Below, piece by piece: positions 1 through 44,533 of a stretch of DNA of 44,533 nt. The position numbers and the translations under genes were made by a program. Position 1 is the first letter of the stretch. The number at the start of each line of letters is the position of its first letter. The stretch covers positions 1 through 44,533 of the forward strand of contig WRET01000023.1 in assembly GCA_009779195.1 (NCBI GenBank), in the 5' to 3' direction. The notes under the pieces were generated by a model. That model had not been told where the DNA came from and ran no database searches. It was given only the letters and a program-made list of their open reading frames with translations. The stretch is from Micrococcales bacterium. Lineage in GTDB: Bacteria > Actinomycetota > Actinomycetes > Actinomycetales > Cellulomonadaceae.

Positions 1-1780
1 GGGAGACGGTGCGGTCGCGGGCGGCGGGCTGCCAGGGGGCCGGGGATGCGAGCATCGCGGCGCGGCGGGCTGCCAGGACGTCGTCGGGGACGTTGAGGCG
101 GATGAGGCGGGACTCGACGTCGATCTCGATCTCGTCGCCGTCTTCGACCAGGCCGATCAGGCCACCGGCGGCGGCCTCTGGGGAGACGTGGCCGACGCTG
201 ATACCGCTGGAACCGCCAGAGAAACGGCCGTCGGTGATCAAGGCACACTGGGCACCTAGGCCACGGCCTTTGATGAACGACGTCGGGTAGAGCATCTCTT
301 GCATCCCCGGGCCGCCGGACGGGCCTTCGTAACGCACGACGACGACGTGACCAGGCTGGACCTGTTTGCCCAGGATCTTGGCGACGGCCTCTTCTTGGGA
401 GTCGCAGACGATGGCCTGGCCGACGAAGCGGAACAGCGACGGGTCGATCCCGGCGGTCTTGATGACTGCGCCGTCTTCGGCGAGGTTGCCGCGCAGCACC
501 GCGAGCCCGCCTTCGGTGGTGTATGCGCGGGCGACGTCGCGGATACACCCGGTGGACGCGTCAGTGTCGAGGGTGTCCCAACGGTTGGAGGTGGAGAACG
601 GCTCGGTGGTGCGCACCCCTCCGGGGGCTGCGCTGAACAGCTCGTGGGCCGCAGGTGTCGCCGACCCGCCACGCACATCCCAGTCGGCCAACCATGTGCC
701 CAGGTCAGCGGCGTGCACGGCGTGGACCGACCGGTCGAGCAGACCTGCGCGGTCCAGCTCGCCCAGCAGCGCGGGGATCCCCCCGGCACGGTGGACGTCT
801 TCCATGTGGTAGTCCGGGTGGTTCGGGGCGACCTTGGCCAGGCACGGGACCCGACGGGACAGGGCGTCGATATCGGCCAGGGTGAAGTCGACACCGGCCT
901 CCTGCGCGGCGGCGAGGATGTGCAAGACGGTGTTCGTCGACCCGCCCATCGCCACGTCCATGGCCATGGCGTTGGTGAACGCGGCTTTGGTGGCGATCGA
1001 CCGGGGGGCGACCGAGTCGTCGTCGCGGTCGTAGTACGCCCTGGCCAGGTCGACGACCAGGCGCCCGGCCTGCACGTACAGGTCACGCCGCGCAGTGTGG
1101 GTGGCCAGGGTCGAGCCGTTGCCTGGCAGCGACAGGCCCAGCGCCTCGACCAGGCAGTTCATCGAGTTCGCGGTGAACATCCCCGAGCACGACCCGCAGG
1201 TCGGGCACGCGGAGGCCTCGACCATACCGAGGGCCTCGTCGGACACCTTGTCGTCGGCCGAGTAGTTGATCGCGTCGATGAGGTTCAAAGGTTTGCCCGC
1301 CACACCGTCGGCGACGACAGCCAGCCCGGCCTCCATCGGCCCACCAGAGACGAACACCGTAGGAATGTCCAGGCGCAGCGACGCCATGAGCATGCCTGGG
1401 GTGATCTTGTCGCAGTTGGAGACGCACACCAGGGCGTCGGCGGTGTGCGCGTTGACCATGTACTCCACCGAGTCGGCGATGAGGTCACGGCTGGGCAGGG
1501 AGTACAGCATCCCGCCGTGGCCCATGGCGATCCCGTCGTCGACGGCGATGGTGTTGAACTCCTTGGCCACTCCCCCGGCCTCGACGACCGCCTCGGCGAC
1601 CAGCGCGCCGGTGTTGCGCAGGTGCACGTGCCCGGGAACGAACTGTGTGAAGGAGTTGGCGACCGCGACGATCGGCTTGCCGAAGTCGTCGTCGGTCATC
1701 CCCGTGGCCCGCCACAAGGAACGGGCACCGGCCATGGTCCGGCCGTGGGTCGAGGTGCGTGAACGCAACGGACGGGGCAT
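1..1780 (-). CDS. ilvD: Dihydroxy-acid dehydratase, 3' end cut by the window edge
   Basis: Dehydrates 2,3-dihydroxy-acids to 2-keto acids in the cytosolic valine, leucine and isoleucine pathway, using an iron-sulfur cluster. The minus-strand frame opens at ATG 1780 and stays open to base 2, giving 593 codons without a stop. Family members have about 560-620 residues, so only a short tail is missing. Cluster cysteines are visible as NCDK (Cys123) and CPTCGSC (192-198), with the metal-binding AVDDG stretch near residue 80. GAGGAGG lies about 10 nt upstream of the ATG. The next gene upstream on the same strand is 188 bp away and unrelated in pathway. Identification is firm from many conserved blocks. 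Confidence 0.96.
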
Positions 1781-1968
1781 GGCGGGAGGCCTCCTCAGGC
1801 TGCCGGGCATTGCAGGCAACGTTACGACGCTGGCGGACCGACCACCCGTCGCGTCCGTCCCCTGGTCCGGCGAAGATCCACTGGTGTGGGGACGCTGGTC
1901 GTTCAGGACAATGGGGACGGTTCCTATGTCTTGCCTGGTCAGATGTTCGACCACCGCTTCGCCTGGCC

Positions 1969-2892
1969 TCAGCGGACCTGGTTCTCCAGGGGCTCACCGG
2001 CCAGCAGGTGGCCCAGCTGGCGGCGCACCAGCGCGGTGACCCGCGGGCTGGTCGCGTCGGTGTTGCCGCCCTGGTGCGCGGTGATCACGGTGTTCGGGGC
2101 TGACCACAGCGGGTGTCCTGGCGGCAGGGGCTCAGGGTCGGTGACGTCCAGCGCTGCGCGCAGGCGGCCCGAGCACAGCTCGGCCAGCAGCGCGTCGGTG
2201 TCCACGACCCGGCCGCGGGCGACGTTGACGACCAGGGCACCGTCGGGCAGCGCCGCGAGCGCGGCGGCGTCGAGCAGGTGCTCGGTGCTGGCGTCCAGGG
2301 GGACGGTGAGCACGACGATGTCGGCGTCGGGCAGCAACGTCGCCAGGTCCTCGACGCCGTGCACCGGGCCGTCGGGGCCCACCCGGGCAGTACGGGCGAC
2401 CTGGGTGATCTGCACCTCGAACGGCCGCAGCCGCGCGACCAGCGCCGATGCGACCGACCCGGCCCCGACGACGAGCACCCGCCGGTCGGCCAGCGCCATG
2501 CCGAACGGGTTGTGCCAACGGCCTTCACTCTGGGCGACGACCGCGTCGGCCAGCCCACGTTGCGCCGCGAGCATCAAAGCGACAGCCAGCTCGGCGGTAC
2601 CGGCCGAGTGCACACCGCGTCCGGAGCACACGCTCACATGCTCGGGGATGTAGGGCAGGGCGTGCTCGAACCCCGCCGACGGCAGCAGCACACAACGCAG
2701 GTTGGGGACGGTCGCCAGACGCTCCCAGCGCTGCGACCCGATCCAGTAGTGCCCGATGACCACGACGTCGACACGGGCCAGCACGTCGGCGGGCAGGGGG
2801 CCCAGCAGGTCCCAACGCACCAGCTCGAGCTGGTCGCCCAGGTCCGCCAGGCGGGTCATGTGATCGTCGTCGGGCAGGGTTACGGTGAGCAC
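1969..2892 (-). CDS. D-isomer-specific 2-hydroxyacid dehydrogenase
   Basis: A 307-residue cytosolic NAD(P)-dependent oxidoreductase of the D-2-hydroxyacid dehydrogenase family. The Rossmann motif [15 protein letters not shown] lies at about 141-155. The conserved substrate Arg is in VNVARG (Arg226), Glu254 is in the DPEP motif, and the catalytic His273 is in TAHQGG. The GTG start at 2892 is preceded by a weak G-rich stretch. The downstream end of the acetyltransferase gene is 18 bp upstream, so the two may be cotranscribed. The family covers phosphoglycerate, glyoxylate and other 2-keto acid reductases, and the substrate cannot be told from sequence. Length is typical for short actinobacterial members. 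Confidence 0.88.
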
Positions 2893-2910
2893 GACCCCAG
2901 AGTCTGCCAG

Positions 2911-3483
2911 TCAGCGGGTGTGGTCGGGCGAACGGATCGGGTAGCTGACGTGGAACTCGTCGGCCAGCAGGCTCAGCAAGATCGCGTCGCACCACAGGTC
3001 GCCGTCGCGGTGGGCGTCACGCAGACGCCCGTCCATGCGGAACCCGAGGCTCTCGTACATCGACCGGGCGCGGTAGTTGACCGCAGGCAAGTTGACACCG
3101 ATGCGGTGCAGACGGAACTCGTCGAAAGCGAGCTCCAGCATGAGCACGACCGCTTCGGTGTCGTACCCGCGCCCGCGGTAGGCCGGTCGCATCTCGATCG
3201 ACAACCACGCCGAGCTGGACTCCCAGTCGATATGGTCCAGGACGATCTCGCCGACGAGGGTGTCACGTACGACGGTCCGCACCGCCAGCGCCAGCCGGTC
3301 GGTGCACTCCGACGAGTCGGCGATGAGCCGCACCGCGTCTCCCCTGGTCAGCGTCTGGTGCGCGCCCAAGCGCTGCGCTTCAGGGTCGTTGGAGATTTCC
3401 AGGATCGCGTCGATGTCCTGCGCTTCGAGGGGTCGCAAAACGAGCATCTCGCCGGTCAGGGTCGGCGGCTCAAGCTGCTCCAC
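2911..3483 (-). CDS. GNAT-family N-acetyltransferase (RimJ/RimL type)
   Basis: About 190 residues, a predicted acetyl-CoA-dependent N-acetyltransferase. The protein starts at beta-1 (LVLRPLEAQDIDAIL) and carries the acetyl-CoA pyrophosphate loop RPAYRGRGYDTEAV. The C-terminal ARSMYESLGFRMDG is typical of RimJ/RimL-like enzymes that modify ribosomal proteins or small amines. The frame is open up to 3624, but that start would run into the mscL leader. GTG 3483, with GGAGAG 6 nt upstream, is preferred; TTG 3486 is an alternative. It is divergent from mscL. The acceptor substrate is unknown. Confidence 0.82.
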   Translation of the reverse strand: MEQLEPPTLTGEMLVLRPLEAQDIDAILEISNDPEAQRLGAHQTLTRGDAVRLIADSSECTDRLALAVRTVVRDTLVGEIVLDHIDWESSSAWLSIEMRPAYRGRGYDTEAVVLMLELAFDEFRLHRIGVNLPAVNYRARSMYESLGFRMDGRLRDAHRDGDLWCDAILLSLLADEFHVSYPIRSPDHTR

Positions 3484-3523
3484 CAATGTCTCTCCACCAC
3501 ATCGTGGTCGGTAGCCGCAGCCT

Positions 3524-3553
3524 ATCTTACGCATCCCATGTGTCCAGTGTGTA
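3524..3553 (-). promoter_or_regulatory. Candidate sigma70-type promoter for the acetyltransferase gene
   Basis: On the minus strand TACACA (3548-3553) and TAAGAT (3524-3529) are separated by 18 bp, and the -10 lies about 40 bp before the GTG at 3483. This is a match by eye in the divergent intergenic region. Confidence 0.3.
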
Positions 3554-3638
3554 CCGCTTCGCGTGTCGTGGACGTCACACTCCCGCGTGGTGGGCACTAC
3601 CGTCGGCGTGTCCGCATCCCCCACCGAAGGAGACTGCT

Positions 3639-3986
3639 GTGAGTGGTTTCAAGGCGTTCCTGCTGCGCGGGAACCTCGTCGAGCTCGCCGTCGCGTTCAT
3701 CATGGGCGTCGCGTTCAGCAGCGTCGTCGAAAGCTTCACCAGGCTCCTCACCGACACGATCGCCAAGGTCTTCGGCGCCAAAGAAGTCGGCTCCATCATC
3801 GTCGGTGGAATCGACATCGCCCCCTTCCTCAACGCCGTCATCGGCTTCGGCCTCCTGGCCGTCGTCGTCTACTTCGCCATCGTCGTCCCCGTCACCAAAG
3901 CCCGCGAACGGTTCGCCCCCACCGAAGACACCCCCACCGAGCTAGACCTCCTCACCGACATCCGCGACGCCCTCACCAAGAAGTAG
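3639..3986 (+). CDS. mscL: Large-conductance mechanosensitive channel
   Basis: A 115-residue membrane channel that opens on membrane tension to release solutes during hypo-osmotic shock; the family forms pentamers. It has the N-terminal amphipathic helix GFKAFLLRGN, TM1 from VELAVAFIMGVAFSSVV, a short periplasmic loop with IIVGG, TM2 from NAVIGFGLLAVVVYFAIVV, and a charged cytoplasmic helix. The start is GTG 3639 with AAGGAGA 5-6 nt upstream. An upstream ATG in the same frame would add non-homologous residues. It is slightly shorter than the usual 125-150 residues, mainly in the C-terminal bundle. Transcribed divergently from the acetyltransferase gene. Confidence 0.94.
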   Translation: MSGFKAFLLRGNLVELAVAFIMGVAFSSVVESFTRLLTDTIAKVFGAKEVGSIIVGGIDIAPFLNAVIGFGLLAVVVYFAIVVPVTKARERFAPTEDTPTELDLLTDIRDALTKK

Positions 3987-4079
3987 TCCGGCTCACCCAC
4001 CCTCAGGCACGTCACGACCAGGTGTGCCTGACGGGCGGACACCCACCGACGGCCAGGCTTGGGCCCTGGTCGCAGCAGG

Positions 4080-4366
4080 TGGGGCTAGAGCGCGGGGCCC
4101 TGTCGGCCAAGGACACTCACACCGCGGCGCGCCGACGCCGGTTCGTCGAACGCGTCCCCCAGCTGGTCGAAGTGCTCGCGTACACCGACCAGACAGCCCA
4201 CGAGCACGCTGTACTGCTGGCCGAGACCGCGCAAGCTGGGCTGCCCCGTGGCGCCCACGACCTGATCATCGCGGCCCACGCCCGCCAGACCGGACGCCTC
4301 CTCATCACCGGAGACAAGCACGCCCGGATCGACGGACTCAGCGACGTGCGCTCCGAGACGTACTGA
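4080..4366 (+). pseudogene. VapC-type PIN-domain toxin fragment, N-terminus lost
   Basis: The frame ending at TGA 4364-4366 encodes the middle and end of a PIN-domain RNase. It shows an Arg-rich helix (ARRRRFVERV), then GAHDLIIAAHA, the conserved Asp-bearing helix of VapC, then LLITGDKHARIDGL, the last acidic site. The first strand with the initial catalytic Asp is absent, there is no antitoxin gene beside it, and upstream in this frame the sequence is antisense or noncoding. Best read as a decayed toxin-antitoxin remnant. Confidence 0.6.
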
Positions 4367-4543
4367 CCACGGTCGGCCTGGTCGGAACCGGGTGGCAAGG
4401 CCGAGGTCTTGTGACACGGCGGCCCGGAGAGGATCTGGAGGGACACTCCGGTCGGTTCTGGGCAGGTTCTATCCGCCGCTCCCTGATGGTTGATCCCGGG
4501 TCGGGCGTGTTGCGTACTGGAGTGCAACCAAGGAGGAACGGCC

Positions 4544-4579
4544 ATGGCGCGTCGACCTCGTGGTCTCAGACGACACTGA
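4544..4579 (+). CDS. Possible 11-residue Arg-rich leader peptide
   Basis: ATG 4544 follows a strong AAGGAGG (4530-4536) at 7 nt spacing and opens an 11-codon frame with five Arg and one His, ending at TGA 4577-4579. A very good ribosome site on so short a frame suggests a leader peptide or the truncated start of a lost gene, such as a transposase. It precedes the long hairpin at 4674-4753 and the methyltransferase-family gene, an attenuator-like order. Expression is not shown. Confidence 0.3.
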   Translation: MARRPRGLRRH

Positions 4580-4673
4580 CCTGACAACGCTGAGCCCGTG
4601 GCTGGGCCGCCCAATCATCCGTCCGCACGATTTCGTCCGGCGGCGACCGAAGCGATTCACCCGCTTGTGTCGT

Positions 4674-4753
4674 CGTTTGCCGTAGGCGAACAAGAACGCG
4701 TCGTGCGAACGCCGAGGTTCGCACGACGCGTTCTTGTTCGCCTACGGCAAACG
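4674..4753. repeat. Perfect inverted repeat, 37-bp arms, 6-nt loop
   Basis: The left arm 4674-4710 and the right arm 4717-4753 are exact reverse complements around the loop gccgag (4711-4716). No T-run follows, so it is not a classical intrinsic terminator. It may be a palindromic mobile-element relic or a long RNA hairpin in the leader of the downstream gene. The rest of 4367-4838 holds no other gene that I can support. Confidence 0.9.
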
Positions 4754-4838
4754 GTCCATCACGAAAGAGTGAGGACGAAGACGCTGCAGGGCGCCGTAGC
4801 ATGTGGTGTCCCAATGCCAAGACACCCAGGAGCCGCTG

Positions 4839-5411
4839 GTGCTCGTCTGCAACGTCGCCGCCTACCTGTTACTGGTGGGCTTCTTCGTCATGGAGCGTTT
4901 CGTCCGGTCCGCTGGCACCAAGGACATGGCCCGCACCGACCACGACCGGGGCACCACGACGTTCGTCTCGGTGGCCATGGGCACCGCCTTCGTCGTCGTG
5001 CCGCTCGGCCCCCTGGTGAACTGGCTCGACATCGCGCCAGTGCACGTGGTCGCCCTGGCTGTCACCGGAGTCGTGATGGGCTTGGTCGGACTGTTCGTCC
5101 GCTACCTGGCATTCACCACCCTGGGCCGGTTCTTCACCCGCACACTGCGCCAGGCCGAAGACCACGTCCTGGTGACCGACGGGATTTACCGGCTGGTCCG
5201 CCACCCCGGATATCTGTCAGACATCTTGCTCTTCACCGGAGCAGCACTTGCCACGGGCAACCTCATTGCGATGGTCGTCGTCCCGGCACTGTTCCTCCCC
5301 GCCTACGCCTACCGCATCCACACGGAGGAGGCGATGCTCGCCAAGACCTTCGGTGAGGAGTACGAGGCGTACCGCCGGACGTCCAAACGCCTAGTCCCCT
5401 TCGTCTTCTGA
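4839..5411 (+). CDS. Isoprenylcysteine carboxyl methyltransferase (ICMT/PEMT)-family membrane protein
   Basis: About 190 residues with four to five hydrophobic segments. The family's C-terminal signature is present: GIYRLVRHPGYLSD (RHPxY), then a hydrophobic hairpin, then EEAMLAKTFGEEYEAYRR, the SAM-binding end. Bacterial members are SAM-dependent methyltransferases of the inner membrane, and substrates are mostly unknown. GTG 4839 has AGGAG (4828-4832) 6 nt upstream; GTG 4803 in the same frame would add 12 residues but lacks a ribosome site. A long hairpin sits in its leader. Its 3' end overlaps the reading tail of the converging truncated gene by about 100 bp. Confidence 0.8.
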   Translation: MLVCNVAAYLLLVGFFVMERFVRSAGTKDMARTDHDRGTTTFVSVAMGTAFVVVPLGPLVNWLDIAPVHVVALAVTGVVMGLVGLFVRYLAFTTLGRFFTRTLRQAEDHVLVTDGIYRLVRHPGYLSDILLFTGAALATGNLIAMVVVPALFLPAYAYRIHTEEAMLAKTFGEEYEAYRRTSKRLVPFVF

Positions 5412-6037
5412 CCGGCAATACCTGCCCAGACAGGAAGGGCCCGCATCCCCTTCTGAGCCATGAGAAACTGTCCGATCAGTGCTGCGATTCCATAGTGGCC
5501 GTCGAGGACCGCGTCAAACTGATTGACAAAATTCACACGATATGTGTCCGCCGTTTCGCCCTGCAGCTGTGCCGCATAGGTCTCGATATCTCCGAATAGA
5601 TCCTCGAGCGGACCCTCACCGTTCGCCCCCACAGCAAGAGTGTCGCCGACATTGCAGATCGCATCGATGACAGGAGTGAAGTGCTCTGGGTTTGGAAGTC
5701 CACGGAACTTTTCAAACCATGGTTTCAATTCGGCGTGAATTACGTCAAAATCTCCGAAATACTGGTGGTCAGCCGGGCCGTGGTCCAGGTAGTGACGACC
5801 ACCTCCTTCCCCGTCAGGGCCCGGCCGTTCACAGCGGTCATGGATCTTCCCGAGCTCCAGCCAGAACGAATCCATGTAATATGTGTTGTTGGAATGATCG
5901 ACAGCGAAGCCATTGCTCCGCATGAATGCATCGATCGCCGACTGAACAAGCAGCCCGGTCAATCTATCAAACTCCGTATCATACTTCCGCATGTTTGCTG
6001 ACTGGTCTGGCGTGAGATATTCGTCACTCCCGAGCAT
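5309..6037 (-). CDS. AIDxxM-family long helical protein, 3'-truncated copy
   Basis: The open frame is 242 codons, but only about the first 208 (to roughly 5412) look authentic. The rest is antisense to the methyltransferase-family gene. The first part matches, by eye, the genes at 12965 and 30432: QSAIDAFM near residue 33, a Tyr-rich stretch, a PWFEKF helix, an ETADTYRVNFVNQF helix, and GHYGIAALIGQ resembling HHYALAGLL of the 30432 product. The intact relatives have about 520 residues, so the second half is gone. Base composition is clearly more AT-rich than the flanks. The start overlaps the end of the membrane-protein gene at 6024-6614. Function unknown; the neighbourhood suggests a type VII secretion link. 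Confidence 0.55.
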   Translation of the reverse strand: MLGSDEYLTPDQSANMRKYDTEFDRLTGLLVQSAIDAFMRSNGFAVDHSNNTYYMDSFWLELGKIHDRCERPGPDGEGGGRHYLDHGPADHQYFGDFDVIHAELKPWFEKFRGLPNPEHFTPVIDAICNVGDTLAVGANGEGPLEDLFGDIETYAAQLQGETADTYRVNFVNQFDAVLDGHYGIAALIGQFLMAQKGMRALPVWAGIAGQKTKGTRRLDVRRYASYSSPKVLASIASSVWMR

Positions 6038-6614
6038 TTTCCCCTCCTGCGACTTGCTGTTCTGCTTTTCGGTTCCTGTGGATACTCCAGTGTAAAACTC
6101 TCGGGATCGCGATCACTGCGATCGCGAGCATGAGCAGGTTGGCTTCCGTCTGCCGATTGGCACGCGCCGCCTGGCAGGAGGCAATCACGACACCAGCTGC
6201 ATGCCGTGTTGCCGCGTCCTGCAACTGTCTGAGTTCGTTCGGATCGTCGATGACATATTGTCCGGTTGATTTGTTGATATAGTCGTTGATCGAGTCTTTC
6301 GACTCGCTTGCGTATGTTGCCATAGAATATGATTTGATCCCACCGAAAACAGGCTGGCAGTAACTACTTTCTCCCGTGTCCGCCAATGTGAAGCTGGGTG
6401 ACGAACACAGCAGCCAAATGAGCTAGGCGACGAGAAGACAAATAACGCCTTCCGGGATGAATCTCCGCCATTTTACTCGGCGGAGCGCTGCGATATCTTG
6501 TCCTAGCCCAGGCAGATTTCGTGTATCTTCTCTCCACATCGGCCTGGGCGGCCAGCTCTCGTCTCGGACGGATGCAGTTTCGACATCATCGTCAGGATTT
6601 TCGCGCTCTTCCAT
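6024..6614 (-). pseudogene. Two-TM membrane protein gene interrupted by an in-frame amber codon
   Basis: Reading from ATG 6614 (MEERENPDDD...) the frame meets TAG at 6423-6425 in the middle of a hydrophobic segment. It then continues in the same frame without another stop to 6024. The segment reads FIPEGVICLLVA, stop, LIWLLCSSPSFTLA, so the stop splits what looks like TM1. A second TM (LLMLAIAVIAIPRVLHW) and a basic tail follow. The intact product would have had about 196 residues: an acidic cytoplasmic N-terminus, TM1, an external loop of about 80 residues with two Cys, TM2. Translation could restart at TTG 6386, giving 120 residues. It is coupled to the AIDxxM copy downstream. Confidence 0.6.
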
Positions 6615-7555
6615 GGATTCTACTTTCTGTGTGATGAGACGTGCTCGCCCGTCTGCCTGTCAGGACGAGGCTCCCGTGGTATTACCCGTTGTTCGGCGGA
6701 TTCTGGTGCCCCGGTGAACTCAAAACGTCGGGAAGGAGCAGCGTCAGGCGGGGTGCATGGCCGACTGGCGTGCGGCTCACACGCTACAACAGCGGCAGCA
6801 GAAGTCGGCCTGCCTCCCGAGCCGCATCGACTGACATGCCTGCGCTGAGTCCCGCTGGATCGCCGTGCATTGATGTGGCCTGCCCCAAGTTGGTTCATCA
6901 CACCCCCCGCAGGATGAGTCACGCCTTAGGCCCCAAGCCACCATTGGCGCCGTCTGTGGGCGGAGCGCGACGGCGACATGTGCGACACCACCGGGCAAAC
7001 CACCCGATCCTGCTTCGAGCGTAGCAGATCGCTCCACGCTGGCAGCCGCGGAAAACGATCGCGAACGGCATCGACGCCACCCTGGTCACGGAGTACCTCG
7101 CCGCTGTCGAAGACATCATCGCTGACAGCGGCGGAGACGCTGAGACCCGACAACTACCACATCGGCCTACCGCAGGGAGGTCTGTGGTCAGCTCAGCCTT
7201 CGGTGACGCGTTGGACGACGAGCTCGCGGACGCGGGCGGCGTCGGCCTGGCCGTAGCTGACGACGGTTGGGCGGACGAGGCCACCCAGCTGCTGACCTTG
7301 TGACCGGGCCGGAGGACCTCGGGCCGAAGACCGATCCCGGACACGACTTTCCTGGTCAAAGTCGAGCGCAGCTCTCTCGGCACGACCACCTCTCCATCGT
7401 CGCGGCAACACTGGTCGAACTTGAAGTGAGTCGTGGCCGGAGGTCAAGCAGTCATGCCTCTGACCTCGAAGGTTATGTTTGGATAGGAGGTGGTGCTACG
7501 TTGACGACGCCGTGATTCACACTACCTGGCGATGAGCAGGCGACAGGGGAATGTC
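6615..7555. other. Degenerate intergenic region without a convincing gene
   Basis: No frame in this stretch has a ribosome site, recognisable domain or consistent codon pattern. Around 7050-7150 the plus strand reads GIDATLVTEYLAAVEDI, which has coding character and may be a gene scrap. It runs directly into the duplicated gatB 3' end at 7164-7253, after which the frame closes at TGA near 7304. The area looks like accumulated remnants of deletions and insertions. Confidence 0.5.
7164..7253. repeat. 90-bp duplicate of the gatB 3' end (left copy)
   Basis: Matches 8538-8627 over 90 bp with one mismatch. It carries the last codons of gatB (minus strand, [15 protein letters not shown]) and about 29 bp downstream of the gatB stop. 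It is in direct orientation to the authentic copy, 1374 bp away. The two copies bracket the secreted-protein/lipoprotein pair, as attachment-site duplication or a segmental duplication would leave. Confidence 0.9.
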
Positions 7556-7750
7556 ATGAACTCAGTCCGATACCGCATGACCTGGGCATGCAGCAGCATG
7601 TCTGCTGGAAGCCTTGTCTTGGCCTTGCTGGTCGGGGGGGCAAGCCCCGCATCAGCGCAGGCGCAGTTCGCCCAGATGGCGGATGAGGTCACGCAGGAAA
7701 TCGTCGCGGCGCTGGGAGACGCCTACGAGCTGGCCTACCTCGAGGTGTGA
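7556..7750 (+). CDS. Small secreted protein with signal peptide
   Basis: 64 residues from ATG 7556, with AGGGGA 5 nt upstream. An in-frame ATG at 7532 is less well placed. The N-terminus is a standard Sec signal (basic start, SAGSLVLALLVGG, ASPASAQA cleavage region), leaving a mature peptide of only about 27 residues (FAQMADEVTQEIVAAL...). It ends 4 nt before the lipoprotein start, so the two form an operon. No family recognised. It lies within the segment flanked by the gatB-end repeats. Confidence 0.55.
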   Translation: MNSVRYRMTWACSSMSAGSLVLALLVGGASPASAQAQFAQMADEVTQEIVAALGDAYELAYLEV

Positions 7751-7754
7751 CGAT

Positions 7755-8225
7755 ATGCGATCACGAATGTGGGTTGCCGCGGTTGTCGTGCTCGTACTTG
7801 CGACAGGATTCTCCTGCACCCGGGACAAAGGGTGCCGGGGAGCGGACTCCCCGGAGGATGCGGTGCGCCAGTTGTTCGAGGCCGCCGACGACACCGACGT
7901 CGGTGCAGCGACGTGCGTCGTCACTGAGAAGACCTCGCCCGAGCAGGTACGTACGGGCCTCGACGAGATCCGGGCGTTCGTCGTGGAGGCTGGCGGGCAG
8001 GACAACCTGACGATCGCCCAGGTCCCGTCTCGACAGATGGGTTCTCATATCGTCGTCGAGGTTACCGTCACCGGTACTGCGACAACGGTGGAGCTTGACG
8101 TCTTCCAGTCGGGTGGCAAGTACCGCGTCGGCCTGGCGCAACCGGCGATGTCCGACGAGGACACCGACGAGGAGTCCTCCAACCCTTACCCGGACGACTC
8201 GCCCAAGGCAGAGTCAGAGACCTAA
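7755..8225 (+). CDS. Putative lipoprotein (NTF2-like size)
   Basis: 156 residues. The N-terminus has a lipoprotein signal with a lipobox-like VLATGFSC, so it is probably anchored outside the membrane. The body has a SPEDAVRQLFEAADDTD helix, a Cys pair and alternating beta segments (IVVEVTVTGTATTVELDVF). This resembles small actinobacterial lipoproteins with an NTF2-like fold. I infer that fold only from the pattern. The tail is acidic and disordered. ATG 7755 follows the stop of the small secreted protein by 4 nt. No function can be assigned. Confidence 0.6.
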   Translation: MRSRMWVAAVVVLVLATGFSCTRDKGCRGADSPEDAVRQLFEAADDTDVGAATCVVTEKTSPEQVRTGLDEIRAFVVEAGGQDNLTIAQVPSRQMGSHIVVEVTVTGTATTVELDVFQSGGKYRVGLAQPAMSDEDTDEESSNPYPDDSPKAESET

Positions 8226-8566
8226 AAGCCAACTCCGACCGCTTTTTGGCTCAGGTTTCTCGGGAAGTTGGAAACCGTGGTTGACGCGCCGCACCTTGTC
8301 GCTGTTGAACAGCACCGACGTGCAAGAGAGGCGGACTCTGCCCACGTGAGGACGGCAAGTCGACCTTCGGATTGTCGGCACAGCCTCAACCACCACACGC
8401 CCAGGACGGGATTGATCAGGGCCCAACCGGACGGGTGGTGGTGAAGCAGTGCCTTCATGAGGACGTCGCCACGAGGAACAACCAGGTCCAGTCAGGCCGG
8501 GGGCGATTCTCGCCGCGGACCAGGCACTCCTGCGAGTGGCCTACCGCAGGCAGGTCTGTGGTCAGC
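8226..8566. other. Intergenic region between convergent lipoprotein and gatB
   Basis: AGCCAA/TTGGCT arms at about 8228-8250, just after the lipoprotein stop, could form a weak hairpin followed by few Ts. A minus-strand frame from ATG 8458 lacks support. The right gatB-end repeat begins at 8538. Confidence 0.4.
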
Positions 8567-8627
8567 TCAGCCTTCGGTGACGCGTTGGACGACGAGCTCG
8601 CGGACGCGGGCGGCGTCGGCCTGGCCG
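8538..8627. repeat. 90-bp gatB 3' end repeat (authentic copy)
   Basis: Partner of 7164-7253. It contains 61 bp of gatB including the stop codon (8567-8569) and 29 bp beyond. One mismatch to the other copy. Confidence 0.9.
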
Positions 8628-10072
8628 CGGGTGGCTTTCATGACGGCGCCGATGATGGCGCCGACGGGGCCCATGTTTCCGCTGCGGATCTTGGCGGCGA
8701 TATCGGGCTGGGCGGCCAGGGCGGCGTCGATGGCTTCCAGGAGGGGGCCGTCGTCGGAGACGACTGCCAGACCGCGCGCGGCGACGACGTGTTCGGGGTC
8801 GCCTTCTCCGGCCAGGACGCCTTCGAGGACTTGGCGGGCGAGCTTGTCTGTCAGTGTCCCGTCGTCGACCAGCTTTTGCAGGGCGCCGATCTGGGCAGGG
8901 GTGATGGGCAGGGACTCCAGCTCGGTCTCGCGGTCTTTGGCGGTGCGGGCCAGCTCGCCCATCCACCACTTGCGGGCGGCGGCGGGGGTGACACCACCGG
9001 CGACGGTCGCCTCGATGAGCTCGACGGCTCCGGCGTTGACGACGTCGCGCATCTCGGCGTCGGCGTAGCCCCACTCGGTGGCCAGGCGTCGGCGGCGGGC
9101 GGCGGGCAGCTCGGGCAGGCTGGCGCGGATCTGCTCGACCCAGGCGGGGTCGGGGACGATCGGGACCAGGTCCGGTTCAGGGAAGTAGCGGTAGTCCTCG
9201 GCGTCGGACTTGATGCGCCCGGGGCTGGTCGTGCCTTTGTCCTCGTGCCAGTGGCGGGTCTCTTGGACCACGGTGCCACCGGCGTCGAGGACCGCCGCCT
9301 GGCGGGAGATCTCGTGGCGCACCGCACGTTCGACGGCACGGAACGAGTTGACGTTCTTGGTCTCGGTGCGGGTACCCAAGGGGGCGGACGCGTCAGCGCG
9401 CAGAGAGACGTTGACGTCCGCGCGGACGTTTCCGCGTTCCATCCGGGCTTCGGAGACACCCAGCGCACGGAACATGTCGCGCAGGGTCTGCACGTAGGCG
9501 CGGGCGACCTGCGGGGCACGGTCGCCTGCACCGGGGATCGGTTTGGTGACGATCTCGACCAGCGGGACCCCAGCCCGGTTGTAGTCCACGAGGGAATATT
9601 CCGCACCGTGGATCCGACCGCCCTCACCCCCAATGTGCACATTCTTGCCGGCGTCTTCTTCCATATGAGCACGTTCGATCTCGACGCGGAACGTCGTACC
9701 GTCTTCCAACTCGACGTCGACCCAACCTTCCGAGGCGATCGGCTCGTCGTACTGGGAGGTCTGGAAGTTCTTCGGCACGTCCGGGTAGAAATAGTTCTTG
9801 CGGGCGAACCGGCACGAGGGCGCAATAGTGCAGTTCAACGCCAGACCGATACGGATCGCGTACTCCACCGCAGTGCCGTTGACGGCGGGCAGGGCACCGG
9901 GCAGACCCAGGGAGACCGGGGTGATCTGCGTGTTTGGCTCAGCACCGAACGACTGCTCGGCACCGTCGAACATCTTGGTACGTGTCCCCAGCTCGACGTG
10001 CACCTCGATACCCAGCACCGGGTCGTAGCGGCGGACCGCGTCGTCGTAGTCCACCAGTGTCGCCGCGCTCAT
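8567..10072 (-). CDS. gatB: Asp-tRNA(Asn)/Glu-tRNA(Gln) amidotransferase subunit B
   Basis: 501 residues. GatB binds the misacylated tRNA and phosphorylates the side chain before amidation, as part of the cytosolic GatCAB complex. Conserved blocks are [13 protein letters not shown] near residue 17, the [15 protein letters not shown] core, [11 protein letters not shown], the [14 protein letters not shown] motif, and a helical YqeY-like tail ending [12 protein letters not shown]. Size is normal. ATG 10072 overlaps the gatA stop by 4 nt, so the operon is translationally coupled. Its last 61 bp are duplicated upstream at 7164-7253. Confidence 0.97.
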
Positions 10073-11586
10073 CGGGCCACCTCCAGCTCAGGTGCCTGGG
10101 CGAGCAACGGGCCGCCCCAGCCAGATTCCAGGGCGGCTTCGAGCGCCGCACCCACCCGGTACAGGCGGTCGTCGGCGCGTACAGGTGCGAGCACCTGGAA
10201 ACCGACCGGAAGACCGTCGTCGCCCAACCCCGCCGGGACCGAGATCCCCGGGACGCCGGCGAGGTTCGCCGGGATCGTCGCCACGTCGTTGAGGTACATC
10301 GCCATGGGGTCGTCCAGCTTTTCTCCGAGGCGGAACGCCGTGGTCGGTGCCGTCGGGGAGACCAGGACGTCAGCCTTGGCGTACGCCGCAGAGAAATCGC
10401 GCTGGACGAGTGTGCGCACCTGCTGGGCCGACCCGTAGTACGCGTCGTAGTACCCAGCGGACAGCGCGTACGTGCCCAAGATGATGCGGCGTTTGACCTC
10501 GTCGCCAAACCCCTGCCCGCGGGTGGCGGCCATGACACGCTCGGCAGTGACCGGACCGGCCGACGGTTCGATGCGTAACCCGTAACGCATCCCGTCGAAC
10601 CTGGCCAGGTTGCTGCTCGCCTCAGCAGGCAAGATGAGGTAGTACGCGGCCAGGGCGTACTCGAAGTGCGGGCAGGAGACCTCGACCACCTCAGCGCCCG
10701 CGGCGGTCAACAGCTCCAGCGCCTCAGAGAACCGGGCCAGCACACCCGGTTGGTAGCCCTCGCCACCGAGCTCGGTGACCACACCCACGCGCATCCCTGA
10801 CAGGTCCCCCGTCGCGCCCTGGCGGGCAGCGCCTACCAGGTCAGGCACCGGGTCGGTCAATGACGTGGAGTCCAGCGGGTCGTGCCCGCCGATGAGCTCG
10901 TGCAACCACGCGGCGTCAAGGACCGTGCGTGTGACCGGACCGGCCTGGTCCAACGACGAGGCCAGCGCGATCAGCCCGTACCGTGACACCGACCCGTACG
11001 TCGGCTTGGCCCCGACAGTGCCGGTCACCGCAGCGGGCTGGCGGATGGAACCGCCCGTGTCGGTGCCGATGGCCAGCGGCGCCTCGTACGCACCGACCGC
11101 CGCCGCCGAACCACCGCCAGACCCGCCGGGGATACGGTCGAGGTCCCACGGGTTGTGGGTGTCACCGTACCCGGAGTGCTCGGTGGACGAGCCCATGGCG
11201 AACTCGTCCATGTTGGTCTTGCCGAGGATGGGCAGACGCGCGTGCTTGATGCGGGTGACCAAGGTGGCGTCGTAGGGGGGCACCCAGCCTTCGAGGATGC
11301 GCGAGCCGGCGGTCGTGGGCACCCCGTGCGTCACCACGACGTCTTTGACCGCGACAGGGACCCCTGCCAGCGGGTGCAGGTCTTCCCCGGCGGACCGGGC
11401 GCGGTCAACCTCTCGCGCAGTGGCCAACGCCTCGTCGTCGCACACGTGCAAGAACGCGTGCACCGCACCGTCGACCGCAGCGATACGGTCGAGGTGGGCC
11501 TGGGTGACTTCGACGCTGCTGACCTGCCCGTTGGTCAGAGCGTCAGCCAGCTCGGTCGCGGACATACGGACCAGGTCGTCCATCAC
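10069..11586 (-). CDS. gatA: Asp-tRNA(Asn)/Glu-tRNA(Gln) amidotransferase subunit A
   Basis: 505 residues. The amidase subunit of GatCAB releases ammonia from glutamine for transfer to the tRNA-bound Asp or Glu. The amidase-signature triad is visible: Lys81 (VPVAVKDVV), Ser156 ([10 protein letters not shown]) and Ser180 ([10 protein letters not shown]). The spacing matches the characterised enzymes. The start is GTG 11586, overlapping the gatC stop, or ATG 11583 two bases on from that stop. The gene order gatC-gatA-gatB is the standard actinobacterial one. Confidence 0.97.
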
Positions 11587-11882
11587 GCGTCCTCCCCCAG
11601 GATCTGTGGGACCACGAACTTGCCCTCGGACGCTTCCGGCGCCCCCGCGAGCACCTCGTCACGGTCCAGCGGCGCCACGGGCACATCAAGACGGAACACG
11701 TTCGACAACGGCACCGGGTGGCTCGTCGCCGGGACGTCAGGGGTGACGACCTGCGAGACCTTCGCCACCGCCTGCACGATCACCTCCAGCTCTCCGGCGA
11801 GCCGGTCCAGCTCATCAGGCACCAGGTCGATGCGGGCCAACGCCGCTACACGCGCGACCTCGTCGCGCCAGCCAGTGGACAT
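11583..11882 (-). CDS. gatC: Asp-tRNA(Asn)/Glu-tRNA(Gln) amidotransferase subunit C
   Basis: 99 residues. The small subunit wraps around GatA and holds it to GatB. The sequence begins with the usual helix [19 protein letters not shown] and ends with the NVFRLDV...[15 protein letters not shown] segment, both family hallmarks. The start at ATG 11882 gives normal family length; the frame is open further upstream but without homology. No strong Shine-Dalgarno is visible. It is the first gene of the operon, so the promoter should lie in 11883-12160. Confidence 0.93.
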
Positions 11883-12194
11883 GCCCGCAACTCTAGGGCA
11901 TGTCGTCGAGACGGCGTCCGCACGGGTCCGCAGGTGTCGCCTGTCTTGGACAAGAGGCGAAAACATCGAGAATCGCGGCGCTCGGCCGGTTCTGGCCGAC
12001 GACCGGCCATGCCCCAGCCAGGCCCCGTCCGTACCGGGGTGCACGTCCCACGGCCAGCTGCGGGCCCCGGACACACGTCCGGAGACGCCAACGTGGTATC
12101 CCTCGCAGGGGTGATGACGTCGCCGTTGACGCCCGGAGGTTCGCGACACCACTGACCGTTGTGTCACATACTGGACAGCCGATAGGATGTAATG

Positions 12195-12360
12195 CCTGGT
12201 CAGGGCAGTGATCTTACTCAGAGCTGGTCAGACGCCGAAAATTCGAGGGCCGATTGTGTCGTCTGTCCGGGTGAGCATGTGGTTAAAATGGGGCATCGGT
12301 ACGCCGGATTCGTCCGGTTTGTCAGGTTCGCTGATCGGAGTACGCCATGACGGTTGACAC
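12195..12360. repeat. Diverged copy of the tad operon leader
   Basis: Aligns by eye with 16094-16262. Shared blocks include cctggtcag, TTCGAsGGCCGA, GTCykGGGTGA, TGTGGTT, GGTAyGCCGGATT-like text, and the final ATGACGGkTGAC. In the second location this block lies just upstream of the first pilus gene, so it probably contains the operon promoter. I cannot place -35/-10 boxes with confidence. Confidence 0.6.
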
Positions 12361-12389
12361 AGGTCTTCCGCGGGTCTCTGGTCGCGCCA

Positions 12390-12745
12390 GCAGCCCTGGG
12401 GGTGCTGCCGGTGGTGCGCGAGTCGGACAAGTTGATGCCGATGGTGCAGGTCCAGAGCACTTTTTCGGCTCCGGGCCGCACCGAGCTGGTGCGCACGCTC
12501 GAGGTCGTCGACTCAGTCACGTAGCCGACGGCCGCCGAGCGTTTCGCCCAGGTCTGGGCCCGATCTGTGCCGCGGTCCTGCGGCCTAGGGTCCGGGCTGG
12601 TCTCTGCTGGGGTGATAGGTGTCCTGGTGGGGTTCGTGTGGCAGGCGGCGTAGCCGCCCCCCGGGCAGGTGCGTGGCTGGACGCACCTGTCGCCATGGCG
12701 CTGGTCGACGAGTGTGTGATGCTCGTCGACCAGCGTCATGGTCAC
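12390..12745 (+). pseudogene. Decayed 5' fragment of a LysM-BTAD gene copy
   Basis: Translating across frames and stops gives MPMVQVQSTFSAP, TLEVV, RSVPRSCGLG, VLVGFVWQAA, then ALVDE...LVDQ. These match in order the start of the intact gene at 26943 (PSMVQVKSTFAAP, TLKVV, RSAPRLRGLG, VLVGFVWQAA, ALVEE...LVDQ). In-frame stops occur after SVT and after WQAA, and the LysM and later parts are missing. Between here and 12964 no other gene is supported. Confidence 0.75.
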
Positions 12746-12964
12746 CGACTCGTACACGCGTGCGACTGACCGGCTCCAAGAGGCACTGGGGCCCCGCGAG
12801 GGGCTCGCGTCCAGTCGAAGAGCATCAAGCCACCGGCTCGTGATCGTCTCGACGGCCGAGGGGATCAGATTGAAGTCCCGTCACGGCCCCGAGGTCGTGA
12901 CGGTGTCGTCTAGGCCGCAACAGGCGGGAGGTTGGCCTCTCGCCAGACGCAGGGAGAGGGGTTC

Positions 12965-14551
12965 ATGGCAGGGATTGAGTACTTCGAAGAGTCGGTCCGC
13001 ATCCTGAAACAGGCGGCGATCGACGCCTGGATGGTTGACGTCGGAGGGTTTACTCTCATCAGCCACGCCCAAAAGACTAAGGGCGGAGACGGTTACTACA
13101 GAAAATACTGGGGAGAAATCGGGATTCCCTACGACGGAAAGAACCGCTATATTTCCGACGTGTACGAGAACGTCTCCCGAACAGTCGGTGGTGTGGGAGG
13201 AGGGGCCGTCTGGTATGAAGCGGCTCACGTCACCAGCGGTACGAATGAGCTCGATCACCTCAAAGACGGCAGGATTGGCATTGAGTCTTCGCGGTACGTC
13301 GATCAGTTCCAGACGGTGTGCGCGACCATCGAAGACATCGTCGATCCATGGCGCGAAGTGGTCGATCTATCGAAGACCGCGCCCATTGTGCAACAATTCA
13401 CGAAGGTGGCCACCGAACTCGGTCAGGGCAACCTTGGCACCGGAGGAGACTTGCTGGCCGACTGCTCCGACCTCGTCACGACAATGCAAAGCTCACATCT
13501 TCGTGGCGAAACTATCAGCAATTTCAGAAAAGCGGTCATAGCCAAACTGGACCCAAAAATCTACATGGGCGGGACGCCGCTAAAAGCGCTATGCGCAGTG
13601 GGCGTTGCGCTCACATCCCATGCTGCGGCTGAACAGGCGGCTTGGGAACAGGCGTGCACCCAAGCGTCAGAAATTCTCAACAATGCCTTCTTGAAGTTCA
13701 CAGAGGTGGCCAAGAAATCAGATCCCACTGACTGGAAGCAGCTTCTCGAAGTGGCTCATATCGCGGCAGAAGTCGCCCTGGCTGTCATCCCCGGAGGAAA
13801 AGCTTGGACGATTCTCAAGGAAGGTGTGGAGCTCGTCCTCCTCGTCAAAGAGTATGCACCACAACCTATTTCAAACACTCATCCGGCATATAGCTACGAA
13901 AATGTCATGAAAGCCCTACGCCTCAATCTGCAGGAACTCAATACTCAGATCAAGAACACAGAGGAAAATCTCAGAAATCGGGCCTGTGGAAATCTCGATA
14001 CTATTGCGAAGAACAAGGAGCATTTTGCGCTCCGTCCGGAGGCAATCGTATGGGATCAGAAGGACTATGACGACTACAACGCCTACAGCCGCGACTACGA
14101 TCCTTCTAACGATGTCATCCAGATCTATCGATCAGATGTCTTGGACGTCAAGGCTTCTCTAGTAAAGGTGGCTGGAGACTTTAGAGAGATCGCGAGGATA
14201 ATCGAGCCCGTTCATCCTGAAATCTCGCCAGCACTCGCGCGAGACTCGCGCCTCGGACTGGGACCCAACGGTCCGGCTGTGGCATTCATGGAGCTTGCTG
14301 AGTTGCTTCACGACTTGTTGGCCACGTTTGCATGGTGTGTGGAAGAGACTGGTCATGACCTGGTATTGGCCTGTGATGCCATCCTGGCGCAGGACGAAGC
14401 AACCCAGGCGACGCTCCTTGCGCAGGCTGAGTACATGAAGTTAGACGATCAGTTCAACGGCCAAAGCGGCATCGACCTCTGGGACTTCAGCACGCGTGAA
14501 ATCAAAGATGATACTGCTCAACCGCCCGTTATTGAGAGCCTCGTGAAATGA
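12965..14551 (+). CDS. AIDxxM-family long helical protein, intact
   Basis: 528 residues from ATG 12965, preceded by GGGAGAGGGG. No named family recognised. QAAIDAWM lies near residue 18, then a Tyr/Gly-rich segment, a DPWREVVDL helix, an LRGETISNFRKAVIAKLD helix, and an Ala-rich helical stretch. A hydrophobic segment sits around 262-295 (VALAVIPGGKAW...VELVLLV), followed by long helices to the end. It has no signal peptide. The WXG-like helical design, the paralogs at 5309 and 30432, and the type VII core nearby suggest a secreted or secretion-associated protein; that is inference. Clearly AT-richer than the tad genes. It overlaps the next gene (ATGA-type coupling). Confidence 0.75.
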   Translation: MAGIEYFEESVRILKQAAIDAWMVDVGGFTLISHAQKTKGGDGYYRKYWGEIGIPYDGKNRYISDVYENVSRTVGGVGGGAVWYEAAHVTSGTNELDHLKDGRIGIESSRYVDQFQTVCATIEDIVDPWREVVDLSKTAPIVQQFTKVATELGQGNLGTGGDLLADCSDLVTTMQSSHLRGETISNFRKAVIAKLDPKIYMGGTPLKALCAVGVALTSHAAAEQAAWEQACTQASEILNNAFLKFTEVAKKSDPTDWKQLLEVAHIAAEVALAVIPGGKAWTILKEGVELVLLVKEYAPQPISNTHPAYSYENVMKALRLNLQELNTQIKNTEENLRNRACGNLDTIAKNKEHFALRPEAIVWDQKDYDDYNAYSRDYDPSNDVIQIYRSDVLDVKASLVKVAGDFREIARIIEPVHPEISPALARDSRLGLGPNGPAVAFMELAELLHDLLATFAWCVEETGHDLVLACDAILAQDEATQATLLAQAEYMKLDDQFNGQSGIDLWDFSTREIKDDTAQPPVIESLVK

Positions 14552-15894
14552 TGACAAAGAAGACAGGTCGACAGGCACAGGTGAAAGTTTGGGGCATTGC
14601 TACGGTGCTGCTGGCGCTGATTGGTCAATTTGCATGGTTTGCGGCTGATCAGAAAGATACCGGCGACAACATTCCAGAATTGTCTCTCGGTCCGCTTCCG
14701 GATGTCCAGACGCCGCAGACGGACCCAAAATTTCTGCAGGCGACGGTCTTCGGACACACTTATCATCTTCCATGCCTCGGACAAGAATTTCTCGATCGCG
14801 GTTGGGTTGCACGGACGAACGACTCTGATCTGGTGGAGGCACGTAGTTCCGCCGGAGTTGTTCTCGGCGTTGGCCCGTGGAACGGGCCACCTTCCGTCAA
14901 GTTGCCGAATGACACAGATAGATCGCGCATCCGGTCCACTACAGTCTTGCGAATCACGCTGAAAAACACCGGCAGCGTACCTGTTCCCTGGGAGCAGGCT
15001 CAAGTTGTGAAGGTCGAGACTGAATGGAAAGTTCCTGACGGCCCAAACCCAGCGATCGTAAAAGGAATGCGTAAGGAAGACGTCATAGCGCTGTTTGGCT
15101 CCCCTGCCTTCGGTGGAATGGTCACGTCAGGAGAGATCGACAACGTTCTCGGGTACTATGGTATCCCGATACCTCGGCCCAGGCTGCTGGACATGGGCTG
15201 GACTGGTGCAGAGCACACTGATTCTACTGGTGACATTGGTATTGTCCCCATCAATGATGTCCGATTGGAACTAAATTTCGAAGACGACACGTACTCGGGT
15301 GGGTACCTTATCGCCTCTGGCCTCAACGAACCGTTCGATCCGGACAAAAAACTCCTAGGTTCGACGAGTTACTGCTTGAGCGCTGATGACAAGAACGTGC
15401 ACTACTCACATCAACTGTTCAGAGAATTTCTTGACAGCGACATCTGGTCTTTTGGTATTGGACGTGCTGCGGAATATCTGATCGATGGAGAGGCATATGT
15501 ATTTGGAGTGTCGCACGAGGGCGAGTGTACCACGATCCGATCAAGTGAGGATCTCACTCACAAACACGACGACTACCTCCTGACGTCTGCCCCCTTGGAA
15601 CCCATGGGAGAACTGCAGCTTGACCCCGTCAGCACCACGGGCGACCCATACCTCCTGTGGAGCCGACCAGACTCCGCAGCAGCGGTCCTGGTCTTCCGCG
15701 GCCAAGGTGAGCGCACCGGTGATGACGTCGTTCAAGTGCTATTGAATTATTGCGACTGGGAGCGGGGTGTCCAACTGAGCTTGTTCTTTTCTGTGATCGC
15801 GGTCGAGCCTGGCGTGGCCGTCTCCGACGGTGCTCGGAACTTTCTCCTCTCCATGGTGTCCGACGTGGCGAACTCTGTGAAGGTCACCTCCTGA
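14548..15894 (+). CDS. Signal-anchored extracellular protein, partner of the AIDxxM gene
   Basis: 448 residues. A basic N-terminus and one hydrophobic segment (GIATVLLALIGQFAWFA) anchor it, and the rest should lie outside the cell. Residues about 60-150 include FGHTYHLPCLGQEFLDRGW and LRITLKNTGSVPV. This pattern is seen in Gram-positive surface lipoproteins with a Tyr-x-Leu-Pro start, and is followed by an EDVIALFGSP element. No enzyme motif was found. ATG 14548 overlaps the stop of the AIDxxM gene, so the two are made together. Base composition matches its partner rather than the flanking core genes. An immunity-like or docking role is possible but unproven. Confidence 0.7.
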   Translation: MMTKKTGRQAQVKVWGIATVLLALIGQFAWFAADQKDTGDNIPELSLGPLPDVQTPQTDPKFLQATVFGHTYHLPCLGQEFLDRGWVARTNDSDLVEARSSAGVVLGVGPWNGPPSVKLPNDTDRSRIRSTTVLRITLKNTGSVPVPWEQAQVVKVETEWKVPDGPNPAIVKGMRKEDVIALFGSPAFGGMVTSGEIDNVLGYYGIPIPRPRLLDMGWTGAEHTDSTGDIGIVPINDVRLELNFEDDTYSGGYLIASGLNEPFDPDKKLLGSTSYCLSADDKNVHYSHQLFREFLDSDIWSFGIGRAAEYLIDGEAYVFGVSHEGECTTIRSSEDLTHKHDDYLLTSAPLEPMGELQLDPVSTTGDPYLLWSRPDSAAAVLVFRGQGERTGDDVVQVLLNYCDWERGVQLSLFFSVIAVEPGVAVSDGARNFLLSMVSDVANSVKVTS

Positions 15895-16367
15895 CCACTC
15901 GACTCTGACCGTTGCCCGCTCGTCCTTGTGCGTGTTGCCGCCGGACCTGGGTCCACCCCACACGCCGCTGCCGTCAGACACTCAGGCAGTGCTCTGACCG
16001 GTGGTGGTCACGCGCAGGGTCCTCAGCGTCGTTGACCGTGGGTATCTGACGATGAGACGCAGAGTGCCGCGCTGGCTTCGACCGATGTCGCCCCTGGTCA
16101 GAGCGTTAGCACGAGGCGTGTGATGTAGTCCACCGAGATTCGACGGCCGAAACTGTCCTCAGTCTGGGTGACTGTGTGGTTGGATGAGGTATCGATATGC
16201 CGGATTTGTCTGGCTTGTTGGGGTTCAGTTGTCGGGGTAGGGGATGACGGGTGACAGAGGCATCCCCCGTATCTCGGCTGTGGAGAGGGAGTGTGCATGT
16301 GCAGGGTTGCAGGTCCGACGGCTGGAGAGGTGCGGGCAGGGTCCGCAGCAGGACGTAGGGGGGCGCG
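15895..16367 (+). promoter_or_regulatory. Leader of the Tad pilus operon
   Basis: 473 bp without a supported gene. The part 16094-16262 recurs in diverged form at 12195-12360 upstream of a decayed operon copy, so it probably holds the promoter and operator of the pilus operon. No clear consensus boxes or T-tailed hairpin can be placed. The 100 bp directly before GTG 16368 are G-rich. Confidence 0.45.
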
Positions 16368-17162
16368 GTGAGTACGACGACATCCCCTGCCCGTTCGGGT
16401 GGTCCGGTCAGGCTTGAGGCACCGCGGGCGACCAAACCGCAGCGTCGGCACGGGCTGATCGCGCTGGGTGTGGCGCTGGTGGTGCTGGGCGCGTTGGTAG
16501 CGGGATGGTTGGTGCAGACGACCATGACGTCGGCCCAGGTCCTGGCTGTGACACGCGAGGTGGCGCGGGGGGCTCCGATCAAGGCTGAGGACCTGGCGGC
16601 CGTGCCGGTACCCGGGTCGGCGGTGCTGCGCACCGTCCCGGCTGGGAAACTGGGCACGGTCGTGGGGAAGGTGGCGGCCGTCGACCTGCGGCCTGGTTCG
16701 TTGCTGGCCCCTGACTCGTTCGCTGACAAGCTGACACCAGGTGAGGGCAAGTCGCTGGTGGGTGTGAGCCTGGACGCCGCGCACCGGCCTGGGGTGACGC
16801 TCCGCTCTGGTGACCTGGTGCGGTTCGTGCAGGCGCCGGTGGCGAACGGAGACGTTCCGTCACCAGGCACGGAAGTGTCAGTGGCGGCTGTGGTGGTCTC
16901 GACGACCGCCGCCGACACGGCGACCGGGTCAGTCCTCATCGTCAATGTCGAGGTCGACATACACGACGCAGCCCAGCTCGCGGCCCTGGGCGCCTCTGGA
17001 CGGGCGACGTTGCTGGTCGATGCCCCCGGCGCCGAGCAGCCCGTCCCCTCCCCCGCGCCAGAACCAGCACCGGAACCAGAACCGGAACCAGAACAGCCAC
17101 CTGCTCCGCCACCAGCACCGCCAGGACCAGGACCCGCAGAACCCGGCCCTGGGGAGGGCTGA
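16368..17162 (+). CDS. SAF-domain protein, CpaB/RcpC-like pilus assembly factor
   Basis: 264 residues, GTG start. A basic cytoplasmic start is followed by one TM (about 28-50), then a SAF domain (about 55-115: VLAVTREVARGAPIKAEDLAAVPVP...LRPGSLLAPDSF), and a beta-rich part. The tail from about 230 is low complexity, with Pro-Glu and Pro-Ala repeats that could span or bind the peptidoglycan. In Tad systems CpaB is envelope-located and assists pilus secretion. First gene of the operon, ending 3 nt before the next start. In Gram-positives, which lack a secretin, the partner is unclear. Confidence 0.82.
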   Translation: MSTTTSPARSGGPVRLEAPRATKPQRRHGLIALGVALVVLGALVAGWLVQTTMTSAQVLAVTREVARGAPIKAEDLAAVPVPGSAVLRTVPAGKLGTVVGKVAAVDLRPGSLLAPDSFADKLTPGEGKSLVGVSLDAAHRPGVTLRSGDLVRFVQAPVANGDVPSPGTEVSVAAVVVSTTAADTATGSVLIVNVEVDIHDAAQLAALGASGRATLLVDAPGAEQPVPSPAPEPAPEPEPEPEQPPAPPPAPPGPGPAEPGPGEG

Positions 17163-17165
17163 GCC

Positions 17166-17972
17166 GTGGCCCTGATCGCCCTGGTCTCGGCAAAGGGAGC
17201 CCCGGGGGTCTCGACCGCGGCGCTGGCCCTTGCCCGCACGTGGCCACGGCCGGTGGTGCTGGTCGAGGCTGACACTGCCGGACCGTCGGTCCTGCCCGGT
17301 CTGATGCGCGGGACGATAGCGCAGGTCGGCGGCCTGGCGCCGTTGGCAGTCGCAGCCGCCCACAACGAGCTGCCCGAGCGGTTCTGGGACCAGACGTGCT
17401 GGTTGCCCGCAGGTCCACCGAACGGCAAGCAACGGCATGACACCGGGCCGCGCGAGGCGTTCTTGCTACCGGGCCTGACCTCGCCGGACGAGGCTCCTGC
17501 GCTGCGCAACCTGTGGGGTCCGCTGGCTTCGCACCTGGCAGCGTTGGAGGCTGCCGGGTGCGACGCCTTGGTCGACCTGGGACGGCTGGCACAGTGCGAC
17601 GACCGTGACGTGCTGGTCACGATGGCCGACGTGGTGGCGGTGGTCACCCGGGCGTGGTTGCCAGACGTGACCGCCACGTTGAGGCTCGTCGCCGCGAGGG
17701 TGCCGACCGGCGCACGCGCGACCACCCCGTGGCGCACCCTCGTGGTCGACCATGGCCCGTACTCGGCTGCCGAGATCTCCCACAACGCGGGGATCCGTGC
17801 AGCGGGGTCTCTCGCGTGGGACCCCGACGCGGCCAAGGTGCTGTCCGTCGGCGCGACCGAGACCAACCGTTTCACCACGTCGGCGCTGATACGTACCGCG
17901 CGGACAGTTGCCCATGACCTGCTGCGCGACGCCCAGCGGCGCCGTGGGCAGCTCGGCTTGGCGGAGGCATAG
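17166..17972 (+). CDS. CpaE/MinD-like ATPase homolog with altered P-loop
   Basis: 268 residues, GTG start. The MinD/ParA-like fold starts with LIALVSAKGAPGVSTAALALA, followed by VVLVEADTAGPSVLPGL. The deviant Walker A of the family (KGGxGKS/T) is kept only in part: the first Lys is present, but the second is replaced by Val in KGAPGVST. Nucleotide hydrolysis is therefore doubtful. CpaE-type proteins localise Tad machinery to sites on the membrane. The protein is tightly packed between the SAF protein and the CpaF ATPase, which supports the assignment. Confidence 0.78.
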   Translation: MALIALVSAKGAPGVSTAALALARTWPRPVVLVEADTAGPSVLPGLMRGTIAQVGGLAPLAVAAAHNELPERFWDQTCWLPAGPPNGKQRHDTGPREAFLLPGLTSPDEAPALRNLWGPLASHLAALEAAGCDALVDLGRLAQCDDRDVLVTMADVVAVVTRAWLPDVTATLRLVAARVPTGARATTPWRTLVVDHGPYSAAEISHNAGIRAAGSLAWDPDAAKVLSVGATETNRFTTSALIRTARTVAHDLLRDAQRRRGQLGLAEA

Positions 17973-19427
17973 ATGACCCACACACCGACCCACATCGCCC
18001 TGAACGCTCTGCCGTTCGTCCACCAACCCACCTTGACCCCTGCGGCGGTGATCGCTCCGGCGCCGCCGCAGGCCACACCCGCCCGGGCAACGACCGGCGA
18101 CGCAGCCTTCTGGGCGTCGGTGCGCGAGCTGCGGGCGAAAGTCTCCGACCGGGTCCGTGACGAGCTCAGCGGTCGCGCCCTGGACACGGCGACCCGTGAA
18201 CAGCTGGGCCGCCACCACATCCAGCAGGTCGTCGACGAGCACGCCCAAGAGCTGGTCGACCGCCGCAGACCGCCGTTGGGCGCGGCAGTCGAGGTGCACC
18301 TGGTGCAGGTGTTGTTCGACGCGATGTTCCGCCTCGGGCGCCTCCAGCCGCTGGTGGAGCTGCCCGGGGCGACCGACATCGAGATCTACGGGCACGACCA
18401 GGTGCTGGTGCTGTTCGCCGACGGGCACCGCGAGTGGCACGACCCTGTGGCCGACTCCGACGAGGACCTTGTGGCGTACCTGCAGCTGCTGGCGGCCCGC
18501 GACCCGGACAACGAGCAGGCCTTCACCCCCGTGCACCGGCACCTGGAGATGGCTCTGCCCGGCCGGGGGCGCCTGGCCGCGGCAGCGTTCGGTGTCACAC
18601 CGCGCCCACGGGTGACGATCCGTCTGCAGCACCTGCAGTCGGTGGACCTGGCGATGCTGCGCGCCCAGGACGAGATCGACACGATCTTGGAGGCGTTCTT
18701 GACCGCGGCGGTGCGTTCGCGCAAGTCGATCGTGGTGTCGGGGCAGGGCCAGGGGTCGGGCAAGACGACGTTCTTGCGGGCGTTGTGCTCGGTGATCGAC
18801 CCGGGCGAGTCGGTCGCCACCGTCGAGGACGACTACGAGCTGTACCTGCACGAAGAACCCGACCGGCACCACCGCGTGTTCGCCCAGCAGACGTTCCGCG
18901 GCGCCGGGGAGGTCGACGTCCGCGGCAACCGTGCCGGGCAGATCAGCGCTGGCGAGCTCTTGCGCAGGGCTTTGCGGCACACTATCGACCGGATCATCGT
19001 CGGGGAGGTCCGCGACTCTGATGCGCTGCTGGCCATGTTCGAAGCCATGCAGGCCGGCAACGGGTCGTTGTCGACGGTCCACGCCGACTCGGCCCACGAC
19101 GTGGTCGAACGTCTCGTCGGCCTGGCCGTGCGCGACTCGTCGGTGTCCGAGGCGTACGCCTACCGGCAGGTCGCAGAAACCATCGACCTCATCGTGTTCC
19201 TCGGGGTCCAGACCAACCCTGACGGGTCCAAGACCCGGTTCGTGCGCGAGGTCGTCGAGCCGTCGCGTGGGGAGTCTGGCACAGGTGTGGCCCTCACCGA
19301 CGTGTTCGTGCCCAACCGCGCAAGCCGGGCGGTGCCGCACATCGCCCCGTCGTTCATGGGCACGCTGGTCGCAGCAGGTTTCGACCAGTCTCGCCTGACC
19401 ACCGCTGGCACCTGGAGAACACGGTGA
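17973..19427 (+). CDS. Tad pilus assembly ATPase, CpaF/TadA family
   Basis: 484 residues. A type II/IV secretion ATPase that powers pilin polymerisation on the cytoplasmic face. The N-terminal helical domain (VRDELSGRALDTATREQLGRHHIQ) is followed by the RecA-like domain. Walker A is SGQGQGSGKTTFLRAL at about 255-270, and Walker B is RIIVGEVRDSDAL at about 338-350. The GNGSLSTVHADSAHD His box then leads to the C-terminal segment. Size is typical. ATG 17973 directly follows the CpaE-like stop, and the end overlaps tadB by 4 nt. Confidence 0.95.
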   Translation: MTHTPTHIALNALPFVHQPTLTPAAVIAPAPPQATPARATTGDAAFWASVRELRAKVSDRVRDELSGRALDTATREQLGRHHIQQVVDEHAQELVDRRRPPLGAAVEVHLVQVLFDAMFRLGRLQPLVELPGATDIEIYGHDQVLVLFADGHREWHDPVADSDEDLVAYLQLLAARDPDNEQAFTPVHRHLEMALPGRGRLAAAAFGVTPRPRVTIRLQHLQSVDLAMLRAQDEIDTILEAFLTAAVRSRKSIVVSGQGQGSGKTTFLRALCSVIDPGESVATVEDDYELYLHEEPDRHHRVFAQQTFRGAGEVDVRGNRAGQISAGELLRRALRHTIDRIIVGEVRDSDALLAMFEAMQAGNGSLSTVHADSAHDVVERLVGLAVRDSSVSEAYAYRQVAETIDLIVFLGVQTNPDGSKTRFVREVVEPSRGESGTGVALTDVFVPNRASRAVPHIAPSFMGTLVAAGFDQSRLTTAGTWRTR

Positions 19428-20320
19428 GCGCCGCGGTCGCTGCTGCGGCGGCAGCCATGGTGGGGCTTGGCCTGCTGCTGGTCATCACGGGGATGGTCCC
19501 CGCGGCACCGCGACCGGGGCGCCCCGCGACGGACCTGGTCGCACTGGTGGGCCTGGCCCCCGGTGGGGTGCTGGGCCGCCACCCGCGCATCACGGCAGCG
19601 GGGGCGGTGGCCGGGCTGGTGGTCGGTGCGCTGACGGGGTGGTGGATCTTGGTCGCGGCGGTACCTGCTGCGGTCGTCGGCCTGCCGGTCCTGCTGGGCC
19701 GCGACCGCGCCGACGAGCAGGTGCAGCGACTGACGGACCTGGAGTCGTGGCTGCGGGGACTGGCAGGGACCCTGGTCGGCGGGTCGATCGGCTTACGCCA
19801 GGCCCTGCACGACTCGGCACCATCAGCACCCAGGTCGTTGCAGCCGTCCCTGGCACGCCTGGCGGCCCAGCTCGACGCGCAACGACCCCTGCCTGACGCC
19901 CTGCACGAGTGGGGCGACGACCTGGACGACCCGACCGCCGACCTGGCCGTTGCCTGCCTGAAACTCGAGGCCCAACGCCGCGGCGGGGCAGTCACCGGGT
20001 CCTTGGAACGTCTGGCCGACACGGTCTCAGAGCTCACGACCGCGCGCAGGCAGGTCGAGGCCGACCGCAAAGGGTCACGGACCACCGTGCGGTGGGTCTC
20101 GGTGATCTCCGGGCTGCTGCTGGCAGCGCTGGTCACCCAGCCCACGTTCGCCGCGTTCTACACCACAGGTCTGGGCCAGATCGCCGCCGCGATGTTCCTT
20201 GTCGCCTACGCCGGGTGCCTGCTGTGGATGCGCAAAGTCGCCCAAGGCAAACCGGTGCCCCGGTTCTTGTCCGCCACTGCCGACAAATCCGCCAGTCCTG
20301 ACAAAGGAGGCCAGCCGTGA
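19424..20320 (+). CDS. Tad pilus platform protein, TadB-like (type II secretion F domain)
   Basis: 298 residues, GTG start overlapping the CpaF stop. Hydrophobic segments lie at about 5-25, 45-60 and 66-85, then the cytoplasmic T2SSF helical domain (LTDLESWLRGLAGTLVGGSIGLRQAL...LKLEAQRRGGAVTGSLERLADTV). Two C-terminal TMs follow (WVSVISGLLLAALVT, QIAAAMFLVAYAGCLLWM). TadB and TadC form the inner-membrane platform that the ATPase acts on. Ends 4 nt into the tadC start. Confidence 0.9.
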   Translation: MSAAVAAAAAAMVGLGLLLVITGMVPAAPRPGRPATDLVALVGLAPGGVLGRHPRITAAGAVAGLVVGALTGWWILVAAVPAAVVGLPVLLGRDRADEQVQRLTDLESWLRGLAGTLVGGSIGLRQALHDSAPSAPRSLQPSLARLAAQLDAQRPLPDALHEWGDDLDDPTADLAVACLKLEAQRRGGAVTGSLERLADTVSELTTARRQVEADRKGSRTTVRWVSVISGLLLAALVTQPTFAAFYTTGLGQIAAAMFLVAYAGCLLWMRKVAQGKPVPRFLSATADKSASPDKGGQP

Positions 20321-21243
20321 GCATGGCCCTGCTCGTCGCCCTCGCCGCGGGGGCCGCCGCCGGTGCTGGGCTGTGGCTCGTGGTCCGCGAGCTGGTCGGG
20401 GGCCCGCCCGACCTGGCCGCCGCCCAGGCCCGCATGTCAGGCACGGACCAGGCCCCGTCGGTGGACCTGACCAGCACCACAACCCTCAAGGGCAAGGTCG
20501 GAGCAACTGTCACGGCCCGGGTACAGGTCCCTGCCATCAAGTTCCTCGACCCGTCGGCCGCAGACCTGGACCTGACCGGCACCAGCCCTCACGAGCACCT
20601 CGGCGAGAAAGTCCTGGGCGCGACCGTGGGGGTCGTCCTGCCCATGGCTGCTGGGGTCGTGCTGACGTCGTTCGGGGTCCGGATGCACCCGGTGCTCTTC
20701 GTCGCCGCCGGGCTGGGCCTGCTCGTCGTGGGGTGGGCCGCCCCAGACCTGGACGTGACCTCCCGGGCCCGGTCGGCCCGTGACGAGATGGACAGGGCCG
20801 TAGCCGCGCTGGCCGAGCTCGTCGCGATCCAGCGGCTGTCGGGGGCTGGGGTCGCCCAGTCCGTCAAAGAGGCAGCCCGCGCTGCCGAGTCCTGGCCGTT
20901 CCAGCGCGTGCGGGCCGCGATCGCCCGCGGCGAGCTCAACGGCCAGCCCCCCTGGGACGCCCTGGACGACCTGGCCGCCCAGCTCGCCGACCCGCGCCAC
21001 CCCGAACGCACCCAAGCCCTGCGCGACCTGGCCGCGATCACGCGACAGGCTGCCCAGCGCGGCACCCAGGTCGCCGACCAGCTCCAGGGCCGGGCCCGGG
21101 CCATGCGCGGTGTCCAAGCCTCCGCCGACCGCGCCGCAGCCAACGCTGCCTCGGTGACCATGACCGCCCCCATGTCCATGACCGTGATCGTCGTCGCCCT
21201 GGCGATCGTCGCACCCCTGGCCTGGCAGATGCTCACCAGGTAG
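20317..21243 (+). CDS. Tad pilus platform protein, TadC-like (type II secretion F domain)
   Basis: 308 residues, GTG 20317 overlapping the tadB stop. An N-terminal TM, a second pair of TMs at about 105-145, a T2SSF cytoplasmic domain (ALAELVAIQRLSGAGVAQSVKEAAR...LRDLAAITRQAAQRGTQVADQL), and a terminal TM ending PLAWQMLTR. It partners TadB. Its last codons and the following untranslated stretch recur, diverged, at about 23195-23250 in front of the second pilin gene, marking the edge of a tandem duplication. Confidence 0.9.
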   Translation: MSMALLVALAAGAAAGAGLWLVVRELVGGPPDLAAAQARMSGTDQAPSVDLTSTTTLKGKVGATVTARVQVPAIKFLDPSAADLDLTGTSPHEHLGEKVLGATVGVVLPMAAGVVLTSFGVRMHPVLFVAAGLGLLVVGWAAPDLDVTSRARSARDEMDRAVAALAELVAIQRLSGAGVAQSVKEAARAAESWPFQRVRAAIARGELNGQPPWDALDDLAAQLADPRHPERTQALRDLAAITRQAAQRGTQVADQLQGRARAMRGVQASADRAAANAASVTMTAPMSMTVIVVALAIVAPLAWQMLTR

Positions 21244-21269
21244 CACCACAACCCCGAGAAAGGACCACC

Positions 21270-21446
21270 ATGACCCGCGCACTCACGACCCGAGCACTCA
21301 CGACCTTGGCCAAGGCCCGCCACGACGACACCGGCGACGGCACCTTGAGCACAGTGATCATCATCGCCGGGTTCGTCACCCTGGCCCTGCTGATCGTCGG
21401 CCTGGTCACCCAGGTCGCCGGCGGCTACATGGCCAGGATCCGCTGA
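21270..21446 (+). CDS. Flp-like pilin, copy 1
   Basis: 58 residues, with GAGAAAGGA 7-8 nt upstream of ATG 21270. A basic, Thr-rich leader (MTRALTTRALTTLAKARHDD) precedes TGDGTLSTVIIIAGFVTLALLIVGLVTQ, a single hydrophobic helix as in Flp pilins. A prepilin peptidase would cut near GDG. The usual Glu at +5 of the mature pilin is not present (Thr-Leu-Ser-Thr-Val). It is very similar to copy 2 at 23249. Probably the pilus subunit or a minor pilin. The TGA overlaps the following relic frame by 1 nt. Confidence 0.8.
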   Translation: MTRALTTRALTTLAKARHDDTGDGTLSTVIIIAGFVTLALLIVGLVTQVAGGYMARIR

Positions 21447-21559
21447 TGGCCCAACACCACGGACGCAACACCGTCCCCCTGACCCAGCCGACCGTCCTCG
21501 GCCAAGGCGACGCCACCATCACCGCCACCTCCGTCGACACCTACCGGAGCAGACCATGA
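21446..21559 (+). pseudogene. Deletion-fused TadE relic
   Basis: A 37-codon frame begins at ATG 21446, exactly where the TadE gene begins after pilin copy 2. It ends PTVLGQGDATITATS...YRSRP, which matches the last residues of the second TadE-like protein (LTVLGQGDRTITATATS...YRSRQ). The middle of two genes is missing, so an internal deletion joined the start of the first to the end of the second. It could still be translated, but it lacks the membrane helix. Confidence 0.75.
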
Positions 21560-22152
21560 CCCCACCCCGCCTCACCTTCGCCGTCACAGCCCTGGCCCTG
21601 GCCGTGACCGGGTGCACCAACAAAGACCCCGACCCCGCCCCTCCCACCAACCCGCCGGCCACCACCGCGACCACCACCACCAAACCTGACCCCAAACGCG
21701 CCGCCGAAAAGGAAGCCATCGAGGCGTACAAAGCCTACAAAGCCGCGTACAACAAGACCGCCCAGAACTACTACAAAGACCATGCGCCCCTCATCTGGCT
21801 CACCTGCGACCAGTACACGCTAGACCTGTCGCCGCTGGTACAGGCTCTGCAAGCTGCTGGGGCGCACCAAGTGGGAGGGGACAAAGTCTCGAATTTCAAG
21901 GTCATCGACCACCAGGCCGTCAGAGACTTTCCCATCGACGACCACGTCACCTTTGAGGTATGCGTGGACAGCAGCGGCACGGACGTGGTCTTGCCGGACG
22001 GGTCCTCGGCGCTGCGGCCGGGCACCACGGGACGGTTCGTGGCGACCGTCACGATGTGGCACCAGGACCTCAGCACCATCGACCCGGACGTAGAACCAGG
22101 CGGACAGTGGCTAGTGGCAGCCGGCACGGTCGACCGAGGAAGGACGTGCTGA
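21556..22152 (+). CDS. Putative lipoprotein of the pilus operon, copy 1
   Basis: 198 residues. Lipoprotein signal with lipobox ALAVTGC, then a Pro/Thr-rich linker (residues about 22-48), then an acidic/Lys-rich helix (EAIEAYKAYKAAYNKTAQNYYKD) and a beta-rich domain with Cys pairs. The pattern resembles actinobacterial lipoproteins with an NTF2-like core; I see no catalytic motif. Paralogous in position and layout to the gene at 24257. ATG 21556 overlaps the TadE relic stop. Likely an extracellular, membrane-anchored accessory of the pilus. Confidence 0.7.
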   Translation: MTPPRLTFAVTALALAVTGCTNKDPDPAPPTNPPATTATTTTKPDPKRAAEKEAIEAYKAYKAAYNKTAQNYYKDHAPLIWLTCDQYTLDLSPLVQALQAAGAHQVGGDKVSNFKVIDHQAVRDFPIDDHVTFEVCVDSSGTDVVLPDGSSALRPGTTGRFVATVTMWHQDLSTIDPDVEPGGQWLVAAGTVDRGRTC

Positions 22153-22154
22153 CC

Positions 22155-23138
22155 ATGAAGACGACAAGACTGGTCGCAGCGTTGTCCGGTGCTGTCCTGA
22201 CGGTGGCGATCTCCACAGCGCCTGCCTTCTCCGCCCCTGGCGACCCGACCCCTACCCCGACGGCAACCGCCGATCCCGTCGATGCACAGTGCAAAACCAC
22301 GGAGGGATGCGTAGTCGACCTTGTCGCCGGCACCCCTGGGAGCGGCGGAGGAGGGGGAGGACCAAGCGCAAGTCCCTCGGCGTGCGTCTTCAACGGCACG
22401 ACGATTCCGTGCACCCATAACGGCTGGAAGTGGTCGGCTGAGCGTGAGTGTTACTACACGGTGTACAAGAAGGACACCTTCACGGCTGAGGAAAGGGCAG
22501 CGTCAGCGGAGGCGGCCGGGCACCCCGGCGAGTCGCTGCTGGAGTGCAAGGTCGCAGGTGACGGTACTGTCATCCGGCAGGGGAACGGGGCCTTGTGGTG
22601 GAGCGGCCCAGCAGGCGGTGGGCCCTCGCCGTCCGAGTTGGCGCGGCAGGCCGTCGAGCAGATGGCCCTGCGGGCCCCGGGCATCGGCATGACCGGCGGA
22701 GACCCACCCGAGGGGATGCAGATCGTGGGCGTGCCCGCATGGTTGTGGGCCACCGACCCTGGTGAGTCCACGACCGGGCCGATCACCCGGTCCGCCTCAG
22801 CCGGGGCCGTGACCGTCGAAGCGACAGGACGCCTGGACCGCACCGAGTGGTCCATGGGCGACGGCACGACCGAGACCTGCCCCGGCACACGGGCCCCAGG
22901 CACACCGTGGCGCTACGGGTACGGCGGGCAACCCTCGCCCACGTGCGGGCACACCTACACCCGCACCTCGGCAGGACAGCCCGGCGAGGCGTTCACCGTG
23001 ACGGTCACCTCCTACTGGACCATCACCTGGTCCGGAGGCGGGCAGTCAGGGACCATCGCCGTGTCGATGTCAGGGTCGATCCAAAAACGCGTCGGCGAGA
23101 TCCAGGCCATCGTCGTACCAGGACCAGGCCAGTCATGA
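22155..23138 (+). CDS. Secreted PKD-like protein, copy 1
   Basis: 327 residues from ATG 22155. Signal peptide of about 26 residues (ending ISTAPAFSA), a Gly/Ser/Pro-rich region, a Cys-containing central part, and a conserved C-terminal half. That half carries GIGMTGGDPPEGMQIVG, PAWLWATDPGESTTGP, WSMGDGTTETCPG, SPTCGHTYTRTS, WSGGGQSGTI and VGEIQAIVV. The WxMGDG and CGHTY elements suggest a PKD-like beta sandwich stabilised by a disulfide. Similar proteins are common in actinobacterial Tad loci. The gene at 24891 shares the second half closely. Probably a surface or minor pilus component. Confidence 0.75.
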   Translation: MKTTRLVAALSGAVLTVAISTAPAFSAPGDPTPTPTATADPVDAQCKTTEGCVVDLVAGTPGSGGGGGGPSASPSACVFNGTTIPCTHNGWKWSAERECYYTVYKKDTFTAEERAASAEAAGHPGESLLECKVAGDGTVIRQGNGALWWSGPAGGGPSPSELARQAVEQMALRAPGIGMTGGDPPEGMQIVGVPAWLWATDPGESTTGPITRSASAGAVTVEATGRLDRTEWSMGDGTTETCPGTRAPGTPWRYGYGGQPSPTCGHTYTRTSAGQPGEAFTVTVTSYWTITWSGGGQSGTIAVSMSGSIQKRVGEIQAIVVPGPGQS

Positions 23139-23194
23139 CACGACGTGTAGACGACAGTGTGCGACACCGCGTCCGCGACCCCTCCCATCGCACC

Positions 23195-23250
23195 CCTGGC
23201 CTGGCAGATGCCCACCAGATAGCACCACAACCCCGAGAAAGGAACACCAT
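23195..23250 (+). repeat. Duplicated tadC 3' end and pilin leader
   Basis: This stretch repeats, with few differences, the tadC end and spacer at 21206-21270 (cgcacccctggcctggcag, then caccacaaccccgagaaagga, then the pilin ATG). Here it encodes no tadC. It marks the left boundary of the second module of a tandem duplication. Confidence 0.85.
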
Positions 23251-23425
23251 GACCCGCGCACTGACTACCCGAGTTCTCACAGTTTTGAACAAAGCCCGCC
23301 ACGACGACACCGGAGACGGCACCTTGAGCACGGTGATCATCATCGCTGGGTTCGTCACCCTTGCCCTGCTGATCGTCGGGCTGGTCACCCAGGTCGCCCA
23401 GAACTACATGGACCAGATCCGCTGA
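23249..23425 (+). CDS. Flp-like pilin, copy 2
   Basis: 58 residues, nearly identical to copy 1 through GDGTLSTVIIIAGFVTLAL; it differs in the leader and in the tail (QNYMDQIR instead of GGYMARIR). AGAAAGGA precedes the ATG. Membrane-embedded before assembly, then polymerised by the TadABC machinery if it is a true pilin. The TGA overlaps the next ATG by one base, which keeps translation coupled to the TadE-like gene. Confidence 0.8.
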   Translation: MTRALTTRVLTVLNKARHDDTGDGTLSTVIIIAGFVTLALLIVGLVTQVAQNYMDQIR

Positions 23426-23832
23426 TGGTCCCGCGGTATCTCGACCGGACCCCGAGCGGCCGACGGTGCGACGAAGGCTCGGCAGCCGTCGAAGCAGCGA
23501 TCCTGTTCCCAGCGGTCCTGGTGCTGGTCATGGCAGTGATCCAGGCCGGGGTGTACTACCACGCCCGTGACGCAGCACGGTGGGCCGCCAACGGAGGTGC
23601 GGTCGCTGGTGCGGTCCACGGCGGAGCCGCCGCAGAGGCCGAGGCCCGCGACCGCATCGAACGCGCTGGAGGTTCGAGCCTGCTCGAAGACGCGGCTGTC
23701 TCCGCGAGCGACACGGGCACGGACGTCACCGTCACCGTCCGCGGAACCGCCAAGACGTTCGTCCCTGGCCTGCCGCCACTGACCGTCACCCAGACGGTCA
23801 CCACCCCCGTCGAACGGTTCACCGCGCCATGA
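23425..23832 (+). CDS. TadE-like pseudopilin
   Basis: 135 residues. A short basic start, then DEGSAAVEAAILFPAVLVLVMAVIQAGVYYHARDAARWAA. This is the TadE N-terminal helix with Glu and Pro in their usual places, followed by a small beta domain ending TVTQTVTTPVERF. TadE-like proteins are minor pilins needed for pilus formation. The start overlaps the pilin stop, and the end overlaps the next start (ATGA). In the first module this gene survives only as its first codons at 21446. Confidence 0.85.
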   Translation: MVPRYLDRTPSGRRCDEGSAAVEAAILFPAVLVLVMAVIQAGVYYHARDAARWAANGGAVAGAVHGGAAAEAEARDRIERAGGSSLLEDAAVSASDTGTDVTVTVRGTAKTFVPGLPPLTVTQTVTTPVERFTAP

Positions 23833-24260
23833 CCACCACAGCGACGCGCACCGACGCTGGGCACCTGAGCCTGGGCGTAGCCATCACCATCCCCGCCGTG
23901 TTCTTCTTCCTCGTCCTGCTCATCATGGCCGGACGCCTAGCCACAGCCAACGGTGCCGTCCAGGCTGCAGCCGCCGAAGCGGCCCGCGCCGCATCGATCT
24001 CCCGCACCGCCCCCACCGCCCAGGCCGCAGCCGAAGCAGCTGCGACCACAACCCTGGGCTCCTCGGACCTGGAGTGCGCCACCAGCAGCGTCGTAGCCGA
24101 CCTGTCCGGCTTCTCCGCCCCCCTGGGCCAAGACGCCCAGGTCACTGTCACCGTGACCTGCACCGTCCCCTTGTCCGAGCTGACCGTCCTCGGCCAAGGC
24201 GACCGCACCATCACCGCCACCGCCACATCCGTCCTCGACCCCTACCGGAGCAGACAATGA
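23829..24260 (+). CDS. Second TadE/TadF-like pseudopilin
   Basis: 143 residues. It has an N-terminal helix (GHLSLGVAITIPAVFFFLVLLIMAGRLATANGAVQAAA), then an Ala-rich helix, then a beta domain with Cys at two places and the end LTVLGQGDRTITATATS. The architecture and position after TadE indicate a second minor pilin. ATG 23829 overlaps the previous stop, and the stop overlaps the lipoprotein start. Only its final codons remain in the first module. Confidence 0.82.
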   Translation: MTTTATRTDAGHLSLGVAITIPAVFFFLVLLIMAGRLATANGAVQAAAAEAARAASISRTAPTAQAAAEAAATTTLGSSDLECATSSVVADLSGFSAPLGQDAQVTVTVTCTVPLSELTVLGQGDRTITATATSVLDPYRSRQ

Positions 24261-24871
24261 AACGCACACTCACCATCACAGCCCTGGTCGTAGCAGCCCT
24301 GGCCCTGACCAGCTGCACCAGCAAGGACCCCACCCCGGACGTCGCCATGGCCACCGAAGCACCCGCCCGTGCACCGACCGTCACCACACCGGCCGATCCG
24401 CTGCAGACCAGTCCAGACGAGGCGCGCCACGCATACCTGAACTACGTGGACGCCTACAACGAGGTCGGCCTGGCTGGGTACAAGGACTGGATGACCATCC
24501 TGTTACCCCTGGCCACCGGGGACGAGATGGGGTTGCTCTACACCAGAGCAGGGAGTCTCGCTGACCAGGGGTACCGCACGGTGGGGTCTGTCATGGTCAA
24601 GTCTGGCCCGACAGTCGTCGAGTACGAAGACACCGACCCGTTGGGCAACTTCCGGGCAGAGATGACCGCGTGCTTGGACACCAGCGGCGTGAAGTGGGTG
24701 GCAGAGGGGCGCGACGCTCTCCGGCCGGAGCCGGACGGCCGGTTCTACTACGCGATCGCCATGCGGCGGATCGTGAACTACGACAACTCAGGCAACGCCC
24801 GTGACGACCCGCACGGCCAGGGGTGGTGGCGGGTCGACGCCGAACACGGAGACCCCGAAAAGCCCTGCTGA
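24257..24871 (+). CDS. Putative lipoprotein of the pilus operon, copy 2
   Basis: 204 residues. Lipoprotein signal with lipobox ALALTSC, a short Ala/Pro/Thr-rich linker, then SPDEARHAYLNYVDAYNEVGLAGYKDW and a beta-rich domain with one conserved Cys and a WWRVD end. It occupies the same place as the 21556 gene, but the sequences have drifted apart strongly except in the signal and fold-like pattern. Anchored outside the membrane; role unknown. Confidence 0.7.
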   Translation: MKRTLTITALVVAALALTSCTSKDPTPDVAMATEAPARAPTVTTPADPLQTSPDEARHAYLNYVDAYNEVGLAGYKDWMTILLPLATGDEMGLLYTRAGSLADQGYRTVGSVMVKSGPTVVEYEDTDPLGNFRAEMTACLDTSGVKWVAEGRDALRPEPDGRFYYAIAMRRIVNYDNSGNARDDPHGQGWWRVDAEHGDPEKPC

Positions 24872-24890
24872 CAACGAAAGGACCACTGCC

Positions 24891-25856
24891 ATGCGTCAGA
24901 AGAAACGATTGCTCGCCGCCCCCGTCATTGTCTTGTGCGTCCTGGTCGGGTACGCGATTGGCCCGCCCGGCGCGACGGCTGTTCCGGGTCCCTCGACCAA
25001 CGTCACCGCCGTAGCCGAAGAGGGCGGGACGAAGCCGGGCCGTTCTGGCGGCGGTGTGTGCCCGTTGTCACCGAGGTACGTGCCTGGGGTTGACTCGGGG
25101 TGCACGCACCCAGCCGGCATGTGGTGGACCGGCGCTTGCTGGGCCGTCGAGGGGGTGCAGCACGTCAACATCGCCGGGTACTACGAGCCGGGAGGCGAGG
25201 GGTGGAACAGCGCTGGCGGGGAGGGCAAAACCTCTGGCGCGCTCCACTTGTGCTATAACCGCGACTGCCCAGCCGCGTCGGCAGCGGCCCTCGATAGGTG
25301 CATCGTCGTGGACACGTTCTGGGCCGACTATGGTGGCGTGTCGCCCCGTATGCTCGCTGAACGCGCCGTGGTATCGATGAACCTGACCGCCCCGGCCATC
25401 GGGATGACCGGTGGGAGCCCCCCGGACGGGATGCAGATCGTGGGTGTCCCGGCGTGGATGTGGGCCGCGGACCCTGGAGAGTCCACGACCGGTCCGATCA
25501 CCCGGTCCGCGGCCGACGGGGGTATCTCGGTGACTGCGACCGGGGTGCTGGACAAGACCGTGTGGTCCATGGGCGACGGGGTGACGATCACTTGCTCGGG
25601 GGCGAACGCCGCAGGCACGCCGTGGACACGGGGCAACGGCGGCAACCCGTCGCCCACGTGCGGGTACACCTACACCCGCACCTCGGCGGGCATGCCGAAC
25701 CAGGCGTTCACCGTCACCGTCACCGCCTACTGGAGGGTCGAGTGGACCGGCGGGGGCCAGTCCGGGGTGATCCTCCGCGAGGTCGCCCGGTCGATCCCCA
25801 AACAGGTCGGCGAGATCCAAGCCATCCTCGTGCCCAACCCAGGCGGCCGGTCATGA
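24891..25856 (+). CDS. Secreted PKD-like protein, copy 2
   Basis: 321 residues from ATG 24891, with GAAAGGA upstream. Signal peptide (PVIVLCVLVGYAIG...ATA), a Cys-rich central region different from that of copy 1, then a C-terminal half closely matching copy 1: GIGMTGGSPPDGMQIVG, DPGESTTGPITRSA, WSMGDGVTITCSG, SPTCGYTYTRTS, GEIQAILVP. The variable front and conserved back suggest a shared scaffold domain with different exposed parts. The last codons overlap a relic of a TadG-like start at 25853. Confidence 0.75.
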   Translation: MRQKKRLLAAPVIVLCVLVGYAIGPPGATAVPGPSTNVTAVAEEGGTKPGRSGGGVCPLSPRYVPGVDSGCTHPAGMWWTGACWAVEGVQHVNIAGYYEPGGEGWNSAGGEGKTSGALHLCYNRDCPAASAAALDRCIVVDTFWADYGGVSPRMLAERAVVSMNLTAPAIGMTGGSPPDGMQIVGVPAWMWAADPGESTTGPITRSAADGGISVTATGVLDKTVWSMGDGVTITCSGANAAGTPWTRGNGGNPSPTCGYTYTRTSAGMPNQAFTVTVTAYWRVEWTGGGQSGVILREVARSIPKQVGEIQAILVPNPGGRS

Positions 25857-26530
25857 CAGGCACACGCGACGACAGCGGTCGGGCCGAGCTGTTCACATTG
25901 GTCCGCACTGTGGCTGTGTCGCAGTTTCCATCAGTAGGTGACTGCTGGTTTGATAGGAGCAGTCCCGGTGGGGTTTCTCGTGGCAGACGGCGGAGTCAGG
26001 GCCGCCCTGGTGGTAGGTGTGGTGTCGACCGCAACTACCGCCACCACGGTGCTGGTCGACGAAGCGGCAACTGTCGTCGACCAGCACCTGGCCGCTCTCA
26101 GGCAGGCGGTTCTTCCAGCCGCATCGCTCCCCCACCCTTGCACAGACCCCGCCCCATCCGCGCAGGGGCCCCCGACAGCTGCAGGGCTGAATCGTCCATG
26201 CTGGTCCAAGGTGCCGTTGGGAGGGGGCTTCCATCAGTAGGTGACTGCTGGTTTGATAGGAGCACTCCTGGTGAGGTTCTCGCGGCAAGCGGCGTCAGGG
26301 CCGCCCCCCGGCGGCAGTTGCGGTGCGCACCGCAACTGCCGCCCCGCGATGGTCGACGATCCGACAACCGCTGTGTTCTTGCTCGTGGTCTTGGCGGTCA
26401 TGCCCGGTGCGTCGTCGGGCCCGACGACGTCGCTACAACCCAGCGCTCCTCCAGCGTGGAGTGCGCGATCCACAGACGGGTCGGGCAGACCCAGGGCACC
26501 CTCGTTCCGAACACCGGGGGACAGCCATGA
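25853..26530 (+). pseudogene. Relics of a third pilus module in a 303-bp tandem repeat
   Basis: ATG 25853 opens with DDSGRAELFTLV, a match to the start of the gene at 26527 (LDDGGGAELFVLV). It then breaks into text resembling TM3 and the linker of the LysM-BTAD protein (VGFLVAD...LVDEA...VVDQHLAAL). The combination recurs 303 bp later. A 36-bp identical block lies at 25926-25961 and again at 26229-26264. The stretch ends with AIHRRVGQTQGTLVPNTGG, a decayed C-terminus of the secreted PKD-like protein, just before ATG 26527. Confidence 0.7.
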
Positions 26531-26946
26531 GACGGCTCGACGATGGTGGTGGGGCTGAGCTGTTCGTGCTGGTGTCGGTGATGGCGATGCTGGTGGCGTT
26601 GGGGTTGGTCGTCGATGGTGGCGGGTACATGCGGGCCAAGGACGATGCTGTGTGGTGCGCGCAGCAGGCGGCTCGTGCCGCAGCCGAACGTATCGACCTG
26701 GAGCAGGTGCAGGAGACGGGTAGCACGCCGGTGCTGGTGGGGTCCGTCGCCGACGCGACAGCCCAGCAGGTGGCCGGTGGGGCAGGAATGGCTGGGGTAT
26801 CGGCGCTCAACGCAGACGGGTCGGTGACGGTCACGTGCAGCACCGAGTACGCCCCGGTGGTGCTGGCGGTCGCTGGTGCCAGGTCGTGGACGGTGACCGA
26901 GCAGGCGACAGCCCGTCCGGCGCGAGGGATCAACCAGGAGGGATGA
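26527..26946 (+). CDS. TadG/TadE-like membrane protein
   Basis: 139 residues from ATG 26527, which overlaps the stop of the preceding relic. GGGAELFVLVSVMAMLVALGLVVDGGGYMRAKDDAVWCAQQAARAAAERI is the TadG-like N-terminal pattern (membrane helix, then VVDGG). A small Thr/Val-rich extracellular part with one Cys follows. Proteins of this kind sit in the cell envelope near the Tad platform. The stop overlaps the next gene (ATGA). Confidence 0.75.
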   Translation: MRRLDDGGGAELFVLVSVMAMLVALGLVVDGGGYMRAKDDAVWCAQQAARAAAERIDLEQVQETGSTPVLVGSVADATAQQVAGGAGMAGVSALNADGSVTVTCSTEYAPVVLAVAGARSWTVTEQATARPARGINQEG

Positions 26947-29900
26947 AGATGAGGCAGGGCGCAGGTGTGGTCAAGGCAGTGGCCTCGGCTGTGGTGCTGG
27001 TGGCGCTGCTGGTCGGCGTTCCGGTGGTGCTGTGGATGGTGGCCGGGTCGCCGGTGCCACACGGGTTGCCGTCGATGGTGCAGGTCAAGAGCACGTTCGC
27101 GGCCCCGGACTACACCGGCACGGTGATGGTCGGGACGCTGAAGGTCGTCGGGTGGGTAGCGTGGGCGACGTTCGCGTGGGCGACGGTCGCTGAGCTGGTC
27201 GCCCAGGTGCGCCACCGTTCGGCGCCGCGGCTGCGCGGTCTGGGGTTCCAGCAGCAGGTCGCTGCTGCGCTGGTCGGAGCTGTCCTGGTGGGGTTCGTGT
27301 GGCAGGCAGCGGCGTCGTCACCGTCCAGGGCGGCCGTGCCAGCCCCGCCCGCACCTGTCGTCGCTGCGGCACTGGTCGAGGAGCCTTCCGGGCTCGTCGA
27401 CCAGCACCTGGCCGCTCCTGAGCAGGCCCCGGCCGGTGCGACGACGACGCACACCGTCGTCAAGGGCGACACCTTGTGGGGCCTGGCCACCCAATATCTG
27501 GGCGACGGGACCAGGTGGCGTGAGATCTACGACATCAACTCCGGTCGGGAGATGCCTGACGGGCACATCCTGTCTGACCCGGGGTGGCTCGACCCCGGGT
27601 GGGAACTGGTGGTCCCAGACGAACGGGCGGACGTGCCAACAGCACCCGAGCACACCCGCACCGTGCAGCGTGGCGACACGTTGTGGCAGATCGCCGAGGA
27701 CGAGCTGGGTGACCCGACCCGGTACCCGGAGATCTACGCGGCATCGACCGGCACCGCGCAGCCCGACGGGCGCCACCTGGTCGACCCGGACCTGATCTAC
27801 CCAGGGTGGCAGGTGACGATCCCCGGCGCCCAGGCCCCAGCCGACGCGTCCGACCCACAGGCCCCTGCCCCTCCGCAGGACACCACAGCCCAGCCCGGGA
27901 CCGACGGCCAAGCCCAACCCGGCGACGTCAGCACTGGCGCCGAACCTGGGACTGTCGTGCCTGGGCAGCCCTCGGCCCAGCAGCAGACCCAATCCCAGCA
28001 GTCAGCAGGGCACGAGCGGGGCATCGACCAGTGGGCGCCGTGGGTCCTGGCTGGTCTGGCCTGCGGCGGTGCGGTCCTGGCCGGGTCGTTGTGGCTGGTC
28101 CTGCAAGCACGACGGCGCGCCCGCCAGCGCCACCGCCTGCCCGGGCAGGCCCTGCCAACCCACGACCCGCTGCTGGCCCCCGTCGCCAAGACCGTCGCCA
28201 CCTTCGGCGCAGGAGCCGCGCACCAGGTGACCTACCTCGACGAGGTCCTGCGCCGTCTGGGCGCGGCCGTGGCCACCACCGGCGAGACCATGCCCGACCT
28301 GGTCGCCGTGGAGCTGACCGGCACCCACGTGGTGCTTCACCTGGGCAGCCCCTGGGAGATGGGCGAACCGTGGGAAGGCGCCGACGAAGGCCACGTGTGG
28401 CGCATCGAGGTGGGCACCGACCTGGACCTGGTGGGCCCGCCCGGCGAGCACCCAGCCCCCTACCCGTTGCTGGTCACCGTCGGGGCAGGCCACGACGGGG
28501 CCCTGTGGTTGCTCAACACCGAAGACGTGGCCATCACGTTGACCGGTGAGCCCGAACGGGCCCGCGACTTCGGCCGGTACCTGGTCGCTGAGATCAGCTG
28601 CTCGCCATGGGCTGCCTGGACCAACGTCGAATGCGTAGGCCTGGGTGCCGAGCTCGTCGGGCTCAACCCTGACCGCATCCGCTACCACCATGTAGGCACT
28701 GCCACCGACCCGGTCGGCGACGTCCTGGCCGAAGCCCTGACCACCGTCGCACGCACCAGCGCCGCCGGGACCGACGTGGTTACAGCCCGGTCCGCCGAGC
28801 TCGGCGTGCAGTCGTGGGCACCACGCGTGGTCCTCGTCGACGCGACCAACGACGACCCTGCCCTGGAGCCGTTGCTGGAGACCATCGCACAGTACGTGGG
28901 CCAGACTGCCACGTCGGTGGTCCTGGCCGGGCCACGCACCGACAGCCCCGGCGGTGTGCACATCGAGGTCACCGCCGAGGGACGGGTCTTGCTGCCCGAG
29001 GTAGGCCTGGACCTGGTCGCTGTGGGCCTGGACATCACCGAGGCTGGCGGGTGCGCGGCCCTGGCAGCCCACACCGACACCGCCACCGGGCCCGTCCCCG
29101 TGCCCTACCACGAGACTGACACCGGATGGCGCGGCTGGTGCGACCTGGCTGGGTCGCTGCGCTCGGAGCACACCGTCCCACGCGACCCCGACTCGTGGTG
29201 CGACATGGACGACCCGCCCAGCGTCCTTCCTGATGACGACGAGCACTACATGCGCACCGCCGCGGTCACTGCTGAAGAACTCGACCTGCTCGGCCCACAA
29301 GTCACCAACGAGGTCCGCCAGGGCGTCGAAGCCACCGACCCCCACCTCGACGACGACCTGACCGCATGGTTGGACCCGTCCTGCCCACGCCCCAAAATCC
29401 GCGTCCTGGGGCCGGTGCAGGTCGCCGCGACCGGAACAGCCCCCGCACGCCGCAGCGCGTTCTTCACCGAACTGCTCACCTACCTGGCCCTGCACCCCGA
29501 CGGCGTCACCGGCGCGCAGATAGCCGCCGCGTTCTCCACCTCCCGCGGCAAGGCCCGTGAGTACCTACGCACCATCCACACATGGGTCGGCACCGACCCT
29601 GCCACCGACGAACCGTACCTGTGGGAACCCGACGACACCCGTGACCCCGTGTGCTACCTGGACGCCCTGGTCGACCTCGACCTCCTACGCCGCCTACGCC
29701 TGCGCGGCCAGGCCCGTGGCGCCGACGGTATCCACGACCTGCTCACCGGCCTCCAGCTCGTCGCCGGACCTCCTTTCGGCGACCCCACCACCTGGCGCCC
29801 CGGCGGTTGGTCATGGCTCGTCGACGAACAACACGACGACACGGCGCTCATCGCCGCTCTCGACACTGCCCACACCGTCATCACCCACACCCTGGCCACC

Positions 29901-30143
29901 GCCGACTACCCCACCGCCCGCATGGCCGCCTCCATGGCCCAGCTCGCCGACCCCAACGCCGAGATCATCAACCTCGACCTCGCCGCCATCGCCTCCGGAG
30001 AGCGTCGCCAGGCCGAAGCCGCCCGCATCGTCGCCGACGACATCGGCAACCGCTCCGACGACGGCCACGCCCCACCCGAGCTCCCCACCCGGACCCAACA
30101 GATCATCACCACCCACCCCACCTGGCTCACCCATGCCTCATGA
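26943..30143 (+). CDS. Membrane protein with two LysM domains and C-terminal BTAD/SARP-like region
   Basis: 1066 residues. Hydrophobic segments lie at about 9-32, 62-82 and 102-120. LysM1 is at about 169-225 (HTVVKGDTLWGLATQYLGD) and LysM2 at about 238-293 (RTVQRGDTLWQIAEDELGD). A Pro/Gln-rich linker leads to TM4 at about 365-387 and an Arg-rich stop-transfer, then a long alpha/beta region. From about 816 there is a winged-helix/BTAD-like part (IRVLGPVQV...FFTELLTYLALHPDGVTGAQIAAAF...). LysM binds peptidoglycan, while BTAD modules belong to SARP transcription factors. The layout suggests a wall sensor with a cytoplasmic output domain, or a scaffold of the pilus. ATG 26943 overlaps the upstream stop. 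Confidence 0.88.
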   Translation: MKMRQGAGVVKAVASAVVLVALLVGVPVVLWMVAGSPVPHGLPSMVQVKSTFAAPDYTGTVMVGTLKVVGWVAWATFAWATVAELVAQVRHRSAPRLRGLGFQQQVAAALVGAVLVGFVWQAAASSPSRAAVPAPPAPVVAAALVEEPSGLVDQHLAAPEQAPAGATTTHTVVKGDTLWGLATQYLGDGTRWREIYDINSGREMPDGHILSDPGWLDPGWELVVPDERADVPTAPEHTRTVQRGDTLWQIAEDELGDPTRYPEIYAASTGTAQPDGRHLVDPDLIYPGWQVTIPGAQAPADASDPQAPAPPQDTTAQPGTDGQAQPGDVSTGAEPGTVVPGQPSAQQQTQSQQSAGHERGIDQWAPWVLAGLACGGAVLAGSLWLVLQARRRARQRHRLPGQALPTHDPLLAPVAKTVATFGAGAAHQVTYLDEVLRRLGAAVATTGETMPDLVAVELTGTHVVLHLGSPWEMGEPWEGADEGHVWRIEVGTDLDLVGPPGEHPAPYPLLVTVGAGHDGALWLLNTEDVAITLTGEPERARDFGRYLVAEISCSPWAAWTNVECVGLGAELVGLNPDRIRYHHVGTATDPVGDVLAEALTTVARTSAAGTDVVTARSAELGVQSWAPRVVLVDATNDDPALEPLLETIAQYVGQTATSVVLAGPRTDSPGGVHIEVTAEGRVLLPEVGLDLVAVGLDITEAGGCAALAAHTDTATGPVPVPYHETDTGWRGWCDLAGSLRSEHTVPRDPDSWCDMDDPPSVLPDDDEHYMRTAAVTAEELDLLGPQVTNEVRQGVEATDPHLDDDLTAWLDPSCPRPKIRVLGPVQVAATGTAPARRSAFFTELLTYLALHPDGVTGAQIAAAFSTSRGKAREYLRTIHTWVGTDPATDEPYLWEPDDTRDPVCYLDALVDLDLLRRLRLRGQARGADGIHDLLTGLQLVAGPPFGDPTTWRPGGWSWLVDEQHDDTALIAALDTAHTVITHTLATADYPTARMAASMAQLADPNAEIINLDLAAIASGERRQAEAARIVADDIGNRSDDGHAPPELPTRTQQIITTHPTWLTHAS

Positions 30144-30430
30144 ACCCAGCACTACCCAAAAGGAACAACGTCGTGCACGACCTTTCACATCCAGAACCAA
30201 AATTGTTCCGCAAGACGGAGTGCGCCAAAACCACCGTGGAGTCGTCCACGTCCCGCGCCTTGCCTGTCATCACGGCAGCACATCCCCCCACCGACAGCCC
30301 CGTGGTTGAAATATTAGAACACTCACGTCGGCAGGGCCGTCCCCGGCGCACCAAAACCAGACGGTCCACGTCGTCTCGGGAAAAGAGACCCAAATCAACG
30401 AGGATCACGCGACTGCGACAAGGAGAGTAG
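30140..30430 (+). CDS. Small basic hypothetical protein
   Basis: Up to 96 residues from ATG 30140, which overlaps the LysM-BTAD stop in the ATGA manner used throughout this operon. GTG 30173, with AAAGGA 8-9 nt upstream, would give 85 residues. The frame closes at TAG one base before the ATG of the next gene. The C-terminal third is strongly basic (RRQGRPRRTKTRRSTSSREKR), with no hydrophobic segment. No family recognised. Codon usage is less biased than in the tad genes. It could also be a transitional noncoding spacer. Confidence 0.4.
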   Translation: MNPALPKRNNVVHDLSHPEPKLFRKTECAKTTVESSTSRALPVITAAHPPTDSPVVEILEHSRRQGRPRRTKTRRSTSSREKRPKSTRITRLRQGE

Positions 30431-30431
30431 C

Positions 30432-31991
30432 ATGAGCGGACAGAATGATACCGTCACTGAGGTCGATTCTCGGCGCTACGGAACGGACTTCTTTGACATA
30501 TTGGGGAAACTGAAGCGCGCCGCAATCGACGCGTACATGGCCTCAAAAAATTTCGAGCACAATGGCGGGCTATATCGAAGAGAAAGGCTTTCGCCGAATA
30601 AGGACAGGAGGATAATGGTATATGTCACAATGCCTGACGATCTGGGAAGGGGCGGAGGAACCTCGGACGAAAAGACTCTTCCCGGGTGGGGTGAGGACTA
30701 CGTCACAGACTTCACCGATGTGAGGGTCCGCATCAACTGCATTGTCGAGCGGTGGATGAACCTGCCAGAACCAGATACCATAGAGGAAGTTGCCAAAAAT
30801 TTCTCAGAGATAGCGGAACGTCTACGGATGGACGACGGGTCTCCCGCGTCAATTTCGGCGGAAATCAAGACAGTCGAGGACAAGTTTGGGAGTGGGTTTG
30901 ACGGCATTGCGATGGATGCGTTCACGGGCAAGTTCATCAACATGCTAAGAATCGTTCTCCAGCACCACTATGCATTAGCAGGTCTCCTGTCGAACTCAAT
31001 GTGCTCGCAGGTAGGGATATGGACGGCAGCCCGCGCCGGATTCGTTCAGATAGTCGAATCCACCACTGCTTCATTCAACAAGATGGCAAAGTGGTCAGGC
31101 GGCGACCTCCGAGTGACCCTAAGAGTCTTGCAGTACGCGTTGAGTATCGCAGACATAAAATCGCCGAAGGATGCAATTGAAATGGCGATTCGATTCGGCC
31201 TCAATGTGCTGGGGCGCGATGGAGACAGCACAGACAGAACCGACTCTGAGCCGTTAAGCGGAAAACCTGCAACCTTTGAGGAATGCATGATGGCTTTTGA
31301 GCAACACCTCAGCGCGCTGGCACGACAAGTCTGGGGGGCAGAGAACAACGTGCGTACCAGCGTAAATTCAAACATGGGCGAGATCGAAAACGACAAAGAT
31401 CGCTACGAACTGTCCGGATGGTCACTCGATACCGCCAGCCTTGCCGGCAAAACAGCAACCGCAGTCGGACTCGACAATTATACAAAGATCGAAGGCATTG
31501 CCGATCGAGACATGGTCGCCATCCACGACGCTCTGCACAGTCTCGTTGAAGGCCCCGCCGGAGCGGCCGCACAGGACGAACCCATCGCCCAGACCGTGAG
31601 CAGGGACATCAGCATCGGACTCGGACAGTGCGGCCCTGCCGATGCGGTGCGAGAATTTAATGAGGTACTGAAAGACCTGATGCGGAACCTCGTGCGAGAC
31701 CTCGAGCAGGGCAGGGCCGACCTGTGGGCAGCGTACGAGTACCTAAACAACGCCAATGACCAGTCGGCTGCGAAACTCAATGAAATCGCCGCAACCATCG
31801 ATCAGGGAGGAGACCTCGACCCATGGGATTACGAGACTCCGCCCGCCGATCTCAGGGCGACGATGAATTTCCTCTACGCCATGGGCGGCTACTCACCATC
31901 TCGACAAGTGCCGATGGTGTGCACAACGGACGGTCGCGAACTCAAGGTTGACTGGCTCGAACAACGCGACCAGACGAAGGATGAACAATGA
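30432..31991 (+). CDS. AIDxxM-family long helical protein, intact
   Basis: 519 residues with AAGGAGAG upstream of ATG 30432. Third member of the family: KRAAIDAYM near residue 34, then a charged segment, YVTDF and an ERWMNLPEPD helix region, FDGIAMDAFTGKFINML, and HHYALAGLLSNSMCSQVGIW. These match the truncated copy at 5309-6037 in order and spacing. The C-terminal half consists of predicted amphipathic helices without known motifs. No signal peptide. AT-rich compared with the upstream operon. It overlaps the lipoprotein gene by 4 nt. Function unknown; a type VII secreted or membrane-associated role is inferred from context. Confidence 0.75.
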   Translation: MSGQNDTVTEVDSRRYGTDFFDILGKLKRAAIDAYMASKNFEHNGGLYRRERLSPNKDRRIMVYVTMPDDLGRGGGTSDEKTLPGWGEDYVTDFTDVRVRINCIVERWMNLPEPDTIEEVAKNFSEIAERLRMDDGSPASISAEIKTVEDKFGSGFDGIAMDAFTGKFINMLRIVLQHHYALAGLLSNSMCSQVGIWTAARAGFVQIVESTTASFNKMAKWSGGDLRVTLRVLQYALSIADIKSPKDAIEMAIRFGLNVLGRDGDSTDRTDSEPLSGKPATFEECMMAFEQHLSALARQVWGAENNVRTSVNSNMGEIENDKDRYELSGWSLDTASLAGKTATAVGLDNYTKIEGIADRDMVAIHDALHSLVEGPAGAAAQDEPIAQTVSRDISIGLGQCGPADAVREFNEVLKDLMRNLVRDLEQGRADLWAAYEYLNNANDQSAAKLNEIAATIDQGGDLDPWDYETPPADLRATMNFLYAMGGYSPSRQVPMVCTTDGRELKVDWLEQRDQTKDEQ

Positions 31992-32842
31992 TGCAAAGAA
32001 CAGAATGCTGCAAACCGCGGTGCGCGGGCCGAAGGTCGCCGGTGATACTTGTTGTCGCGCTGCTCATTGCTGCTACCGCATGCACGTCTGAAACGGTCGT
32101 TCTTCCCACGTCGAGCCTCACACTGCTCCCGACTGGCCCGACATACCAGATGACTGAGCATGCATTCGTTCTGGAGAATAGCTCCGGTGTTCGCCTGCGG
32201 CTGACACTGTCCATCGGAACGTGGCTGAGGGGTTCGGACACGACAGGACTCGACAACGCCTGGTACCAGGTTTCAGGAGGTGCAGGCATGCCCCTTGGCG
32301 CCGGCACCTATATGAGCGACGCGAACCACGATCCGATGGAACTCGAACCGGACACAGCGGCGTATCTGTTTGGCACAGTATTCTTTGAGAACCTGACCAC
32401 CGATCGAGATGCTGACGATTTTTTGAACGTCCTTCACCCACCCGGCGTGAAGGGACCATCCAGCGATCCTGGAAGTCTCATGATTCCGCTCTATGGCGTC
32501 GGGTTCTCTACTACTGTGTGGGAAGATACAGGATCTTTCGGAGGAACCCTGTTCGTGTGCTACCAAGGTAGTTGTACACATACCTGGGGAGACGTTACCC
32601 ACTTTTCGATTGCTGCTCCGTTCAGCGGAGCGAATAGGTCTGGCCCGCACCCGATAGCTATCGCATTTCCGAACGTGTTCGGACCAGACTTTCCGGACGG
32701 GGCACCCGACTTCTCTAGATATGTGTTCCGGGTGGAGACCTTTGGCCAGGCCGTCGATGGACGGATCGACCCTCATCCCGACGATCGCTTTCCTTCGGTA
32801 GGCCCTGACATTCCAACCCAGATCGGGTGGATCCAACCGTGA
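31988..32842 (+). CDS. Putative lipoprotein, partner of the AIDxxM gene
   Basis: 284 residues. After a basic, Cys-containing start comes a hydrophobic segment, VILVVALLIAATAC, with a good lipobox, so Cys near residue 32 should be lipidated. The body is beta-rich (VRLRLTLSIGTWLRGS, LFVCYQGSCTHTW) with a probable disulfide and several Trp. No family recognised. ATG 31988 lies in the stop of the AIDxxM gene. The pairing of an AIDxxM protein with an envelope protein recurs at 12965/14548 and, in reverse order, at 5309/6024. Confidence 0.7.
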   Translation: MMQRTECCKPRCAGRRSPVILVVALLIAATACTSETVVLPTSSLTLLPTGPTYQMTEHAFVLENSSGVRLRLTLSIGTWLRGSDTTGLDNAWYQVSGGAGMPLGAGTYMSDANHDPMELEPDTAAYLFGTVFFENLTTDRDADDFLNVLHPPGVKGPSSDPGSLMIPLYGVGFSTTVWEDTGSFGGTLFVCYQGSCTHTWGDVTHFSIAAPFSGANRSGPHPIAIAFPNVFGPDFPDGAPDFSRYVFRVETFGQAVDGRIDPHPDDRFPSVGPDIPTQIGWIQP

Positions 32843-32936
32843 CGCCTACGCGTTAGACCGGCGCACCTACGAACGAAGATTCCTCAAAGCCATCCAGGCG
32901 GCTGGAAGCTAAAAATGAAGGGATGGGGATACGGGC

Positions 32937-33761
32937 GTGAGCGGGACAACAGGAATCGAGACGTGCGGCGAATACGAGTACGAAATCACCGTAAAGCGCC
33001 ATAGTCTCAAACAATGGAAGGAGTGGGCCTGTGCGGATATTGAGCACTGTGCTGCCAACCGCCGGCCCGGGGACTCCGGCGAGGGCGAGCTCCGAGAACT
33101 GAAAGCAGCAATTGAGACTACTTGGGACGATTTCGAAGAGGTCTATTCGTACAACAGCGGCGGTCTCATGCACTGGTTGGTACACAATCTTCGATTTCCC
33201 GAGGGGACAGGGGATCCACAGAACCTGGGGACAGCATCAGAGACGTGGGCAGAGATCGCTGGTTCGGTTCACGGAATACTCGGGACCTCTCCTTCTGACC
33301 CCGACTGGGCGGGCGTTGCAGCAAACAGCTATCGAGCCAACCCAGGCGAGCAGGAGCTTGCGATTGAGGCGGTTGCTGCAGCAGCAGACACCCTGTCCGT
33401 CGGCTACGGCGAGCTGGCTGAGGAGATCAGCGGTTTTTGGGATTTCGTTGGCGTGTCGCTCATGAGTCTCCACGCGGACCTTGAGATCGCTGAAAATTTC
33501 ATGCAGGAAAGTTACAATGGAAACCGTACCTGGGTCAGGTATCTGGAACACTGGAAGGTCGACGACTGGGCCGGACCGAAACGGGGAGTAGGGAAGGCCC
33601 TTGTCGCGGTCAGAGAGGTGTACGGAGACGGCGGTCCGCATGACATCTTGCATCACCTCCAGGTCAGGACGCCCCTCATCGAGACGATTGCTGAGAACGT
33701 GCGGACTTCACTCACGTCTGGAGAGCTACCAGAGAAATGGCCGCCGGTTCGTCCGGCGTGA
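32937..33761 (+). CDS. Long WXG-like helical protein
   Basis: 274 residues, GTG 32937 with GGGATGGGG upstream. Helical throughout, without signal or TM. DPDWAGVAANSYR at about residue 123 fits the WXG turn between two helices, followed by Ala-rich and Leu-rich helices (AIEAVAAAADTLSVGYGELAEEI). This agrees with an extended type VII substrate of the WXG/LXG kind. It is located directly upstream of the hydrolase-like gene and faces the type VII core. Could be a chaperone-like partner for the next product. Confidence 0.65.
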   Translation: MSGTTGIETCGEYEYEITVKRHSLKQWKEWACADIEHCAANRRPGDSGEGELRELKAAIETTWDDFEEVYSYNSGGLMHWLVHNLRFPEGTGDPQNLGTASETWAEIAGSVHGILGTSPSDPDWAGVAANSYRANPGEQELAIEAVAAAADTLSVGYGELAEEISGFWDFVGVSLMSLHADLEIAENFMQESYNGNRTWVRYLEHWKVDDWAGPKRGVGKALVAVREVYGDGGPHDILHHLQVRTPLIETIAENVRTSLTSGELPEKWPPVRPA

Positions 33762-33795
33762 CATTGACGTTGCGGGTACGTCGAGGGGAAACATC

Positions 33796-35142
33796 GTGGT
33801 CGATATCAAGGCAGACAACGGAGAACTGCAGGGCGTCGCCCGTTCATGGGAAGATGTCTCTCAGGAACTCGGTCGTATCCACGCCAACGCGTCCGACGAG
33901 ACCCAGCTGAAACGGAGTTCGTACTCTGGGTTGATCGTTGGCGACCTTCAGTGCTGCGACAGCTCAGACACCCTGTCGAGCGTTTCTGACGCCTTCGAGA
34001 CACTTCGAAACCGAGTGCTCGACCTGCTCGGTGAGGGTGCCTCGGTCACACAGAAGCTGTCCGGTTCGGTCACAGGAGCCGCAGGAGGTCTCGACCAGGC
34101 CGAAACTGATGCTACGGAGACGTTCGAAGGCGGCGGTGGGTTCTCTCCGCCAAGTTCCTCCCTGCCGGAGACATCCACCCCAGATCCGACGGACACCGGG
34201 TTACCGCTCCAGCCGGTAAACACGTCACCTGAGGTGGCGGTGGAGCCGCTGGACCCAGACTCTCTCGACGACGACCAACGCACGGCGTACGACAACTCGT
34301 TCTACCGCGACGATGCCGCCGGAGGGACAGTGGACTCCTACGACGACTTGTTCTTCCAGAACGATGCCACGGACACCCTGACCAGCCCCGACCAACCCGT
34401 GATCGACGTCAAACACGTCGTCAACCCGGAGACCGGCGCCGAACACTGGATCGTGTCGGTGCCGTCCGATACCGGGTGCACCGACCTGCCGGGTCCCGTC
34501 GACGACCCATCCAGCGACACGACCGGCGCACCCGCCGGGTACTCCCCCACCGAACGCTCCGACGACCACGCGTTCGACTGGGCCGCCATGGACGACGCGC
34601 CACCCAGCAGCAACGACCCACAGCTTCCCGGTTCGACAGGACAACAGCTGGACCATAGCGCCGTGGTCCAGGCCATGCACGACGCCGGAATCCCCGACGG
34701 CGCCAACGTACTTCTCACCGGCACCGGCCAAGGAGGCTACCTAGCCGCGAGCCTAGCCAGCACCCCCGACCTGCCCCACCACTGCATCGGTGTCGTCACT
34801 GCCGGAACACCCATAGGTGAGACCAACATCCCCGCCGATATCCCAGTGATCTCCTTCGAGCACCCAGCCGACCCGTTCACGCAGACCGACCTCAACGGCA
34901 ACGGTGTCGTCGACCAGCCAACCGCATCGAACTACACCCAAGTCGTGCTTCCCGACGACGGCACCGGCACGTTCGACCAGCACAACTATCCCGACGCCGT
35001 CGCCTCCTACCTACAGACCGACCCGACCATGGCACAGTCCCACTCCGAATGGTTCGGCCATATCCAGTCCCACGAGATGTACACCTGGACGACGTCTTCG
35101 GAAACTGACACCTCGACCACGGCGGGGATATCTGTCGACTGA
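33796..35142 (+). CDS. WXG-like N-terminus fused to an alpha/beta-hydrolase-like domain without nucleophile Ser
   Basis: 448 residues from GTG 33796, with GAGGGGA 6 nt upstream; the frame is open further back but overlaps the previous gene. Residues 1-100 are helical (VSQELGRIHANASDE...AFETLRNRVLDLLGEG), then comes a long Pro/Ser/Thr/Asp linker, then a hydrolase-like domain with NVLLTGTGQGGYLAASLAS at about 302-320. Type VII-associated lipase-like proteins have GHSQGG here. Ser is replaced by Gly, so catalysis is doubtful, although ISFEHPADP (Asp) and FDQHNYPDA (His) remain. Possibly a binding protein derived from a hydrolase. Confidence 0.7.
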   Translation: MVDIKADNGELQGVARSWEDVSQELGRIHANASDETQLKRSSYSGLIVGDLQCCDSSDTLSSVSDAFETLRNRVLDLLGEGASVTQKLSGSVTGAAGGLDQAETDATETFEGGGGFSPPSSSLPETSTPDPTDTGLPLQPVNTSPEVAVEPLDPDSLDDDQRTAYDNSFYRDDAAGGTVDSYDDLFFQNDATDTLTSPDQPVIDVKHVVNPETGAEHWIVSVPSDTGCTDLPGPVDDPSSDTTGAPAGYSPTERSDDHAFDWAAMDDAPPSSNDPQLPGSTGQQLDHSAVVQAMHDAGIPDGANVLLTGTGQGGYLAASLASTPDLPHHCIGVVTAGTPIGETNIPADIPVISFEHPADPFTQTDLNGNGVVDQPTASNYTQVVLPDDGTGTFDQHNYPDAVASYLQTDPTMAQSHSEWFGHIQSHEMYTWTTSSETDTSTTAGISVD

Positions 35143-35359
35143 TGACACCAATTTACGTAGTATTAACACCGTCACCAAGGAACAGATTGCTACAGCAACA
35201 GCCAACGATCTGCCATACTCATGCAAGAATGGCCGAGAGGCAACCTCGGCCAATCCTGTCATTCGTTACTCTGGCCAATTTTTGAAATGCGTGCCGCGCC
35301 CGAATGTGAGCTCCGAGGAAGGTCGGCTGTCTGTGATTCAAGAATTCGAAGAAGTCGGT
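35143..35359. other. AT-richer convergent intergenic region with a hairpin
   Basis: GGCCGAG/CTCGGCC arms with a 7-nt loop at about 35232-35252 could act as a terminator between the converging transcripts. A plus-strand frame through it (TKEQIATATANDLPYS...) has no start or ribosome site. It may be the remnant of a gene. Confidence 0.4.
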
Positions 35360-35713
35360 CTAGTTTAGATGTGAAAATGCAAGAGTCAGGATGAGTGCAA
35401 AAATGAGGACGCCCAAGTTTGCAAAGAAAAAGGGCTCCGCAATCTTGCTCCGCTCCAAGTCTGCCCGAAGTCTATCAACAACCGTCACGGCCTGCTTCTG
35501 TCCAACTGTCTCGGTGCCGCCGTCCAAGGGGGAAATTGGCACCGGTGGCACGCTCCAGAGCCGAACCAACAAATATACAGAAAGCCCACAGAGAGCCGGT
35601 GCAACCACCATCGTCGGAACATGAACGGGCCTGCTTCCAGCCATGGACAACACCGCCGCAAGATGCGGAAAAGTAAGAATCAGCGATACCACTCGTAGTC
35701 TCAAATAGTACAT
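35360..35713 (-). CDS. Small membrane protein with four hydrophobic segments
   Basis: 117 residues from ATG 35713, 7 nt after the stop of the upstream gene; TTG 35746 would overlap it. Hydrophobic stretches are VVSLILTFPHLAAVLSM, TMVVAPALCGLSVYLLVRLW and FFFANLGVLIFALILTLAF, with a cytoplasmic-looking charged loop (VVDRLRADLERSK) between the last two. No family recognised. Last gene of a three-gene minus-strand unit that follows the type VII core. Possibly an immunity-type or accessory membrane protein. Confidence 0.6.
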   Translation of the reverse strand: MYYLRLRVVSLILTFPHLAAVLSMAGSRPVHVPTMVVAPALCGLSVYLLVRLWSVPPVPISPLDGGTETVGQKQAVTVVDRLRADLERSKIAEPFFFANLGVLIFALILTLAFSHLN

Positions 35714-35720
35714 TTGACCA

Positions 35721-36059
35721 CTACTCGTCAACGGGAATTTCCCCAAGGAGGATCCCGCGGGCCAACGGGTCGGAGCAACTCAGCTCTTCCCCTCGAACCC
35801 GCGCAGCCTTGTCTCGTTCGCGACGCTCCTCAGAAGAAAGTTCCGATTCGCGTTGACGGTACATCAGCATTCCATGAGACACAGCCTGTTCGATACCCGG
35901 TGCGGAAAGTAGATCGGTGGCATTACGTCGTCCAGCCAGGATATCGTCGACCACGTCACGCAGACGTGGATCGGTATCCTTCGACTCAGACAGGGCCTCC
36001 AGGGCGTTCCGTAGTTGCTGAGCAATAATGCTGTCCGAAGGCATTGACGTAAGTTTCAT
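35721..36059 (-). CDS. Small charged helical hypothetical protein
   Basis: 112 residues with AAGGAG upstream of ATG 36059. Almost entirely helical and charged (QQLRNALEALSESKD, RQRESELSSEERRERDKAARVRGEE), without Cys, signal or TM. It sits between a long WXG-like protein and a small membrane protein. Size and charge would suit a secretion chaperone or adaptor, but nothing in the sequence proves it. Confidence 0.6.
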   Translation of the reverse strand: MKLTSMPSDSIIAQQLRNALEALSESKDTDPRLRDVVDDILAGRRNATDLLSAPGIEQAVSHGMLMYRQRESELSSEERRERDKAARVRGEELSCSDPLARGILLGEIPVDE

Positions 36060-36094
36060 GCGTGCTCCTTCTCCGAGAGTTCGAGAGGTCTGTC

Positions 36095-37180
36095 TTACTG
36101 ATAACTTGGGCCATCAAAGTCTCTGAGCGAACTGATGCTGTCACGATTAGAAATAAGGCCATCCAGACCCATCGATGCGAATTTTGTTTGTGCAATCCCT
36201 AGTAGTCCTTCGATGGCGACAATTCCAAGACCGATGGCACTAAGGATCGTCTCAATCGTCATAAGAGCGCCTGCGATGGTCTCCGGAAGTCCGAGCAGGG
36301 TGACACCCGCAGTGACCACAGCTGCGCCAGTCAAGCCGACAGCAGCGGCGATCAAGGCAGCGAGGACTCCCAAAAGCCCCCCGATTGCGGCTGCGTTGAG
36401 TTGCATTCCGATGGCGACCTGCTCAAACTGTTCAGCAGCGTCATCTATGGCTAGGGCAAATTCGTCCATCGCTGAGAAGAGAGTTAGGAACCAGTTGTGC
36501 GCCGACTCGGCTGCATTCCCTTCCCAGGTTTGCATGACTGCAAGCACTTTGGTGTTGAGGAAATCTACGTGCTCGGTCTCATGCATTGACAGGCAGATCA
36601 GAGCGTTGGACGAGCGCATCGCGAGGTTCCAGTCCCCGGCCAGGAATTTTTCGAGCGAAGTTACCATGTCAGAGATTACCGGAATCAACTGTACAACGGT
36701 CGGGGGAATACCAACCACCCCTCCAAAACCTAGTATCGAGACCGCCTGAATCCAGAGATCTGGTATTCCAGAACTTGACGACGGTTCGTCAATCGACAAT
36801 GTTGGATTTTCGATGGACCTCCTGTCAGAATACCTAGACAAATATTCTGCGCCCTCAGAATAGCGGACACCATAGGCGCTCTCCAGCGAGGCTATTGCAT
36901 TGATGTCCGCGTTCATGTATGCGTCTCGACAATTTTGCACTTCTTGATGTGCGTCCCCCAGGAGCATGTTGACGTGGTCCTCGCGTTCGACGACGCGGGA
37001 GGCGACGGTAGCCGAGGCGATCTCAAAGCGGGCAAACATTCCGTCTGCGATTCCAGTGCTTCCCCCGGCCACCTTGACCCAGCGGCGGCAGTATGTTTCG
37101 AAGTAGCCTCCTGGGCCGCTGTATTCCGGCAGTTGTTCTGCGAATGTTTCGAGCGCGTCGAGATCAAACCGTAATATCAT
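36095..37180 (-). CDS. Long WXG-like protein with hydrophobic C-terminal region
   Basis: 361 residues, with GGAGGAAC upstream of ATG 37180. The first third is helical, with several Tyr. At about 215-230 MQTWEGNAAESAHNWFLTLF fits the WXG turn and following helix of WXG100 proteins. Directly after comes a long hydrophobic Ala/Gly-rich stretch (about 265-340: AAAIGGLLGVLAALIAAAVGLTGAAVV and GLGIVAIEGLLGIA). It could insert into a membrane, as in ESX-associated pore-like or PPE-type proteins. Downstream of eccC on the same strand with 180 bp between, so it may be transcribed with the core or separately. Confidence 0.7.
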   Translation of the reverse strand: MILRFDLDALETFAEQLPEYSGPGGYFETYCRRWVKVAGGSTGIADGMFARFEIASATVASRVVEREDHVNMLLGDAHQEVQNCRDAYMNADINAIASLESAYGVRYSEGAEYLSRYSDRRSIENPTLSIDEPSSSSGIPDLWIQAVSILGFGGVVGIPPTVVQLIPVISDMVTSLEKFLAGDWNLAMRSSNALICLSMHETEHVDFLNTKVLAVMQTWEGNAAESAHNWFLTLFSAMDEFALAIDDAAEQFEQVAIGMQLNAAAIGGLLGVLAALIAAAVGLTGAAVVTAGVTLLGLPETIAGALMTIETILSAIGLGIVAIEGLLGIAQTKFASMGLDGLISNRDSISSLRDFDGPSYQ

Positions 37181-37360
37181 GTTGTTCCTCCAGGGATTCG
37201 TTGGTTGTCGAGTTCTGGTGAAGTCGACCCTGGGCTTAGAATTGTGGCCTGGTTACCGACTCGAATTTTTTGCGGTTGTCGCGCACGACTGTGCATAGCT
37301 TGTCACTGGTGGCTGGACATCCTAAGTCGTGGTCGGACCTCCTACGATTGCGCACTCTCG

Positions 37361-40300
37361 TCATCCGTGTTTGGGTGGGGACCAGGCTAGGTGGGTGGTG
37401 AAGAGGCCTCGGTCTCGGCTGATGACTTGGGCTCGGCCTGGGATGGACTGTTTGGGTTTGACTCGGCGGAGGATCTGGCCTTCGTCGGGGCTTCCGGAGA
37501 GGAGGATGGCTGTGGTTCCTAGGTCGTTGAGGCGTTGGAGGATGGGGTCGAACATGGCTCGGGCGGCGCCGCCGGAATGACGGACGATGACGACGTGGAG
37601 GCCGATGTCGGTGGCTTGGGCCAGGAGGGGGGCCAGCGGGAGCAGGGGGTTTCCTTGGGAGGTGACGACCAGGTCGTAGTCGTCGACGAGGATGAAGCCC
37701 TCGGCACCGGTCCACCACGAGCGGGTGCGCAGCTGGTCGGCAGTGACGTCGGGGCCGGGGATGCGGGTCTTGACGAAGCCAGCGACGTCGGCGATGCCTT
37801 TGGTGGCCGCTTCGTGGGAGGTCATGTAGAGCATGAGGTTCGGCTCGGGTATCTCGTCGAGAAGGGCCCGGCGGTAGTCGACGACGAAGAACTTGACCTT
37901 GTCGGGCGGGTAGACCCGCAGGACCTCGTGGGCAAAGGCACGCAGCATGGACGACTTGCCTGAGCCTCCCTCGCCGAACAAGAACAGGTGCGGCTCGCTC
38001 GTCGGGTTGATGCCGAAGGGGGACAGCGAGTCTTCGTCGACACCCAGCAGGACCCTCGGGTCGTCGGCGGCGACCATGGTGCGCACCTGCGCCAGGTCGA
38101 TACGGTCGGGCAGCATCCGCAGCTTTGGGCCCGACGGGCCTGTCCAGGCGGTGCTCACCTTCGCGACGAGGTCTGCTACGCCGTCAGCGAGGGTCGAGAC
38201 TTCGTCTGATCCGTCGACGCGGGGCAGGGCGACCATGAAGTGGAGCTTGTTGGTGGGGTTCAGACCACGCCCGGGGATCGACGATGGGACCGTCTCAGCG
38301 ATCCGACGGCCGACCGTCGACTCGCCTGGGTCGCCCAGGCGCAGCTCCAGGCGGGTTCCGACCAGGTCTTTGACCTGCGCACGTACATCCATCCAGCGCG
38401 AGGCGCTGAACACCAGGTGCACACCGTAGGTCAGGCCACGTGCGGCGATCTGCTGTACCTGCGCCTCGACCTGCTCGAAGTCCTGGCGCAGGGTTGCCCA
38501 ACCGTCGACGACCAAGAACACGTCGCCCCAGCCGTCGTCGACCTCACCGCGGGCACGGCGCTGGCGGTAAGTGTCCATGGAGTCCACACCGTGCGTGCGG
38601 AAGAACACCTCACGGGAGTTGACGACCGAAGCGACCTCTGCCACGGCCCGGCGCACCACGTCCGGCTCGGACCGCGACCCCAGACCCGCCAGGTGCGGCA
38701 GGTCCCGCAACCCCACAAACGACCCACCACCGAAGTCCAGGACGTAGAACTGCACCTGGGCTGGGGTCGCAGCCAACGACAACGAGCACACCAACGTGCG
38801 CAACAACGTCGACTTGCCTGTCAACGGCCCACCGACCACCGCCACGTGCCCACCGGCACCAGCCAGGTCCACGACCAACGGTTCGCGACGCTGCTCCAGC
38901 GGGACGTCGACCACACCGACCGGGACCCTCATCGGCCCGGCCCCACGCCAACCGGGGCTGGTCAGGCCTGCCCGTGGGTCGACGACGAGGTCGCCGAACA
39001 GCACGTCGAGCGGTTCGGGACGTTCCAGCGGAGGCAACCACACCGGGTGCGCCTGCGGACCCCGCCCAGCCATCGCCGCCACCGCCACCTCGAACGCCGT
39101 GCCGGTCGGAGCCTGTTCGAGCACCGGCGGCGGCAGATCAGGGGCCTCTTCGGCGACCAGCGGGACGTGGGCCACGGTGTACCGGTCCACCCGTGCCGCG
39201 TGGTGGCCCACCTCGGTGCTCACGGGTGCCGAGACCATACGCGGGGCGAGCCGGCCCGAGACGTACGCGGCTTTGAACCTGGTCATCGAGTCGGTGCCCA
39301 CCTTCAGGTAACCCACACCAGGCTCGGACGGGAGCCGGAACGCGTCGTCGACCCCCAAGACCGCCCGCGACTCGGGCGCAGAGAACGTGCGCAGACCGAT
39401 CCTGTACGACAAGTACGTGTCCAGGCCCCGCAGCCGGCCCTCGTCCAGCCGCTGGGACGCGAACAGCAGGTGGACCTGCAACGACCGCCCGACCCTCCCG
39501 ATGTTCACGAACGACTCGACGAACTCCGACCGGGCGGCCAGCAGCTCGGAGAACTCGTCCACGACGACCAGCAGCGCCGGCAACGACTCCAGGTCGTTAC
39601 GGCCCTCTCGCCGTGCCTCCTCGTAGTCGCTGACGCTGGCGAAGTTCCCCGCGGCGCGCAGCACTTCCTGGCGGCGGGTCACCTCACCGGTCAGGGCGTC
39701 CTGGAAACGGTCGACCAGCGACGCTTCTTTGCCCAGGTTGGTGATGATGGCCGACACGTGCGGCATATCCGCCATCCCGGCGAACGTCGCCCCGCCCTTG
39801 AAATCCACGAGGACGAAGTTCAGCTGTTCTGGCGAGTGGGTCAGCGCCAAGGCCAGCACCAACGTCCGCAGCACCTCGGACTTGCCCGAACCGGTCGCGC
39901 CGATGAGCACCCCGTGCGGGCCCATCCCCTGCTCAGCGGACTCTTTGAGGTCCAGCACCAAGGGGGCGCCGTGCTCGTCCTGCCCGATCGGCACACGCAG
40001 ACGGTCCCGTACCAAGCGGGGCCGCCACGTCATGTCGACGTCCACGTCACGGACGTCGGGCAGGCCGAGCAGGTCGGTCAGATCCGCCTGGGACGCCGTG
40101 GGCGAGGCCACCGGCACCGCCTCCGGGCCGTTGTACAACGGCATGAGCCGACGGGCCGTGGCTTCCGCCTCGACCTCGGCGCACTGGTCTGCGCAGACCA
40201 ACCGGCCAGGACCCTCGGCACCGTCCACACGTGCGTCGCCGCCGTCGAGCAGGGTGATGCGCACGGTGCCGTCGGCGGGGCCGGTCGGCACACCGAAAAG

Positions 40301-41314
40301 CAGCTCCTCACGGTCCGCTCGACGCCCCAGCTCCACAACAGTCACCCCGTCGACCGCCAGGAACGGCTCGCTGGGCGGCCCCGCACAGTCACCGACGACG
40401 AGGATGTGAGGCCCACAGTTGGACGGGACCGACGGTGCTGGACGGGTCGTCAGCTCTTCGGGCAGCAACCGCGCCAGGTCAGCGTACGAACGCACGACCA
40501 TCCGCACCGGTCCGGCCCCGTCACGTTCGCGCCGCGAGTGCGCGTGGGGCAACCACTTGACCCACTCCCAGGCTCCGGCGGTGCGCGACGGCGCGACCAC
40601 GGCGACGACGAGGTTCTCCGGGTGGTGCACCGTCGCGGCCCCTACGACGACAGCCCGGGCCAGGGCGCGGGCCCGGTCGCCGTCACCGAGCACCTCGACA
40701 CGTTGCGTGCGCCGCAGGTCCACGCACACGGGCAGCTCAGGCTGCGACTCGTGCGTCACGACGAAACGGTGGGCCGCCACCGCGCACACCGGGTCCACCT
40801 GGGCAAAGGACGCCAGGTCAGGGGCTTGCAGCACCAGGCTCGACGGTTGGTCACCCACGGCCAGGCGGACCTGGAGGAACTCGGGGTCGGCAGGGTTGCG
40901 CTCCCACACACGGGTGCGGTCCTCGGCGAGGAACACCAGGGTCGACGGGTCAGGGAACCGCCACGCCGCCGCGTGACGCTGCGCGGTGGCGGCGGCTCGG
41001 ACGTCAGCGCGGATCGTGGCGAGGTACCCCAGGTACTCACGCCGGTTACGCGTCACCTCCCCCGTGCGCTGCGAACGCTGACGCCACCCGTTGACCAGCA
41101 CGAACCCCAGCGACGACAACAAGAACATACCGCCGATGAGGAACCCTGTGCGTCCCGGCCTCATGACGGAGATCATGACGACCGACCCGAGGCTGCCGAG
41201 CATGGGCAGCATCGACGTCACAGGGGACGTCTGGCCTGCGGGGGGCAGGTCCGGCGGTGCTTTGACCATGAGCGTCCCGGTCGGCTCCTGGGGCGCGGCC
41301 ACACGTGCGGTCAT
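37361..41314 (-). CDS. eccC: Type VII secretion ATPase, EccC with three FtsK/SpoIIIE domains
   Basis: 1317 residues. The membrane motor of the ESX-like secretion system recognises and translocates WXG100 substrates. Two N-terminal TMs lie at about 33-70. ATPase 1 has GATGSGKSE near residue 470, with VDFKGGATF and LLVVVDEF. ATPase 2 has GGPLTGKSTLL near 827. ATPase 3 has GEGGSGKSSML near 1112. All three Walker A lysines are present, and ATPase 2 has VLDFGGGSF where ATPase 1 has VDFKGGATF. The single chain corresponds to fused EccCa and EccCb. ATG 41314 overlaps the stop of the FHA gene. Size is typical. Confidence 0.95.
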   Translation of the reverse strand: MTARVAAPQEPTGTLMVKAPPDLPPAGQTSPVTSMLPMLGSLGSVVMISVMRPGRTGFLIGGMFLLSSLGFVLVNGWRQRSQRTGEVTRNRREYLGYLATIRADVRAAATAQRHAAAWRFPDPSTLVFLAEDRTRVWERNPADPEFLQVRLAVGDQPSSLVLQAPDLASFAQVDPVCAVAAHRFVVTHESQPELPVCVDLRRTQRVEVLGDGDRARALARAVVVGAATVHHPENLVVAVVAPSRTAGAWEWVKWLPHAHSRRERDGAGPVRMVVRSYADLARLLPEELTTRPAPSVPSNCGPHILVVGDCAGPPSEPFLAVDGVTVVELGRRADREELLFGVPTGPADGTVRITLLDGGDARVDGAEGPGRLVCADQCAEVEAEATARRLMPLYNGPEAVPVASPTASQADLTDLLGLPDVRDVDVDMTWRPRLVRDRLRVPIGQDEHGAPLVLDLKESAEQGMGPHGVLIGATGSGKSEVLRTLVLALALTHSPEQLNFVLVDFKGGATFAGMADMPHVSAIITNLGKEASLVDRFQDALTGEVTRRQEVLRAAGNFASVSDYEEARREGRNDLESLPALLVVVDEFSELLAARSEFVESFVNIGRVGRSLQVHLLFASQRLDEGRLRGLDTYLSYRIGLRTFSAPESRAVLGVDDAFRLPSEPGVGYLKVGTDSMTRFKAAYVSGRLAPRMVSAPVSTEVGHHAARVDRYTVAHVPLVAEEAPDLPPPVLEQAPTGTAFEVAVAAMAGRGPQAHPVWLPPLERPEPLDVLFGDLVVDPRAGLTSPGWRGAGPMRVPVGVVDVPLEQRREPLVVDLAGAGGHVAVVGGPLTGKSTLLRTLVCSLSLAATPAQVQFYVLDFGGGSFVGLRDLPHLAGLGSRSEPDVVRRAVAEVASVVNSREVFFRTHGVDSMDTYRQRRARGEVDDGWGDVFLVVDGWATLRQDFEQVEAQVQQIAARGLTYGVHLVFSASRWMDVRAQVKDLVGTRLELRLGDPGESTVGRRIAETVPSSIPGRGLNPTNKLHFMVALPRVDGSDEVSTLADGVADLVAKVSTAWTGPSGPKLRMLPDRIDLAQVRTMVAADDPRVLLGVDEDSLSPFGINPTSEPHLFLFGEGGSGKSSMLRAFAHEVLRVYPPDKVKFFVVDYRRALLDEIPEPNLMLYMTSHEAATKGIADVAGFVKTRIPGPDVTADQLRTRSWWTGAEGFILVDDYDLVVTSQGNPLLPLAPLLAQATDIGLHVVIVRHSGGAARAMFDPILQRLNDLGTTAILLSGSPDEGQILRRVKPKQSIPGRAQVISRDRGLFTTHLAWSPPKHG

Positions 41315-42381
41315 GGCCGCCCTCCTTTCACCAGGTACGACACCATGACCATCGCCTGGCCGACCTGGACTCTCACAACCCCGTCGATCCGGGTCCGCAC
41401 ACGCGGCGCCAGTGGCGTGGGCTCACCGTCGACGACCAGCCGGGTGCCGTTGGTCGACCCCAGGTCGCTCAGCCACACTCCGTCCGCGGTGTGCTCCACA
41501 CGCAGGTGGTCCTTGGAGACCGTGTTGTCGTCCACCACGACCAGCCGGTCCCCCACCTCCTGCGGTCTGGGCTCACGGCCGATGACAGCAGCCTGGCCGA
41601 ACAACACCTGGTCACGCTGGCCGCTGTCGAACACGAGCAGCACGGTGACGTCTGGCTGGAGCAAAGACGCCGTCGCGGACGGTGGGGCAGGTGGTGGAAC
41701 AGGCGGGACAGCCGGTGGGACGGGCGACGACCCGACCCTCAGACGTCGTTGCCGCGGTGAGGACGCACCGGGCAGAGCAGGAACGCTGGACGCACGAGGC
41801 TGCACAGCATGAGGCACCACAGGAGACGGGCCGGCGCCCTGGGCAGGCTCGGTCTCGCCGACCCGTACGACGACTGTCCCAGCAGCACGGTCGGCCCAGG
41901 TACGGCCACGTCCGGTACGGTCCTGCCCGCCCGACGCCACCACGACCCACGCACCTGCCGCACCAACAAGCGCCCCACCGCCGACGACCCCCGCCCGGAC
42001 CAGCTCACGCGCCGCCCCAGGCGACCACGGACGGTCCTGGCAAGAAGTGCGCAGCCGCAGCAACCCGTTGCCGACGGTCAGGCCGGTCCGTGCCTCCCAG
42101 ACCATGAGGGCGACGACACTCTCGACAGCGACGACACAGGCCAGAGCCACAGACCGGGTCAGCGCGACCACCACGCCAGCGATCACGACGACACTGAGAG
42201 CGTCGATGCTGAACGACCCGAGCCGTGCACCCACACCAGCGGCAGCCCAGCCGACAGCCAGACGAGGCGAAGGTCCGACAACCTCGGCTGCCGGTCGTCG
42301 CGGCTTGCCACCGCAGCGCGGGCACAGCCCGGCACCGACCGCGGCTCCACAGCCTGGGCATCTCATCGCTGCACCTGTCAT
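41311..42381 (-). CDS. Zinc-ribbon, RDD and FHA domain protein of the type VII locus
   Basis: 356 residues from ATG 42381, overlapping the eccD-like stop. CPGC...CPRC (Cys 8, 11, 20, 23) forms a zinc ribbon. An RDD-type membrane part follows (GARLGSFSIDALSVVVIAG, about 50-170), then a Pro-rich linker, then an FHA domain at about 255-350 with VIGREP, VSKDHLRV and DLGSTNGT. FHA domains bind phosphothreonine, and the combination ties Ser/Thr kinase signalling to the secretion membrane complex. In some bacilli the FHA part belongs to the ATPase itself; here it is separate. A frame open further upstream is the antisense-type shadow of the eccD-like gene. Confidence 0.85.
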   Translation of the reverse strand: MTGAAMRCPGCGAAVGAGLCPRCGGKPRRPAAEVVGPSPRLAVGWAAAGVGARLGSFSIDALSVVVIAGVVVALTRSVALACVVAVESVVALMVWEARTGLTVGNGLLRLRTSCQDRPWSPGAARELVRAGVVGGGALVGAAGAWVVVASGGQDRTGRGRTWADRAAGTVVVRVGETEPAQGAGPSPVVPHAVQPRASSVPALPGASSPRQRRLRVGSSPVPPAVPPVPPPAPPSATASLLQPDVTVLLVFDSGQRDQVLFGQAAVIGREPRPQEVGDRLVVVDDNTVSKDHLRVEHTADGVWLSDLGSTNGTRLVVDGEPTPLAPRVRTRIDGVVRVQVGQAMVMVSYLVKGGRP

Positions 42382-43697
42382 GCGACCATCGTCCGTAACG
42401 CTTCGACGACGTTGGCCGCGAGCAGCCCCGCAGGCAGGCAGGCAACGAGCGCCACGGCTTCGACGATGTCGGCCACACGAGACCAGGCCAGCGACCTCAC
42501 CCCCCGCGACACGAGCACCGCGACCCCCACAGCGACGAACGCTGCGACGATGGCGCCCAGCGCCACGACGGTCAGGACCGGTCCGCTCACAGCGCACAGC
42601 CGGACGGCGACCACGACGGCCACGACGGCCGACGCGCGCGGCACCCAGTGCAGGTGCCGGCCCCCGACCGACCGCGCCAGCGCCGTCATCACCGCCGCGT
42701 AGCACACCAGCAACCCGAGCTGCCCGACGCGCACCAACACCGGTGCAGGGCCCACAGGCACCGCGAACGGCAAGGCCGCCGCCCCGACGACGCTGAGCAC
42801 GACCGTCCCTGCGACCCGGGCCTGCGTCGCCACACGGACCTTGGCACGCACCTGCTGGTCGTCCACCATGTCGAGCACTGCGGTCGGACGGCTGCGCACC
42901 GACCACCGGGTGTCTTGGTAGCGCTCGACGTCGATGAGCCAGCCTTCGGGCACGGCGAACAGAGCACCTGGCAGGGCCCGCAGACCGAGAGGGACAGCAC
43001 CGGCGACGACCGCAGCCCCGGTCCGCACGTCCCAGCCCAGCACGAGCACAACCCCCCACACGACGGCGACCCCTGTGCACACCGCAGCGAGCACACCGAG
43101 CCCGGCCCGGGCCTGGGGCGTCGGTCCACTGGCCGCACCCAGCGTGAACACGGCCGCCGCGGCGAGCGCCGCTGTGAGCAGGACGACGTGGGTACCGCCG
43201 GTCCCCCGGGCCGGCACGGCCACGACCGCTGCCGCAACACCCACGACAGCGGGCGCCAGCACACCGAACACCCGGTGCTCGTCGTCGGGGGCACGACGGC
43301 GTACCGTCGCCACAGCCCCCACCGCCGCCACCACACCCAGGACTGGCACGACCACCACCTGCCAGACGACCACGTCGCTGGTCAGCGCGACCGCGATAGT
43401 GACCAACCCCACCGCTGCCAAGGCCCACCACGGGCCGGTGACACGCCGGGGGTCGACCCCGTCGCCGTAGCGTCCCGCGAGCGTCGTCGACGGGTCGACC
43501 ACTGTCAGGAGGGCACCATCAGCCAGGTCCCGCACCAGCGACCCAGGTGCGTGTCCGGCGACCGTCCGCACCTGACCGTGCTGGCGGCGCAGACCGGCCG
43601 AGTCGAGCACCTCTCCGAGCACCATCGACCCAGGTGCCACGAGGTCCAGGCGGACGTCACCGTCGAGGACAGCGAACCGACGGGTGTCAGAATCCAT
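42378..43697 (-). CDS. eccD: Type VII secretion integral membrane protein, EccD-like
   Basis: 439 residues from ATG 43697, with AGGGG 8 nt upstream; GTG 43703 is an alternative. A ubiquitin-like YukD-type N-terminus (RRFAVLDGDVRLDLVAPGSMVLGEVL...DGALLTVVDPSTTLAGRYGDG) is followed by about 10-11 TMs, dense in Val and Ala. EccD lines the ESX membrane pore. The position directly after the WXG100 pair and before the FHA and EccC genes fits. The sequence of the TM part is low in specific motifs, so the topology carries the call. Confidence 0.85.
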   Translation of the reverse strand: MDSDTRRFAVLDGDVRLDLVAPGSMVLGEVLDSAGLRRQHGQVRTVAGHAPGSLVRDLADGALLTVVDPSTTLAGRYGDGVDPRRVTGPWWALAAVGLVTIAVALTSDVVVWQVVVVPVLGVVAAVGAVATVRRRAPDDEHRVFGVLAPAVVGVAAAVVAVPARGTGGTHVVLLTAALAAAAVFTLGAASGPTPQARAGLGVLAAVCTGVAVVWGVVLVLGWDVRTGAAVVAGAVPLGLRALPGALFAVPEGWLIDVERYQDTRWSVRSRPTAVLDMVDDQQVRAKVRVATQARVAGTVVLSVVGAAALPFAVPVGPAPVLVRVGQLGLLVCYAAVMTALARSVGGRHLHWVPRASAVVAVVVAVRLCAVSGPVLTVVALGAIVAAFVAVGVAVLVSRGVRSLAWSRVADIVEAVALVACLPAGLLAANVVEALRTMVA

Positions 43698-43822
43698 GGG
43701 CACAACCCCTACGACAATTCTTGCAGCAGTGATTCACCATGACAGTGGACAGATCAGAGGGACAGAACTGGTCTGCCAGCCCCAGCAGTCCGGCTGTCGG
43801 GCACCAGAAGCTCCGGCGCAGG

Positions 43823-44104
43823 CTACTGGAACAGGTTGGCTCCTTGGCGGTCTGCCTGGTTGTAGCTGAGGACGATCTCTTCGAGCTTGGTGCCGATGCT
43901 GAACAGGCTGGTCTGCAGGCCGGTCATCTTCTGGGTCCAGTCGAGCTGGGCGGTCTGGTAGGCCGTCTGGGCCCCACCCTCCCACTGGCCGAGGACCTGC
44001 TGGACCTTGCCGTCGAGGGTGTCCAGCTCACCCTGGATTCCGGCGGACTGGGTGCGGAAGTGCTCACCGAGGCTGGCCACTGCCTGGCCGCTGATGTAGA
44101 ACAT
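43823..44104 (-). CDS. WXG100-family protein (EsxB/CFP-10-like)
   Basis: 93 residues. A helix-turn-helix of type VII substrate size: LGQWEGGAQTAYQTAQLDWTQKM has the WxG turn at about 41-43. The end (LEEIVLSYNQADRQGANLF) carries a helix with YNQAD, close to the YxxxD/E export signal. RBS-like AGAAAGAGAG lies upstream of ATG 44104. It is 39 bp from the other WXG100 gene, and the two probably form a heterodimer. Confidence 0.92.
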   Translation of the reverse strand: MFYISGQAVASLGEHFRTQSAGIQGELDTLDGKVQQVLGQWEGGAQTAYQTAQLDWTQKMTGLQTSLFSIGTKLEEIVLSYNQADRQGANLFQ

Positions 44105-44143
44105 GCTGAGCTCTCTTTCTGGGTGTTCGGGTGTGAGTTGGGA

Positions 44144-44470
44144 TCAGAAACCTTCGAAGCCATCGCCAGCCGCGCCCCTGACCATGGCCGACGCGCTCTC
44201 CTCCTGGCTGGTGTGCATCCCTTCGATCGTGCGCAGGTTCTCCTCCAGGGTGACCAAAACCCCTTGGAGGTTGCTCGCTGCGGTGTCGAACTCGGTCATG
44301 AGGCCGTGGAAGGTGTTGGCTGCCTCACCCCTCCAGCCAGAACCGAGGTCTGCGAGCTCGGTGCGTATCGTTGCGAGCCGGCCGTCGATGGACCCCTTCG
44401 CCTCGCCGACCGCGTTGTAGCCGATCGCCAGCGCGCCAGTCTCCGCGCGTTGCACATCTGGGGATGACAT
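44144..44470 (-). CDS. WXG100-family protein (EsxA-like)
   Basis: 108 residues, with GGAGAG 4 nt upstream of ATG 44470. Two helices around a SGWRGEAANTFHGLM turn (about 44-47), then a Gly/Phe-rich end. It lacks an obvious YxxxD/E tail, as expected for the partner that does not carry the export signal. It is the first gene of the visible type VII operon. The promoter would lie in 44471-44533 or beyond. Confidence 0.92.
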   Translation of the reverse strand: MSSPDVQRAETGALAIGYNAVGEAKGSIDGRLATIRTELADLGSGWRGEAANTFHGLMTEFDTAASNLQGVLVTLEENLRTIEGMHTSQEESASAMVRGAAGDGFEGF

Positions 44471-44533
44471 GTTGCTCTCCGTTCTGGTGGGTGGGCTCTG
44501 CCGTGTACGTGCATGACCGACGACAAGACCGTA

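Follow-up and report, generated by a model that had tools for sequence, protein, structure and literature searches.

AIDxxM proteins, an undescribed actinobacterial family that may comprise single-chain type VII secretion substrates

TslA, which occurs with TilA and TlaA1/TlaA2, is a reverse-domain lipase toxin of the T7SSb type, and EspB is a PE/PPE-type substrate of ESX-1. PMC9811218 describes EspB as a single polypeptide carrying both a WxG and a YxxxD/E motif, and PMC3935865 gives HxxxD/ExxhxxxH as a C-terminal pattern of WXG100-type proteins. The AIDxxM family considered here is an undescribed actinobacterial family without a name in Pfam or NCBIfam. Three of its genes lie in the window, the whole 44,533-nucleotide stretch of contig WRET01000023.1 (Micrococcales bacterium, Cellulomonadaceae) that was analyzed. 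On balance, and with considerable reserve, the family is taken to comprise large T7SS (ESX-type) substrates in which both heterodimer-type halves are fused in one chain.

The AIDxxM genes of the window and their neighbors

The translations of the three genes contain AIDAFM, AIDAWM, and AIDAYM, as the first-pass annotation had reported, and the other element it described, HY-[AG]-[LI]-A-x-L, reads HYGIAAL in the first gene and HYALAGL in the third (Table 1). Pairwise BLASTP gives E-values of 1e-13 (P0001/P0005), 2e-11 (P0003/P0005), and 3e-6 (P0001/P0003), so the likeness of the three proteins is beyond chance; judged by sequence, they are true homologues. The same annotation spoke of three long proteins, which holds for the full-length P0003 and P0005 but not for P0001, an N-terminal piece whose homology to the family ends at about residue 200 and whose tail is antisense to an open frame at 4803-5411 of the window. 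A short relative comparable to P0001 (194 aa) is encoded at 15054-15638 of locus L012. The AlphaFold2 model of P0005 has a pLDDT of 76.9 and a pTM of 0.72. The three genes are indeed AT-richer than the core genes, with 53.9-55.7% G+C versus 69.0% for gatBAC and 69.2% for EccC. Gene calls were made with a home-made, unvalidated codon score, and AT-rich genes were missed by the first gene caller.

Table 1. Features of the window
Feature	Coordinates	Strand	Basis
P0001, N-terminal fragment of AIDxxM-family gene (AIDAFM)	5309..6037	-	translation, homology
P0002, remnant of two-TM, two-cysteine partner protein	6024..6386	-	reading frame, family alignment
P0003, AIDxxM-family protein (AIDAWM), full-length, 528 aa	12965..14551	+	BLASTP, gene call, profile match
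P0004, N-terminal TM segment, overlaps P0003	14548..15894	+	translation, homologue in MAG WQWY01
P0005, AIDxxM-family protein (AIDAYM), full-length, 519 aa	30432..31991	+	translation, AlphaFold2 model
AIDxxM motif of P0005, residues 31-36 (A-I-D-A-Y-M)	30522..30539	+	translation
Degenerate WxG-type motif of P0005, residues 156-164 (F-D-G-x5-F)	30897..30923	+	family profile
P0006, lipoprotein-like, overlaps P0005	31988..32842	+	translation
Neighbor with weak, sub-threshold EspA_EspE match (E 0.023)	32937..33761	+	profile match
P0008, helical N-terminus and hydrolase-like C-terminus (by eye)	33796..35142	+	no family match
P0007, WXG100-like, sub-threshold (Pfam E 0.0015, NCBIfam E 1.4e-4)	36095..37180	-	
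EccC, T7SS ATPase	37361..41314	-	FtsK_SpoIIIE; TIGR03924, 782 bits, over cut-off
WXG100 (Esx) protein	43823..44104	-	over Pfam cut-off
WXG100 (Esx) protein	44144..44455	-	over Pfam cut-off

Each of the three genes overlaps a partner gene by its coordinates: the overlap is 4 bp for P0003/P0004 and for P0005/P0006, and 14 bp for P0001/P0002. The P0002 frame extends upstream of its annotated start into a first TM-like segment broken by an in-frame stop. A homologue of P0004 follows an AIDxxM gene in MAG WQWY01 (L011 3040-4503, E 2.1e-37), and relatives of P0006 were found on none of the 23 other loci searched. P0002 has no name in Pfam or NCBIfam, and four other two-TM partners have no Pfam name over cut-off.

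Family definition and architecture

Members are about 440-560 aa long. The AIDxxM motif is specific, since 19 of the 25 genome stretches that match a 10-residue pattern around it encode a relative. Within the order, 5 of 396 genomes carry the family. The N-terminal domain, alpha-beta(3)-alpha in arrangement, holds AIDxxM and GxGGG and is conserved in the whole family; the C-terminal unit, which can be aligned between members, holds a conserved RDxxIGLGxxGP element, and no variable C-terminal domain of the LXG polymorphic toxin kind was seen. In 11 of 31 members, a hydrophobic 19-residue stretch (mean hydropathy at least 1.7) lies in profile columns 215-272 (elsewhere 1/31); it is weak in P0005 (0.71).

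Scanning the window proteins and 23 aligned members against Pfam and NCBIfam gave the family no name and returned weak, scattered matches, each confined to a single member; no T7SS family exceeded its cut-off for these proteins, and the WXG100 models PF06013 and TIGR03930 are absent from the families matched at E 0.1 by any of the 23. The best match in a profile search of PDB sequences with hmmsearch was an ice-binding protein (E 0.01), and the matches formed no pattern. Foldseek comparison of the whole P0005 model with the PDB gave 0 matches at E <= 0.001, with no EspB, PE/PPE, or Esx chain among the 50 matches listed. VIA-align, run with the whole model and with its N-terminal part, returned nothing informative and no recognizable enzyme fold; neither EspB nor PE/PPE is among the matches listed by VIA-align or by the hmmsearch of PDB sequences. 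A tblastn search of plasmid records with one Nocardioides member found no match, and a literature survey by titles and the starts of abstracts found no paper on such a family. No clear match to a characterized family of unrelated function emerged. The earlier statement that no known domain is visible stands at the level of Pfam and NCBIfam, but profile work brings out a WxG-type motif in degenerate form as well as patterns of the T7SS C-terminal type.

The degenerate motif takes the form [LFMW]-x-G-x5-[FY] in fused members: among 31 full-length fused members, the G is kept in 27, an aromatic residue at +6 in 26, and W in 3. The G of the WxG of WXG100-type proteins falls on the family G column in 14/25 versus 31/500 shuffles, a test that set aside four proteins without WxG and in which many of the 25 are closely related. 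Of the 425 profile positions, two show the HxxxD/ExxhxxxH pattern in 24/31 and 19/31 members; the position ranked next has it in 4/31. Amphipathic helices can fit an HxxxD/E pattern without being export signals. At profile column 425, an acidic residue is found in 29/31 members and a hydrophobic one at -4 in 28/31; fused members seldom have the strict Y of YxxxD, and the window proteins have LNNAN and ILAQD instead.

Overall similarity to WXG100 proteins is slight. Alignment of the family with WXG100 by hhalign gives P 0.025 (probability 2%), and the WXG100 profile scores members at 14 bits or less. Thirty WXG100 sequences, which include one wrong-frame row and one duplicate, average 3.6 bits versus 3.2 for rotated controls, and 11/30 versus 123/599 reach at least 5 bits. 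One sequence excepted, these scores are no better than those of the controls, so the WXG100-type case is based on column position and on split relatives. Weak hits (E 2e-5 to 5e-5) in G536, G585, and G725, large genomes of a single genus, are by eye WXG100-type proteins that have a transglycosylase-like end and lie behind EccC; they were not counted as members. A hit was also obtained in genome G049 (E 0.004).

Split relatives, EccC, and envelope partners

In four genomes (three of one genus, G496, G599, and G640, together with G165), distant relatives are split, and the family profile hits a pair of neighboring genes rather than one. The small protein (114-124 aa; E 2.4e-17, 2.9e-11, 1.8e-9, and 9.5e-8) covers profile positions from about 345 to 447, the C-terminal third of the family, and the large protein (314-340 aa) covers the front and middle. 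The small gene comes first, whereas its counterpart in the fused form is C-terminal; with the order swapped in this way, the fusion cannot have arisen by a frameshift or the loss of a stop. W-x-G-x5-F occupies the family G column in three of the four large proteins, that of L055 lacking a clean alignment, and YxxxD is present in three of the four small proteins, with ILAQD in L055.

A type VII link was originally drawn from proximity in the window. It now has independent support from the distribution of EccC, which exceeds its curated cut-off in 18/18 carrier genomes tested versus 45/198 genomes of the order, a comparison that ignores descent, includes some carriers from beyond the background order, and counts three carriers in the background as well. 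It is also supported by locus L013, where EccC and a mycosin-like protease immediately flank a relative, and it is further backed by the WxG/YxxxD motifs of the split relatives and the conserved T7SS-type patterns. The protease adjoins the family gene in L012 and L016 as well, and EccC lies about 6 kb from the family gene in L045 and 5-8 kb from it in L029. Placing is similar in the window and L013 (near EccC and gatCAB) and in L029 and L045 (near EccC and a ppdK-like gene). Many copies are far from EccC, e.g., in Schumannella and Peptidiphaga.

Pairing of each gene with an envelope protein, as first proposed, holds in the window, where the P0002 partner is broken, but does not extend to the family as a whole. 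Among 27 genes assessed by eye and by hydropathy, 16 have an envelope neighbor on the same strand and 3 a divergent one; 8 have none, five of them in Nocardioides. The idea of a substrate or effector matched to a cognate membrane protein is partly supported; homologues without a membrane partner, named at the outset as evidence against it, occur in part of the family. The two-TM, two-cysteine partner adjoins the family gene in seven loci, and both cysteines are kept in 7/7 members. On a deep, weakly resolved tree of 31 members, partner labels taken together are weakly clustered (17/200 shuffles) and the two-TM label is unclustered (as low in 180/500 shuffles); the no-partner label is clearly clustered (3/500), and it included P0005, the sole P0006 type, and six genes of unjudged context.

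Proposed function and comparison with known systems

Taken together, the split relatives, the WxG/YxxxD motifs, and the C-terminal patterns suggest that the family most likely consists of EspB-like substrates, each a single chain that carries an additional N-terminal domain. The chain would run from the alpha-beta(3)-alpha domain through a WXG100-like helical unit with the degenerate WxG, behind which many members have a glycine-rich hydrophobic stretch, to a C-terminal unit homologous to the small separate protein of the split relatives. Such a chain may fold as its own helical bundle and, like EspB, offer EccC a two-part export signal; its export would require no separate partner. Once exported, the conserved N-terminal domain would act at the envelope, perhaps aided by the hydrophobic stretch, and the adjacent membrane protein or lipoprotein, present at 16 to 19 of 27 loci, might anchor, receive, or neutralize the substrate. 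More tentatively, and short of an even chance, this would be an undescribed class of T7SS substrate in which a small YxxxD partner has been permuted and fused C-terminal to a protein that bears WxG and is preceded by a new N-terminal domain; it would be self-sufficient, possibly membrane-inserting, and served by interchangeable envelope partners (the two-TM cysteine protein, the P0004 type, other lipoproteins, and the mycosin-like protease).

A T7SS effector with an immunity protein is a credible though unlikely alternative. The N-terminal alpha-beta domain (on the TslA/TilA model) or a membrane-inserting hydrophobic stretch would be harmful, the helical remainder would direct export, and the envelope neighbor would confer immunity. 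An extra front domain, T7-type helices behind it, and 4-bp-overlapping genes for lipoproteins or small TM proteins resemble TslA/TilA as described in PMC10730906, and the two-TM, two-cysteine neighbor and the localized hydrophobic stretch fit as well. However, polymorphic toxin domains vary whereas the N-terminal domain is conserved family-wide, and no enzyme fold was recognized; the stretch is weak in P0005, genes without an envelope neighbor occur, unrelated partner types accompany family members that are homologous, and on the gene tree the two-TM label is unclustered. An unexported accessory of the machine, cytosolic or membrane-associated and serving lipoproteins or other cargo as chaperone or adaptor, is decidedly less probable: one constant protein with varying partners, an N-terminal alpha-beta domain, and a position between EccC and the protease in one locus would suit it, but the C-terminal homology to small YxxxD proteins and the two conserved HxxxD/ExxhxxxH patterns point to a substrate, and a distribution so sparse in the order is unlike that of a machine part.

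It seems very improbable that these are pore-forming proteins of a ClyA/MakA-like, alpha-helical kind with no relation to WXG100-type substrates. Even less credence is given to mobile hitch-hikers in T7SS-bearing genomes with no functional link to secretion. The genes are AT-rich and scattered, one copy in the window is degraded, and transposase-like genes (by eye) adjoin in L010 (10609-11720); against this stand the presence of EccC in every carrier tested, split relatives with T7SS motifs, and the recurrent placing near EccC with gatCAB or the ppdK-like gene.

If the AIDxxM proteins are exported, natural split and fused forms of one T7SS substrate would make the two-part export signal directly testable, and the question would become whether fusion removes the need for a partner. 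EspB-like logic would extend to other actinobacteria, with a conserved N-terminal domain of no known name and a two-cysteine membrane partner family to study.

Like WXG100/Esx proteins, the family has an x-G-x5-F motif and the HxxxD/ExxhxxxH pattern at fixed places; it differs in length (about 440-560 aa versus 100), fused units, and an additional domain, and the profile similarity is too weak to assign AIDxxM proteins to that family. With TslA/TilA it shares an extra N-terminal domain, a helical T7-type C-terminal part, and, in some loci, an adjacent lipoprotein gene; unlike TslA, it has no recognized lipase or other enzyme, a helper that appears fused rather than separate, and an ESX-type EccC. 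In contrast to EspB, which is not among the matches listed, it has an extra N-terminal alpha-beta domain, a degenerate WxG, RDxxIGLGxxGP in the C-terminal unit, and often an adjacent envelope gene; in common with EspB, it has one largely helical chain in genomes with ESX-type EccC, and that chain holds candidate counterparts of the WxG and YxxxD/E motifs. The split pairs (L049, L054, L055, and L057) are homologous to the fused family over both parts and differ from it in their two genes, swapped order, and, in three of four, canonical WxG and YxxxD.

Kinship and distribution of the AIDxxM family

The source genome (3.33 Mb; the window, high in G+C, is its contig C23) encodes exactly three AIDxxM family members, P0001, P0003 and P0005, all in the window, as found by a search with an alignment of the three. 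Pairwise BLASTP gives E values of 2e-11 (P0003/P0005), 1e-13 (P0001/P0005) and 3e-6 (P0001/P0003); the genes are therefore homologous, and the shared motif seen in the first-pass annotation reflects true kinship rather than coincidence. Two further remarks made there also stand: the family genes are AT-richer than core genes (53.9-55.7% G+C versus 69% for gatBAC and EccC, the type VII secretion system [T7SS] ATPase), and no convincing Pfam or NCBIfam match exists in any of 23 aligned members.

The description of three long proteins does not extend to P0001, which appears to be a fragment: its similarity to P0003 and P0005 ends near residue 200, and the remainder is antisense to an open frame judged methyltransferase-like by eye. 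A perfect inverted repeat (two 37-nt arms, 6-nt spacer) lies just before this frame. The neighbouring envelope-type gene, P0002, has lost its first TM segment to an in-frame stop in the upstream part of its frame. A 90-bp stretch around the gatB 3' end recurs nearly identically near the broken pair, its second copy within a poorly coding region (6.4-7.6 kb); this duplication is a sign of rearrangement. A short relative (194 aa) with a comparable N-terminal extension occurs in MAG WQWY01 (G047, placed in the same genus by its kinship label), and a mycosin-like protease comes immediately after it. Because this relative is likewise short, the P0001 form may be either an old truncation or a genuine short type.

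The family is rare, with a scattered distribution. A single scan of GTDB contigs yielded 19 named loci with relatives (Gulosibacter, Leucobacter, Microbacterium, Schumannella, Nocardioides, Peptidiphaga, Buchananella, a Propionibacteriaceae MAG, a Microbacteriaceae isolate and WQWY01). Whole-genome searches, whose counts each include the source genome, matched 4/98 near relatives (with one reaching only E 0.004), 5/396 genomes of the order and 11/394 of the class, three of the 11 being weak and left out of membership.

Coordinates of family genes and other features
Feature	Sequence	Position	Strand	Motif
P0001	window	5309-6037	-	AIDAFM
P0003	window	12965-14551	+	AIDAWM
P0005	window	30432-31991	+	AIDAYM
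Inverted repeat	window	4674-4753		
Methyltransferase-like frame	window	4803-5411		
gatB-end stretch, two copies	window	7164-7253, 8538-8627		
Flp/Tad pilus locus	window	16470-30143		
Protein with hydrolase-like end	window	33796-35142		
Esx protein	window	44144-44455		
165-aa soluble protein	L024	9302-9802		
165-aa soluble protein	L031	9302-9799		
Protease gene, two frames	L013 (WQWY01)	9691-11023		
Tandem TM-protein copies	L045 (G323)	11595-14825		
T7SS-like genes	L044 (G000:C51)	126-4262		

Split relatives and motif positions

The most telling result is the split relatives, found by a class-wide search and a re-scan of called genes. In G599, G640 and G496 (one genus) and in G165, two adjacent genes match the family profile. 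The small protein (114-124 aa) covers profile positions ~345-447 (E 2.4e-17, 2.9e-11, 1.8e-9 and 9.5e-8) and in locus L054 retains RDxxIGLGxxGP, as in the fused proteins; the large protein (314-340 aa), encoded by the next gene, aligns to the front and middle parts of the profile. The gene for the small protein precedes that for the large one, whereas the counterpart of the small protein in the fused form is C-terminal; this swapped order means that neither loss of a stop codon nor an error in sequencing can account for the fused form. YxxxD occurs in three of the four small proteins (YAASD, YAATD, YAKTD; ILAQD instead in L055), and W-x-G-x5-F in three of the four large ones, at the column of the fused [LFMW]-x-G-x5-[FY], L055 again departing.

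Among 31 full-length fused members, 27 retain the G of the WxG-type motif, 26 have the aromatic at +6 and three have W (WRG in Buchananella L027; WHG in L063 and L067). The WxG glycine of WXG100-type proteins falls on the family G column in 14/25, many of them close kin, versus 31/500 shuffles that keep the tripeptide (438/500 gave any alignment; four sequences without WxG were set aside). Because total profile scores of these proteins are not above rotated controls, with the window Esx protein at 44144-44455 as exception, and hhalign of family versus WXG100 gives P 0.025 and a probability of 2%, the likeness rests on column position rather than score. The published WXG100 pattern HxxxD/ExxhxxxH (PMC3935865, section 10), slid over 425 profile positions, is common at only two, column 294 (24/31 members; acidic residue 31/31) and column 425 (19/31; 29/31), the next best reaching 4/31. 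This is support and not proof, since an amphipathic helix may show the same pattern.

Association with type VII secretion

The T7SS link, formerly drawn from proximity only, is strengthened by matches to the EccC model TIGR03924 over the curated cut-off in 18/18 carrier genomes searched (G165 carries the split form, the other 17 fused or short members) versus 45/198 genomes of the order, a comparison in which three carriers fall within the background, some lie outside the order and kinship is ignored in both sets. In WQWY01 one family gene (L013) stands immediately behind EccC and ahead of a mycosin-like protease, with gatCAB adjoining; in the window gatCAB, the three copies and EccC share one contig, and two WXG100 genes exceed the Pfam cut-off. 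Members lie 5-8 kb from EccC in Buchananella (L029) and ~6 kb from it in G323, in both cases adjoining a ppdK-like gene (by eye); in other genomes, such as those of Schumannella and Peptidiphaga, the copies are far from EccC.

A mycosin-like protease (TIGR03921, 186 bits, below cut-off), together with genes judged EccD-like and EccB-like by eye, lies on another contig of the source genome (L044); this contig seems to hold a further part of the genome's T7SS. The window also encodes a protein with a helical start, linker and hydrolase-like end, bearing GTGQGG where GxSxG is usual (by eye), a possible T7SS effector with altered nucleophile. P0003 and P0005 flank a Flp/Tad pilus locus that encodes T2SSE, two T2SSF, TadE, Tad and a LysM protein.

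Envelope neighbours and related systems

An envelope protein beside each copy, as first described, holds for the window and for part of the family. Of 27 family genes judged by eye and hydropathy (omitting fused L052, L053, L056, L062, L063 and L067, with flanks of ~1.5 kb, the L046 fragment and four split pairs), 16 have a same-strand envelope neighbour (P0001, P0003, P0005, L010, L011, L012, L013, L016, L017, L019, L021, L029 first copy, L033, L045, L047, L048), three a divergent one (L024, L031, L032) and eight none (L020, L022, L023, L026, L027, L028, L029 second copy, L030). Most frequent among the partners is a small protein that has two TM segments and a pair of cysteines, both of which are conserved in 7/7 aligned members; its profile matched no further open frame at E 0.1 on fetched loci. 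Other partners are a mycosin-like protease (L012, L013, L016; Peptidase_S8 in L016, with phmmer linking L016 to L013 and L013 to L012), a P0004 type (window and WQWY01, E 2.1e-37) and an NTF2-like type (L033, L032, L045 in three copies, L047). Within the last, similarity links the L033 and L032 partners (E 1.2e-8), the latter of which gives a sub-threshold NTF2-like match (E 0.062); those of L045 and L047 were assigned by eye. P0006, the neighbour of P0005, has no relative on the loci searched. The L013 protease gene appears as two open frames, and the three L045 TM-protein copies stand in tandem between EccC and the family gene. The gene tree, which is deep and weakly supported, shows no clustering of the two-TM label (180/500 shuffles as low), weak clustering of all partner labels together (17/200) and clear clustering of the no-partner label (3/500). 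Microbacterium mitrae and Schumannella soli (L024, L031) both encode, after the family gene, a similar 165-aa soluble protein (by eye) without a Pfam match.

The envelope neighbour may serve as anchor, receiver or immunity protein. A plain polymorphic toxin is spoken against by a partner that varies while the N-terminal domain is constant. A membrane-active effector is possible, given a glycine-rich hydrophobic stretch between long helices (profile columns 215-272) in 11/31 members (e.g., L063, L032, L020), which could be either a buried hairpin or a membrane-entering element. The AIDxxM proteins are taken as putative T7SS substrates of a new, EspB-like single-chain family, and we infer their export. 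EspB has been described as one polypeptide carrying WxG and YxxxD/E (PMC9811218), and in the AIDxxM family a two-part substrate unit appears fused in one chain; TslA has been described as a T7 substrate with an N-terminal toxic domain and an immunity lipoprotein (PMC10730906), which the family resembles in its extra domain in front and its often adjoining envelope gene.
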